DNA from: Muricea muricata
Taxonomy: Eukaryota; Cnidaria; Anthozoa; Malacalcyonacea; Plexauridae
Reading direction: 5' to 3'
Assembly: GCA_963855995.1 (NCBI GenBank)
Contig: OY979723.1
Coordinates: 3,415,001-3,479,000 of the forward strand
DNA length: 64,000 nucleotides
Below are positions 1 through 64,000 of the stretch, piece by piece (the first letter of the stretch is position 1; each line of letters begins with the position of its first letter). The translations under genes and the position numbers were made by a program. Under the pieces are notes generated by a model, which saw only the letters and a program-made list of their open reading frames with translations, made no database searches and was not told where the DNA came from.

Positions 1-187
1 TGTACTTTTGACTCAACAACCTGCATTAGCAACGTTAGTTCGAAGAGTTGTCAATACTTGTCATTATTTATAATCTAAAATTATGGAAAATTAGGTTGTA
101 GAGAGCTTGATCATTACATCACCTCTACTTGCCAAGAAATTATGATGTGTAAACAATCATGAGCCTTTTAACAAACATGAACAAGAG

Positions 188-3100
188 CTAGCAGCCATAA
201 AATTCCACCCTCATTGAGATATGATCATGCCAGGCTGTTGGGTGAACGCGAATGAATCTTGCCATGATTGCAAACGAAATGTTGTGATGAATAATCGAGT
301 TTTGATCACTGTTTCCCTTGAACTTCTAAGAAAACAAAGTGGAAAATTATTGTAAAGATATCAGCAATGCATGGTTGAATATTTACCTAAAGGCCTACCT
401 ACACGATACGATTTGTCGTGCACGATTCTTACTCTGGTATATGTGACTGAGTAAACACGCGTAAAAAACGTCAGATTTCAAATTTCGCCAGAGTAAAAAT
501 CGTATAGGACAAATTGTATCGTGTAGATAGGCCTTAATAAGGCAAACCAAAATTATCATGAAAATCACTATCGGCTACTACGATTGGCTACTCGGATCTC
601 GGAGCTATACGCATAAAGATTATATGGATTTTTTGCACGTTTCTATTTTATAACGTAACTCGTTGTTAAGGAATTGAATACATTTTTGCTGTATGATTTT
701 AACCGGCCTACCTATAAGACCAGTAATTTCGTTTAATGTCTCTTTAGTTTGTCAGTGTTCTAGATCCCATGCAATAATCAAATAGTTGCTTAGCTTTGAG
801 GTAATTTATTATTAATCCAGGCAAAAGTCGACAGTGCAGTACAAACTTCAGTTGAGCGTTGCTTGGTTTATCCTACCTTGACGATTTTGTTGACTTTGTA
901 AACATGAAACTGTTTTCCGTCATCGCCAAAAGATATTGTATAATTTTTCACAAACTGATCACGATCATATCGCCCCTGAGTGCTTATTCCTGTTATGATG
1001 TTACTTCGTCGAAAATCTACTTGTAGCCACTGGTTGAGATCATTTGTCTGCGATGACCAGGCCCCTCCTACTATGCTGTCATCTGGTTTGAAGTTTAGTC
1101 TACCATTGGCTGCCAGGTTTTTGTAATGCAATTCGCTTGATGCTCTGATTTGATCATCGGATATATTGCGATTCTCCATTCCGAGAGCCTTTGAATTTTC
1201 GCAATCTTGTAAAGAAGTGAAAAATCAAAATTAAAGTGCCTATGAAACGAAATTTGTCCAACTATTTACGATTGCATTGTAAAGATCGCTCAAAATGACA
1301 ACAACTTGGCTTGGATGAATATCTCTAACACTTTTCTTTCTGGAGATATATGTAACTTTATTTGACATGCCAATTACACAACTTATGACGCCAAAGTGCA
1401 TAACAGTTTTTCAATTGATCAAATGATCAAATCATTGGAGATATTGTGATTCTCTATTCCGAATAAGCCTTTGAATTTTTGCAAGCTTGTATAGATGTGA
1501 AAAGTAATGTTCCTGAGTTGATCCCCAGTGGAATGTTTTATAACGGTGGATAAAATTGCGAAAATGGTCAGCATGTACGCGTGCATGTATGTCTACCTCC
1601 TCCCAGGCGTTTTGCGTACGAGCATAAATAAGGTTCGCAATTTTTGCGCAAAATACACGCACATCTAGGTACGACTTTTCGCAGAAAACTCGTTGTCCTC
1701 ACTACGACCTTTAAAACACTATTGAAAGTTGGTTTATGTTTTCTTTTTCAAAAATAATTTGTTAACATATTTAAAGTGCACATGCAGTCATTTGGGATTT
1801 AATATATTTGTAAAAATTGGTGCATTTTATCATGGAATACAATATATTGTTCAAGAAGAAAACTTCACTTTCATGTTTTTTTTCACTTCTAAAGTTGAGG
1901 AGCTGACGTCATGATTTAAGTTAATGCAAATTCCATTGTCTCGTGCTTCTAAAATGACTTAAATGACGTCAGCTCCTCAACTTGAGAAGCCGAAAAAACC
2001 ATCAAGGTGAAGTTTTTCTTTTAAACAATATATCGCATTTCGTCTTAAAATGTATTAAATTTTACAAAATAATGTATTTAATCCGAAATGACTGCATGTG
2101 CACTTTAATACAGCGTCAGGCGTTGCTCCGGCACCGTTTTCAAGTGGTAGCGTAATATTAGTAAAGGAAATTACACGGTCCGAGAAGTATTAATGAAAAA
2201 TCACACGCGTGTTTGCTGAAATGTTTATAATACAAATATTTCGCCAAACACGAGTGTGATTTTTCATTAATACTTCGAGGAAAAGTGTAATTTCGTATTT
2301 ATATCATTTTTAAAAATTTTTCACCGATTTAATTATGTTTTTAGTTTTAAAAAATCCGGCGCCCCGCGGGGCTCGCGTTCCGTGCCGATTAATTTTTAAT
2401 CGGCACACTATGCCAATTAATGATTAATCGGCACAGCTCTTAGCCAATCAGAATCGAGTAAACAAATAAATGATATTATAACAGGAAATGAGGTGCCGCT
2501 ATCTAGGATATACCTTAATATTTACTGTCAACCAACATGGGCATTTTTTTATAACATACATTGCGAAATAATAGCGTAAATTTTTGAACTTGTTGCTTTC
2601 TATATTATGTTATGAAGAACATATATTTGAAAGTTAAAAAATCAATTTAAGTTTTGAAATCGGCCTTCAACCCAAGTGTAAACCTAATAATAAGAAGCTA
2701 ATTTTGAAGAGGGTTGAGATAGTTTGTCGTGGCATATAGACATGTTTGGAAAAATAAGACCAGTTCACCAATTTAGACTTCAATATTACTGTTTGAAATT
2801 GGAAAACAAAACGAAGTAAAGAAAATGTTGAGGGCTGTTGCAACATTCGCAATACTCGAGAGTATAGGACGAATCACAAGCAGGGTTCAGACGACAGCTA
2901 TTGCCCTCTTATTATCCATGATTTTACTGCCAATGTAATATTCGAACAGAAACAACGACTACGACTTCTGAGTACGCCATCAAATCCCGTAGACATTCTC
3001 GTACTCGCCGTCAAAGCTCTCTAATGATAAAACAGGGTTGAAAAGGACCGAGATTTCGAAAAACGGTTTTAAGTTTCGATCAATTATATGTCAAGAGATA

Positions 3101-6035
3101 CTTTAGGACTTCTCGACTATCGACACTGTGTACCTGTTTATCGACCGTTATTTTAGCTCCGATTTCACGCATGTCTAGCCCGCCAACAGCCCTTCCCAAA
3201 AGAAACGACTACGGAGGAGGTAGTAGCATGGATTATGTAACTAATAAAAAATTAGATTCGTGAAGAAAAATACAAACCAGGTAAAAACTCGTCCTGTTTG
3301 TTGGCCTATATATAAGAAAGTTAACAGAGTTCACATAGTGCGGTATTATGTTATTTGGCTTGCTTAATTACTTCAACATGAGTAGAACAATTCGTATAAT
3401 TAACAGCCCTTATCACCAGATAGCTGCATACCAGGACAGAGGTATTAAAAAAGTGCATGTCATTTCAAGTCTAGTTAAGTCATACACGTTCTAGAACTTA
3501 AAGAGGCATGATCAACTAAAATGCATTGCGTATTATACAACACGAATGATTTGGTATATACTGCAATTAATAGCAAGCGAAATTTTAAATTAACAATACT
3601 CTAGCTTGTTTTTCTTTCTACTTGCTTTTTGTGTCTAGTGTCAGTTTGGATTGTTTATTCAGACAATCTACCAACGCTGGTTGATCCAGCAGCAGAAACG
3701 ACTGCAAAATGTACGTGTCATTGTGGTTCATCATTTTATTCAAGTGGTTTTTAACGTTAATTTTATACTGTGAATTTCACTGTTTCGTGGAAGACGAAAA
3801 ATAGTTCAGTTTATCGCGGAAATACTTGCGTTTATATGTCCAATGAAATCATTTTAAATTTCTGCTACCTTTCAATTGACCTTTCTCAGTGAGAAAGAAG
3901 TAGATTTGCAATAGATTTGCAGAAGCAAAGTTCAGTAGAATTTTCTATACATGAAGGGAAGTGTTACGGGAGAAGTTTAATGGGAGAAATTCAAATTTTG
4001 ATAGTTTCTCTTACCGTTTTAAAAACTTGATAAAATTTCCATTCTTCGTTTGCGATGCTATTTTTATCTCTTTCTCGAGTTTTATTGCTGAGTTGGCAGT
4101 TTACTGCATATTTGCTTCTCTCTGATCTGTAGTTGAAACCGACACATGTTGATGTTTGAAGACATATCAAGGAGCATTCAACTTCACAATAAACTGCATG
4201 GCTGGATATAATATCCTCTTCTGGCAATGTGTCACCTGTTTTTGGAAATAGTCGATGATCATCACTTTCGTGTGTCTTAGTGTGACTATATACCGGTTAA
4301 TTAACATCAATTGAGCTGTTGCCGAAATATCAAATGCTGGAGCCCACCTGACTACTGTACGTACCTCAGTTGACAGGGCATATCTGGTCAAGCATGTTTT
4401 TAGCTTGCCGAGTGTGGCTCTGAACTCAGGAGCCACACTACAAGCACAAAGTTTATAATCGCAATAGTGTTTATGCCCTATGCAATGTTTAGCAAAGTAC
4501 GCAATTTTTTACTGTAGTAAAAGCAAAAAGTAACGCTTCAATTACCTAGGAAGCCAAAGTACTGACCAAAATTTTCAATTAAGTAGAAGTTTAGCCTGAA
4601 AATTTTTTCTTAGAATTGGAGAAATGGAAAATATACTGAAAGTACTACACTGAATAACTATGTAGTTAAAGAAAGGCTGAGAAAGAAAGGAACGATCGAA
4701 GTCAAAAAGTATTTATCATAGTCCACATGCATGACAAAAATTTTTCTGTTTTAGAATCATGTAATTTTTATGCGGTGACTATCGCAGTGCGATTTATTTT
4801 CGCAAAATGTCTTTTATTCAGCTTAACCACAGGGGCAGGGTCACCACAACAGCGTGAGCCAACTACTGTGGGCCCGTATCACCTATCCCACCCTGTCAAC
4901 TCTCCCTGTGGGAGGAGACCAGAGTACCCGGGGAAAACCCACGACTTTTAGCAGAGCGTTGACTATACTCTTCAAATGAGAACTGGGTTCAATTCCACCT
5001 CACGGGAAATCGAACTCGGGGCTTGGAGGTGAAAGGCGAGTGGTCTGACCACTTCACCACTGAAGCCCTATAAAATGTGATGAAAATGTGATGCTAAAGG
5101 GACTAGTGATCAGTATGCAGTCCCCCCTCTTTCCCTAGCCAACACAGCCGCTCTTTTAGCTTTTGTAGGCGTCTTCTTTCTACTAATTGTATTTCTCATT
5201 ATTTACATCCTGAAAAAAGTCTAATATTATGCGTTCTTAAATTAATTAAACACGGCAGTTAATTCTCAAAGGTCTATAAAATATATTAGAGTTTTAAATG
5301 AAACACCGACTAAATAATGACAACAAACTTGTGAAGTAATCTCAAAGCATCTTAATTAAATTCACGCGCTCTCCTACTCACAATGCGCGACACAGCTATC
5401 ACCTCGAGCAAAAATGCGCCCGCAGTGATATATTATGTATGTCCGCCAGTATTTCGTGAAATCGACATTAAACGCTGACGCATTTGTGCTCGCGCTAATA
5501 AATTCGTGATCGCACCAATAAATTTTTGTTTTTATATAATATGCCTACGCGTTTCGAAATATATTTGTGTTGCCCTTGTCAGCCAAAGTAGAAAACATCT
5601 TTTTAATCAGATATAAATACTCAGAAAGCTGCAAATTATGTCAAGATAATGGAGCCTTCAGCCGCTGTGTGTCTTTGGGGTCTCTTTATGAAATACATTC
5701 TGGTCCATTGTCAGCGATCATTCTGATTCATGGGTGAAAAAACCTTGAAATGATTTTCTCATTCAATCAAGACCGATAATAAGTCGATTGGCAATAATAT
5801 AATATCTCAATTGGCAATCAGCCCTGATTTCCTCCTTCTCTCTCACGTATAGTGGGGCTGTCAAAAAAGCCTTCACTTTTTTTGGTAAAATGAGATACTT
5901 ACCTTGGCCTGGAACTTTGGTAAAGTACATTTGATTTCTCACCGCGCCAGGTTGACTAGCAGCGATTGAGAAAGCAGCAAATTTCAACAAAAATAAATTC
6001 AAGATAATGATCTCTATATACTTCAACGAGCACAT
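188..6035 (-). CDS. Gene 1: secreted PAN-discoidin (F5/8 type C) protein
   Basis: Five-exon model, in transcript order: 5903-6035, 4015-4235, 3278-3305, 877-1205, 188-325. It totals 849 nt (282 residues plus TAG), with GT-AG borders and intron phases 1-0-1-0. Exon 1 starts at the ATG at 6033-6035 and gives a hydrophobic signal peptide, then YFTKVPGQG, the start of the PAN fold. Exon 2 carries the PAN/apple core (PEEDIISSHAV, C-x3-C-x5-C, CVGFNYRS, NCQLSNKT). The 28-nt exon encodes ANKQDEFLPG. Exons 4-5 form a discoidin domain (DDQIRASS, NQWLQVDF, ITGISTQGR, KNYTISFGDDGKQF, ending VEFYGC). Such domains bind glycans or membrane lipids, so a secreted lectin-like role is inferred. The cysteine found after the signal peptide in most paralogues (SQC) is proline here (SQPG). 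Intron 1 holds a SINE. Confidence 0.85.
390..534. mobile_element. MITE with about 28-bp inverted ends in gene 1 intron 4
   Basis: The left end reads AAGGCCTACCTACACGATAC and the right end is its near-perfect inverse (gtatcgtgtagataggcctt). A second inner inverted pair (ttactctgg / ccagagtaa) lies inside. It is about 145 bp and non-coding. The superfamily is not assigned. Confidence 0.65.
1769..2108. mobile_element. Foldback MITE with about 145-bp inverted arms
   Basis: The arm from about 1769 to 1911 (TTAAAGTGCACATGCAGTC, then a long stretch ending GAGGAGCTGACGTCAT) is repeated inverted from about 1961 to 2108, leaving a spacer of about 50 bp. Short open frames inside it are by-products of the arms. 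It sits in intron 3 of gene 1. Confidence 0.8.
2164..2460. repeat. Palindromic repeats in gene 1 intron 3
   Basis: An inverted repeat of about 55 bp (core GAAAAATCACACgcGTGTTTG) spans 2164-2295 with a short loop. It is followed near 2375-2460 by a second palindromic tract (gtgccgattaa / ttaatcggcac) ending in a CCAATCAGAATC motif often seen at MITE ends. No coding content is seen. Confidence 0.6.
4826..5068 (-). mobile_element. tRNA-derived SINE in gene 1 intron 1
   Basis: Read on the minus strand from 5068, a tRNA-like head has an A box (TGGTGAAGTGG) and a B box (AGTTCGATTTCC) at the usual spacing. A body with GGGTACTCTGGTCTCCTCCC follows, which resembles a central block common in animal SINEs (recalled, not searched). 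It is not a tRNA gene: the head is degenerate and continues into the SINE body. It is noticeably richer in GC than its surroundings. Confidence 0.7.
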
Positions 6036-6094
6036 TGTACGTGTTTGAAGGTCTTCAGCAGATGAATCAGGTGTGTTTATACAAAGTCTTTCTC

Positions 6095-6106
6095 GCTATA
6101 TATAGC
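6095..6106 (-). promoter_or_regulatory. TATA box of gene 1 (class I core promoter)
   Basis: The minus strand reads GCTATATATAGC about 60-70 nt before the gene 1 ATG, followed by GAGAAAGACTTTGTA and a CTGATTC element. The same order and spacing recurs before gene 3 (TATA at 25834-25843). Conservation between two divergent units supports a functional core promoter; the transcription start is inferred. Confidence 0.6.
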
Positions 6107-9100
6107 AACAAACCCTAACCGGATTAATTTCGTTAAGATGATAAACATTGACATAATTAAGATAGATGATTCCAATACGGCAAAATCCACTGTTTAGAGC
6201 TTTTTTTCCATCACTAGCACTTTGTGTAAAATATTTAAAGTTTGATGGATGGTTTAAAAAAAAGGTACGCTGAAGCGTAGATAGTCTATTGTAATTTTAA
6301 GTCTTAACAAAATCAATATGCGGATGTGGAAGACATAAAAAAAAAGAAAATAAATTGTTTCAAACTTATTACTCAACTAATCAGACATACTGTCAAACAT
6401 ATTTACAATGCATAGATCTGTTTTAAGAATATATAATGATATGTATATATGGATCAAGCAGAAATACAATTTTGAATTATAATTAAGATTATTTTGATCT
6501 GAGGAAACTGCTTTCAAAAAAAAGTTTAATTTTTCTTGTAACCGAGACGATGTGTATCATGAGGCAATTGGAGTAATTTTTAGAAGCAAAAATATAATAA
6601 TTAATTAAATTCTGCAATTTTACCAATTTCACAACTCTAATTAATATACAAAACTGTAATTTCAAATGTACAAGTCAGTTACATTATTCAACTTATGACA
6701 CCCCTGCAAAATTTAGTTATTAATTAAAATGAACATCTCGAGCACATGTTTTATAAATGAATGAATCGTAATATTTTAATTTTGGGTATGAAATACATAG
6801 TATAAACCTGATTATAGTTCTCATTTAGGGGTTTTACATCACGAAGTGCATTACATATGTACCTGCATAATTAAGATAGACTTCAGCAAACAAAATAAAA
6901 AGGATCAACCAGTCACATAAGTGTTTTTATTGAGTTCTATTGAAGAAAATTTAAACTCTTTATGGTATACCAATCTTCTTTAAAATTGCTTTAAGGGAGT
7001 ATAGCTTTTAGTTTTAAACTTCGAAGCTTGCAATTAAAAAGTTAATGACCCATGGGAAATAGTGAGCTCATTGCAGGTGTTTATGATCTTGTTTTGGAAT
7101 CATTCATAGATTATTAGATACTTGAAAGGAAATAAACACAACCCACATAATTTTTAAGTATTAAATATGCGCGTCGTTCAAAGTGTTTCAAGTTAAATTC
7201 AATTTAAAAGGGTTGTATAAAATACCTGTGCTAAACATTTAATTAGAGTTTTTCTTAAAAGCTTATTAAGTCAACCTAGGTTTAAAAGAACTCTAGTAGG
7301 AAAAAATAGTCGGCTACCGCGAGCTTAAGAGCCATGAAAACGCCTTGTACAAACAGAGAAATTGTGCAACTGTCGAAAGCGGATTGGTTACCTTGGAATC
7401 AAGTCACTCAAGTGTTCACGTGTACAAAAAGCCAAGTCTCTGTGACTATTAAAGGAGGGCCCTAGCTTACAACCGTAGTATTTGCAGAGTGTACTCAAAG
7501 ACCGACCAAGAAAAGACAAGAAAAAACGGTATGATAAATGATGAAGCCCAGACTTGTGAAGAACACTAATTAAGTGCAGAATTTACCACAAATCACAACA
7601 ATCTGTTTGTTTAATCTCATATAATTAGCACTGTATTGGACCAAATTCAGGACCAATGTCGAGATCTTGGAAGCTGGTAAATGATTTTATATATTGAAAC
7701 AGATGAAACTTCCTTGAAGAATTTAAAAAGCCACTGTGAGGCCTAAAAGTGGCTTAATAAATACTCAAGATAATCGACTTTTTAATCTGGAATCCAGCCA
7801 GTCTTACTTTTGATTTTCATTTGCTTAGCATATTTGATATTGACTAAAGCATTTAACAGCGGTACAAAGTAAGTTTACATAATTATCACAGACCATGTGA
7901 ATCATAATTCTGTCATAGTTGACTATTGTTTGGTCTCGGGGCAGGTCTTATTTAAATAAGTGCCCCATATATATATAGGTTATAAAAAGAACATCAACAG
8001 TCAATTATCAAAACATGCATGTCTGATTGCATCCTTTAAAATTTACTGGCATAGTAGACAAAATAGATTTAAGTTAGGAAATGCTACTGCTCAATTTAAG
8101 TTGGACAATTTCGGCGTGATTGAAAAACTCAGGAGTGCATGCTATTTCAAAATTGCACGAGAAACCATGCTATTACTTGCTAATACTATAAAAGGAAATA
8201 TTCGAAACAAGAGTCCAGATACCATTCCTTTTATATTATTACACTTGTAAACAGCCCAGTTGCTTCTTATATAAATATAATGTACAGGTTGGCATGACTT
8301 TGATATAACAATAAAGGTCCACATCTCAATTAGCCCTATTTTGGGAAGTAGGTTTCAACAATATATTTCCCATTCAGAGTAAAGTTTCTATCTTTATCAT
8401 CTGTGTAATTATGATATAACTTCCACTACCAATACCTTTTCCTGCGTATGCACATGATTGGTTAATCAGGTAGATTGAGTTCAAAGAATGGTTGCTCAAT
8501 AATCTCATATGCAGCAGTCAATGGGTTGTCCCAGGTAGAGTTATTTGGCATACCCATAGAATTTGATATTTTGATGACAATCTCCCATGTGTGGCTGTTA
8601 AACCCTGTTCGTATGCCCCATACCCCCCCGTAGGACAAACTACTGACACATTAATGTCATTAAATGATAGTTGCAGTGGTTGTCAAATATAAACCTCGCA
8701 ATCAGGGTTCTCTGTTTATACCTGGAAACGGCGAGTTTCACAAGAATTTTTCATTCAAACCAACATAAATTCACTAGAGCTTTTATAAACATACGTTCAG
8801 CCACATCTCTGTCAAGTGCACTTGCCTGAATTTGTAGTCTAGGCCTCTAGAGATTTCTCATTTGCCATAGCTTCATCGCTATTAGCCAGAGCAGCACAAA
8901 AACTGGAAACCCGGCACAATTGTATAAATTCAACAGACAGATGGGCAAAAATGTGTTCCCTCCTACCCTTCTGACCCCAAAAATAAATTATAATTCAAGG
9001 AATATTACAAAAAATATTACCATGTGGCAGCCATGCAGTTCAGCAAATCCAATATAATAAATATCACTGACTGTTCCATACTTTCAGTCGGGATGTTCAT

Positions 9101-10059
9101 ACCAGAAGACTACTTGTCGCTTGAAAAGACGACACGTAAATAAATAAATAACTAATATGCATGTAACATTGTTTAATAAAAATTCAAAATAACATAGCAA
9201 TGTAATATTGGGTACTTTACAGTTTTCCGTACCCAAATAACGTGTCTCCAAAGTCTATAAGATATGAAATCTACCCACTAAATCAACCACGCTTTTAAAA
9301 TTGACGCCATGACACTGGCACCGCTTTGCCTTCTGGGTGACCAAATTAGGCATGCCTGAATCCACTGATCTTTTAATACATTCAAACACCCAATTCATCT
9401 AAGTCTGTAAATGGCTAATGTGCAGAACGAAGAGACTTTATTTAATAAGTTTACTAAAGAAATGTTGCCTTTAGCCTTGTTTTAAGTCGTATGGACTGAC
9501 TTTCTCGCTTCTTTGCACAAGCATAGAATTTTTAAAATAAGGATATTGTAATGACTTTTGGGACGTTCTCTGGTTTGCAATATTTATTATTTACAAGCTT
9601 TGACTGCCTGTCTGCTGTCTGCAGTCTTCGATGGGCTATAGTACTATGAGACAATTAAATTACAGAGGTTTACAATTACATATATTACAAAGGATTGTCA
9701 ATTATAATTGCACAGGGTGAAATCGCAATTAAATAAATGCATATTAATAGTGGTCCCTTTATTAAGCTTTAACTAATCCGAATAAAAATTTGAAAGGTAT
9801 GTTTACAAACCTTTACTGACTAAGCGTGTAAAGCCTGTTAATGACGGCTTTACACCTTTCACATAAATGTGGGTTAAATTTTGATTAAGGTCTTTTTCAA
9901 TCATTTGTAGTGGGGCACCACGAGTGTATGATTACACTGCTGGTCTTTTGACTCGATAAACACCGAAGTAGTGTATAGTTACACCGTTGAAAGGTGTAAT
10001 CATTATGAAACACCCTCAAAGAAAAACAATTCTTACTACACAACACAATGAAGTGTTAC
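6107..10059. other. Spacer between genes 1 and 2, AT-rich, no gene seen
   Basis: I see no supported exon on either strand. The only structured part is a dispersed-repeat copy at about 8095-8250, also present near 60170-60700. The remaining short frames lack family features and splice context. Confidence 0.5.
8095..8250. repeat. Dispersed repeat copy, shared with 60170-60700
   Basis: The motifs TTGAAAAACTCAGGAGTGCATG and TTCAAAATTGCACGAGAAACC recur near 60640-60690. The end AGTCCAGATACCATTCCTTT is the inverse of the repeat end at about 60181-60210. This suggests a MITE-like family with internally deleted copies. Confidence 0.55.
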
Positions 10060-10330
10060 CATTGATCTGGATAATACTGGATCGCGCATACATAATAAAA
10101 TTTTGAAGCCATCGCCGCCATCTTGGTACTCCAGGTCCAGTGTTCTTTGCGGGTGTAAGAGTAAGCTTTTAAGCAGCGTTTTCAATTTCCGTAAATTTCC
10201 TTAAAATAAGGAAGTTTATTTATCTATTGAAAATGCTGATTGTCCGCCATCTTGGTACTCCAAATTCGTCATCTCTGCTGGCTTCACTTGATGCCACTCT
10301 ATGCGCGATCCAGTATTATCCAGATCAATG
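10060..10330. mobile_element. 271-bp MITE with 8-bp target duplication
   Basis: The terminal inverted repeats are about 30 bp (ATTGATCTGGATAATACTGG and onwards; inverse at 10300-10329). They are flanked by AGTGTTAC at 10052-10059 and again at 10331-10338. An 8-bp duplication fits the hAT or P superfamilies. Related ends occur at about 50829-51081 and about 56250. Confidence 0.8.
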
Positions 10331-10429
10331 AGTGTTACTGTGTTAGCCGTCATTATTTTTCTCTTCACTAAAGAAGTGTTAAGAGAACATAACATCAGTT
10401 TGGGGCTACACTTTGTCAGGGTGAAATAA

Positions 10430-10560
10430 CACATTAGGGCTAGTATTCCAAAGGTCGCTGGTTTGAATCCTGCTGTGGTCAGGCGAGTTTTTCAGCCTGC
10501 CCAGTGTGGCTTACACTCGGAGTAGCATCACAATATCATAATTATCATATTTACCCGAGT
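10430..10560 (+). mobile_element. SINE-like fragment with tRNA-like B box
   Basis: GGTCGCTGGTTTGAATCCTGC contains a B-box-like GGTTTGAATCC. It is followed by TTTTTCAGCCTGCCCAGTGT, and related text occurs near 4390-4440. The A box is poor, so this is probably an old or 5'-eroded copy. Confidence 0.45.
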
Positions 10561-11655
10561 ACAGTGTCACCATTAGTATATATATAACATTAGTACAGTG
10601 TTAAATTGTGTTTGATATCAAATCCGTGTAGCATAGCACCTTTAAGGTGGCTCGATATTCTAACTCATAGCACATAATACTTCTTTCGCCATAGAATCTT
10701 TCATAGTGCGCGTGTAAAGCTTAGTTTAGGTCATTGCATAGCTCTACTGGTTGTCTTCATAATTGGAAAAGTTTCATGCTCCTACCGTTCGTATGTCCAG
10801 AGATATTGTTGTCATAGGTAAGGTGTGTGGAGTTTATGCAAATGAATTATAATTAGAATCGAGTTCCAACAAGAAACGTGATTTGTATGTTCAAACAAAC
10901 CTTGAAGAAATTCTTTTTTAAATACAGCAAACAGTGCTGTAGAGCTGTGCAATGACCTAAAATGAAGCTCAAGCATTCACTACAAAACATTTAATCGTAG
11001 AGACATAAAATTTCTAATGAATTCTGACTATCGAGCCACCTTTAAGATGTTGGTGCAACACTCTCAGATTCACAGTGGGCGATTTTGGGACACTGCACCC
11101 AATGTTGGGTGATTTCTAACAAACGACTAAAAAGCTTTGCGCAAAATGTACAATGTATCCCTAAGCAACCAACACGGCCGAATCCCTTTGCCGTCGGTCT
11201 GCAATGACTTTTTTTAAGATTAATTAATTTTTTTGAAGAGACTGAATTTAACGAGGATAAAGGTACTACAGTATGCTTAGGTTTTACCAGCTAATCTTTA
11301 GAGGGAATTGCATATTTGTAGTAGAAACGTTTTAGTCGTTGAATATTTAATAAAGAAGTTAAAAATACGAGGAGTTTAAATACTCTGATCATCAGCAAAC
11401 GAAAGGGAGGGCCTTCACTCGAAACGTTGATCAATCTTATACTTGACCGTTTCAAGTTATGAAGCTAGCTATACCTTTCGCGTACTTTTGACTGACTACC
11501 TACACTGTATGCTTAGTTCAAAGAATTATCACGCAGCACTTGTCAATTTTGCAATCTTAGATTGTGAAGAAATCGTACGCGGAGCCTCCTTACATTACAT
11601 CTACAAGCCAAGAAATTAATGCGTAAAGATGAGCTAGCCAGCACATGGACAAGAG

Positions 11656-14600
11656 TTAGCAACCATAAAATTCCACCCTCATCGAGATATGTTCATACCA
11701 GGCGGTTGGGTGAAGGCGAATGAATCTTGCCATGATAGCAGGTGAAATATTCTGACGAACAGTCGAATTTTGATCCCTGTTCCCCTGGAACTCCTGAGGA
11801 AATAAAGAGAAAAATAATTGTAAAGCCACAGTTAACAGTTTAACGGGACATAATGCAATCACTGGACTAATCTTTGAACTGGATTATCGACTTGAATTTT
11901 GGACTCAAGGCTCAACATTTTGTAATGTTTTCTCCGTTCGCTTTCAACCAGCCTATCAATGAAACTAGTATATGTAATTTCTTTAGCCTTTAATGATTAA
12001 CTAGTTCCAGTCCCGATCATAATAATAATTTGAGCTCAAATCCCCAATGGTATATGGTGTCAATCTATCAATTGCGATTTTTTTTAGAAAATGTCGTGAA
12101 GGCGAACTAAAACAAATTAGATGAGTAAGCAGATTGAAATAATAAAGTGACAAAACCGTTAAGAAATAGCTTTTATTAAAAAACTTAAAATGCATCAATG
12201 TCGTTCCCCGAGCCCACGATTCCTCTAGGCTAAAGAACAAGCAGAGACTCTGCGATAATCCATAACCGGACGCCCAGAATCTGAGCATTGTTTGTACTGC
12301 GCATGTATGAAAAGCAACAGCGAGCTGTCAATCTTTTCACCATGTTTGTTTAATTATGTTTCAAACATGAAAGTGTGCATTGAAAACGTGTTGGTAATCA
12401 AACAGGTTTTAATATGAAACATAAAACTCTCCTTCCTTCGCGTTGAATGATCGTGGACTCGGGAAATGAGATTGAGAATGCATAGTGAAGGTTCAAAATC
12501 GAGTCCCGTCCAAAATTGCAAGTGCAAACGCCAATGTTGCTGACGCGACAACTGTGATACAGCTGTTAGCTTTGCAATTGCGGGAACCACTGAATATTTT
12601 GATAAAATACAAAACACTGGTAATACCGAATATTGAAATCATCTTTATTTCTCAACGTTTCGACTAGTCTTCAAGGAATCTTTCGCAATTCGCAGACAGA
12701 AGCCTGAACTCAATTATGGCACGAAAGCATCTCTAGAACTGTCAATTTAATTTCAATTGATGTAATGTGGTTGTAACTAGAGCAATCGCTTTATATTTAG
12801 CAGCCAGCGTGCAATTTAATCCACTCCTGATGATGACTTCAAACGAGTCGAAACGTTGAGAAATAAAAATGATTTCAATATTCGGTATTACCATTGTTTT
12901 GTATGTTAGCTTTGCAGTTACACCTTAGATATTAAAGATTATTGACCGAGCGTGAGGTCTGTACCGTAAAACATCGGACTGAGGTTTTTTAGTACCGATA
13001 TTTCGCGGTACAGACCGAACAAGCAAGGTCAATATCAAACTGTTTATAATATGGCCCGCAGTCATTTTCAGAGTTAGTATACGGCATTCTGTACTTAAAT
13101 GACGTCGATCGTGGTTTCGTTAATTACAATACAAAAAAGTTGAACACGACAAAACTTTATTTCTTAATCATAAAGTTTGCAAACATGTAAGTAAAACATT
13201 AATTTTTGTTAATAAGTATATTACAAGCAGTAAAAAGTGCGATTAAAAACACGGGGAAAAAGCCCGGCTCTAATACGGAAATTTACAGACCACCGTCCAA
13301 ATACGGGTTTTACTGACGGCACGTCGACCAATCAGAATGCAGGAGTCTTTAAAGCCATATAATAAACGTATTTACACAGTTGAATTTTAAACAAGAACAT
13401 TGGTGTCTGTGGAAATGTTGACCTTTAAACATTTCTTTGGTGGGGGGGGGGGCGCGGGGAGGTGGTAAATAGGCTGAAAACACAGTTGAATATTTTCTTC
13501 GTAAAATAATTTTAACAACATCAGTGGTGATATTTCTCGGGAATCAAAAAGAAGGCAAACACAACACCCAAACGTTTTAAGACTACATTGTTTATGTTCC
13601 TGTCAGATTAAGTAATTATGTAAATACATATTGCTGGAAAGTATTTAAACTGAAGTCCCAGAGTTTCAACTCGTACCAGGCCATATCATGAGTGACGCAA
13701 AAGCAACATTAGCGCGTTCGGCTTTTCCAGTCGATTCATAAGATTGTATATTGTTTTTCTTACCTTAACGTTCTCATTGAGTTTAAAAGCAAAGAACTGT
13801 TTTCCATCGTTGCCGAAGGATATCGTATACCTTTTTACATGCTGATTTTCCTCAGATCGTCCTTGAGTGCTTATTCCGGTTATAATAGTACATCGTTGAA
13901 AATCTACCTGCAACCACTGATTAAGATCATTTAGCTTTGACGACCATGCCCCTCCTATGCTATCTGGTATGAAGTTCAATCTACCATGGGCTGCCCGATT
14001 TATGTAATGCCATTCGCTTGATGCTGTGATTTGATCATCAGATATATTGTGATTTTCCATTCCGAGAGCCTTTGAATTTTGGCAATCTTGTAAAGATGTG
14101 AAAAAATATCATTATACAGCTAGACCGCCGGTAGTGTTTTTTAATTGAATTAAACTGTGCATAAAAATTGCGTATGTCATGAGCATATGTCTGCAGAAAG
14201 TCCTATAAAAATAAATTCTCTTGGAGAAATACACAAACCTGATGAAAATCCGGTATGTTTTTCCACCTGTGAGGAAGTAAGTAAATTTTCAAAATGGAAT
14301 ACGATATAAATGATTTAAAAAGTATTAGGTTTACATTCCATCCTGCTTAATTACTTCAATATGTCCAAAAGTGTAAAAAAAGGTGTAAAATAAAATATAA
14401 AAGTGTAGAAGTGATTTTTAAATTCCACTTTTTTACAAGGTGCAATGTGAGTCATAAGCTTGAAGTGATTTACACTGATGAATCTCATCTCTGGCTTCAA
14501 GATTGCGTAATTGAATTCAAAAGAATGCTCTATCCGCTTCTAGATTTCAGCTGATCAATGGATATATTTGCCTTGTGTAAAAATGCTGGGTTCATCCCAC

Positions 14601-17600
14601 TCAAAAGCAGTAACCCGGAATTGAAGCATGCTTTGGAACAAAGCGAAAACTCTTAAAATTTTATTTTAGGCCATGTGTCCAAAATAACGTAAAATGAAAG
14701 ATCAACACAAAATAAATATCTAGCTCAGCTCCGACACGAAGGCACTTTGCAAAACGTAAACAGATATACGCACTGCAAATGTGTCCCACAAGGCTTTAAT
14801 CCTCCTTATTATTTCCAAAGCTCGATAAAAGTTCCATTTTTCTTTCGCGTTGCTCTCTTTTTCTCTTTCTCGAACTTTATTGCTTGATTGGCAGTTTACA
14901 GCATATTTGTTTGACTCTGATTTGTTGTTGTAGCCGACACATGTTGCTGTTTATATATTCATGGCTACCTGCATTATATGAAATTTTATATGGTTGTGTC
15001 AAAGCTCAATTTTTCTGTACTGCAATTGGACAAAAACCTATCACGTGCCGGTCCGCGATACTCCATTGCCTTTGCAACAACGCAACCGCTTCATAACAAA
15101 ACATCTATTGACCGGTTAACGAGAGAATGGGCGAGCTGCGCATGCGCGTCAATCGCCAAAAGTTTCGAAGTTCATTCTTTTATCTAGTTTTGTTTTCAAA
15201 GTTGACTTCAATAAGCGGTGAATTCAGGGCCGACACTAAAGCATTAATTGGGGGGGGGGTGTATATTCATATATTCACGTTCTGCCCGACGAATTTCTTT
15301 TGAAATCAGTTGTCATTACCGTTGATTTAAAAAGAAATTCGTCGGGCAGAACGCGAATATATGAATATGCACCCCCCCCCCAATTAACGCTTTAGTTTCG
15401 GCCCTGGGTGAATTATTCATGCTTTGACACACATACAATATAACAAAACTAGAGCATCGCCGAAAACAGTGAGTTTGTGGCCCCTTTGAGCTTGTTGTTA
15501 AACTCAGCTTCGCCTCGTCTAACAACAGCCTCTCGGGGCCACAAAACTCATTGTTTTCCTCGGTACCAGTAAATAAGTGATAATTGTACGCATTGGTTTG
15601 TCACAAAAAGTCCTCATAATTTTTTCCTTACCATTTTATAAAACATCCACTCTCCTTTTGAACGAGTTCTTCGATTTATTGCCCAAATTTTATTGCTGAG
15701 TTGGCAATTTAAAGCATACTTGTTTGACTTTGGTCGGTAGTTGAAGCCGACACATGTTGAAGATGGAACACATTGAAAGGCACAATCTAGTTCTGAATGG
15801 ACTGCATGACTGGATATGATGTCTTCTTCTGGTAATATGTCGCCTGGTTTTATTACGAAGAAAAAAAGGTGGCAATTAAAAAAAATGTGAATCACCAAGT
15901 TTTCTTGATCTTTAAATATTTGGACTAAATAAGTGAGCCTCAGAAGCAATTTTGGGGAGGGGCTATATACTGTATTCATGTATTTAGGTTCTGCATGACT
16001 AATTTATTTTGAAATTAGTTGTTATTAGAGTTGATCTCAAAATAATTTAGTTGGCCAGAACTCGAATTCATTAATATAAGCCCCCTTTAATATGCCCCCT
16101 GCTCAAGCTAGTGATATTTTGGCGTTTGAGGACATTCAATTGCAAACTAAAAAGTCGTCATGGAGCGTACAGTATGTTGGCTGTATAATTATAGTCTAAA
16201 CTCGAAAATAGTACAACCTTAGCAACCTTAGCAACCTTACAATAAATTAGCAATTATGCCATTCAGGTTTTTTATGCGAAGACACTTAAAGCAGGGCAAT
16301 ATGATATCATGCTGTTGTCATGGCACCAATGTTAATTTATCTTGAAAAAGTGATGATGACAAAGTCTTAAATTGAAATATGACATTGCCAAGAATTCAAG
16401 ATACACTTTTGATCAAAAGAAGACAATAATTTATGAGGATGAAGTGATTTTTGATTAGAATTAAGGGTTAAGCGCGTGTATGAGTATTATTAGTTATACA
16501 AGTGTTGCAGTGTTTTCAATATTTGTTTGGCAATACTTAGCAACCCTTCTCATTTTATTATTATGGCATCTCTTTTGAAATGAATACAATAAACATTGCT
16601 TTGCACTCCCCTAAGTATTGAAAATAGTGTATTAAGATTGGGGTTTCAAATATTATCCAATAAAAATTGATTTTCAAGAGAATCACAAATTGAGATACCA
16701 TTAAAAGGTATCAGAAGTACTCAGGGTACTTTCCAAGCTATTTTGGAAATGTTCTGATAATTGGATTAGCATAAACGAAAAAACTGAGTATAAGGTCACA
16801 AAGAAGAAGAGCATGTTTTGAACTTGTGAATAGCTTTTATCTGTGTAATCCACATCAAATAGACATGACCTTGGATTCTATCAGCTGAATTGCAAAAAAT
16901 CAATACGTGTAACATTTTGTAGTGTTTGCACTTTCTTTGAATGAAAAACTGTATTTGAAGAGGATAACTGAAAACAGTGGGTGCACACTAACAAGTGTGG
17001 GTCCCTCAATTCAGTGTTATCTACCCTACAAAGCATATTCAGCATACCTTATGAAAGTTTGTACTGTGTGGTATTACATGATTGCTTGATTTAGATACTA
17101 CTACGCGAGATTTTATGGTTCACGCATGCAAAATACTAAAGCAACGACACAAAATTATATGGCTACAAATCTAATTTTATCATTACGACATTTTTTACTG
17201 TCTAAGACAAAGAGGATCGAAATCATTTATTCCCAAACATTTTCTTGGCACAGACAGAATTTTTCAAAGCTACTTGTTATTTTTACGGTTACACAGCTGC
17301 ATGTGTGCTGTGATAAAAACTATGGAATTTTTCTGTACGACACTTGCCCTGATCTCACACTTTTGTAAAAATTTTCTGACTTTTAAAAGATGATTCTATC
17401 CACCTACTTTAACTAACAGCCATTCTAAACTCCCTGCTTGGTTATGCAATATTATAGAACAAAACATAGTAAACATCAGCTATGAATCACGTTCATAGGT
17501 CAATAAGATGGATTGCAAAAAATTAATACATGCAAAATCTTGTAGTGTTTGCACTTGAATGAAGAACTGTATTTGAAGAGAATAATAGATAACATTGAGT

Positions 17601-18843
17601 TCACACTAACGTACAAAAGTGGTACCCAAGTTAGTTTTATCTACACCCTACAAAGCATATGTATTCAGCATATCTTATGAAAAGTTTGTACTGCGTGGTA
17701 TAATTGATTCATCTACATAATACGAAACGAAATTATATGATGCACAGCTGGTGTGAAAGTGTATAAGAAACACAGAGAAAAAAGAGGAACTCATTTATTC
17801 CCAACCAATTTCTTGGCACAGTCAGAATTTTTCGAAGCTACGTGTTATTTTTACGGTACGTGCACAACTGCATGTGTGCTCTGATAAAATTTATTGAATT
17901 TTTCTATAGCTACGACACATACCCTAGTCTGCCACATTTTGTAAAATTTTAAATGATTCTTCCGTCCTACTTTGACTAACAGCTATGATGGAAGCCAAGA
18001 ATTTTAACAACAATAAATTTAAGACGATGAACTCCATCATGTCACTTTAAAAGACAGCGATGAATATTTTCGACTAGAAGTGAGGTTCTTAGCAAATAGA
18101 TAATATGTGTTTACTTTGCACCTGTAGCAACAACGCATTGTGTCACAAGTTAAGTGGTTCAATCCATTTTCTCTCAGTTTACATATTATCAAGCTAGAGT
18201 TCTATTTCGTGCAAAACTGACTGCTTGGGTCATAGAATGTTATAGAACAAAATATAGTAAACATCGACTATGAAGCACGTTCATAGGTCAGTAAGATGGA
18301 TTGCAAAAAAACAAAACAGTCATGTAACATCTTGTAGTGTTTGCACTTTCCTTGAATGAAGAACTGTATATGAAGAGGATAATAATAGATAACAGTGAGT
18401 TCACCTAACAAAAGTGGGACCCTCATTTTTGTTGTATCTATAGTCGACAAAGGATATCTATTCAGCATATCTTATTGAAAGTGTGTACTGCGTGGTATAA
18501 TTGCTTCTTCTACATAATGCGACACGAGATTACATGAAGCACAGCTGATGTGGAAGTGGAGAAGAAACACAGAGAAACAAAGTTGAACTCATTTATTCCC
18601 AAGCATTTTCATGGCACAGATAGAATTTTTCGAAGCTACGTGTTATTTTTACGTTTAAACAGCCGCAGGTGTGCCGTGATAAAAACTATGGAATATTTCT
18701 ATACGACACTTACCCGGATCAGGCACTTTTTTAAAGACCTTCTGATTTTTAAAAGATGATTCTTGCGTCCTACTTTGACTAACAGCCATGATGGAAGCAG
18801 AGAATTTCAACAACAATAAATTTAAGACGATGAACTCCATCAT
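11656..18843 (-). CDS. Gene 2: secreted PAN-discoidin protein, chimeric
   Basis: Exons in transcript order: 18714-18843, 15632-15843, 14239-14266, 13764-14086, 11656-11793. They total 831 nt (276 residues plus TAA) with phases 1-0-1-0. The signal peptide begins MMEFIVLNLLLLKF. The usual SQC cysteine is serine (SQSRTQ) and the PAN start reads VPDPG. The PAN exon is 9 nt shorter than the norm (212 nt). The microexon encodes VEKHTGFSSG. The discoidin half-domains are intact and end HISMRVEFYGC. The PAN exon and its flanks resemble gene 5, whereas the microexon and discoidin exons resemble gene 3. A truncated gene 3-like PAN exon remains at 14810-14952. Use of the 18714-18843 first exon is inferred, since it is the only open one of five copies. 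Confidence 0.75.
12580..12903. mobile_element. Penelope-like fragment pair with target duplication in gene 2 intron 4
   Basis: Gene 3 lacks this block. It is bounded by a duplication of about 15 bp, TTAGCTTTGCAATT / TTAGCTTTGCAGTT (near 12566-12579 and 12906-12919). It contains two inverted copies of an end sequence (ACCGAATATTGAAATCATC / its inverse, with CTCAACGTTTCGACT). The right copy holds CTGATGA...GAAAC, a hammerhead-like core. The assignment to Penelope-like elements rests on this structure and on recalled features of the family. Confidence 0.6.
13042..13368. mobile_element. MITE with TTATAATATGGC ends, shared by the gene 2/3 duplicate
   Basis: The ends TTTATAATATGGC and GCCATATAATAAA face each other. 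Inside the right end lies GTCGACCAATCAGAATGCAG, a motif typical of MITEs. The gene 3 counterpart (about 21915-22232) has lost its left end, so the insertion predates the duplication. Confidence 0.55.
14810..14952 (-). pseudogene. Truncated PAN exon with lost splice donor
   Basis: It aligns with the gene 3 PAN exon (24072-24292), with ANCQ-type residues and a CVGYN-like stretch, but stops abruptly near 14952 at CACATGTTGCTGTTT. From there the sequence becomes the gene 5-type intron (TTCATGGCTACCTGCATTAT, also at about 41361). The donor GT is changed to AT at 14808-14809. It encodes only about 48 codons of the domain and cannot splice normally. It is the relic of the recombination that gave gene 2 its present PAN exon. 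Confidence 0.8.
15225..15406. mobile_element. hAT-like MITE copy A, TSD GGTGAATT
   Basis: The element starts CAGGGCCGACACTAAAGC and ends in the inverse (GCTTTAGTTTCGGCCCTG), with long inner arms (tctgcccgacgaatttctttt). Eight bases, GGTGAATT, flank both sides (15217-15224, 15407-15414). The paralogous gene 5 intron has the unoccupied site at about 42683-42697. The CAGGG start and 8-bp duplication fit hAT. Confidence 0.85.
17347..17432 (-). pseudogene. Decayed exon 1 copy (a) with GC donor
   Basis: It retains the part from the Cys-equivalent region to the donor (VSQSRT-like text), but the donor reads GCAAGTG instead of GTAAGTG. The signal-peptide half is gone, replaced by the CATTCTAAACTC flank. 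Copy (d) at 19162-19245 has the same two lesions. Confidence 0.65.
17933..18040 (-). pseudogene. Decayed exon 1 copy (b)
   Basis: It starts MMEFIVLNLLLLKF like the open copy. A deletion after the SQSRTEES stretch shifts the frame, and the last codon before the donor becomes TAG. The donor is GTATGTG. It cannot join to the PAN exon in frame. Confidence 0.7.
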
Positions 18844-19161
18844 CTCACTTTAAACGCCAGCAATGAATATTTTCGCCTAGAAGTGAAGTTCTTAGCAGAT
18901 GGATAATGTGTGTTTAGTTAGCAACCGTAGCAACAGCCTAAAGTGTCACAAGTTAAGTAGTTCAAACCATTTTCTCTGAATTTACATAATTAAGAAGCTA
19001 GAGCTTTATTTCATGCTAAACTCCCTGATGGGGTATGGAATACTATAGAATAAAATATAGTAAACACCAGCTATGAAGCACGTTTATAGCTACTTGTTAT
19101 TTTTACACAGCTGCATGCGTGCTGTGATAAAAACTGTGGAATTTTTCTATGCGACAGTTGC

Positions 19162-19245
19162 CCTGATCTAGCACTTTTGTAAAAATTTTCAGATTTTTAA
19201 AAGATGATTCTATCGACTTACTTTAACTAACAGCCATTCTAAACT
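19162..19245 (-). pseudogene. Decayed exon 1 copy (d) with GC donor
   Basis: Same structure as copy (a): GCAAC-type donor change and loss of the signal-peptide half. The shared lesions show that (a) and (d) come from one duplicated defective unit. Confidence 0.6.
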
Positions 19246-19791
19246 CACTGCTTGGGTATAGAATATTACAGAATAAAATATAGTAAGCGTACTAAACTCA
19301 CTGCTTCGGTATAGAATATTATCAAGAATAAAACATAGTAAATATCAGCTATGAAGCACGTTCATTGGTGAATAAGATGGATCGCAAAAAATCAGTACAT
19401 GTAGAATCTTGAAGTGTTTTCACTTTTCTCGAATGAAGAACTGTATTTTAAGAGGATAACAGTGAGTTCACACCAACAAAAGTGGTCCCTCAATTTAGTT
19501 GTATATATGCCCTACAAAGCATATATTTCCAGCATATCTTATGGAAATTAAGTTTGTCAGGTATAATTGCTTCATATAGATAATACGACACGAGATTATA
19601 TATATGCGACTCGAGATGATATGAAGCACAGCTGGTGTGGAAGTGGTGAAGAAACAAAGAGGAACTCATTTATTCCCAAACATTTTCTTGGCACAGACAG
19701 AATTTTTCGAAGTACGTGCTATTTTTACGTTTACACAGCCGCATATGTGTGCTGTGATAAAAACTATGGAATATTTCTATACGACACTTAC

Positions 19792-19891
19792 CCTGATCTG
19801 GCACTTTTCTAAAGACCTTCTAGTTTTTAAAAGATGATTCTTGCGTCCTACTTTGATTAAGAGCCATGATGGAAGCAGAGAATTCAGTCAT
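19792..19891 (-). pseudogene. Decayed exon 1 copy (e) with 30-nt deletion and a stop
   Basis: It is 100 nt against 130 nt in the open copy. Thirty bases of the signal-peptide core are lost in phase, and a CAG to TAG change interrupts the later part. The GT donor is kept. A secretion signal is unlikely, and no product can reach the PAN domain. Confidence 0.7.
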
Positions 19892-20094
19892 CTCACTTTA
19901 AAAGCCAGCAATAAATATTTTCGACTTAAAGTGAGTTTCTTACCAGATGGATAATTTGTTTTTACTTTGCAACCGTAGCAACAACGTAAAAGTGTCATAA
20001 GTTAGGTGATTCAATCCGTATTCTCTCAATTTACATATTAACAAGCTAGAGTTCTATTTCGTGCTAAACTCACTGCTTGGGTCATAGAATGTTT

Positions 20095-23000
20095 TAGCGC
20101 AAAATGTGCTATGCATCAAAGCAACTGATACGGCCGAACCCCTTTGCCGTCGGTTGGCAATGACTTTTTTTATGATCAATTATTATTTTTGTAGAGACTT
20201 GATTTCACCAGGATACAGGTATTACAGTAAGCAGGGAATCTTTTGAGGGAATTGCATACTTGTCGTAGAAACGTTTTAGTCGTAGTATATTTAATAAAGA
20301 AGTTAAAAATACTATGAGTTGAAATACTGCGATCATCAGCAAACGAAAAGGAGGGCCTCCGCTCGAAACCATGATCGAATTTTCCCCGACCGTTTCAGAT
20401 TATGAAGCTAGCTATACCTTTCGCGTACTTTCGACTGCACTACATACACTGCACGGTTAGTTCCAAGAATTATCACGCAGTATTTGTCAGTTTTGCAATC
20501 TTAGATTATGGAGAAACCGTACGGAGCCTCTTTACATTACATCTACCAATCAGGAAATTAATGCGTAAAGATGAGCTAGCCAGCACATGGACAAGAACTA
20601 TAGCAACCATAAAATTCCACCCTCATTGAGATATGATATTGCCAGGCTGTTGGGTGAACGCGAATGAATCTTGCCGTGATAGCAGGGGAAATATTGTGAT
20701 GAACAATCGAATTTTGATCACTGTTTCCCTGGAACTCCTAAGGAAATAAAGAGGAAAATCATTGTAAAGCCACAGTTAACAGTTTAACAGGACATAATGC
20801 AAGCACTGGACTAATCTTTTAATTTGATTATCGACATGAATTTTGGACTCAAGACTCAATATTTTATAACGTTTTCTCCGTTTGCTTTCAACCAGCCTAT
20901 CAATGAAACTAGTATGTAATTTATGTAATTTTAGACTTTGCATGGTGAATTTTATATTAATTTATAAACAATTTGTGGAAACACCATGTTAATTTTAATT
21001 GATTTTAATTATGAATCTGAGCTTTCGGCCCGTTTGACTCAGGCCATCATCAGAGATAATTACAACAGTTAAAACGTACGCGCGATATGTAAACGTCATT
21101 TGATTTAAATCCAATGTTCAAATGAGCGCGCGCTAATAAATTTAATGTTAAATTATCTAATTACTATACAACAGCTAGTCAAATAGACATGTCCAGGTGT
21201 CGTGCAGAGGTTTCCCATCTTGCGGGATTGTTTTGTTTTTATAAATCTCAACTGATTCACGATTAATAAATAAATTAATAAATTAATAGTATGTAATTTC
21301 TTTAGCCTTTAATGATTAACTAGTTCCAGTCCCGATAATAATAATAATTTGAGTGCAAAACCCCAATGGTATAGCGTCAATCTATCAATTGCGATTTTTT
21401 AAGAAAATGTCGCGAATGCGAACTAAAACAAATTAAAAGAGTAAGCAGATTGAAATTATAAAGCGACAAAACCGTTAAGAAATAGCCTTTATTAAAATAC
21501 TTAGAATGCATCAATGTCGTTAGGCGAAAGAACGAGAAGCTCTGCGATAATCCATAACCGAACGCCCAGAATCTGGGCATTGCTTGTACTGCGCATGTAT
21601 GAAAAGCAACTGCGAACTGTCAACCTTTTTGCCATGTTTCAAACATGAAGGTGTGAATGGAAAACGTGCTGTCAATCAAACAGGTTTTAATATGAAACAA
21701 AAAACTCTCGTTCCTTCGCGCAGATGGATCGTGGACTCGAGGAATGAGATTGAGAATGCATAGTAAAAGTTTAAAGTCCAGTTCGTCCAAAATCGTCAGT
21801 GCAAACGCCAATGTTGCTGACGCCACAACTGTGATAAAGCTGTTAGCTTTGTAGTTGCACCTTAAATATTAAAAGGTTATTGACCGAGCGTCAGGTCTGT
21901 ACCGTGAAATATCAGAATGACTTGCAGTCATTTTCAGAGTTAGTGGGACATTTAGTTTTTAAATGACGTCAATGGTGGTTTCGTTAATTGGAATACAAAA
22001 AAATTGAACATGACAAAACTTTTTTTACACATGAAGTTCTTAAACATATCAGTAAAACATAAATTTCATTAATAAGTATATTGCAAGCAGTAAATAGTGT
22101 GATTAAAAACACTGGGAAAAAGCCCGGTCTGAATACGGAAATTTACGGACCACCGTCCTAATACGGGTTTTTATTGACGGCACGTCGACCAATCAGAATG
22201 CAGGATTCTTCAAAGCCATATAATAAATGTATTTACACAGTTTAAGTTAAATTTTAAACAAGAACATTGGTGTCTGTGGAACTGTTGACCTTTAAACATT
22301 TCTTTGGTGGGGGGGGGGGGGGGAGGAGGTGGTAAATAGGCTGAAAAATCACAGTTGAATATTTTCTTCGTAAAACAATTTTAACAACATCAGTGTTGAT
22401 ATTTCTCGGCAATAAAAAAGAAGGCAAACACTACACCCAAACGTTTTAAGACTCCATTGTTTATGTTGCCGTCAGATTGAATATGTACATACATATTGCT
22501 GAAAAGTATTTAAACTGAACTCCCAGAGTTTCAACTCGTACCAGGCCATATCGTGAGTGTCGCAAAAGCAACATTAGCGCATTTGGCTTTTCCAGTCGAT
22601 TCATAAGATTGTATATTGTTTTTCTTACCTTAACGTTTTCATTGACTTTATATGCAAAGAACTGTTTTTCATCGTCGCCGAAGGATATCGTATACCTTTT
22701 CACATACTGACTTTGATCAGATCGTCCTTGCGTGCTTATTCCAGTAATATAATGGTACATCGCTGAAAATCTACCTGCAGCCACTGGTTAAGATCATTTA
22801 GTTTTGACGACCATGCCCCTCCTACGCTACCTAGGCCTGGTACAAAGTTCAATCTACCATGGGCTGCCCGATTTATGTCAAGCCATTGGCTTGATGCTGT
22901 GATTTGATCATCGGATATATCATGATTCTCCATTCCGAGAGCCTTTGAATTTTGGCAATCTTGTAAAGATGTGAAAAAAAGTCATTAGAAAAAATTCAAT

Positions 23001-23120
23001 TAAACTGTACGTAAAAATTGAGTATGTCGTGAGCATACGTCTGCATAAAGTCGTATAAAAATGAATTTTCTCGGAGAAATACACAAACCTGATGAAAATC
23101 TGGTATGTTTTTTCACCTGT
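20095..23120. repeat. Segmental duplicate of 11100-14270
   Basis: Gene 3 side of the duplicated block described at 11100-14270. It contains exon 5, exon 4 and the microexon in the same order, with the private insertion 20923-21287. Confidence 0.85.
20923..21287 (-). mobile_element. Penelope-like fragment, 12-bp target duplication, hammerhead-like core
   Basis: A 365-bp insertion, absent from gene 2, is flanked by AGTATGTAATTT (20911-20922 and 21288-21299). The minus strand from 21053 reads CTGATGAT-GGCC-loop-GGCC-GAAAG. The end sequence TTTGTGGAAACACC also occurs near 24352, where it is arranged as an inverted pair. The family assignment is from recall. Confidence 0.65.
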
Positions 23121-23216
23121 GAGAAATAAGTAGAATTTCAAAATGGCATACGGTATAATTTATTTAAAAAGTATTAGGTTTACATTCCAGCCTGCCTAAT
23201 TACTTCAAAATGATCT

Positions 23217-23461
23217 AGGGGCAGTTGTATATAGAAGGCGTTTAGCTTAAACAATGGATAAGTCAAAAATATAAAACAAGTTTGCATGTTGTATAGACAA
23301 ACCAGCTAAAGTTATTTGACTTGAGAACAACAATTATGTATAAAACTAAATATTTATTCTATTAAATTCATAATTTTGTTTCCGTGCTAGGTGTAAAAGT
23401 GATTTTTAAGTTTCACTTTTCCACCTTTTAAGCTAAACGCCTTTGATACAACCGGCCCTAT
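23217..23461. mobile_element. MITE with GGCCGGTTGTAT-type ends (copy in gene 3)
   Basis: The ends TAGGGGCAGTTGTAT...GGCGTTTAGCTTAA and TTAAGCTAAACGCC...ATACAACCGGCCCTA are inverted. A relative at about 44731-44962 lies in the gene 5 promoter region. Confidence 0.65.
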
Positions 23462-25336
23462 GATAGCATTCATACAGATGCAACTGATCTAAAAACTATA
23501 ACTGCATAGACTTTCCGCCATACATAAATGAAATTAATGGTAGCCACATTATACTGTCCACCACAAATCTATAGCAGAGTTATTGACGAAGTAAATAAGG
23601 CTCTTACAGTTTCAGGCTATCGATGGTGACAGAGAAACACCCTCTAAATAAAAGACTGGCCTCATTTCCCTTTTACATTTCTATGTGAATAACTTCAAGA
23701 TTGCCGTCGCAAGGCTGATTATCAAGAGTTTTGAACAATAAAGAAACGTTTAAGATTAGAAAAGTTGGCAAACTTACACTGATTTATAAATCTCATCTCT
23801 GGTTTCAATATTGCGTAATTGGATTCAAAAGAATGCACTTCTAGTTTTCAGATCAATGGGTATATTTACCTTGTATAAAAATGCTGGGTTCATCCCACTC
23901 GATAGCAGTTAAACCGGAATTGAAGCATACTTTGGCAATGTGTGCACAATAACGTAAAATGAAAGATCAACAAAAAATAAGCCTCCGGCACCCTGATACG
24001 AAGGCACTTCGCAAAACGTAAACAAATGTACGCACTGCACATGTGTCACATAAGGCTTTAATCCTCCTTACCACTTCCAAAGCTCGATAAAAGTTCCATT
24101 TTTCCTTCGCGTTGCTCTCTTTATCGCTTTCTCGAGCTTTATTGCTTGATTGGCAGTTCACAGCATATTTGTTTGTCTCTGATCTGTAGTTGTAACCGAC
24201 ACATGTTGCTGTTTGGAGACATTTTAAAGAACATTCAACTTTGGAATGGACTGCATGACTGGATATAGTATCTTCTTGCGATAATGAGTCACCTGTGTTA
24301 TGGAAAAAATTGATGATCATCACAATTGTATTTAAGTTCGTAATATAATTTTGTGGAAACACCCTAATAATAAACTTACGTGGTGTTTTCACAAAATTAT
24401 ATATTTTAATACAATTGTATTCCTTTTATAGTATAAACATTACGATGATATCGAAAGAAGCGGTTCCGAAATATCCAATACTTTCTGCCTGTCCACGAGA
24501 ACTGGATATTTTAGCATGCTGGGCGTGGCTCTGAACCATAGAATGTTGTCATACAAATAAAATACATACTTATTTCTATCTTTTCTCAGTAAAAGTTTTG
24601 TCTCCCCCCCCCCCTAAGCACATAACAGTTTACAACAGTTTATTTAAAAGTAGATATAAAGTCCCTCTCCTCCGATTAATTGTAGCATAATTATACCGCA
24701 ATTAACTGATGGGGGGGGATGTTATATCTACTTTTCAGTAATACACTGTAGAGCTTCTGGTTAGTAGCACAGCAACTGTGCAGCGTTTTTTTAAAATTAT
24801 TACTTCTTCTCGAACCGCGCGTATAATGTTCTATACAAACATTCTGTCATTTTGTGAGTGCACGCCCGCCTGTCCGGTTAAAATCATTTGTTATTTTTAA
24901 TCGCTATAGAAATTGGAATACCATTGATACAAGCTAACTCATTTCAATATAGTGTTTTCAGGCTAGTGCAAATACCTTATAGTAGCCGTCTTCTGCCTAA
25001 TAATTGTATGACTTATTTACATTTTACATAACGCCCAATATTATGCGTTCTTTAATTACTTGTCAACGGTAACTGCTAATTCTCGACATATTATAATTTA
25101 AAGATAGATATTGAGAAACAAAATTATTCATGGGTGGACATAGGACATATTCAGTATTCAGTTTCATGCAGCTAATTTTTTAGTCGGTTTTCTTTGGTCC
25201 GACTATACTCTATTGTGACATTGAAGAAATAATTAGGTGAAACTTGTGAAGAAATCCCAGAACATCTTGAGTTAAAGTTTTTCAAGTCGAAAGAGTCTTG
25301 TTGAAGAACATCATTCCTCAAAAATAAACGTACGTA

Positions 25337-25459
25337 TATAGACACTTCCCGAATTTGCTTGAGTGCACACGAAACAATAGCTTGAAATCGAGGCGGGGTA
25401 TGAAGCCCATTGAAAAGAAGTGGTTTTTATGCCCACAGAATAAATTCAGGAAGTGTCTA
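25337..25459. mobile_element. Small MITE with ATAGACACTTCC ends
   Basis: About 120 bp bounded by ATAGACACTTCCCGAATTT and its inverse AAATTCAGGAAGTGTCTAT. It lies in gene 3 intron 1, close to exon 1. It has no coding capacity. Confidence 0.55.
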
Positions 25460-25833
25460 TTGCCAGATATATTCCTCAAAAGCCGGGTTTTATATGTCAA
25501 ATACAAAGCCTTAGGACGCTGCGTGTCTTCCGAGTCTCCTCACGACATAAACGCTTCGTTCACGGCAACTGTCTCTCACAATAGAGCTGTCAAAATGAAA
25601 GCTACTACATTAATTTTCTCGTTGTATGAAACACTTACCCTGGCCAGGAACCTTTGTGAAGTACTTCTGATTTGCTGCCGTGCTACATTGACTAGCAGTC
25701 GCTGAGAAATAAAAGTATTTCAACAAATAGAAATTGAAGGTGATGATCGCAATAAACTTGAAACCGCACATTGTACGTATTGAGAGACGTTTTCAACAGA
25801 AGAATCAGCTGCGTTTACAAAGTCTTATCTCTC

Positions 25834-25843
25834 CATATATAGC
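25834..25843 (-). promoter_or_regulatory. TATA box of gene 3 (class I core promoter)
   Basis: GCTATATATG on the minus strand lies about 65 nt before the ATG at 25771, followed by GAGAGATAAGACTTTGTAAA and GCTGATTC. It matches the gene 1 promoter in order and spacing. Confidence 0.55.
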
Positions 25844-25859
25844 AATACTGTGGAACGCT

Positions 25860-27570
25860 GGCAATTAATTAAAATGCTGCGAACAATTACGAAATTAAAA
25901 TTTGTGATTCATTATGGCTATGATTAAGCCGCTGCTTAACACTCATTTGCCCATTACTAGAATTTTTATGAAGAATATTTTAAAGAGCTCGGCCGATCGT
26001 TTAAAAATTATACTAAGTTACCCATCGTTGTGACTGTTATGTGCTGTAAGTTAAGAAATTAGTCTTAGTGGCTCTGACAATGACTTAAACGTTGATTTGA
26101 TTATATGTAGAAAACGTTGTAATTATTGCTTGCAGCTGTTCTCCACTCCAGCAGCGCAGCCAATAACATCGGGTTTACAAGGATCGTCTTGTAATTTTGC
26201 CTATCAAAAGGACCACTTTTACCTCCCCTCGGCTCCCTGTTGTAATGTCTGTCGTTTTTTCAGCAACTTTCAATTCAGTGATGCAAAAATTTGTTGTAGG
26301 AAACATTAAGGAGTTACCAAGAGCGTATAGACTCTGACCGTTTCCATCAGAAACCAAAGGCCGTATCAAGATTTCGAGAATTATAAAGGAGTTCTATATA
26401 ACATGTATATATTGCAAATCAAAATGATTTACTTACAAGCTAGTCTGTGGCAAATGTTTAGAACTTTTGTGCTTCGCTGTGATTGGTCAATTTTACGAAT
26501 TCTGAAATCGACAAAGAAACATGAACGACAAAGTGAACGTGTAACACTTGTGTCTATTTATAACAATATTTTTCGACTCTACCACAATTAATACATGGTT
26601 TATGAAGCTTATCGGGGGAAAAGATCTTCAAAGTTACACCCATATCGATTTAAGCGAAATACGTACGTTATTTAATGCATAAAATGTCGATATTGAAGCA
26701 GCAATTTGTAATTCTTCGTGGCGCCACTGACATCAGTTGGCAACATGAAGTTGTGTATTACACTACTTTTTTCATCTTAGACGTCGTTTTTATGTCTGAA
26801 TTTCCATCCTATTTGGTGGATACATTTTTGAATACTATTGACTGTTAACTATATGGACTACAGTGGCTGGAGTTGAACAAAATAGGTACAAAACGAACAA
26901 TGGGTGTATTAAACATTTGCTACAGATCGGTACAAGAGCATGTCAGAAGCAGGCGTGTCAAGAGCCTGAGCAGAACATCGATAATGTTCATGTCTAAGTC
27001 CTTATAACATTTTAAAATATATATTTTTAAAATGGCAAACAAGCTTCAAGATCGATTCACAATAAAATGCATATAGAAAAAATGCTACGCGGACCATCTG
27101 ATGAGAATATTGCGGCTTTAAATAACGTACGTGTATTAAAGAATATCATTTGGGACCTTTACCTAAAAACAAAGCATGTTTTTACAGAGGACAATACAAC
27201 GTCAAACAATTTGCACTGATCGACTACAAAACATTTGGTGCAAGAAAATAAAAAGTTAAAATTATAGAAATGAAAATTTGATAGAGTTTGAGGAACACTT
27301 GAAAAGGCTATTAGACTATAATTTCCGTATAATACTTTGTTGTCATGGTAGGAAAACCTCGACTTACTCTTAGATAATTACAAAATTTTAGTGAAATATA
27401 GTAGTATTTTAAGTTAAACAATTAGAACAGACAACGTAATGTTACAAACGAGAAAAAATGACAAACTGTTTTCAAAAGAAAACACCCCAAGAAAAATTAC
27501 ATCGTACACCAGTGACATTGTTTCAACTAAACAAGTGATGTACTGATGTTAAGAAATACTTTACACAGAA
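25860..27570. other. 5' flank of gene 3, no gene seen
   Basis: AT-rich spacer. Short frames here lack family residues or splice context. I see no repeat with clear ends apart from the AT-rich tracts. Confidence 0.45.
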
Positions 27571-27576
27571 AACATA

Positions 27577-28300
27577 TCAATAAGAGCGGCCATAAAATTC
27601 CACCCTCATGCCGATATGCTAGTGCCAGTCTGTGGGATGAACCCGAATGAATCGTGCTGTGATAGCAGGTGTAATTTTGTGATGAACAAAAGAATTTCGA
27701 TCACTGTTTTCCTGGAATTCCTAAAACTCGAAGAATATAAACAGCATTAAATCTGGTTTTATTTCTGACAGGAGTTTCAACTTACCTTGAATGTTCCCTC
27801 AGCCTTATAACCACAAAAACATTTCCATCATCGCTGAAAGAGATCGTGTACTTTTTGACAAAGCGACCATGATGTTGTCATCCTTGAGTACTTATTCCGG
27901 TAATGATGGTAGATCCACTTGTAGCCATAGATTAAGATCATCTATCTTCGCCGTCCAGCCCCTCCCTCCCCCTCCCCACTATTTTTTAAAAAATAGTGTC
28001 CCCAAGTAATCATAATAATAAATAAACACATAATAATAATGCATGCCTGCTTTTTAATCATTATTTCTTTAGATTTTTAATGTTCTATTGGTTAAAAGGG
28101 ATACGCATCCCGATCAACAGTGCAAAAAAGTATAAAAATGTTACATAGCTAGATTCCAAAATTTTCACAAGAATTTTGATGCTGCTACATCTCTACTTTC
28201 CGAAAAAGTCTGCTGTACTGTTAAATGTTATTGTAGTTTTCTTCTTTCTCCCCTCTCCCCTGATACTTTGGTAAAGTACTTCTGATTTGTCGTAGGTGTT
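27577..28300 (-). pseudogene. Decayed PAN-discoidin unit (discoidin exons and exon 1 relic)
   Basis: 27577-27720 matches exon 5 (FIRVHPTDWH, then an in-frame TAG, then MRVEFYGR with the final Cys lost). 27786 to about 27970 matches exon 4 with its donor, but has small deletions and is cut off at a CT-rich tract. About 28258-28300 resembles the end of exon 1 (cttctgatttg, actttggtaaagta). The PAN exon and microexon are missing. It is a dead unit between genes 3 and 4. Confidence 0.75.
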
Positions 28301-29090
28301 TCTGCCTATCTAAACTGAATGGCGGAAACGAAGGAAGTAGAAAGAGAGAGAGATAGCAAATTCAAAATGAGCATCTCCTTTAGTCTTAAAAATGCTTAAA
28401 ATCCAGCAACAGATGTATTTGAGTGCAGGAGGGATGTTTGCAGCGAAGGAATTGCGCGTGTTTAGAAAGTAACGACGCAGAGCTGCGTTAATTAATCGAG
28501 TCGTCAATGAATACGCACTTATATATAATTAATTAAGGGGCTTAAATTACATTTCACGTTATTGTTATTTAAAACATGATTGTTTGTAAAGACACGAGAC
28601 TCTCACAAAAATTAGAACATGCCCAAGATCGAAGTTGACAACAGTTGATGAGGTTCGATTATAGCTCACCAGTTTTGGATTGAATTGCGCATCTCCCCTC
28701 CCTAAAAGTAATTTAAGATATGCAATATCATGGTTGTTTCAATTTCTTTTGTCTTTTCAGGTTGAATTAATCAATAAATTTACCTCATTAAAATTCATTT
28801 ATACAATCCAGCGGTCGTATTAGAACTAATACAACCTTGAATGACGTCATGCGAGGTAGTAGTAGCCTATTCTCACCTAGCAAATAATAAAAGCAAAAGA
28901 AAACACACACACTTTGAACAACACACAAACTTTTACTTCAAACTACAAATGCCTTATTTGTTATTAATATACAAATTTAACGTGCCAATAGTACAATTCA
29001 TTAAAATTCATCAAAATCAAGGTTGACACTTGACGAACTTCTTCCTTCAGCTTGCACACTAGTCTCGTAAGACTCCAATGCCTGAATCAA

Positions 29091-29393
29091 CTAAATATCA
29101 CTTACATCAATTTCCTCAAACATGTCAGAACTAATGTCTTCGATATTATTACTATCGGCCACACAAATTTTCTGTTTCTCGCAAATCTCAGTATTATCAG
29201 CGCGCGTGGAACTCAGCGCATCCGATACACGTTTCGTGTCGTTTATATCCAGTGACTGGTATTTTCGGAAGCTTTCTAAAGTACGATGACCCGTCCTTTG
29301 CAGTGCCATTTTATCCGGAATACCTGCCTTTAGAAGTGTAGTCGCAGCCGTCGCTCGAATTTCGACAACCATAATATTAGAAAGTAATATCAT
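29091..29393 (-). pseudogene. Tyrosine recombinase C-terminal fragment (Crypton/DIRS-like)
   Basis: The minus frame contains IRATAATTLLKAGIP, LQRTGHRTLESFRKYQ. These correspond to the box II Arg, the GH(R) block and the tyrosine nucleophile of tyrosine recombinases, as found in cnidarian Crypton-like or domesticated recombinases (recalled). The His of the HxxR motif is replaced by Val, and the N-terminal catalytic Arg part is absent, so it is probably a broken remnant. A long palindrome directly follows at 29386-29516. Confidence 0.65.
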
Positions 29394-29516
29394 GAAATGA
29401 GGCGTATAGCTGTTAAACCGCCCACTCGATTTGGGTCATTAAGTAAATTCCTGAGGGCCTGCGATTAATGCGAGCGGGCGGTTTAACAGCTAATACGCCT
29501 CATTTCATGATATTAC
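29386..29516. repeat. Long near-perfect palindrome (about 41-bp stem)
   Basis: 29386-29426 (AGTAATATCATGAAATGAGG, then CGTATAGCTGTTAAACCGCCC) pairs with 29475-29516 with one extra base, leaving a loop of about 48 nt. The stem begins exactly where the recombinase frame ends, so it may be an element terminus. Confidence 0.8.
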
Positions 29517-29519
29517 TTA

Positions 29520-31814
29520 TAAATATATGAACAAAGAAAAATTCACACTCTGCATTGCTTTGTATATTTCACTTATAATTGATCATTATAATTGAATTAT
29601 ATTGCATGCTATTTACAATTAATCATATGAAATTACAAAATTTAAATTAAACTCTGTCACACGAGAAAAACTCTCATCTGACTTACACTTAAATTAGAAC
29701 GTGGCCAAGGTAAGAGTTGATTAGACTTAATGAGATTCGATTAAGGTATAAGTAAATTAATTCATAAGCTTTGCTTTTGGCTTCGGATATCTAAAAGTAA
29801 TTTATTACATATTGTATGACGTATAATTGAAATGTAAATGATAAAGATATCGAAGAGAGCACAAAAAATACACTGCCAAATCAAACACGTGCACTCCGTA
29901 TTGGTTAGGCATGTTTCAAAACTTAATCCTTTAAACATAGCCAGCCTCTCAGGTATGGCTTCTGTGCAACTATAATATGTTAGACTAGTACAAACGCATA
30001 TTTTTACTTGTTTAACCTTGTATAGCTATGTTATCTAAGTCCTCTGGCCCCAATTTTTTGATAGCATATTTTTGTTTTTCTATACGTTTTGCATGGCATA
30101 TAATCATTAGGAAGCTATTTTTATTATTTACTGCTTATATGTTTTCTAAAAGAAAATGTTTGAGAAGATGGAGAAGACATGTTTGATCTATATGTGCATG
30201 TACATTTAATTTTCTTTTCCTCGAAGTGTCTATTGGATTTATTTAATGTTCCAGCGTCCATCAATAAATCGCCATATAATTGGAAGAGGTATTAATTTAT
30301 TAAAATATTGTATGGATTGAGACAACATGATATATATGTCCGCGCTCCGTTGTTATTATAATACAAACTAGCTATATATTATACCTGGGAAGCGTTATTC
30401 AAAGCCAGTTAGCTTAATCCACGGTTAAAGTAAAATTTAAGAAACCTCTATTTTTACCCCCTCAGGATCCTTGGTATTTTTAATTTCCAAAATTTTGAAA
30501 TAAACAGAAATACTGAAAATACAGTAGTGCTTTGAATTTTATCCCTGCATGGATTAGTGCTGAGCAGTGAAGAATTGGACCACGAATTTAAACAGGAGTT
30601 GCAACAAAAACTGCGAGTTAAAAACCCCAAGAGAATTGGATAGAAACAGATGTAGTCAAGGTTCATTGTGCTACGCCTTACAAACAAAGTGACCGAATTA
30701 TGCAGTATTCCATAACACGCAGCGTTGAGAAGATTTCGATTCGCAGGCTCTGTCTTCTTCATTGCCAACAATACATTATTGGCACTGAGGAATATCCGAG
30801 CTACGGATTAATGCATATACTGCGTTAATAAATTTACGTGATGTTTCCATTATTTACACTATATTGCATGGTACTCACAATGCAAACGGATACAAGGAAC
30901 TTAAATTCAGTATTTTAACAAGAAATATAAAACTTTTTCGGTGCCGATATACAGTTATATCAACACAAGTAGAGATTGGGAAAACGACAAATTGTGTGGA
31001 TACACCACACCCGCAAGTGTGTATTCGCACAATTTCGGGGTTCTCCCATTTCCACGAGTGTTGATATAACTGTACATCAATACGGAAAAAAATTATATTT
31101 TTTAAGCAAAAATATATAAAATAAATTTTCGTGGCGGCATTGAGTTATATCAACATGGCTCTTGGTCAATAAGCGTTCAGAAGTTACAAATGCTATTGAT
31201 GGACATATGAACTGGATTATATGTACCATATCAACTGGAAACTGTATTATCCTGCTTGTACGTTTCTCTGTGAATGTAAAAAAAAACGGCTTCATACTCT
31301 TGCATTCTGACATGATGACAAATGTAACAGCACCCATGACTACATGACCAAGCTACATAATTGTATTGCGGCCTAATTTCTGCAGACAAAAAAAAAACAG
31401 GGATATATGAACCGCATGTTTACAAAATGAATGGCTATTAGTATATAAAGATACGACTGCACCGCAAACGCTTAAAATAGTCGTTCTGTAAACTTACATT
31501 CAGAAATTAAATAATAGAAGTTTAGAAAACTGCAATTAAAGTTCATGCAAAACAGGACGATTCTATGTATCGATCAGCACATATGTATTTCGCCATGAAT
31601 TACTAATGGTTAGAGATATAAATTTATGTGTAAGCTGTTCTAAAAAACATAATTATTATTTAGAAACGTTTATTTTTCTAAATAGGAATCGGTTTCCTTA
31701 AGAAGAATACCAGCATGTTTAGCATATAGGTTAGCCTGAAATGACAGCTACTTTGTGTCCTGTTTATTAATCTAACAAGCAATGCTATGAAATACTTTAC
31801 CCATGCTGAAAATA
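29520..31814. other. Spacer between the decayed unit and gene 4, with a MITE
   Basis: No exon of the family is visible. 30949-31072 is a MITE whose ends ACAGTTATATCAACAC and GTGTTGATATAACTGT are inverted, with about 60-bp imperfect arms. Nothing else is clear. Confidence 0.5.
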
Positions 31815-34800
31815 TTAGATATAACAGCCATAAAATTCCACCCTGATGGAGATATGATGATACCAGTCTGTTGGATGAACGCGAATAAACCGTGTCACAA
31901 TACCAGGTGAAAGTTTGTGATAGACGATAGTATTCATATCATTGTTTCCCAGGAATTCCTAAGATAAAACAAAAAAATCACTGTAAAGGCCTAACGCATA
32001 CTTAAATACCTATACATTGTGAAGAAGACAAAATTCTCCCAGCAGAAAATAAGCCGGTTGAAATTAGTACAAGAGAATAAATATTATGGACCTTGTGCAT
32101 GAAGGTATAATTTGCACGCATATGACAGTGATCTAATTCCTTTGGACCTCGCTGGGTTTAGCTAGTGGCACCTAGGCAATTGGAGGCATCCGATGGGCCA
32201 ATAAGGCAGTAAGATCTGGAGAGATAGTTTGTCCCACAGGATTGATGCAGCTTATTTTCCATGTAAGTGCAGTATTCGACGGTTTCAAGAAATAACAATA
32301 CCCGAAAATGTTTTATTATTCAAGGACGAGCAATTTCGACATAAAGGAGACAATGTAGAGATGTCGTTTGGGCCAGTTGCATGCACCTTGTCTTATTGTT
32401 ACTCCGCTGATGCACGGAGGGCGTTTTTAAAAACCGATTTGACATCTTAGCATGCAGGGAGGTTATCCTGGGTTTTTTTTTACCACGGATCTGATTGAGC
32501 CTACCTTGAGTATATCTCCTGTTTTATAATCATTAAATTTATTTTCATCATCGCCAAATGAAATGGTATAACTTTTGACAAACTGATTATAATCTTGTCG
32601 TCCCTGAGTACTTATCCCTGTAATGATGGTAGATCGTTGAAAATCCACTTGCAGATACTGATTATGATCAAGTGCTCTTGATGACCATGATCCTGCTCTG
32701 CCGTTGCTTGCTGTTAGGTTCAGTCGCCCATTGGCCGGCCGAGTCCTGTAGTCCCAGTTGCTTGTTGCTGTGATTTGACCATCAGAAATTGCCCAATTGC
32801 CCATTCCTAGAGCTTTTGAATCCTTACAATCTAGTAGGTAAGACGATGCATATTATTCATGAGCTAAAAACTGATTTTTGAAACTATTCATAACTATTCC
32901 CAAATAACTAAAATCAGTAACGAAAATACAAACCGGGTGGCAATTCATTCTTCTTGTTGACCTAAAAGCATGTTAAATAAAGTCAGCCACTATAATTATA
33001 TTGCAGTTTATAGTACCCCTCAAAAAATAGTGGGTTGACTACTTTGACTTTTTCAAATCAAACAAACAAAACAGAAGCAATAACTTGCTTTTAGTTAAGC
33101 TTTTAGCGCTTGGAAGTCAACCCTATATGGAAATTACAGTTATCGAAGTCAGTTATGTATTAATCGTAGCTATTGATCTTGTGATTGGTAGCATATAATT
33201 AACGAAATTAAATTTGCACGATATGTGTTGCCCACCATACGTTGTCCTATCTAACCTACCGAAACCGGCCTACATTATATACCTGATAGAAATACTCGGT
33301 ATATATTTCATTTTCGGGAACTTTTTTCCAGATTTTCCAGGATTTTTTCACATCGATTTGTTAATCATGCTTAGGAGATATTTTACGCCAAATATGTAAG
33401 ACGTCCGCCATCGTGGATATAAACTCTTAAACCATCTTTAACTCAACACATGATATTACATTTGGGCAAAAAACTAAAAACCAAGAAGCCGGCTAAGGCG
33501 TTCACTTCATCTGCTTTGGAAAAATAGAAACTGAATGGACTTTCATAGCAAAAAAGTAAATGAATGACCGACTTATACAACTGCACAGGAGATTCGAAAA
33601 GGCGTTCATTGGTCTTCAATTATTCCCATGAGTTAAAGATTTAGCTATTAAGTTAATCGATGTTGAAAATTTCAGTGCAAGTACAACTTACGGAAACTTT
33701 GTCTATTGCATGATTCAAATATTTAAAACATGCATTTGTCGAATTCAAAACATCAGGCTTAAATTATTATATGGAAGCCATATCCGTGCAGAGTTCTATC
33801 ACATCATTAGGTAGATAGAAAGTAGATAGGAAGGTTGAAAAAAATTTTGGTCATTTTTGTCAAATGTCTGCCAAATTTTCAAATTCATTTTCTTACCATT
33901 TGCAAATCTTCATAAAACATCCACTTTCCTTCCGCGTTGCCTTGTTGACCTCTTGTCCAAGTTTTATTACTGAGTTGACAATTCAAAGCATATTTGTTTG
34001 ACTTATGTCTGTAGTTGAAACCGACACATGTTGATGTTTGGAGACATTTCAAGGAACATTCAACTTGAGAATGGACTGCATGACTGGATATAACATCTTC
34101 TTCTGGCAATGTGTCGCCTGTTATGTGAAATAATTGATGATGATATTCCAATGTTGAATTTGTGTTTTAACATATTTTCATACAAAAAGTATAACATTTA
34201 GGATCAACAAAAGTACACAAACGCTTCCCAACAGTTAAATAACACAATGACGTTATTGATCACAATGACGTCAAACTAATTAATATTATAATAATTATTG
34301 AATGATATTTACATGCTGTTTTTAGTTTGGGGACGCCGTTTATGAAATTCTTTTTGCTCCTCACTGATAAAGCATTTATATACTTTCGATTTGCATAAGT
34401 CACGTTTTGGTCTCTTAGATCTAGATGAATAATTGCTTTGTTTAATGAGATTCCTCTATAAACTCATTACGAATATGCAGCTGCCATCGCCATTATTAAA
34501 GTGTGGAATACAACAAAAAAAAATTGAAAACGCAATCTTCGGGTAGGTAAATGTCTCTTCCACGCACTTAGCAACAGCAAAATTGATAAATTTTATTTTG
34601 GTGTATTCTTAATTGAATCCTAAATGTCATAAACCTACATCTTGAACTTTATATTACCTGCGTGGGCGCCTTACGAGATCAGCCATACATGCCATACAGA
34701 AATAACTACATTATAAGTGGGGATTCATTTTAAACCACTTTAATAATATAAACCTCGGAAGTAATTTATAATGTTCACATTATTACTGTTTGTGCCAACC

Positions 34801-35585
34801 ACTTTTTAACTAAAAAACTGATGTTATGAAATTGAAACTTTCCCAGCACACATGATGAATTATTATCTATTATATGAGCGAGGGTGTTTTATAGAGAACT
34901 AAAACACTCGTAGAATCCATATGTCACTACATCTGGGAAACTCCCGCCTTTTTTATTGCTGTTGTTTTCAAAATGGCAAATTCAAGGTTTGTAGAGTTGA
35001 ACAAAAAGACGAAACAAGTCGATGCCAGTAAACTTGTTAAACTTTTAATGTATTTATTAGACTTTCTTACATGTTGTGAGGTATATTGTGTTTTGTACCT
35101 GGTTTTAGCGTCTGCTGTTTTGGTCAGAAAACTGTTTTTTACTATTAAAGAGTTAATTTTTATCGTCATTGTGTATTATTGTGTCACTGTAAAGGTCCAT
35201 ATAATAAATAGAACATTACACGGTAGCTCAAAGATATGGATTTTATGCTCTCGTGTCCAGAACATAAAATCCATATCTTCTCGCAACCGTGTAATATCCT
35301 ATATATACGATGAAAATAATATCGCATATTAAAGTATATACTTTCGGCAGTTGTTGCAAAGTCTAGCTCTTCGGCGGAAATGAAAGTTATTTGTCCATAG
35401 CATACATAAAAATAACAAATGCAATGATTTTCTTCAAGTAGTATATGGCACTTACCCTGACTTGGCACTTTTGTAAAGTATTTTTGATTCTTCAAAGACG
35501 ATTCTTCCGATCTGCATTGACTAACAACGACGAGCGAAGTAGAAAAGAATACCAGCAATAGATTTATGGCAATGGCTTTCATCAT
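31815..35585 (-). CDS. Gene 4: secreted PAN-discoidin protein
   Basis: Exons: 35456-35585, 33897-34117, 32934-32961, 32505-32830, 31815-31958. They total 849 nt (282 residues plus TAA), phases 1-0-1-0, all GT-AG. The signal peptide starts MMKAIAINLLLVFFSTSL and SQC is kept. PAN core: PEEDVISSHAV, ECSLKC, CVGFNYRHKS, NCQLSNKT. Microexon: VNKKNELPPG. Discoidin: DGQITATSNWDY, NQYLQVDFQRS, ITGISTQGR, ending HISIRVEFYGCYI with two residues beyond the usual FYGC. The first of two adjacent ATGs is chosen, but either would work. It is the most compact intact unit, with short introns. Confidence 0.87.
35212..35305. repeat. Hairpin repeat just 3' of gene 4 exon 1
   Basis: An inverted repeat of about 40 bp (ATTACACGGT...AAGATATGGATTTTATG and inverse) lies in intron 1, about 150 nt after the donor. 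It is probably a MITE. Confidence 0.6.
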
Positions 35586-35689
35586 CTCTTCTTAAAGTAG
35601 CGCATTATTATGTTTCATCATGAACGCATTATTATGTTTATGAAGCAACTGCAGCAATAATGTTAAGCGCCCGGAATTATTTCAGTCAA

Positions 35690-35695
35690 TTTATA
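35690..35695 (-). promoter_or_regulatory. TATA box of gene 4 (class II core promoter)
   Basis: The minus strand reads TTGTATAAATTGACTGAA about 105 nt before the ATG, followed by CATTATTGCTGCAGTTGC. The same arrangement lies before gene 5 (44695-44700) and gene 6 (50343-50348). Confidence 0.6.
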
Positions 35696-36451
35696 CAATT
35701 AATAAACAAGCTAGAGTTTAATTTCCTGTTGAAGTCGTTGTCGCATTGACTTATCTTTTGTTAATGTATTTAGCTATATTTCGAATATATTTGTGCATGT
35801 TTGCCAGATTTTTAAAACAATAATTTGGCTGAAAGCCATGTTCGCGCAGTTTTGCTAAGTTTTATATAATTTGGTTTTAATAATTTAAAAAATACGGATC
35901 ATAGCACTGATTAAGTTAGACCACACCGTAGGCCGTATTCTGTGGCCGATTATCGTTCAGTTTCGTTGCCCCCCTTCGGGCACTAATTGAAAACACAATA
36001 GAAAATTAGGATAAATTATAAAAAGTCCGAATTCACTTGTTGGCACCTCCACAAACCTGCAGTTTTTGAGAATTTCGTCTTCGAAAATTGAATAAATTGA
36101 CATGTTTCGCAATCTGTGAACGCCATTTTGTTTCGGAAAATGTGAGGATACTTCCTGTAATATACGGGATATATAGCATATTCAGCAATTTTATATTGGG
36201 ACTTACATGACGTTCCCCATCCTCCGCTGTGCAAGCAAGGCTCAACAAGGTTTCAACAAGGAAGTTTGGGTGGGGTTTTAGAAGGTTTTGAGCACAGATA
36301 TACCAGGTTTTGAGCAAATTTTCACAGATTTTTAAAAAATATTTTGAGAACAGTTTCGAAATAAAAAGTTTTAGAAGAAAAAAAATGGCAATAACTTTAA
36401 ACACATCAAATTCATCCACAAGTGTTTTGTTTCTAATTGAAGTTAGATGCA

Positions 36452-37684
36452 ATACTGTATTCTCTCTATTTAGCCCCCTGGGGGACTTATTCATTTCAGG
36501 ACCTTTTGAGGGGGGTTTCTTGTTGAGGGGGGGGGGGCTTAACTGAGAGGGGGGCTTATTCATTCATCCAAAAAAACAGGGTTAAATTGGAGATTATCTC
36601 TTTGAGCAGCAATAAACTCAAAATCATTACACAATATATACCATATAACAACAGCATTTATATTAACAATATAACAACATAAAATATATATGGTAACAAC
36701 AACATATAATATAACAACATATAATATATATACATTATGTGGGGCTTATTAGAGAGAGGGGCTTATTTCATTTTTACACTCAAAAGGGGGGCTTATTAGA
36801 GAGGGGCTTATTTCATTTTTACACTCAAAAGGGGGGCTTATTAGAGAGGGGGCTTATTTCATTTTTTCATTCAAAAGGGGGGCTTATTAGAGAGAGGGGC
36901 GTATTTCATTTTTTCATTCAAAAGGGGGGCTTATTAGAGAGGGGGCTTATTTCATTTTTACACTCAAAAGGGGGGCTTATTAGAGAGGAGGGCTTATTTC
37001 ATTTTTTCATTCAAAAGGGGGGCTTATTAGAGAGAGGGGCTTATTTCACTTTTTCACTCAAAAGAGGGCTTATTAGAGAGGAGGGCTTATTTCATTTTTA
37101 CACTCAAAAGGGGGGCTTATTAGAGAGGAGGGCTTATTTCATTTTTTCACTCAAAAGGGGGCTTATTAGAGAGAGGGCTTATTTCACTTTTTCACTCAAA
37201 AGAGGGCTTATTAGAGAGGAGGGCTTATTTCATTTTTACACTCAAAAGGGGGGCTTATTAGAGAGGAGGGCTTATTTCATTTTTTCACTCAAAAGGGGGC
37301 TTATTAGAGAGAGGGCTTATTTCACTTTTTCACTCAAAAGAGGGCTTATTAGAGAGGAGGGCTTATTTCATTTTTTCACTCAAAAGGGGGCTTATTAGAG
37401 AGAGGGGCTTATTTCACTTTTTCACTCAAAAGAGGGCTTATTAGAGAGGAGGGCTTATTTCATTTTTACACTCAAAAGGGGGGCTTATTAGAGAGGAGGG
37501 CTTATTTCATTTTTTCACTCAAAAGGGGGCTTATTAGAGAGAGGGCTTATTTCATTTTTACACTCAAAAGGGGACTTATTAGAGAGAGGGGCTTATTTCA
37601 CTTTTTAACTCAAAAGGGGGCTTATTAGAGAGGGGGGCTTATTTGTGAAAGAGGGGGGGGGGGCTAAATAGAGAGATTACGGTA
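36452..37684. mobile_element. Nested foldback element built on a minisatellite
   Basis: The left end (TACTGTATTCTCTCTATTTAGCCCCC) is inverted at the right end (GGGGGGGCTAAATAGAGAGATTACGGTA). It lies inside the larger transposon, and most of its length is the 46-bp array. Confidence 0.7.
36740..37660. repeat. Minisatellite, about 20 units of 46 bp
   Basis: The unit reads GGGGGGCTTATTAGAGAGG plus AGGGCTTATTTCATTTTTTCACTCAAAAG, with variants in the G run and in TTTTTAC / TTTTTTC. About 20 copies of TTATTAGAGAG occur. The unit length keeps a long plus-strand frame open (36739-37398), but its product is pure repeat with no start context. Higher-order pairs of units repeat near 37080-37400. Confidence 0.9.
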
Positions 37685-37814
37685 GGAATTTTTAAATAAC
37701 AAATGTTTTTCGAGTAAAACTATTCACAACTTTATCTTGTTGTCATTTGGGAACCCAACTAAAAAGATATAAGTGCTAAGTACTTTGGTGTCTGCACACA
37801 CAGTGAAAAAATCA

Positions 37815-38785
37815 TCACTGTTGTTTTTTCTTCCAATGTGATGTACTGAGCATCCTCTTGTACTGAGCATCCTCTGGGTCATCTGAGAGACCCAGCAACC
37901 ATGCCATGAAATTAAGCAAGAAAGGAGATACCAATTTTTTAATGTTTTCAGCAGTGATATCCAACGTAAGTGGTGGCCGGTTCTCATACCAAATGGCTGT
38001 TTGGTTTTGCAAGTCACTCTTTAATGTCTATGCCTACTAAAAGAGTGATGCTCTCTAATCATGCTTGTTTCCATAACCTTTTAGCAATTTCAGAAGCCGA
38101 ATCTGAATCTTGTGAACTCTAAGAGGTTTCTCTGTTATTATCAATGAAAATTTCTGCAACATTTGCTGGACTGAGGCACTCTCTATAAACAATCTCACTC
38201 TTAGATCACACCTTTGATTTATGTAACATGAGTTTTGGAAACCTTTCACGCAAGCGCTCAAATGACTTTTTGTATTTGTAGACTTGCTTTTCATTTTCCT
38301 CTCCAGTTGACTGCATGCTGTGTCTAAGGAACAATGTGTACTTTCATAACAACATTTATGGTACTTCACTTCCAAAGCCACCATATCCTTATCAGCAATT
38401 TGTATTAAAATACTTTCATCAGCTTTCCTTGTTGCAGTTTCTTTGAGTTTACCCCATCTTCTGTTTCCGCTGACACCAATTTGTCCAATTTCCTTTTTCT
38501 CATATTCTAAATAAATACATGTAACAAGCTATTTTTAGAAATTACACAATCGTTAATTGTTACTGTAATGACTGCGACACAATTTAAAATTTCACAACTA
38601 CAGCCAACAATTAATGACACAATTTAGCAATAAATTTAAAAAAAAAAACAACTTTAGAACAAACTCACCGACTCAGTAAAATACGACTTTTCTCTCTTGC
38701 AAATAATACATAAGTGCGGCAACACGTACAGATTTCTTGATTTAACTGTCGAGCTTGTCGTTTCGGAACATGAAGATCGCAGCAT
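37815..38785 (-). pseudogene. Transposon-borne coding relic with CxxC and YHKCCY motifs
   Basis: Likely exon 38669-38785 starts MLRSSCSETT and carries LPHLCIICKREKSYF, then a GT donor. Exon 38055-38498 (acceptor AG at 38499-38500) carries RRWGKLKETATRKADESILI and MVALEVKYHKCCYESTH. A third open stretch (about 38026 to 37815) reads AIWYENRPPLTLD, LLNFMAWLLGLSDDPE. This order (CxxC, YHxxCY, hydrophobic FxAWLLG-DDP) matches a large family of uncharacterised cnidarian proteins that I recall from genome annotations, possibly transposon-derived. A tandem 17-bp duplication near 37850 and stops between exons suggest that this copy is dead. Confidence 0.55.
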
Positions 38786-39304
38786 CTTTTTTACAGGTTG
38801 AAATTCTTCTTGTTCTTCACATTCTGTGTTCTTATGTTGTCAATGCCGAATAGCAAGCTCTATGATACAAGAAGTCTTCACATAAATCGAATACATCGGC
38901 TGACAATTTTGATGTTCTTACTTCTTACCGACAAAAGCCAAACTTCTCCGTGCAACATCACGATCTTCTCCATCTAGCGTTAGTCAAATACTATGACAAT
39001 CCAAAAATGTTTGAAAAGACATTTCGCTAAAAGTTGTAAGTAGGAGTTGGAAGACGCCATGTTTACGAATGAAAAATGCTGATTTTGCTATATATGTCAT
39101 ATATTACACGAAGTATCCTCACATTTTCCAAAACAAAATGGCGTTCACGGATTGCGAAACGCGTCAATTTATTGAATTTTCGAAGACGAAATTCTCAAAA
39201 ACTGCAGGTTTGTGGAGGTGCCAACAAGCGAATTCGGACTTTTTATAATTTATCTTAATTTTCTATCGTGTTTTTAAGTAGTGCCCGAAGGGGGGCAACG
39301 AAAA

Positions 39305-42300
39305 TCATTTTCTAAGCGACTTTTCGTACCAGAGAATACGGCCTAGAGAGAAGCAACCATAAAATTCCATTCTCATGGAGATACGTGTTTCCCAGCTTCT
39401 TGGATGAACGCGAATGAATCTTGCCTTTAGAGCAGGTGAAATATCATGATACACAATAGAATTGGCATCGTAATTTCCCTGGAAAACCTAAAATCAAAGC
39501 AAAAATTACACTGATGGGCTGATTGAAGCTTTTAAATCTAGTTTAAGAAAGCATAACCACATTTATTCTGATAGAATGGCCTATAAAGAACCAATTGCTA
39601 TTTTGTTTTACAATAGAGGTCACTGTTCATCTTACCTTGAGATTCATATCCCCGGTTTTAAAACTCTGAAAATTCCTTTCATCATCGCTGAATGAAACCG
39701 TGTAACTTTTGACAAACTGTGCAAATCGTATTCGTCCCTGAGTGCTTATTCCCGTAATGATGGTGGATCTTTGAAAATCCGCCTGTAGCCATTGGTTCTG
39801 ATCGTTTGTCTTCGCGGACCACGCCCCGCTGTTTTTATTGAAATTCAATCTCGCATTCGGTGCCCGATGATTGGGACTGTATTCACTTAATGCTGTTATT
39901 TGATCATCGCTTATTTCACCATTTTCCATTCCGAGAGGTTTTGCATTCGTACAACCTGAACATCAAGAAAGTTTTAATTAGATATTAATCCCTTACTGGC
40001 TCCGTTTTAAACTTTAAGAGGTAAAGAATAAATACAAACCAGGTTGTAATTCCGCTTGCTCGTTATCCTAAAACCAAGTTAAGTAAAATTAGATAGTGTG
40101 TAGTTTGCCATAAATGACATCAAGCATTTGGCAGAAAGCGGGAACTTTCTGCAGCAAAGGCAAACTAAAGCAACAATGGTAGGCTATTTTACATTTTTGC
40201 AATTTGAGTGTTTACCATGCTGAAATTTAGGGAAATTTTGATTGGTGTTTAATTGATCAGACATTTGTTATAATAAATCACTCTGGAAAGCTCGCATGAC
40301 TTCATTCTTGATAATTCAGCGGTAGGGAACGAAAAATCCTGGACAGCTCTGGAAGTCAATTGCATTAAAAACATTGAACTGATTACTGTTTTTTGGGTGT
40401 TGCACTGCTGAGTGGATCTTCTCGTTGCTTACTATTCTGTAGCAAAATGAAGACGGTTAATCAAATACTAATTTTAAACACGGGGGACTAATGTGGAGCA
40501 TGACAACATACTCAAATATTATAATAGTCGCGAAATTAAGGTGGTTGAGTTTGAAAATCATATTTTACTAAGTACTGGCTTCGACTAGACGGCTGAGCAT
40601 TTCTATTGACTAAAATATGGAGTTGACTGGCTATTAAATTCTATGGTGAAGCATGAAATAGAAGAGCCAGCATATAATATAAAGTATCAGAAGCCACTAG
40701 TTCTTACATGCATGCAGAATTTATTTCAGAAATTCTCGCTAATTGTAATTTATCAACATTATTGAAATCATTTAGCAAGATTCTTTTTGAAATCTACAAG
40801 TCTGTAAAAGAATCTGAAGATAATGAGAAAACAGAGAGTTCAATTATCAGAAAAGTAATTGTACATGTTTTAAACAAGATTTCTTGGCCTAGAGTACTAA
40901 TCAGCAAGAGATTATTTGAAGTATTTAAGATAAAATTATTTCGAATGCATAATGCAATGTCGAAAGCTGTTTGCAAAGGAGGTGGACTGTTGGCTAGATT
41001 CTGGAAAATTTGGGAGACAGGAAGATATGCATCTTGGAATTTGTAGACATTTTATAAGGAGCTTGAAATAGAAAGATTGAAACAGGAAAGGGTGTTTTGA
41101 GAGGTAAGAAAAGGATGCTAGAAGAGAAAGCGGAATCTATTGGCAAGAAAAGAAGAAAATTTACAAAAAATTGAATGATGCATTTCCGACAAAATGAAGG
41201 CAGAAGGACAAATGAAGAAGAGATTTAAGTATGAAGTAAACCGTTGTATAAATATTGATCTATTACGCTCTACTTCGGCATTTACGCTTAAAGATGCCTC
41301 ATCCGCAGGCATCTTCAAGGTTGAATAATTTTTTAATTTATGTAAACATGCCTTGTCTATTCATGGCTACCTGCATTATACGAAAATGTTATATAGTTGT
41401 GTCAAAGCTTAATTTTTCTGTACTGCAAATGGACAAAAGCGTATCACGTGCCGGTTCGCGTGTTTACTCCAGTAGAGAGGTTCAGCAAACATGTACACGA
41501 CGCGACGTCGACGAGGACGTGAAATTAGCGAGGTTTAGCAAACACGACGCGACGTGAAAGACGACCGGAGAATGGCGTCAAAATGGCGTTGCAACATCCT
41601 TAAATGGTCATATCACGCCATTTTGACGCCATTCTCACGTCGTCTTTGACGTCGCGTCGTGTTTGCTAAACCTCGCTAATGACGTGTACAGACAACAGTC
41701 ATCTACTTCCGGTTTGATCTAGAACGTCAGATTTGTCTTTTCGCAAGCATTTTTGTGTTTTCATTCCGCCTAGTTATTTCGTTGGATATATGAATCAGTT
41801 GTCAAGAAATCGGCAAGGAAATGCGTTCGGAGGATGGCCTTCTGTCTCTGAAGATTCTATCTGAGCAGTCGACAATGTCTATGAAGAATAAACTGGAAAT
41901 ATTTTGTTGTTTTGAGGAGGCGAAGTTTGTCACAGTTTTCGAAAAAAATACAAAAGCTCAAGGTCATTTTTTAAGGTAAATGCTTAACAGTTCGGGGTGA
42001 TTCCATCAGGTGTATGGGTTTTCAGTATAATATAGCATGTCAGTGATTGTCCTGGTGACATTTAGAAATGTTTTCAATAGTTTTTTCTGGCTGAAATCTG
42101 TTTTTTATTTCTTGTACTTTTTTGAACTCTTGTGACAAAACATCAACAATTGCTTGAGTTTTTACTGATTTGACTATTTTAAATCTTGTTTTATTTCCTT
42201 GTTTCCTTTTTTTAAAAATACTTTTTGTTATACCTTTTGTTTCTATGCCCTCAAATATATCACTAGATGCAGTACTGAAGCGGTATTGCTTGCGATTTTG

Positions 42301-44590
42301 AGAAATACTGAGAACAAACCTTGTCTTTTCACAAAACGTTTAGCTAGAACTAGTAAACAATATATAGAAAAAAATTAGAGTGTTTTTTTGGAAGCCTACT
42401 GCGATATTTTTTAAATAGAAAGAACAAAACTTTGACGTTCTGAAGACGACGTGAAAACAATTCGATTGACGCCCTCTTTAGGACATGGACGACTTCGACG
42501 TCCTAGACTAAACCGGATGTGGAATTTTGCGGGTCCACCCCATTTTCACGTCCTCGTCGACGTCGCGTCGTGTTTGCTAAACCTCTCTATTGCCTTTGCA
42601 ACAACGCAACCGGTTCATAACAAAACATATATTGACCGGTTAACGAGGGAATGGGCGAACTGCGCATTTAACTCCAATAACCGGTGAACTATTCATACTT
42701 TGGCAGATATACAGTATAGCAAAACTGGAGCCTTGGAAAACAGTGAGTTTTGTGGCCCTTCGGCTTCACCTCGTCTGACAACAGCCCATCGGTGCCACAA
42801 AACTCGTTGTTCCCCTCAGTACCAGTAAATAAGGGATATTTGTGTGCATTGGTTTGTCACAACAAGTCTTCATAATTTCTCCTTACCATTTCTAACTCTT
42901 TATAAAACATCCACTCTCCTTTTGCGCGAGCTCTTTGTTTTCTTGCCCAAATTTTCTTGCTGAGTTGGCAATTTAAAGCATAGTTGTTTGACTTTGGTCT
43001 GTAGCTGAAGCCGACACATGTTGAAGATGGAACACATTGAAAGGCACAATCTAGTTCTGAATGGACTGCATGACTGGATATGATGTCTTCTTCTGGCATT
43101 GTGTCGCCTGGTTTTGTTGCGGAGAAAAAAGTGACAATTGAAATTAAATGTGAATCACCAACAAGTTTTCTTAATCTTCAAATATTTAGACTGAATAAAT
43201 GAGCCTCAAAAGCAAGGGCCACGCCCTAGTGGTAAATGTGGGGAGGGGCTGTATAATATGTATCCAGGTTCTGCACAACTTATTCATTTTGAAATTAGCA
43301 TTTATTAGAGTTGATTTAATAATTTATTAGGGCAGAACTCGAATACATGAATATAAGCCTCCTTTATTACGCACTCTGCTCAGGTCATTGATATTTTGGC
43401 GTTTGAGGACATTCAAATTAAAATGTCGTCACGGAGCGTGTGTTGGCTGTATAATATAGTATAAGCTCGAGAATAGTACAACCCATTTGCTCAGCAATTA
43501 CGCCATTCAGGTTTTTTTTAAATGCGAAGACACTTGAATCAGGGCAATATGATATGCTGTTGTCATGGCACCAATGTTAATTTATCTTGAAAAAGTGATG
43601 ATGAGAAAGTCTTCAATGGAAATATGACATTGCCAAGATTTCAAGATACACTTTTGGTCAGTGCCAAAAGAAGATAATAATTCATGAGGATGAAGTGATT
43701 TTTAATTAGAAATTAAAGGTTAAGCGCGTATATGAGTATTATAAAGTCATGCAAGAGTTGCAGTGTTTTCAATGTTTGTTTGATATTACTTAGTCACAAA
43801 GAAGTGGAGCATGTTTTGAACTGGTGAATAGCTTTTATCTGTGTAATCCAGATCAACGAGACATGTACTTGGATTAAATAAGTTGAATTGATAAAGCGTT
43901 TCTATAGGCTACTTTTGACTTACATAAGTCAAATTTTTGTCTCTTATAGATTTAGATGAATCATTGCCTTGTTGATTGGGATTCCTCTACGAAACTCATT
44001 ATGAATGTGCAGCTGCCATTGCTATTATTAAAGTATGGAATAGCAAGTAAAAAAAATTGAAAACGCAATCTTCGGGGAGGTGGATTGATTCCTAAATGTC
44101 GTAAATCTGCATCTTAAACTGTATATATTGCCTGCGTGGGCGCCTTACGAGATCAGGACATAATGCCATACAGAAATAACTACATTATAACCGGGGGTTC
44201 ATTTTAAAACAGTTTAATAATATAAACCTGGGAAGTAATTTATAGTGTTCACATTATTACTGTTTGTGTCAAGAACTTTTTAAGCTAAAAACCTGATGTT
44301 ATAAAATTGAAACTTTCTCAGCACACATGATGAATTATTATATAGGATGAGAATAATAATATCCCATATTACAGTACATACTTTCAGCAGTTGTTGCAAA
44401 GTCTGGCAAAGTCAGTCCCTATCATATGCAATGATTTTCTAAGTGGTATATGGCACTTACCCTGAGCTGGCACTTTTGTAAAGTATTTTTGTTTCGTCAA
44501 AGATGATTCTTCCGGTCTACATTGACTAACAGCGACGAGCGAAGTAGAAAAGAATAACAGCAATAGATTTATGGCAATGGCTTTCATCAT
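39305..44590 (-). CDS. Gene 5: secreted PAN-discoidin protein with transposon-derived C-terminus
   Basis: Exons: 44461-44590, 42887-43107, 40040-40067, 39636-39955, 39305-39487. They total 882 nt (293 residues plus TGA), phases 1-0-1-0. Signal peptide MMKAIAINLLLLFFSTSL, SQC kept. PAN: PEEDIISSHAV, DCAFQC, CVGFSYRPKS, NCQLSKK. Microexon: DNEQAELQPG. Discoidin: DDQITALSEY, NQWLQADF, ITGISTQGR, ending ISMRMEFYGC. After FYGC come FSL and about 12 further residues read from the end of the 35931-39343 transposon, up to a TGA at 39305-39307. Intron 2 carries nested transposons (41475-42587) and a plus-strand coding-like remnant. Confidence 0.83.
40440..41240 (+). other. Plus-strand coding-like remnant in gene 5 intron 2
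   Basis: An open frame at 40708-41046 (ILANCNLSTLLKSFSKIL, KISWPRVLISKRLFEVFKI) follows broken stretches. The upstream part matches 47119-47300 in gene 6, where the frame is better kept (SEIKEVEFANHILLNTGSD, GQNMELTGWDTGSLL). I do not recognise the protein. It is likely an old captured gene or transposon fragment present before these units duplicated. Confidence 0.35.
41475..42587. mobile_element. TIR element with GAGAGGTTTAGCAAACACGACG ends, TA duplication
   Basis: The left end GAGAGGTTCAGCAAAC...GACGCGACGTCGACGAGGACGTG is inverted at 42540-42587. TA flanks at 41473-41474 and 42588-42589. The corresponding intron of gene 2 (near 15060) lacks it. A 149-bp relative (41528-41676) is nested inside, and a half copy lies at 63842-63928. 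Confidence 0.8.
41528..41676. mobile_element. Nested 149-bp MITE of the same family, TA-flanked
   Basis: The ends GCGAGGTTTAGCAAACACGA and inverse are flanked by TA. The arms continue to a central CGTCAAAATGGCG / CGCCATTTTGACG palindrome, so nearly the whole element folds back. It inserted about 50 bp inside the left end of the outer copy. Confidence 0.8.
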
Positions 44591-44694
44591 CTCTTCTTAA
44601 AAAAGAGCATCTTTTTGTTTCATCATGAGCGCATTATTATGTTTATAAAGCAACTGCAGCAATAATGATGAGCGCCAGGAATTATTTCAGTCAA

Positions 44695-44700
44695 TTTATA
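44695..44700 (-). promoter_or_regulatory. TATA box of gene 5 (class II core promoter)
   Basis: TATAAATTGACTGAA lies on the minus strand about 105 nt before the ATG, as in genes 4 and 6. The MITE at 44731-44962 sits directly upstream of it. Confidence 0.55.
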
Positions 44701-44730
44701 CAATTAACAAGCGCTAGAGTTTAATTTCCT

Positions 44731-44962
44731 TGGGTCGGTCGTATAAAAGGTGTTTGGATAAGCAAAAATTAAAAAGCGCTTCTATTCATGTTGTAAATAA
44801 TTGAACTTGAATTTTATCAACTAAATAGGTAGTTCTATGCGTAGTGTTATGTTCCGACCGAAAAGTTTAGTTTTCTTTCGGTCAATAGTTCATAGACTTG
44901 CTTGATATTTTCGACTTATCCACCGTTTAGGCTAATTAAACGCCTTTTATACAACCGGCCCC
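44731..44962. mobile_element. MITE in the gene 5 promoter flank
   Basis: The ends GGTCGGTCGTATAAAAGGTG and CGCCTTTTATACAACCGGCCCC are inverted. Genes 4 and 6 show the unoccupied sequence (AATTTCCTGTTGAAGTCG) at the same place. It is related to 23217-23461. Confidence 0.7.
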
Positions 44963-45119
44963 TGTTGAAGTCGTCGCTTTTAACGTATCTTTCGTTGCTG
45001 TATTTAGTTATTTCGAATATATCCGTAAAAGTTCGCCAGATTTTTAAAACAATAATTTGGCTGAAAGCTATGTTCGCGCAGTTTTTCTAAGCTTTATATA
45101 AATTGGTTTTAATCATTTA

Positions 45120-46740
45120 AAAAATACGGATCATGTTGTAGCAACCCCGCGCATATTCACAGTCCGCATAATACGCAGCTCTTCGCAAATACGTCGTCAA
45201 ATTGTACGAAGCGATAATAATAAATATAATAAAATACAATCGAGTGCCAATTAAGAATATAATTTTGTGAAAACACTAGGTAACTTTAGTATCGTAAATC
45301 TTCCAATCCTTAAGCTCAGATTTTCATCAGTGCTTATATATAAGAAGGAGTAGAAGGAAGAATAGAACATGCAAGGAACTCATAATTTGACTGTGTTTTT
45401 GGTGGGACCCTGCTGCAATCAATTACATCATGATCAGTGCTGAAAACGAAGATTATCATGCCTCAGCTGAGTCAATCGCTGCTATGGACTAAAACCCGGG
45501 ATGAGAGTTACTACTCATGCGCGGTTATTCAAACCCGTGATTAAAAGAGCCAGTAGTTCAGTGCAAAGTTTATCAATTATCACTGGTTGATCATCTCCAT
45601 TTATCTTATTATAAATATGTTTTTCGTGATTGAAAAAGTTTGGATACTCAGATATAGAGAAAAACAATGCTAGCGCTATGTATATATAGTAACAATAAAA
45701 CCAAAAGCAACTAGAGGGACGTAACGCATATATTACTCGATGCTAATAATTCAAAAGTAAATGCAAATTGGCTTTATCTTACAGCTAATTAATTTTTTTC
45801 TCTACATTCTAAATTTTACGTTGTTTGATTCTATGAATTAAAGTATTATTGAACTGATATAATATTGCATACAAATGATCATTCTGTTCTGTACGGAGTG
45901 TATATATTTCAATGTACTATTCTTGTAATAATGTGCACCGGGAAAGGTGCTAGAAAATTAATAGTGCTATTTTCTTTGAAATAATAGCGACGAATTTAGA
46001 CCACTCTTAGACAAAGCAACCATAAAATTCCACTCTCATGGAGATATGACTTTCCCAGGTTTTTGGATGAACGCGAATGAATCTTGCCTTTACAGCAGGT
46101 GAAATATCATGATACACAATAGAATTGACGTCGTAATTTCCCTGGAAAACCTAAAATCAAAGCAAAAATCACACTGATGGGCTAATTGAATCTTTCAAAT
46201 CTAGTTAAGAAAGCATAACCACATTTATCCTGACAGAGTGGCCTATACAGAAACAATTGCTATTTTGTTTTACAATAGAGCTCACTGTTCATCTTACCTT
46301 AACATTCATACCCTCGGTTTTAAAACTCTGAAAACTACTTTCATCATCGCTGAATGAGACCGTGTAACTTTTGACAAACTGCCCATGTCGTCCTCGTCCC
46401 TGAGTGCTTATTTCTGTAATTATGGTGGATCTTTGAAAATCCACCTGTAACCACTGGTTCTGATCGTTTGTCTTCGCAGCCCACGCCCCGCCGTTTTTAT
46501 TGAAATTCAATCTCGCATTGGGTGCCCGATCATTGTTATTGTACTTGCTCGATGCAGTGATCTGGTCATTGCTTATTTCACCACTTTCCATTCCGAGAGC
46601 TTTTTCATTTGTACAACCTAAACATCCTAAGGAAAGAAAGTTAAGACATGAATCCCTTATTGGTTCCGTTGTAAACTTTAAGAAACAAAGAAGAAATACA
46701 AACCAGGTTGAAGTTCCGTTTGCTTGTTGTCCTGAAACCA
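45120..46740. repeat. Segmental duplicate of 53100-54740
   Basis: The spacer and the exon 5, exon 4 and microexon region of gene 6 run in parallel with those of gene 7 (ATACGCAGCTxTTCGC, AAACCCGGGATGAGAGTTA, GTCAAATTGTACGAAGC). The discoidin exons are almost identical. This is the youngest-looking duplication in the array. Confidence 0.85.
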
Positions 46741-49700
46741 AGTTAAGTAAACTAAGATAGTGTGTATTTTGCCATAAAAGGCATGCACTGCAAGCATTTA
46801 GCAGAAAGTGAGAACTTTCTGCAGTGAAGACAAACTAAAGCAACAATGGTAGGCTATTGTACATTTTTGCAATTTGAGTGTTTACCACACCGAAATTTAC
46901 GGAAATTTTGATTGGTGTTTAATTGATCAGACATTGGTTGTGATAAATCACTCTGGACAACCCGCATGATTTCATTCTGGAAGTCAATTGCATTAAAAAC
47001 ATTGAAATGATTGCTCTTCTTTGGGTGTTGCACTGCTGAGTGGACCTTCGCGTTGCTTACTATTCTGTGGCAAAATGAAGACGGTTAATCAAATACTAAT
47101 TTTAAACACGGGGGACAAATGGGGCACGACAACATACTCAAATATTATGATAGCAGCGAAATTAAGGAGGTTGAGTTTGCAAATCATATTTTACTGAATA
47201 CCGGCAGCGACTATAGACGGCTGAGCACTTTTATTGGCCAAAATATGGAGTTGACTGGCTGGGATACTGGTAGTTTATTGAGTAATGAGACATACGCGGA
47301 CACCTAAAAACAAGCCAAATGAAGTCAGCCACAATAAAAATATTTTCAGTGTATAGTCCCATCCAATAATAGTGAGTTGATCAAACAAAACAGAAGCAAT
47401 AGCTCAGTTTCACTAACGTGATACTTTTAGCGCTTGGTGGCAAACTCTAATTAGTATAAATTTCAGGTGACTATTCATTTTTCTGCATTCTGATGGGTCA
47501 AGATTCAGTGTCTCTTAAGTGATAGTCACTGGCTAGTGACTGGCTAGTGACTATAGCTTTTTTCTATAAAGTAATAAATTTGAAGTGAATTTTTATAAAG
47601 TTTTGTTGATTATTATTTTCAAACACATGCAAATTTACACTAAAACAATTAGTCGCCTCGGGCTCGGTAAATATATAGGCTTGTAATCAGCTTGCTTTTG
47701 GCGACTAATTGTGGAATAGAAACCAGTGGCAAAGCCAGCCCGACATTTGGTCATGCAAATGCAAATTTTTCTGTATTTATAAACCGTATAAGAAACAATT
47801 TCTAAAGGAATGAATAATGATAATGATTTAAATTTGCCAAATTACCAAATTGTCGGGCTGGCTCCGTTTCTGTTAGAAACAAGGTATGATAATATCGAGT
47901 ATAGTATTCATCATAGGTATTGACCTGATCTTGGGTGGCACGTATATACAATTTAATGAAATTTGCTCTCTTCCACAAGGCAGAAAAAGGCAATATGTGT
48001 AAACTTTACCACCAATTAGCGTTGTCGTATGTAAAAGTATTGAGCGAAATTCACTTGTATTATATACCTGGCACGAAAATTCCGTAGATAATTTATTTTC
48101 GGGGACCTTTTCAAAACAATGTGAATGAGATCATGAAGTTTTTTTCATATCGGTTTGTTTTTAAATTACTTTTGAGATATTTTTACACCAAACATGCAAG
48201 ATGTCTGTAAAAATAGGAACAGGGGTGACCTTTCGTAACAAAAATTAAAAATATCAAATGACTTATACAAGTACACAGAAGCTTGAAAAGGGATTTTCGG
48301 CATGGTCTTTCAAATGGGCTTATATGTCCATACCCAGTACATAAAAATTTGCCAAGCATTGGACAAAAAAGAGTAAGCTGTAAAGATTATTTGATCGATG
48401 TTGAAAATTTAAGTGCAACAACAACTTACGGAAACTTTCGTAATTCAAATATTTAAAATATTTATCGCATTCCAAACATCAGGCTTTAATTATTGTATTG
48501 AAGCCATATTCTACCACATCCTTGGGTAGATAGAAAGTACATAATGAAGTTTAGAACAATTTTAGTCATTGCTTTTAAATGTCTGCTAAATTTTCGAATT
48601 CATTTTCTTACCATTTGCAAAGCTTCATAAAACATCCACTTTCCTTCCGCGTTGCCTTGTTGACCTCTTGTCCGAGTTTTATTACTGAGTTGACAATTCA
48701 AAGCATATTTGTTTGACTTATGTCTGTAGTTGAAACCGGCACATGTTGATGTTTGAAGACATATCAAGGAACATTGAACTTGAGAATGGATTGCATGAAT
48801 GAATATAACGTCTTCTTCTGGCAAAGTCTCGCCTGTTAATAGAAATAATTGGTGATGACATTCCAATGTTGAATTTGTGTTCGAACATATTTTCATGCAT
48901 AAGTTATAACATTTTGGATCAACCAAAGTACATAAACGCTTCCGAAAAGTTACATAACAATTTAGGAACGTATTTTTGATCGCAATGACGTCAAACTAAT
49001 AAATATCATAATAAGAAAACTTCTATGTACTGTTCGTCATTTTTTAAGAAAAACGTTCAGCAACAGTCTGATATAGTATGTGAACTGGTCCAGTATGCAC
49101 CAAGCTTAGAACACGACTTGCGTTTTCAGAATAAACTGGTTCCTTACAAATGCAAAACAAACCGTTTTAAAAATTCGTACATTCCATCGTCTATTAAGAT
49201 CTTTAACGAAAACTGTTGAATAGTAGTAAATTTTTACATCTAGATAGCTAAAGTTTTCACTCTTATAGATTTTACATAATCAATCAATTACTTATTAAAT
49301 GTAAGCATAATACTACATAGTTACATTTCTAATGCTTGTAATATTTGACGTATTTCAATTCTTGTAGTTGCAAAGTCATTTATCTTTGATAAACACAAAC
49401 ACATAATTATTGAATGAATAAATTAATAAGGATATTTACATGCTGTTTCTAGTTTGTTGGCCGTTTATGAAATTCTTTTTGCTCGTCATTGATAAAGCAT
49501 TTCTATACCTTTGAATCGCATAAGTCACATTTTGGTCTCTTAGATTTAGATGAATAATTGCTTTGTTTAATGAGATTCCTCTACGAAACTCATTACGAAT
49601 GTGCCGCTGCGATCGCCATTATTAAAGTGTGGAAAAGCAACAAAAAAATTAAAAACGCAATCTTCGGGTAGGTAGATGTTTCTTCCATGTACTTAAGAAC

Positions 49701-50230
49701 AGCAAAATTGATAAATTTCATTTTGGTGCATTCTTAATTGAATCCTAAATGTCGTAAACCTACATCTTGAACTGTATACTGCCTGCGTGGGCGCTGTACG
49801 AGATCAAGACATAATGCCATACAGAAATAACTACATTATAAGTGGGGATTCATTTTAAAACACTCTAATAATATAAACCTCGGAAGTAATTTATAATGTT
49901 CATATGCATTATTACTGTTTGTGTCAAGAACTTTTTAAACTAAAAAACTGATGTTATAAAAGTGAAACTTTCCCAGCACACATGATGAATTATTATATAG
50001 GAGAGTAATAATATCTTTGGCATAAAGGAAAGTTATTTGTCCATATAATATAAATAATAACAAATGCAATGATTTTCATCAAGTAGTAGATGGCCCTTAC
50101 CCTGACATGGCACTTTTGTAAAGTATTTTTCACTCTTCAAAGATGATTCTTCCGGTCTGCATTGAGTAAGAGCGTCGAGCGAAGTAGAAAAGAATAACAA
50201 CAGTAGATTTACGGCAATGGTTGTCATCAT
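46007..50230 (-). CDS. Gene 6: secreted PAN-discoidin protein
   Basis: Exons: 50101-50230, 48612-48832, 46704-46731, 46298-46617, 46007-46150. They total 843 nt (280 residues plus TAA), phases 1-0-1-0. Signal peptide MMTTIAVNLLLLFFSTSL with TQC. PAN: PEEDVIFIHAIHSQVQC, CAGFNYRHKS, NCQLSNKTRTRG, close to gene 4. Microexon: DNKQTELQPG. Discoidin: NDQITASSKYNNN, NQWLQVDFQRS, ITEISTQGRGRHGQ, ending SMRVEFYGCFV. The discoidin half is nearly the same as gene 7, whereas the PAN half is close to gene 4. Intron 1 holds a LINE tail (49012 to about 49410). Confidence 0.86.
47718..47876. mobile_element. MITE with AAAGCCAGCCCGACA ends in gene 6 intron 2
   Basis: GCAAAGCCAGCCCGACATTTGGT is inverted at 47848-47870 (ACCAAATTGTCGGGCTGGCT). 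A smaller inverted pair, CAATTAGTCGCC / GGCGACTAATTG, lies just before it at about 47648-47712. Confidence 0.6.
49012..49410 (+). mobile_element. 5'-truncated LINE tail in gene 6 intron 1
   Basis: The frame at 49025-49219 ends VPYKCKTNRFKNSYIPSSIK and then stops. This is the conserved C-terminal end of CR1/L2-type reverse transcriptase ORFs (RTNRFKNSFIPxxIRL, recalled). The gene 4 intron lacks the block, so it inserted in the gene 6 lineage, antisense to the gene. Confidence 0.7.
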
Positions 50231-50342
50231 CTCTTCTTAAAAGAGCGCATTAACTTTAACGTAGCGCAATCGAGTTTGAAATTATTATGTTTATCAAGCA
50301 ACTGCAGCAATAATGTTGAGCGCAAGGAATTAATTCAGTCAA

Positions 50343-50348
50343 TTTATA
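50343..50348 (-). promoter_or_regulatory. TATA box of gene 6 (class II core promoter)
   Basis: TATAAATTGACTGAA lies on the minus strand, about 115 nt before the ATG. A duplicate of this promoter at 52826 to about 53050 has TATAAAT changed to AGTAAATAT. Confidence 0.55.
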
Positions 50349-50828
50349 CAATTAACAAGCTAGAGTTTAATTTCCTGTTGAAGTCGTCGCATTGACTTAT
50401 CTTTCCTTGCTGTATTTAGCTATATTTCGAACATATTTGAGCACGTCTTCCAGATTTTTTAAAGCAATAATTTGGCTGAAAGCTATGTTCATGCACGCAG
50501 TTTTGCTAAGCATAATGTAAATTGGTTTTAATCATTTAAAGAATACGATCATATTGTGGCAACCCCGCTGATGTCAACGGTCCCCATGATACGCAGCTTT
50601 TACGCAGCGAATACGGTTAGTGGAATTAAGGTGGTGATAGATCTGTTTTATTTTTATTACAATTCACAATAAGGCACGCAGTGTCACTGCAACAGCATGT
50701 TCCAGTTGCTGTGGATCCGTACTGTCTGCATATGTTGAATTATTTATACCTGGCGGAAAATTCTCGAAGCACAAGAGATCAACTAAAGGAATTAACCTTG
50801 GTTTCGCGGTCGAGACACGAACGAACCG

Positions 50829-51081
50829 CATTGATCTGTATAATACGCATCCAGTTTCATCTTGTGAAGTCAACAGAAATATAACAAATTTAGAGTATCA
50901 AGAGGGCGAACAATCAACATTTCCAACATGTAAATTAATAAACTTTATTGTAAGGCAATTTACGGAAAATGAAGATTGCTCTTTTACACCCGCAAAGAAC
51001 ACTGGACCTGGAGTACCAAGAGGGCGGCGATGACTTCAAAATGTAGTTGTGAATGTGTGATCCAGTTTTATACAGATCAAC
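50829..51081. mobile_element. MITE with TTGATCTGTATAATACGCATCC ends
   Basis: The left end (CATTGATCTGTATAATACGC) and right end (GATCCAGTTTTATACAGATCAA) are inverted. The interior shares ACACCCGCAAAGAACACTGG, in opposite orientation, with the 10060-10330 MITE. The gene 7 copy begins at about 56250 but is truncated. Confidence 0.6.
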
Positions 51082-51854
51082 AGTTAACCTCTTGTGCTTC
51101 CCAAATATACACATACTTAATTACGCTTAATTGTAATACACATAGAAAGCAATTTTATTCCAGTGTGAATTATTAATGCTTTTGCGTCTCAAGAAAGACA
51201 TGTTATAATAATGAATTCATTTTATTTTCATGCAATAAATTTTATAATACAGTGTTTGGATTACTTTGCCTGCTCATGGACAATGTAAATTGCCCCAAAA
51301 AAGCTCAAGACTATTTTAAAACATTGATTGTGGCTCAATCTTTATCACCAGGCGCTCATATAAAGTGAAGGTAAAAACAATACTTCTCAATGCTTATCGT
51401 AGTGCAAATTATATTTGAAACAAGAGGAACTATATTTATGGCGGTGTTCGCCCATATGAATAATTTAGAGCATCTTTTTATCACGGAAACCGTTAACGCT
51501 GATAATCACAATGCTATAATCAACGGTGTGTATATATAGCTTATTCTCAAATCTTATTTATCATTTAAACTATATTAATAGAAGTCATTTCTTAAAACTT
51601 ATTTTCCAATTTCCATCATTTTCTTGTTCCATTAACCATCAACTGAACAAGCCTGATACTTACGACACACAGAAAAAGTGTATTTTTTGCATAATGATAT
51701 CGCACATTAGCTTCATTATCTATTTTCAGTAGTCGCATTGCTAAACTTCCAAGCTCATATGGAATGTTATTTAAATTATAGCCTTGTGTTATTCACAAGG
51801 TGTCTCTCGATGTTTTATGACAGACATGATTTCAAAATAGTATATGACACTTAC

Positions 51855-51977
51855 CCTCACCAGATACTTTTGCAAAGTATTTCTGTTTGATGAAAGACGT
51901 CTGCATTTACTGGCAATGATTATTGAAATAGAGAAAATTAACAAAAGTAAATTTATCTCGAGAATAACTTTCATCAT
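51855..51977 (-). pseudogene. Orphan exon 1 with 10-nt deletion
   Basis: It matches gene 7 exon 1 (57563-57695). The signal peptide MMKVILEINLLLLIFSISI is intact, but ten bases after SKCR (the QEES codons) are missing, so the frame shifts before the PAN start and the phase no longer fits the PAN exon. The GT donor remains. It could still encode a short secreted peptide, but not a PAN protein. Confidence 0.8.
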
Positions 51978-52534
51978 CTCTCGTCGGAGCATTCGGATAT
52001 CGAGTTTACGTTCGTTGCATGAAGAAGGAACTGCAGCAATGATGCATGGCGCCAGTAACTAACCATATCAGTCAATCTTGTTCATTTCCTGTCGAATTCT
52101 TCGCTTTAAAGAATGTTAAATAAATTACTATTTGGCAAATAAATGACCCATTTTTTTGTGGCTTCCTGGTGACAAACTGCAAATCTACTGAAATCTAAAC
52201 TCGAACGTTTTATTGTAAGATTTCAAGAAATTGTTTTATAGACACGGACCGATCATATTGTATTCACCCTGCAATGCGCTTTTAGGACGGAATAGGCCGT
52301 TTTTAATGCGTCGTCAAGTTACACAGCGATTTTTCAAAGCACGAAGCTCGATTTCGTTTCAATTTTGTTGCAATTTCATAAAAAGAAAACGCAATCAAAT
52401 GTGTTTTTGCTCATTTCAGTGGCACTTACTAAATTATATTGCATCAGTGATGTTTTAGTCCCCACGTGAGTAAACGGGGCGTCGGCCGTCGGACGTAAAC
52501 CAGGGATATATAGCGCGGATGTGAACGCTGTGAT

Positions 52535-52710
52535 CAGGTCCGAAACTAAAGCGTTAATTGGGGGGTTTATATTCATATATTCACGTTCTGCCCGACGAAT
52601 TTCTTTTGAAATCAGTTGTCATTACCGTTGATTTCAAACGAAATTCGTCGGGCAGAACGCGAATATATGAATATGCAGCCCCCCCAATTAACGCTTTAGT
52701 TTCGGCCCTG
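52535..52710. mobile_element. hAT-like MITE copy B
   Basis: CAGGTCCGAAACTAAAGCG...CGCTTTAGTTTCGGCCCTG, flanked by GCTGTGAT / ACTGTGAT. The inner arms are the same as copy A (15225-15406). The gene 7 flank shows the empty site (CCTGTGATAAAG, near 58230). Confidence 0.85.
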
Positions 52711-53973
52711 ACTGTGATAAAGCTGGCAGAGGGCAAACTCGTTAAATATCACTGGTAGGTTACCTATATGTCATGAGGGAATTGCATTTATTAAAATAGG
52801 AAATAAACGTTTCCATGCTAAAATTAAAGAGCGCATTAACTTTACCGTAGCGCAATCGAGTTTGTAATTATTATGTTTATCAAGCAACTGCAGCAATAAT
52901 GTTGAGCGCCAGGAATTAATTCAGTCAATATTTACTATTAACAAGCTAAAGTTTAATTTCCCGTTGAAGTCGACTTATCTTTCGTTGCTGTATTTAGCTA
53001 TATTTCGAATATATTCGTGCACGTTTGCCGAATTTTTAAAACAATAATTTGGCTGAAAGCTATGTTCGCGCAGTTTTGCTAAGCTTTATGTAAATTGGTT
53101 TTAATCATTTAAAAAATACGATCAAATTGTGGCAGCCCTGCAGATGTCAACGGTCCCCATGATACGCAGCTTTTCGCGAATACGTCGTCAAATTGTACGA
53201 AGCAATAATAATAAGTATGATAAAACACAATCGAGTGTCAATTAAGTATATAAATTTGTGGTAAATTTACTATCGCAAATCTTCCAACCCTTAAGCTCAG
53301 ATTTTCATCAGTGCTTATATAAGGAGGAGAAGGAAGAATAGAACATGCAAAGAACATGCAAGAAACTTATAATTTGAGTGTGTTTCTAGTGGAACCTTGC
53401 TGCAATCAATCACATCAGTGCTGGAAACGAAGGTTATTATGCCTCAGCTGAGTCAAACGCTGCCGTGGACTAAAACCCGGGATGAGAGTTATTACTCTGC
53501 CCGACCTAATTTACATCCGTGATTAAAAGAGCCAGTAGCTCAGTGCAAAGTTTTTCAATTATCGCTGGTTGGTCATTTTCATCTATCTTATTATTAATAT
53601 GATGTTTTTTGTTATAAGAAAAATTTTGATTGAAAAAAGTTTGGATACTCAGATATAGAGGGAAAAACAATGCTAGCGCTAAGTATACATAGTAAAAATA
53701 AAATCGAAAGCAACTAGTAGATAGACGTAACGCATAATTATATTGCTCGCTACTAATAATTCAAAAGTAAATTCAAAATGGCTTTATCTTACAGCTAATT
53801 AATTCTTTTTTTCTCTACATTCTGAATTTCACGTTGTTCGATTCTACAAATTGAAATATTATTTAACTGATAGTATTGCACACAAATGATCATTCTGATC
53901 TGTACAGAGTGCATTTCAGTGTACTATTTTTCTAATAATGTGTCATGGGAAAGGTGCTAGAAAATCAACAGTG

Positions 53974-56900
53974 CTATTTTCTTTGAATTAACACCGATGA
54001 AGTTAGACCACTCTGAGAGAAACAACCATAAAATTCCACTCTCATGGAGATATGTCCTGCCCAGGTTTTTGGATGAACGCGAATGAATCTTGCCTTTACA
54101 GCAGGTGAAATATCATGATACACAATAGAATTGACGTCGTAATTTCCCTGGAAAACCTAAAATCAAAGCAAAAATCACACTGATGGGCTAATTGAATCTT
54201 TCAAATCTAGTTAAGAAAGCATAACCACATTTATCCTGACAGAGTGGCCTATACAGAAACAATTGCTATTTTGTTTTACAATAGAGCTCTGCACTGTTCA
54301 TCTTACCTTAACATTCATACCCTCGGTTTTAAAACTCTGAAAATTACTTTCATCATCGCTGAATGAAACCGTGTAACTTTTGACAAACTGCCCATGTCGT
54401 CCTCGTCCCTGAGTGCTTATTTCTGTAATTATGGTGGATCTTTGAAAATCCACCTGTAACCACTGGTTCTGATCGTTTGTCTTCGCAGCCCACGCCCCGC
54501 CGTTTTTATTGAAATTCAATCTCGCATTGGGTGCCCGATTATTGTTATTGTACTTGCTCGATGCAGTGATCTGGTCATCGCTTATTTCACCATTTTCCAT
54601 TCCGAGAGCTTTTCCATTTCTACAACCTAAACACTCTAGCGAATGAAAGTTTTGACATTAATTCCTTACTGGTTCGAGGACATACCACTTAACACGAAGT
54701 AGAAATACAAACCTGGTTGTAATTTTGTTTGCTCGTTGTTCTAAAAACAAGTTAAATAATGTTAGATCATTTGTGGTTTGCCATAAAATGCTGCATGGCC
54801 GTGGTTCACTCCCACTGACAGCAAGCGAGCGCTTTCTTTATAGCAAAGACAAATTAAACACGACAAGCCCATGGTTTTTGATAATTTCGTTATTAGGCAC
54901 ATCCTGAGAACCTAGTGGATATCTTAATAGGCATCGAACTCAATCTATTGGTTTATTCACTGACAAAATTTGGACAGTGCACAGTCAGCTCGTCCTTATT
55001 CTTTATATTTGAATAGTATAGGGAACTAAAGATTCAGTCCAGTTCTGAAAGTCAATTGCGTTAAAATGCTGTCTGCTATTATTCTGGTATCTTCTCTTTA
55101 TTTAGTGTTCCGTGGCAATGCTAAGAGGTTATAATGAAATCTAGCAATTCAATATGCCAACCACGCTATTACACGAGATGGTTTATATGTATCTGTTAGT
55201 ATCTATCATATTCTAGCGATCATGGCCTCGCTCGATGATCATGAGAAACGAAATCGAAAGCAAAATCGTCAAGAAAATTTTGTAGCAGAAAAATATTATA
55301 AAATAAGTACAGACAATCAAATTTAACTGTTTTTCACTTTCAATTATGTAGTTAAAATTAGTTATATAAGATTATTAGTTATAATATAAACTGTTCACTT
55401 AAAAGCATGAAAATACAGTTCTAGCACGAAAATAAAAGTAGTGCCTGTAGCATTTTGTAATGTGGGCACAGTATAGCAAATAGGCAGAAAAGGGCGCTAA
55501 GCAGTGCCGCGTTATTTTTATAAATCTTACTGAATACTGGATGCAGTCAGCTAGATCAGCGTTGTTGTTAGTTAGGAAGAAAACGGGACAGGGATGGAGG
55601 TCTTGTAATAAAATGTACTGTATATATAATGCAGTATATGCTAACCTTGCCTGTCCGTGCATTCCCTATGTGCTATGGTCATTATTCGTTCAGGTCCTCG
55701 TAGAATAACACCATTTATTGCAATAGCTGACGAAGTTTAGAAGTTAGTAGTTATGACGATTTGTGGAATTTTAGTCTATGTTTCTTACCATTTGCAAATC
55801 TTTATAAAACGTCCACTCTCCTTTTGCACCAGTTCGATATTTATTCTTTTCTTGTGTTTTCTTGCTCAATTGGCAGTTTACAGCATATTTGTTTGACTTT
55901 GATCTGTAGTTGTAACCGAAACATGGTAACGTTTGAAGGCATTTTAAAGAACATTCAACTTTGAAATGGACTGCATAACTGGATATATCTTCTTTGGGTA
56001 ACGTCCTGCCTGTTTTTGCAAATATTCGATAAACGATAAAATGATAAGTGGAATTAAGGTGGTGATAGATCTGTTTTATTTTTATTACGATTCACCACAA
56101 GGCAGGCAGTGTCGCTGCAACAGGATGTTCCAGTTGCTGTGAATCCGTACGGTCTGGATTTGTTGAATTTTTTGTACTTGGCGGAAAATTCTCGAAGGAC
56201 AAGAGAGATCAACTACACGAATTAAACTTTCGGTTTCGGGGGCGAGCTAACTGCACTGATCTGTATAATAAGCAGTTGCATCTTGTGAAGCCAACAAAAA
56301 TATAACAAATTTAGTGTATCAAGATGGCGGAGAATCAACAGTTCCAAAAATACTTTACTAAATATAAATAAATATACTTTATTTTGATAGAAAATGAAAA
56401 TTCTGTTCAAGAGATTACTCTTCGATTACATGGGTGAGATAGGAAAATTGCACGCGAGCTATTTTAATTTTAGAAATTTAAAAAAAAACAAGTTCTAAAA
56501 CTCAAAATACAAACAAAACGTTATTTTTATGTTTCGATGCACGCTTTTTGATACTTCGTACTGTCAAGTGAGAAGATAATACGAAAATACAAGCAAAAAA
56601 TCGGTCGGAGGCAATACTAAACAAAATTATCGCGGCTAACACCATTCTATACGTACAAGGAAGCCAAAAGACAATATACAAGCCATTTAACAATAAATTT
56701 AATAATACAGTGTTTTAATTACTTTGACTGCTCATGAATATGTATGTATGTAAATTACCATCCAAAAAGCTCAAGGATATTTTGAAACGATTATAGAGTA
56801 GTTGCTCAATCTTTATCAACAGGCGCTAATATAAAGTGAAGGTAAAATAATGCTTCTCAATGCTTACTGTAGTACAAATTATGTTTAGAATAAGAGAATT

Positions 56901-57695
56901 ATATTTATGAGCGAACACGCATGCATGTGAATAATTTAGAGCCTTTTTCGATCGCGGAAACCGTTAACGCTGATAATTACAATGCTATAATCAACGGTAT
57001 ATGCTATATAGTTTTTTTTTCAAATCTTATTTATCAATCAAACTGTATTAATAGAAGTCATTTCCTAAGAATTATCTTCCAATTTCCAAAATGTTATATA
57101 AAACTTTGGAAATTAATTTGATAAACAGTTTTTAAAGAAACCTTTTCTTGATAATTACAAGCAATAAAGTGCTATCGTCTTCAAGTATATTTTTAATTAA
57201 ATCTCACCTATCGTACAAATGATGTCTATATAATGTAATACAGAAACAACTCTACAATATAAGCTAGCGAAGATTTATTTTAAAAACTGTAAGCGTTGCA
57301 TGAGTACAAGTATTAGTTTAATTGATGTCGTCATCACTTTCTTGTTCCATTAACCATCAACTGAGCCTGATACTTACGACACACTGAGTGTATTTTTTGC
57401 ATAAGGATACCGCAAATTACATTATCTATTTTCAGTAGTTGCATTGCTAAATTTCAAAACTTATACATGAAATGTTATTTAAATTATAGCCTTGTGTTAT
57501 TCACAAGCTGTCTATCGATGCTTTATAACAGACACGATTTCAAAATAGTAGAAGGCACTTACCCTGACCAGGCACTTTTGCAAAGTATTTCTGTTTGATG
57601 AAAGACGATTCTTCCTGTCTGCATTTACCGGCAGTGATGATTGAAATAGATAAAACTAACAATAGTAAATTTATCTCGACAATAACTTTCCTCAT
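53974..57695 (-). CDS. Gene 7: secreted PAN-discoidin protein with extended C-terminus
   Basis: Exons: 57563-57695, 55789-56009, 54713-54740, 54307-54626, 53974-54156. They total 885 nt (294 residues plus TAG), phases 1-0-1-0. Exon 1 starts MRKVIVEINLLLLVLSISI with GKC. The PAN domain is the most divergent (PKEDISSYAV, ECSLKC, PCFGYNYRSKS, NCQLSKK, then TGAKGEW). Microexon: NNEQTKLQPG. The discoidin part is near-identical to gene 6. The stop used by gene 6 after FYGCFV is absent, giving a 15-residue tail (FSQSGLTSSVLIQRK). Its upstream region lacks the TATAAAT found in genes 4-6. Confidence 0.84.
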
Positions 57696-58408
57696 CTCTC
57701 GTCGGAGTATTCGGATATCGAGCTTACGTACGTTGAATGAAGAAGGAACTGCAGCAATAATCTAGAGCGCCAGCAATTAATCAATCAGTCAATCTCGTTT
57801 ATTTCCTGCTCACGTCTTCGCTTTAAAGGACGTTAAATAAATTATTATTTGGCAAATAAATGACCCATCGTTTTTGTGGCTTAATGGCGACAAACTGCAA
57901 ATCTACTGCAACCTAAACTCGAACGTTTTTATTGTAAGATTTCAAGAAATTGTTTTAAATACTTTGATAGACACGGACCGATCATACTGTATTTACCCCG
58001 CAATGCGCTTTTAGGACGGAATAAGCAGTTTAATGCGCCGTCAAACTGCACAGCGATTTTTCAAAGCACGAAGCTCGATTTTGTTTCAATTTCGTTGCAA
58101 TTTCATAAAAAGGAAACGTAATCAAATGTGTTTTCGCTCATTTCAGTGGCACTAGCTAAATTATATTGCGTCAGTGATGTTTTAGTCCCCGCGTGAGTAA
58201 ACTTGGCGTCGGGACGTAAACAGATATGTACACCTGTGATAAAGCTGGCGGAGGGCAAAATTCGATCGTTAAGTATCACTATAGTAGGTACCTATATGTC
58301 ATGAGGGAAGGGCAGTTATTAAAATAGGAAATGAACGTTTTCATGCTAAAACATGCAGAAACAAAAACAACCTTCAAAAACTTTATCTAGGTTTATGTGT
58401 TGTACTTA

Positions 58409-58653
58409 TGGGGCCGGTTGTTCAAAAATCGGTAAGCTTAACCCTGGGTGATTAGCGTATAGTTCGAATGTGATTTCAGGGCAGCTTGTTTGTAAGTTTG
58501 GAAATGTTTTTACACAAATCTTGTCTGGAATAATTGTTTTGGTATCTGAAGTTTTGAAAGAAACGGACATGTAGAAACACATAGCTAAACTAAAACAGTG
58601 GTTTAAATTTTAACCCTAGGTTTGTGCTAACCCAGCTTTGAACAACTGGCCCA
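58409..58653. mobile_element. MITE with GGGCCGGTTGTTCAAA ends
   Basis: TGGGGCCGGTTGTTCAAA...TTAACCCTGGG faces CCTAGGTTTGTGCTAACCCAGC...TTGAACAACTGGCCCA. It is 245 bp and non-coding. It lies in the spacer between genes 7 and 8. Confidence 0.7.
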
Positions 58654-59250
58654 TGGCCAAGAAAGGCTGGCAAAATACTCAAAACAAGATTTTTTTGCCA
58701 TCGAAAAACTTTCAGCCGCCATCTTGGTTTCTCTACTGGTAGAATATGAGCTAATATCCTACCAGTAGAGGAACAAATCAGATTACAGAATACTTAATAT
58801 CCATTAGCAGTCTATATAATAAGAACAGTCATTTCAATCAATTTTGTTAAAGTTAATAATTTTACATAATAAAGCGGGTAATTTGACCCCTAACCCAAAA
58901 TATCTCAAATCTGTGCAAGGAGTGATACGTGAAATCCCCAAATTTACAATCCCAGTAACGAGTGGCATCGATATAGGATGAACGAAAACTATTATAATGT
59001 GCCATCAAATACTGCTCCAGGGATGCATAAATAGTGTTATTTCAAAGTTTACTTTATTTTCCTCAAATTTATTTTTCGTTTATTATTCAGTAATTTGGAG
59101 AGAAGGCGATGACATAAAGCCAGATGACCTAGAAAATGTTACTAATTAGGTTTGATAATTAGGTTTGATTAGATCCAATAGGATCAACCTAAAATTCTGT
59201 ATAATTCTTATTAAAACGAATGATTATACAAATGTAAAAATAAGCGTAAA
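58654..59250. other. Spacer downstream of gene 8, no gene seen
   Basis: AT-rich. A short inverted pair, CTACTGGTAGAATATGAGC / ATATCCTACCAGTAGAGG, lies at 58733-58770. I see no coding signal. Confidence 0.45.
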
Positions 59251-61433
59251 TCAAGCGCGGCATCCGTAAATTTCGACCCTCAAGGCAATACGCCCATACC
59301 AGCCAGTTGGATGAATGCGAATAGCTCGTGCAACAAAAGAAGGCACGATCAGGTTTTGCACAATAGAATCTTTGTCACTGTTTCCATGGAACACCTAAAA
59401 TTTAGGCAAGTTGAAAAATGAGAATTTTTGTTGGCAAGTAGATAACGAATAAACGTCATTTTAAATACACAGGTGATTGTAATTTCCGACTGGTCAACCA
59501 CTTCAGATTATTGCACAATAATCACCTTATTCGTAATCCTGACCTTATTATTCAAAACGGCGGCCTGTTTATGAGTGCAAAACAGAACAAAATGCCAAAA
59601 AGTTATCATTAAAGGAAAATGCCAATATACTTTTTATCGGCTTATTAATAAAAACCTTGGAATTGTAACATCCGTTGTTAATTTTTTGTAGCATACTTAG
59701 TTCCTGGACGAATGACATTGGCCATCCGCCATCTTGTTTTATAATTAGGTCTATTTTAGTGATGTCACAGCCTAGACTGTATAAAACTTGCTGTGAATTA
59801 GTTAAATCTCAATGAAATGTTCTTCAACACTTACGTAAAAAGTATATACATACAAATTCTGTTGGATTTCAACATTCAACATACTTGTTAATCGCTTCTT
59901 AAAGAGAAAAGACAATTAACCAGTCTGTGACTTCATGGGGTTTTTGAGTTTAAAGATGAGTAGTGCCTTTGTGTTTCTTAATTGTCCTTCAGCATTTTAG
60001 AGACTAAGCATGTTATCAAAAAATTAACAACGCATTTACAGTTACTTTAGAGGTTCTTGTCAATAAGCCTATAAAAATATATTGCTGTTTCCCTTTAAGC
60101 CAAAAGAAGCTTGCGGAGAAATCATGTTAGTGTTAAAAAATATGTAAGTGTGCATGTAATCGTGGTTGTGTTTTACTTGGTTAATAATATAAAAGGAACG
60201 GTATCTGGACTGTGATTGGTCAATTTCAGTGCAGTTAACCTTGAACAGAAGCACAAAAAATTGTTACAACAGTGCGAAAATCTGTAACAACGGTCCAAAA
60301 ATCTGTAACAACAGAAGAACCAATCAAATTTGACGTAGGAAAATGGGAGTGCAAATTTTCTCAACAAAAAAAACAAACTTAGCGGGTGAAATTTGAGAGC
60401 GATTGCGGTCAAATTTGGCTGGGTTTTTAACGAACTCTATTTATTTAAATAATATGCATCACTGTTGTGAAGTTCCGATTACTTTACTCGTATTTATCAC
60501 AACGTTACGGGCGTAAATTTAAAGTTTTTAAGGAAAAAGTGAAGGGGAGCGATCACGATGTAAGTACAGTATTGCGTGTGTTGTTGTTTCGAATATTTCC
60601 TTTTCGTCCTGCGGACTCGTGGAATTTTGGCGACATTGAAAAACTCAAGGGTGCATGTTAATTCAAAATTGCACGAGAAACCAGGCTATTACCTACAAAT
60701 AGGCTCAATTGACCAACAGACGTCTTTTCATCAAAATATACTTCTAAACAACGACTGAACAATAGAATGTTTTCACGAATTGCAAAAAACGTTTGCGTAA
60801 AATCGGATATTTCAGCCATCCTCGGAAAACGAACCGTGAAATATATAATCATGAAGAATTTAATTTTTTGATTGTCGTATTGAGTGCAAAGTATCAGTTG
60901 CACAAAAAAAAATTGTTGCATCGCTTTATTTGTCATGTTTTTTAGTCGAATAACAAGCTAACTATAATATTAAAGCTCATATACGTAATTTGCAAACATT
61001 AATGCATTTGAGCAGAACAGAAATGGTAAGTCAAGAAACAGTAAACGAACTGCCTTCCATTTCTGCTATCTTGGCGGCAAAAGAATAATAATAAAAAAGT
61101 TTACCGTGCACTTTACCTTAACTATGCCCCCGACTTTGTAACTAACGTAACGACGTCCAGACTTTGGCCCAAAGACTGAAATAGTGTAACCAGTAACATA
61201 CTGATCAGCATCATGACGTCCTTGAGTACTTATGCCCGTAACGATGGTATACCGTCCAAAATCCACTGCAAAATTTTGATTGCGATTATCATAGCGCGCT
61301 ACCCATCCTCTTGGTCCGTTCAATCTTGCGTAATCTGTTCCATGAGTGCTCCCAGATAAATAGCTTGTCGCTGCAAGCATATGATGGGGAATTTTACCAC
61401 TTTCCATTCCAAGAGCTCTCGAATTTTTACATC
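59251..61433 (-). CDS. Gene 8: divergent discoidin unit, 5' exons not located
   Basis: Two exons are clear. 61117-61433 (phase 1 start, 317 nt) encodes GCKNSRALGMESGKIPHHML, NRNQNFAVDFGRY, VTGISTQGRHDADQ, YTISVFGPKSGRRY. 59251-59394 (48 codons) encodes FHGNSDKDSIVQN, ARAIRIHPTGWYGRIALRVE, IYGCRA and a TGA. Both ends of the discoidin domain (GC...IYGC) are present. No 28-nt microexon, PAN exon or signal exon is visible up to the window end. A phase 1-1 exon at 63276-63407 could lie upstream in its place. It is the most divergent member in sequence. Confidence 0.75.
60170..60700. repeat. Dispersed repeat, larger copy of the 8095-8250 family
   Basis: It starts TAATATAAAAGGAACGGTATC followed by TGTGATTGGTCAATTT and ends near TTCAAAATTGCACGAGAAACC. 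Three short tandem repeats (AAATCTGTAACAACxG) lie at about 60275-60315. It is in gene 8 intron 4. Confidence 0.55.
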
Positions 61434-62027
61434 CTGGTAAAAACAAAAATAGTCATGACTACATGCAGCAGTGAAATATTGTTGTGACCGCGGTGAGCGC
61501 AAGGAAAAAGTCGAACATTACAACAAATAGTACCAAGACAATTACTTCCCTAATAGCATTGGATGCTAACTCTCGTGATTTTTGCATAAACTTAATAAAT
61601 TATCGCATTTTCGAATAACTATGCATTGGCGCTTATTGAAAATTGCGGTATTTGCTTAACTTATGATTGGTTTATTAACAATTATAGCATTGCGCACGAG
61701 GTGATTATCGCGGATAATTATGCCATAAATGCAAATCAGAACAAATTGAATTAACTCCTTGTCATCCGTCTTTGACAGACGATGTAACAAAACACAAGCG
61801 ATGTTCTACAGCTTACTAAATTGAATACAATTTTCTCTTCACATAATTTAATTTTAAAAATGATTTATAAACCTCTAAATGTCTTACTTTTCAAGCTTTC
61901 CAGCGATATTCATATCAGCTATCTATATATAAACAATATACACGCAAAGATATCCGATTCAGACTTCCAGACACATTTTTGTATTCAAATGTATTTTATT
62001 TGTATTTTCAATATTTTCAAAATCAAT

Positions 62028-63022
62028 ACAGGGTGTCCCAAAAAAATGTCCCCCGTGAAACTGTGGAGGATAGTTATTTAAGCAATGGCTCAGTTTGTAA
62101 ATTGATACTCTCCAGAGAAAGTTTAACGTCATATCGTCCTGAGCTCAAATTTTCAGATCAAAATGTTTAAATGTGTTATTTTTGCAGCAATTCAAAGAAG
62201 CAGAGTCAAAATTCTGACTTGTCCAAGTTTTGCATAATTTATCAACATTAAAAATTCCACGAGGTTACTGTACAGTGTGAAACTGTTTGAAAACACATTT
62301 AATTGGCAAGGTTTACACATAACGAAATGAAACATAAACTAGCTTAAATGCCATATTATCAATTTTTTCCTTCAACGTGTCCGCCTTCAAGTTCCACGCA
62401 TTTTATTGCTCTTGTTCTCATGTCTCTCATGGCTCGTCTAGCCATCCCCGTTCGTCGTAGTGCTACGAATCATTAGCGATTCACTCTCCTAGCTTGTCAA
62501 CTTTAGCTGGAGGCGTTTTAAATAGCCTGGCTTCCTGTTTGGTGATAAGATAGCACCATAAATTTTCTTTGCTCCCGAGTAAATTGTTGCTCAACCATTT
62601 TTGAACACAGATAACGGAAAAGAATGGATTTCATTTTCCCTGCGTGCTTTATTCGTGTTCTTGCAGCTTTGGTAAAAACTTTAATTCCCAAGGGCATTTC
62701 AATTCAACCAAATTCGTCTTACGTTGTGACATTTAAACTGGTTTACGTTCTATTTCGTTATGTGTAAACCTTGTCAATTAAATGTGTTGTTAAACAACTT
62801 CACACTGTACATTAACTTCTTGAAACTTTAAACGTTAATGAATTAAGCCATTGTTGCAAAAATAACACATTTAAACAATTTGATCTTAAAATTTGCATTG
62901 AAGAAGATATGATGTTAAATTTTCGCTAGAGAGTAAAAATTTACAAACTGGGCTATTGCTTAAATAACTATGCTCCAAAGTTTAACGGGGGGGGGGGAGC
63001 ATTTTTTTGGGACACCCTGTAT
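62028..63022 (-). mobile_element. Deleted mariner-like element with long inverted arms
   Basis: The ends ACAGGGTGTCCCAAAAAAATG are inverted at 63001-63022, each bordered by TA. Imperfect arms continue for about 300 bp (to about 62340 and from about 62743). Between them, the minus frame from 62598 reads MVEQQFTREQRKFMVLSYHQ and later text gives MRTRAIKCVELEGGHVEGKN and a stop. These resemble the N- and C-terminal ends of mariner/IS630-type transposases, so the catalytic middle is deleted. It is non-autonomous. Confidence 0.75.
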
Positions 63023-63275
63023 GTGAATACTGTAAAAAATTCAAGGAATTCGGCCTCACGACATCAGGAAGAAAACTAGATGAGATATCGACGATTATTT
63101 CGCTGAACATTTCATTTATTTTGGCTAATAAGAAGTTTATTTTCCAATATTTACATAAACTTGAAAATTGTCCGAAAACTTTGCGATCTTGCACGCGCAC
63201 GTGCATAGCATGAGAATCAGCAATGCCTGATCATATAAACATGTGGAAAGCATGCTGCATATAGGGTATTTTTAC

Positions 63276-63407
63276 CTATGATACAGTTTTCGGGTCCTAA
63301 CGACCCGTAGGGCGCTTTATTCGTATGTTTTGACAGGTGAAACATGATATCTTCAGGTAAATTTGACTGATTTCGCTCACGACAATTACGGCATGTTGAA
63401 GAATTCA
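63276..63407 (-). CDS. Possible exon upstream of gene 8 (phase 1-1, 44 codons)
   Basis: It is bounded by an acceptor (CTACAG at 63408-63413) and a donor (GTAAAAAT at 63275 and below), open throughout: NSSTCRNCRERNQSNLPEDI, MFHLSKHTNKAPYGSLGPEN, CIIG. It has a CxxC pair and a third Cys. The symmetric phase 1 would splice directly to the gene 8 discoidin exon at 61433. The domain is not recognised. It may instead belong to a gene beyond the window. Confidence 0.4.
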
Positions 63408-63841
63408 CTGTAGCTAATTCAAAATTTAATATTTTTCGCTAAAAACGGGCAGATAATTATGTTAAAAAAATGATAACGATTTATTCAGTGGTATTTCAGA
63501 GAATTTACAATACAGGATAGCAAAGACTTTCGAGGAGGAAAGTAAGGAAGACATAAAGTATCTTCTGTATTGATCTTTAGACGGAATACCGATGTTTTTC
63601 ATCGAACAATTAAACTGAACACGTTGTATTGTTTAAAATATCAAGAAAAATTTTCGGCAACAAGATTTAAACGCACACGCAAACAATCTTGATGACGCGA
63701 GCAAGGACAGTGACAAATCGAATTTGACGAACTGAACATTTAAATCGCCTGATGATCGAAAAATCGTGAAACTCAGAATAACGGTAAACGAAATTGTATT
63801 GAATATTAATATATATAATATATAACATATGTGAATTTATT

Positions 63842-63928
63842 CGCAACATCCTTAGATGGTCATATCACGCCATTTTGACGCCATTCTCACGTCGTCTTTG
63901 ACGTCGCGTCGTGTTTGCTAAACCTCGC
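63842..63928. mobile_element. Half copy of the GAGAGGTTTAGCAAACACGACG element family
   Basis: It matches 41586-41676 almost base for base (CATCCTTAGATGGTCATATC, then the CGACGTCGCGTCGTG arm) and ends CTCGC-TA. The left arm is absent. Confidence 0.75.
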
Positions 63929-64000
63929 TATTAAAATTCACCGAGTGGTTGGAAAGTAATTTTTAATCAAGAAATAGAAAACGAGTCGCGTGCGTTTATA

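Follow-up and report, generated by a model that had tools for sequence, protein, structure and literature searches.

Adjacent PAN/Apple and FA58C domains have been described in the Polydom proteins of the cnidarians Hydractinia, Hydra and Nematostella (PMC12549020). The same paper describes Polydom as a large multidomain protein comprising vWFA, EGF, Sushi, HYR, pentraxin, CUB and other domains, and reports for Nematostella a vastly expanded FREP family, several of whose members belong to the mature cnidocyte set. The Sp185/333 family of the sea urchin consists of clustered similar genes which are reported to be diversified by duplication, deletion and recombination (PMC5103432). A PAN domain beside an F5/8C domain, as in cnidarian Polydom, and clustered recombining families such as Sp185/333 are thus already known. 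Here we analysed an array of small genes with PAN and discoidin exons.

The window, i.e. the whole stretch of 64,000 nucleotides under study, corresponds to C8:3415001-3479000 of a genome of 453 Mb. It contains seven minus-strand units with a signal exon, a PAN exon, a 28-nt linker exon and two discoidin exons (a and b) in this order. Their introns follow the phase pattern 1-0-1-0: the signal exon stops one base into a codon, the PAN exon and discoidin-a both finish in phase 0, and the linker finishes in phase 1. All seven units having a full PAN exon also have the linker. This exon order, the linker and the phases had been proposed in the original prediction and were borne out in the seven window units; likewise, its six complete frames of 276-294 residues were found to be exact, each being open from the ATG to the stop codon in our models with consensus-based splice sites.

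In the order signal, PAN, linker, discoidin-a and discoidin-b, the exons of unit A (188..6035, 282 aa) are located at 6035-5903, 4235-4015, 3305-3278, 1205-877 and 325-188. The corresponding exons of unit B (11656..18843, 276 aa) lie at 18843-18714, 15843-15632, 14266-14239, 14086-13764 and 11793-11656, with an extra partial PAN exon at 14950-14813 on the same strand. Unit E (31815..35585, 282 aa) has its exons at 35585-35456, 34117-33897, 32961-32934, 32830-32505 and 31958-31815, and unit F (39305..44590, 293 aa) at 44590-44461, 43107-42887, 40067-40040, 39955-39636 and 39487-39305. For unit G (46007..50230, 280 aa) the positions are 50230-50101, 48832-48612, 46731-46704, 46617-46298 and 46150-46007, and for unit H (53974..57695, 294 aa) 57695-57563, 56009-55789, 54740-54713, 54626-54307 and 54156-53974. 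The seventh unit, C (20576..25771), follows the same exon plan and is frameshifted within discoidin-a near 22748.

Two further minus-strand units of the window possess discoidin exons and no PAN exon. Unit D (27589..28383) is a remnant with a stop codon in the signal exon and truncated discoidin exons with stops. Unit I (59260..61434) consists of discoidin exons only, discoidin-a at about 61434-61123 and discoidin-b at 59391-59260. Upstream of unit I no PAN exon was found up to C8:3500000, and the signal matches in this region are weak and chance-like, the best signal-like stretch being located at window position 63743 (E 0.036) and all others having E 0.35 or worse. A PAN exon of unit I near 63407, where the array had been predicted to end, was ruled out: no recognised exon is present there, and the frame at this position gives no Pfam match at E<=0.01. 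Consequently, the number of PAN-discoidin genes in the window has to be corrected from "at least eight" to seven, one of them frameshifted.

The array continues beyond the window. In an enlarged region of 259 kb (C8:3300001-3559000, including the window and without any N) it extends over about 195 kb, and the full set of four main exons is present in 14 units. The seven additional units are situated to the left of the window, L1, L4, L5 and L6 on the plus strand and L2, L7 and L9 on the minus strand; three more units in this region outside the window, L3, L8 and R1, have discoidin exons only. The head-to-tail arrangement on the minus strand that had been proposed holds within the window, but a purely head-to-tail array is ruled out since the 14 units in the 259 kb occur in both orientations. 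Twelve of the 14 units have a recognisable 28-nt linker (L2 and L7 do not), and ten units (L1, L4, L5, L9 and the six of the window) have complete open frames including the linker; for L1, L4, L5 and B one signal exon was picked among several. C, L2 and L6 appear to be broken. The ordered, in-phase co-occurrence of PAN and discoidin exons in 14 units is not due to chance. A second cluster is located at C8:4.43-4.50 Mb, where four PAN relatives each have a discoidin exon behind them. Inside the array, at C8:3343293, there is also an intact exon of the D8C type (63 bits); no PAN exon was detectable with it.

The proteins of ten units, six from the window and four more, were compared with the Pfam profiles. 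F5_F8_type_C (PF00754) was above the cut-off in all ten (91-109 bits, profile positions 1-127), and PAN_1 (PF00024) exceeded its cut-off of 21.4 bits in seven. For the window alone, hits were obtained with both of the profiles predicted, F5_F8_type_C in 6/6 proteins and PAN_1 in 4/6; among the four others PAN_1 was found in three. The PAN exons of the remaining proteins A (17.9 bits), H (18.6 bits) and L1 (not listed at E<=0.01) are clear sequence relatives of the PAN exons of the other units. Both domains are common in the genome, with at least 153 matches to F5_F8_type_C and at least 148 to PAN_1. The first and the last cysteine of the discoidin domain are conserved in 13 of 13 aligned rows, and the closest solved structures by sequence are the C domains of coagulation factors VIII and V and the neuropilins. 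We also came across a GFP-like exon, of which 68 aa are closest in the PDB to a large-Stokes-shift fluorescent protein, a GFP-like non-fluorescent chromoprotein and a red fluorescent protein; we take these entries to be coral-type fluorescent proteins. This lends indirect support to a cnidarian source of the DNA, possibly related to corals or anemones.

When the six window proteins were scanned for Kyte-Doolittle hydropathy, values of 1.58-2.45 were obtained for the N-terminal segment and of 0.43-1.32 for the later maximum. The difference is small in unit G, with 1.58 at the signal segment and 1.32 at the later maximum. By this crude hydropathy scan none of the six proteins has a second hydrophobic segment. 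The N-terminal hydropathy peak together with the low later maxima suggests that the array products are likely to be soluble and secreted. A local, duplicating and probably secreted PAN-discoidin family, as originally predicted, is well supported by the array, the domains and the hydrophobic N-terminus; that this family serves variable recognition is a further step, which we infer and consider below.

Several units have more than one signal exon. Five copies each are found ahead of the PAN exon in L1, L4 and B, and at least two in L5, with a spacing of mostly 0.4-1.2 kb (about 870 bp in L1). An ATG, an open frame and a GT donor are kept in three copies of L1, two of L4, one of B and one of L5. 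The five copies ahead of unit B span 17343..19891 on the minus strand, and of these only the copy with a GTAAGT donor, at 18843-18714, remains intact. A single orphan copy is situated on the minus strand between units G and H (51852..51977). These tandem signal exons could represent alternative promoters, or else remnants of duplication events at the locus.

To compare the units exon by exon we used the nucleotide identities across the 14 units (13 rows each for the signal exon and for discoidin-a). Units E and G share 95% identity in the PAN exon versus 66% in discoidin-a, and B and F 94% versus 66%, whereas G and H are 98% identical in discoidin-a and 73% in PAN. Unit L5 is a composite of an L1-like signal exon (91%), an L4-like PAN exon (94%) and a G-like discoidin-a (98%). 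L6 combines a signal exon resembling those of E, F and G (88%) with L1-like PAN and discoidin-a exons (94% and 89%). Signal, PAN and discoidin exons have conflicting genealogies. In AU tests, for which the clades were drawn from the other cassette and chosen after the identity tables had been seen, forcing the clade of one cassette onto the data of another was rejected in 10 of 11 cases (p 7.6e-5 to 7e-120); the only exception came from the signal exons when E and G were constrained to form one clade (p 0.06).

The homology blocks extend beyond the exons. The block shared by G and H reaches from 56 nt before the linker exon to about 1.0 kb beyond the stop codon. Between E and G, the block around the signal exon takes in 318 nt of flanking sequence on its upstream side, and the one around the PAN exon begins 177 nt before and ends 262 nt after this exon. 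As the genealogies conflict and the homology blocks end in introns 1 and 2, many units are mosaics of three cassettes. The pairs L4-L5, L1-L6 and L2-L7 are not mosaic in this respect, PAN and discoidin being part of one homologous block. The blocks stop in the flanking introns, so the breaks made by recombination, conversion or segmental duplication lie in introns 1 and 2.

Relatives of the PAN exon are followed by other tails elsewhere in the genome. A genome search with protein E yielded at least 74 places matching its PAN part (138 of 643 candidates scored). A tail was assigned when it was located on the same strand not more than 6 kb downstream of the PAN relative. Among the 74 places listed, 18 have a discoidin tail, 32 a fibrinogen-like tail and 6 a D8C/uromodulin-type tail, for 18 no tail was found, and none of the 74 has two kinds of tail within 6 kb. 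All 18 listed relatives with discoidin tails are on C8, 14 in the present array and four in the second cluster. The 32 listed with fibrinogen-like tails are distributed over C2 (15), C11 (7), C4 (5), C1 (2), C3, C5 and C7 (one each), and the six with D8C tails over C1 (5) and C8 (1). Extending the distance allowed for tails to 15 kb changed little (18 discoidin, 34 fibrinogen-like, 7 D8C and 15 without tail among the 74). In the upstream control of the same 74 places 8 discoidin and 3 fibrinogen-like matches were counted, a number that neighbours in tandem would lead one to expect.

A single tail each of the fibrinogen-like and the D8C kind was read as sequence behind a PAN exon, the others being assigned by position and strand. 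At C2:29.71 Mb the junction is in phase 0 on both sides, and the exon after PAN matches Fibrinogen_C with 32.9 bits. Behind the PAN exon at C1:13.45 Mb lies a match to D8C_UMOD (36.8 bits), in a copy with a disrupted frame. A region at C1:89.98-91.67 Mb, where Pfam PAN matches are close to discoidin, was left out of the family, because the sequence of its PAN exon differs. At two places (L047, C8:4022001; L051, C2:47172901) transposon-like or unrecognised frames were seen by eye after the PAN exon.

Median pairwise dN/dS values were 0.44 for the signal exon (60 of 78 pairs usable), 0.42 for PAN (85 of 91), 0.28 for discoidin-a (70 of 78) and 0.30 for discoidin-b (84 of 91). Medians between 0.28 and 0.44 support the frames as coding sequence. 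For the closest disjoint pairs the pooled dN/dS was 0.63 for PAN (5 pairs) and 0.59 for discoidin-a (4 pairs), both including the broken units L2 and L6. Significant positive selection was not found by pairwise and pooled dN/dS of the array exons, and with pooled values of 0.59-0.63 positive selection is unsupported as a general feature. Single recent PAN pairs with dN/dS above 1 are based on 2-3 synonymous changes.

The loops of the discoidin domain were equated with the three spikes of the factor VIII C2 domain, at positions which we assume to be those of the spikes. Their mean entropy is 1.34 (24 columns) versus 0.83 for 129 other columns, an excess matched by 0 of 152 circular shifts; greater variability of loops is also expected under weaker constraint. 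The spike loops of factor VIII C2 carry bulky hydrophobic residues. In the array the corresponding loops are polar in most aligned rows, with the exception of L1, whose first loop is longer and rich in aromatic residues. Binding of phosphatidylserine therefore looks unlikely.

Taken together, we consider it probable (about 60%) that the array is a germ-line gene family whose small products are probably soluble and secreted, are assembled from three exchangeable cassettes and most likely act in lectin-like recognition. The first cassette would comprise the upstream flank and the signal exon, the second the PAN exon (phase 1-0), and the third the linker, the discoidin exons and the 3' flank. Members of the array could have these cassettes re-paired among them, with breaks in introns 1 and 2, by ectopic recombination, gene conversion or segmental duplication. 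Being bounded by a phase 1 and a phase 0 intron, the PAN exon can keep the reading frame in front of any tail exon starting in phase 0. The products may act in the mucus, the mesoglea or in secretory cells, where the tail could bind glycans or surface proteins via its variable loops and the PAN head could provide protein-protein contacts or multimerisation. The lectin-like role is our best guess from what is known of the domains. Cassette shuffling, the variability of the discoidin loops and the lectin-type alternative tails on relatives of the same PAN exon are all in favour of recognition, whereas the pooled dN/dS values below 1 weigh against putting this strongly. Discoidin, fibrinogen-like and D8C domains all have known lectin-like or microbe-binding members, which makes secreted recognition more likely than a purely structural role.

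A more far-reaching proposal, which we make tentatively and think may well not hold, is a combinatorial secreted recognition system. In it, a signal cassette with tandemly duplicated alternative first exons and a PAN head of phase 1-0 would be combined with ligand-binding tails (discoidin, fibrinogen-like or D8C) which intronic recombination re-assorts between loci. If such a system exists, combinations of head and tail and of expression and tail would arise on an evolutionary, possibly a population, time scale. If the cassette reading as a whole is right, the locus is a compact natural case in which the shuffling of exons as modules can still be seen in the DNA: the cassette borders lie in introns, the phases match where they could be read, and two kinds of tail at least, probably three, accompany the relatives of a single PAN exon in one genome. 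It would also offer a testable model for diverse secreted binding proteins in an animal without adaptive immunity and, for binding assays, nearly matched proteins that share the tail and differ in the head or share the head and differ in the tail.

Less likely alternatives are roles in the matrix, in adhesion or in stinging cells. The proteins could belong to the extracellular matrix or be adhesive, PAN and discoidin binding collagen, proteoglycans or surfaces, and the array would then provide dosage or tissue-specific isoforms instead of recognising foreign targets. Cnidarian Polydom, with its adjacent PAN/Apple and FA58C domains, is an extracellular-matrix protein (PMC12549020), and the purifying selection overall and the nearest structures, the factor VIII/V C domains and neuropilins, are in line with such a role. 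Nevertheless, no collagen, EGF, Sushi or other matrix domain was found in the ten array proteins by Pfam at E<=0.01, and the turnover of cassettes and the several broken copies also speak against a matrix function, so that we regard it as rather doubtful. It is unlikely that the array encodes cargo of stinging cells or venom glands, i.e. secreted proteins of the PAN, discoidin and fibrinogen type directed against prey: proteins with F5_F8_type_C and Fibrinogen_C domains do appear in a cerianthid venom table (PMC7460484), but resemblance in domains to venom lists says little about function.

Mosaicism could in principle be an artefact of the assembly or of haplotypes, since repetitive arrays are prone to mis-assembly, as noted for Sp185/333 (PMC5103432). 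However, the 259 kb are free of N, the identities of mosaic partners range from 66 to 98%, and the block edges are found at different intronic positions in each pair. With this spread of identities and pair-specific edges collapsed haplotypes are hard to invoke, and we consider an artefact quite improbable. Even less probable appears an allorecognition or self/non-self locus. Such loci are typically tandem, mosaic and lineage-expanded families, which would speak for this reading. Allorecognition genes of the Hydractinia Alr type, though, code for transmembrane proteins with Ig-like extracellular domains, whereas the six window proteins have no second hydrophobic segment, the ten array proteins give no Pfam match to an Ig-like domain, and the PAN relatives are spread over several chromosomes.

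Among the best-ranked titles in the literature searched, with most subscription journals outside the coverage, we found no description of a stand-alone PAN-discoidin array, of its cassette mosaicism, of a PAN exon with different tails or of PAN-headed fibrinogen-like genes. The proteins resemble cnidarian Polydom/SVEP1 in that PAN/Apple is followed by FA58C within a secreted protein (PMC12549020). Unlike in Polydom, the PAN-discoidin pair of the window stands alone behind a signal exon in proteins of 276-294 aa and is tandemly amplified, and vWFA, pentraxin, Sushi and HYR domains were not found at E<=0.01 in the ten array proteins, which are therefore not Polydom/SVEP1. As F5/8 type C domains by sequence, the discoidin parts are similar to the C domains of factors V and VIII, to neuropilin b1/b2 and to discoidin lectins; in contrast to factors V and VIII and the neuropilins, the window proteins are without other coagulation or receptor domains.

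Like the FREPs, which are expanded in cnidarians, the array is part of a large family whose proteins end in a domain of lectin type and begin with a part that can be exchanged, and relatives of the window PAN exon head fibrinogen-like tails in the same genome. Unlike FREPs, the window genes have a discoidin tail; a C-terminal fibrinogen-like domain is absent from the ten array proteins and was seen behind PAN relatives at other loci. PAN-headed fibrinogen-like genes also differ from the Ig-FREPs of molluscs. The Sp185/333 proteins are different from PAN-discoidin proteins. The likeness to that family lies in clustered, similar and recombining genes (PMC5103432); there, short tandem repeats flank the genes, whereas here exon cassettes swap through introns.

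Single PAN-discoidin bodies are preceded by tandemly repeated signal-peptide exons at four sites, three on C8 (contig OY979723.1) outside the window (C8:3314938-3318534, C8:3352510-3355843 and C8:3377998-3378982) and one within it (window 17343-19891). An additional copy of the signal-peptide exon at C8:3375437 carries a stop. The array also harbors an intact D8C/uromodulin-type exon on the plus strand (locus L021, C8:3343293-3343547), with which no PAN exon could be detected.

Inside the window an element-like stretch of 3.3 kb (35961-39303) contains 232-nt inverted repeats (93%), one arm of which directly adjoins the stop of unit F. Enclosed by these repeats is a 46-bp minisatellite with 17 register copies (36690-37666), representing an open repetitive frame of 227 aa on the plus strand. 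Further inverted-repeat pairs were found at window 62050-62991, 15225-15406, 41524-41680, and 12603-12908; these are possibly small DNA transposons.

Another PAN exon, of a type differing from that of the C8 array, is present at C1:89.98-91.67 Mb (loci L011, L013, and L014) in near-identical, widely spaced copies close to discoidin exons. At C8:4022001-4028000 (locus L047) a PAN exon is followed by frames that were judged by eye to be transposon-like and that we take to resemble a THAP/Harbinger-type transposon.

The fibrinogen-like family is very large, with 153 matches counted at sites including C2:29.67-29.90 Mb, C16:2.8-4.45 Mb, and C11:4.70-4.75 Mb. PAN heads occur in the clusters of C2, C4, and C11; among the matches listed in the genome search with protein E (at least 74 PAN relatives) none was located on C16.

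Additionally, a GFP-like gene fragment was observed at C1:100068659-100069087 (locus L048). Its closest PDB entries are fluorescent proteins and chromoproteins, presumably of the coral type.
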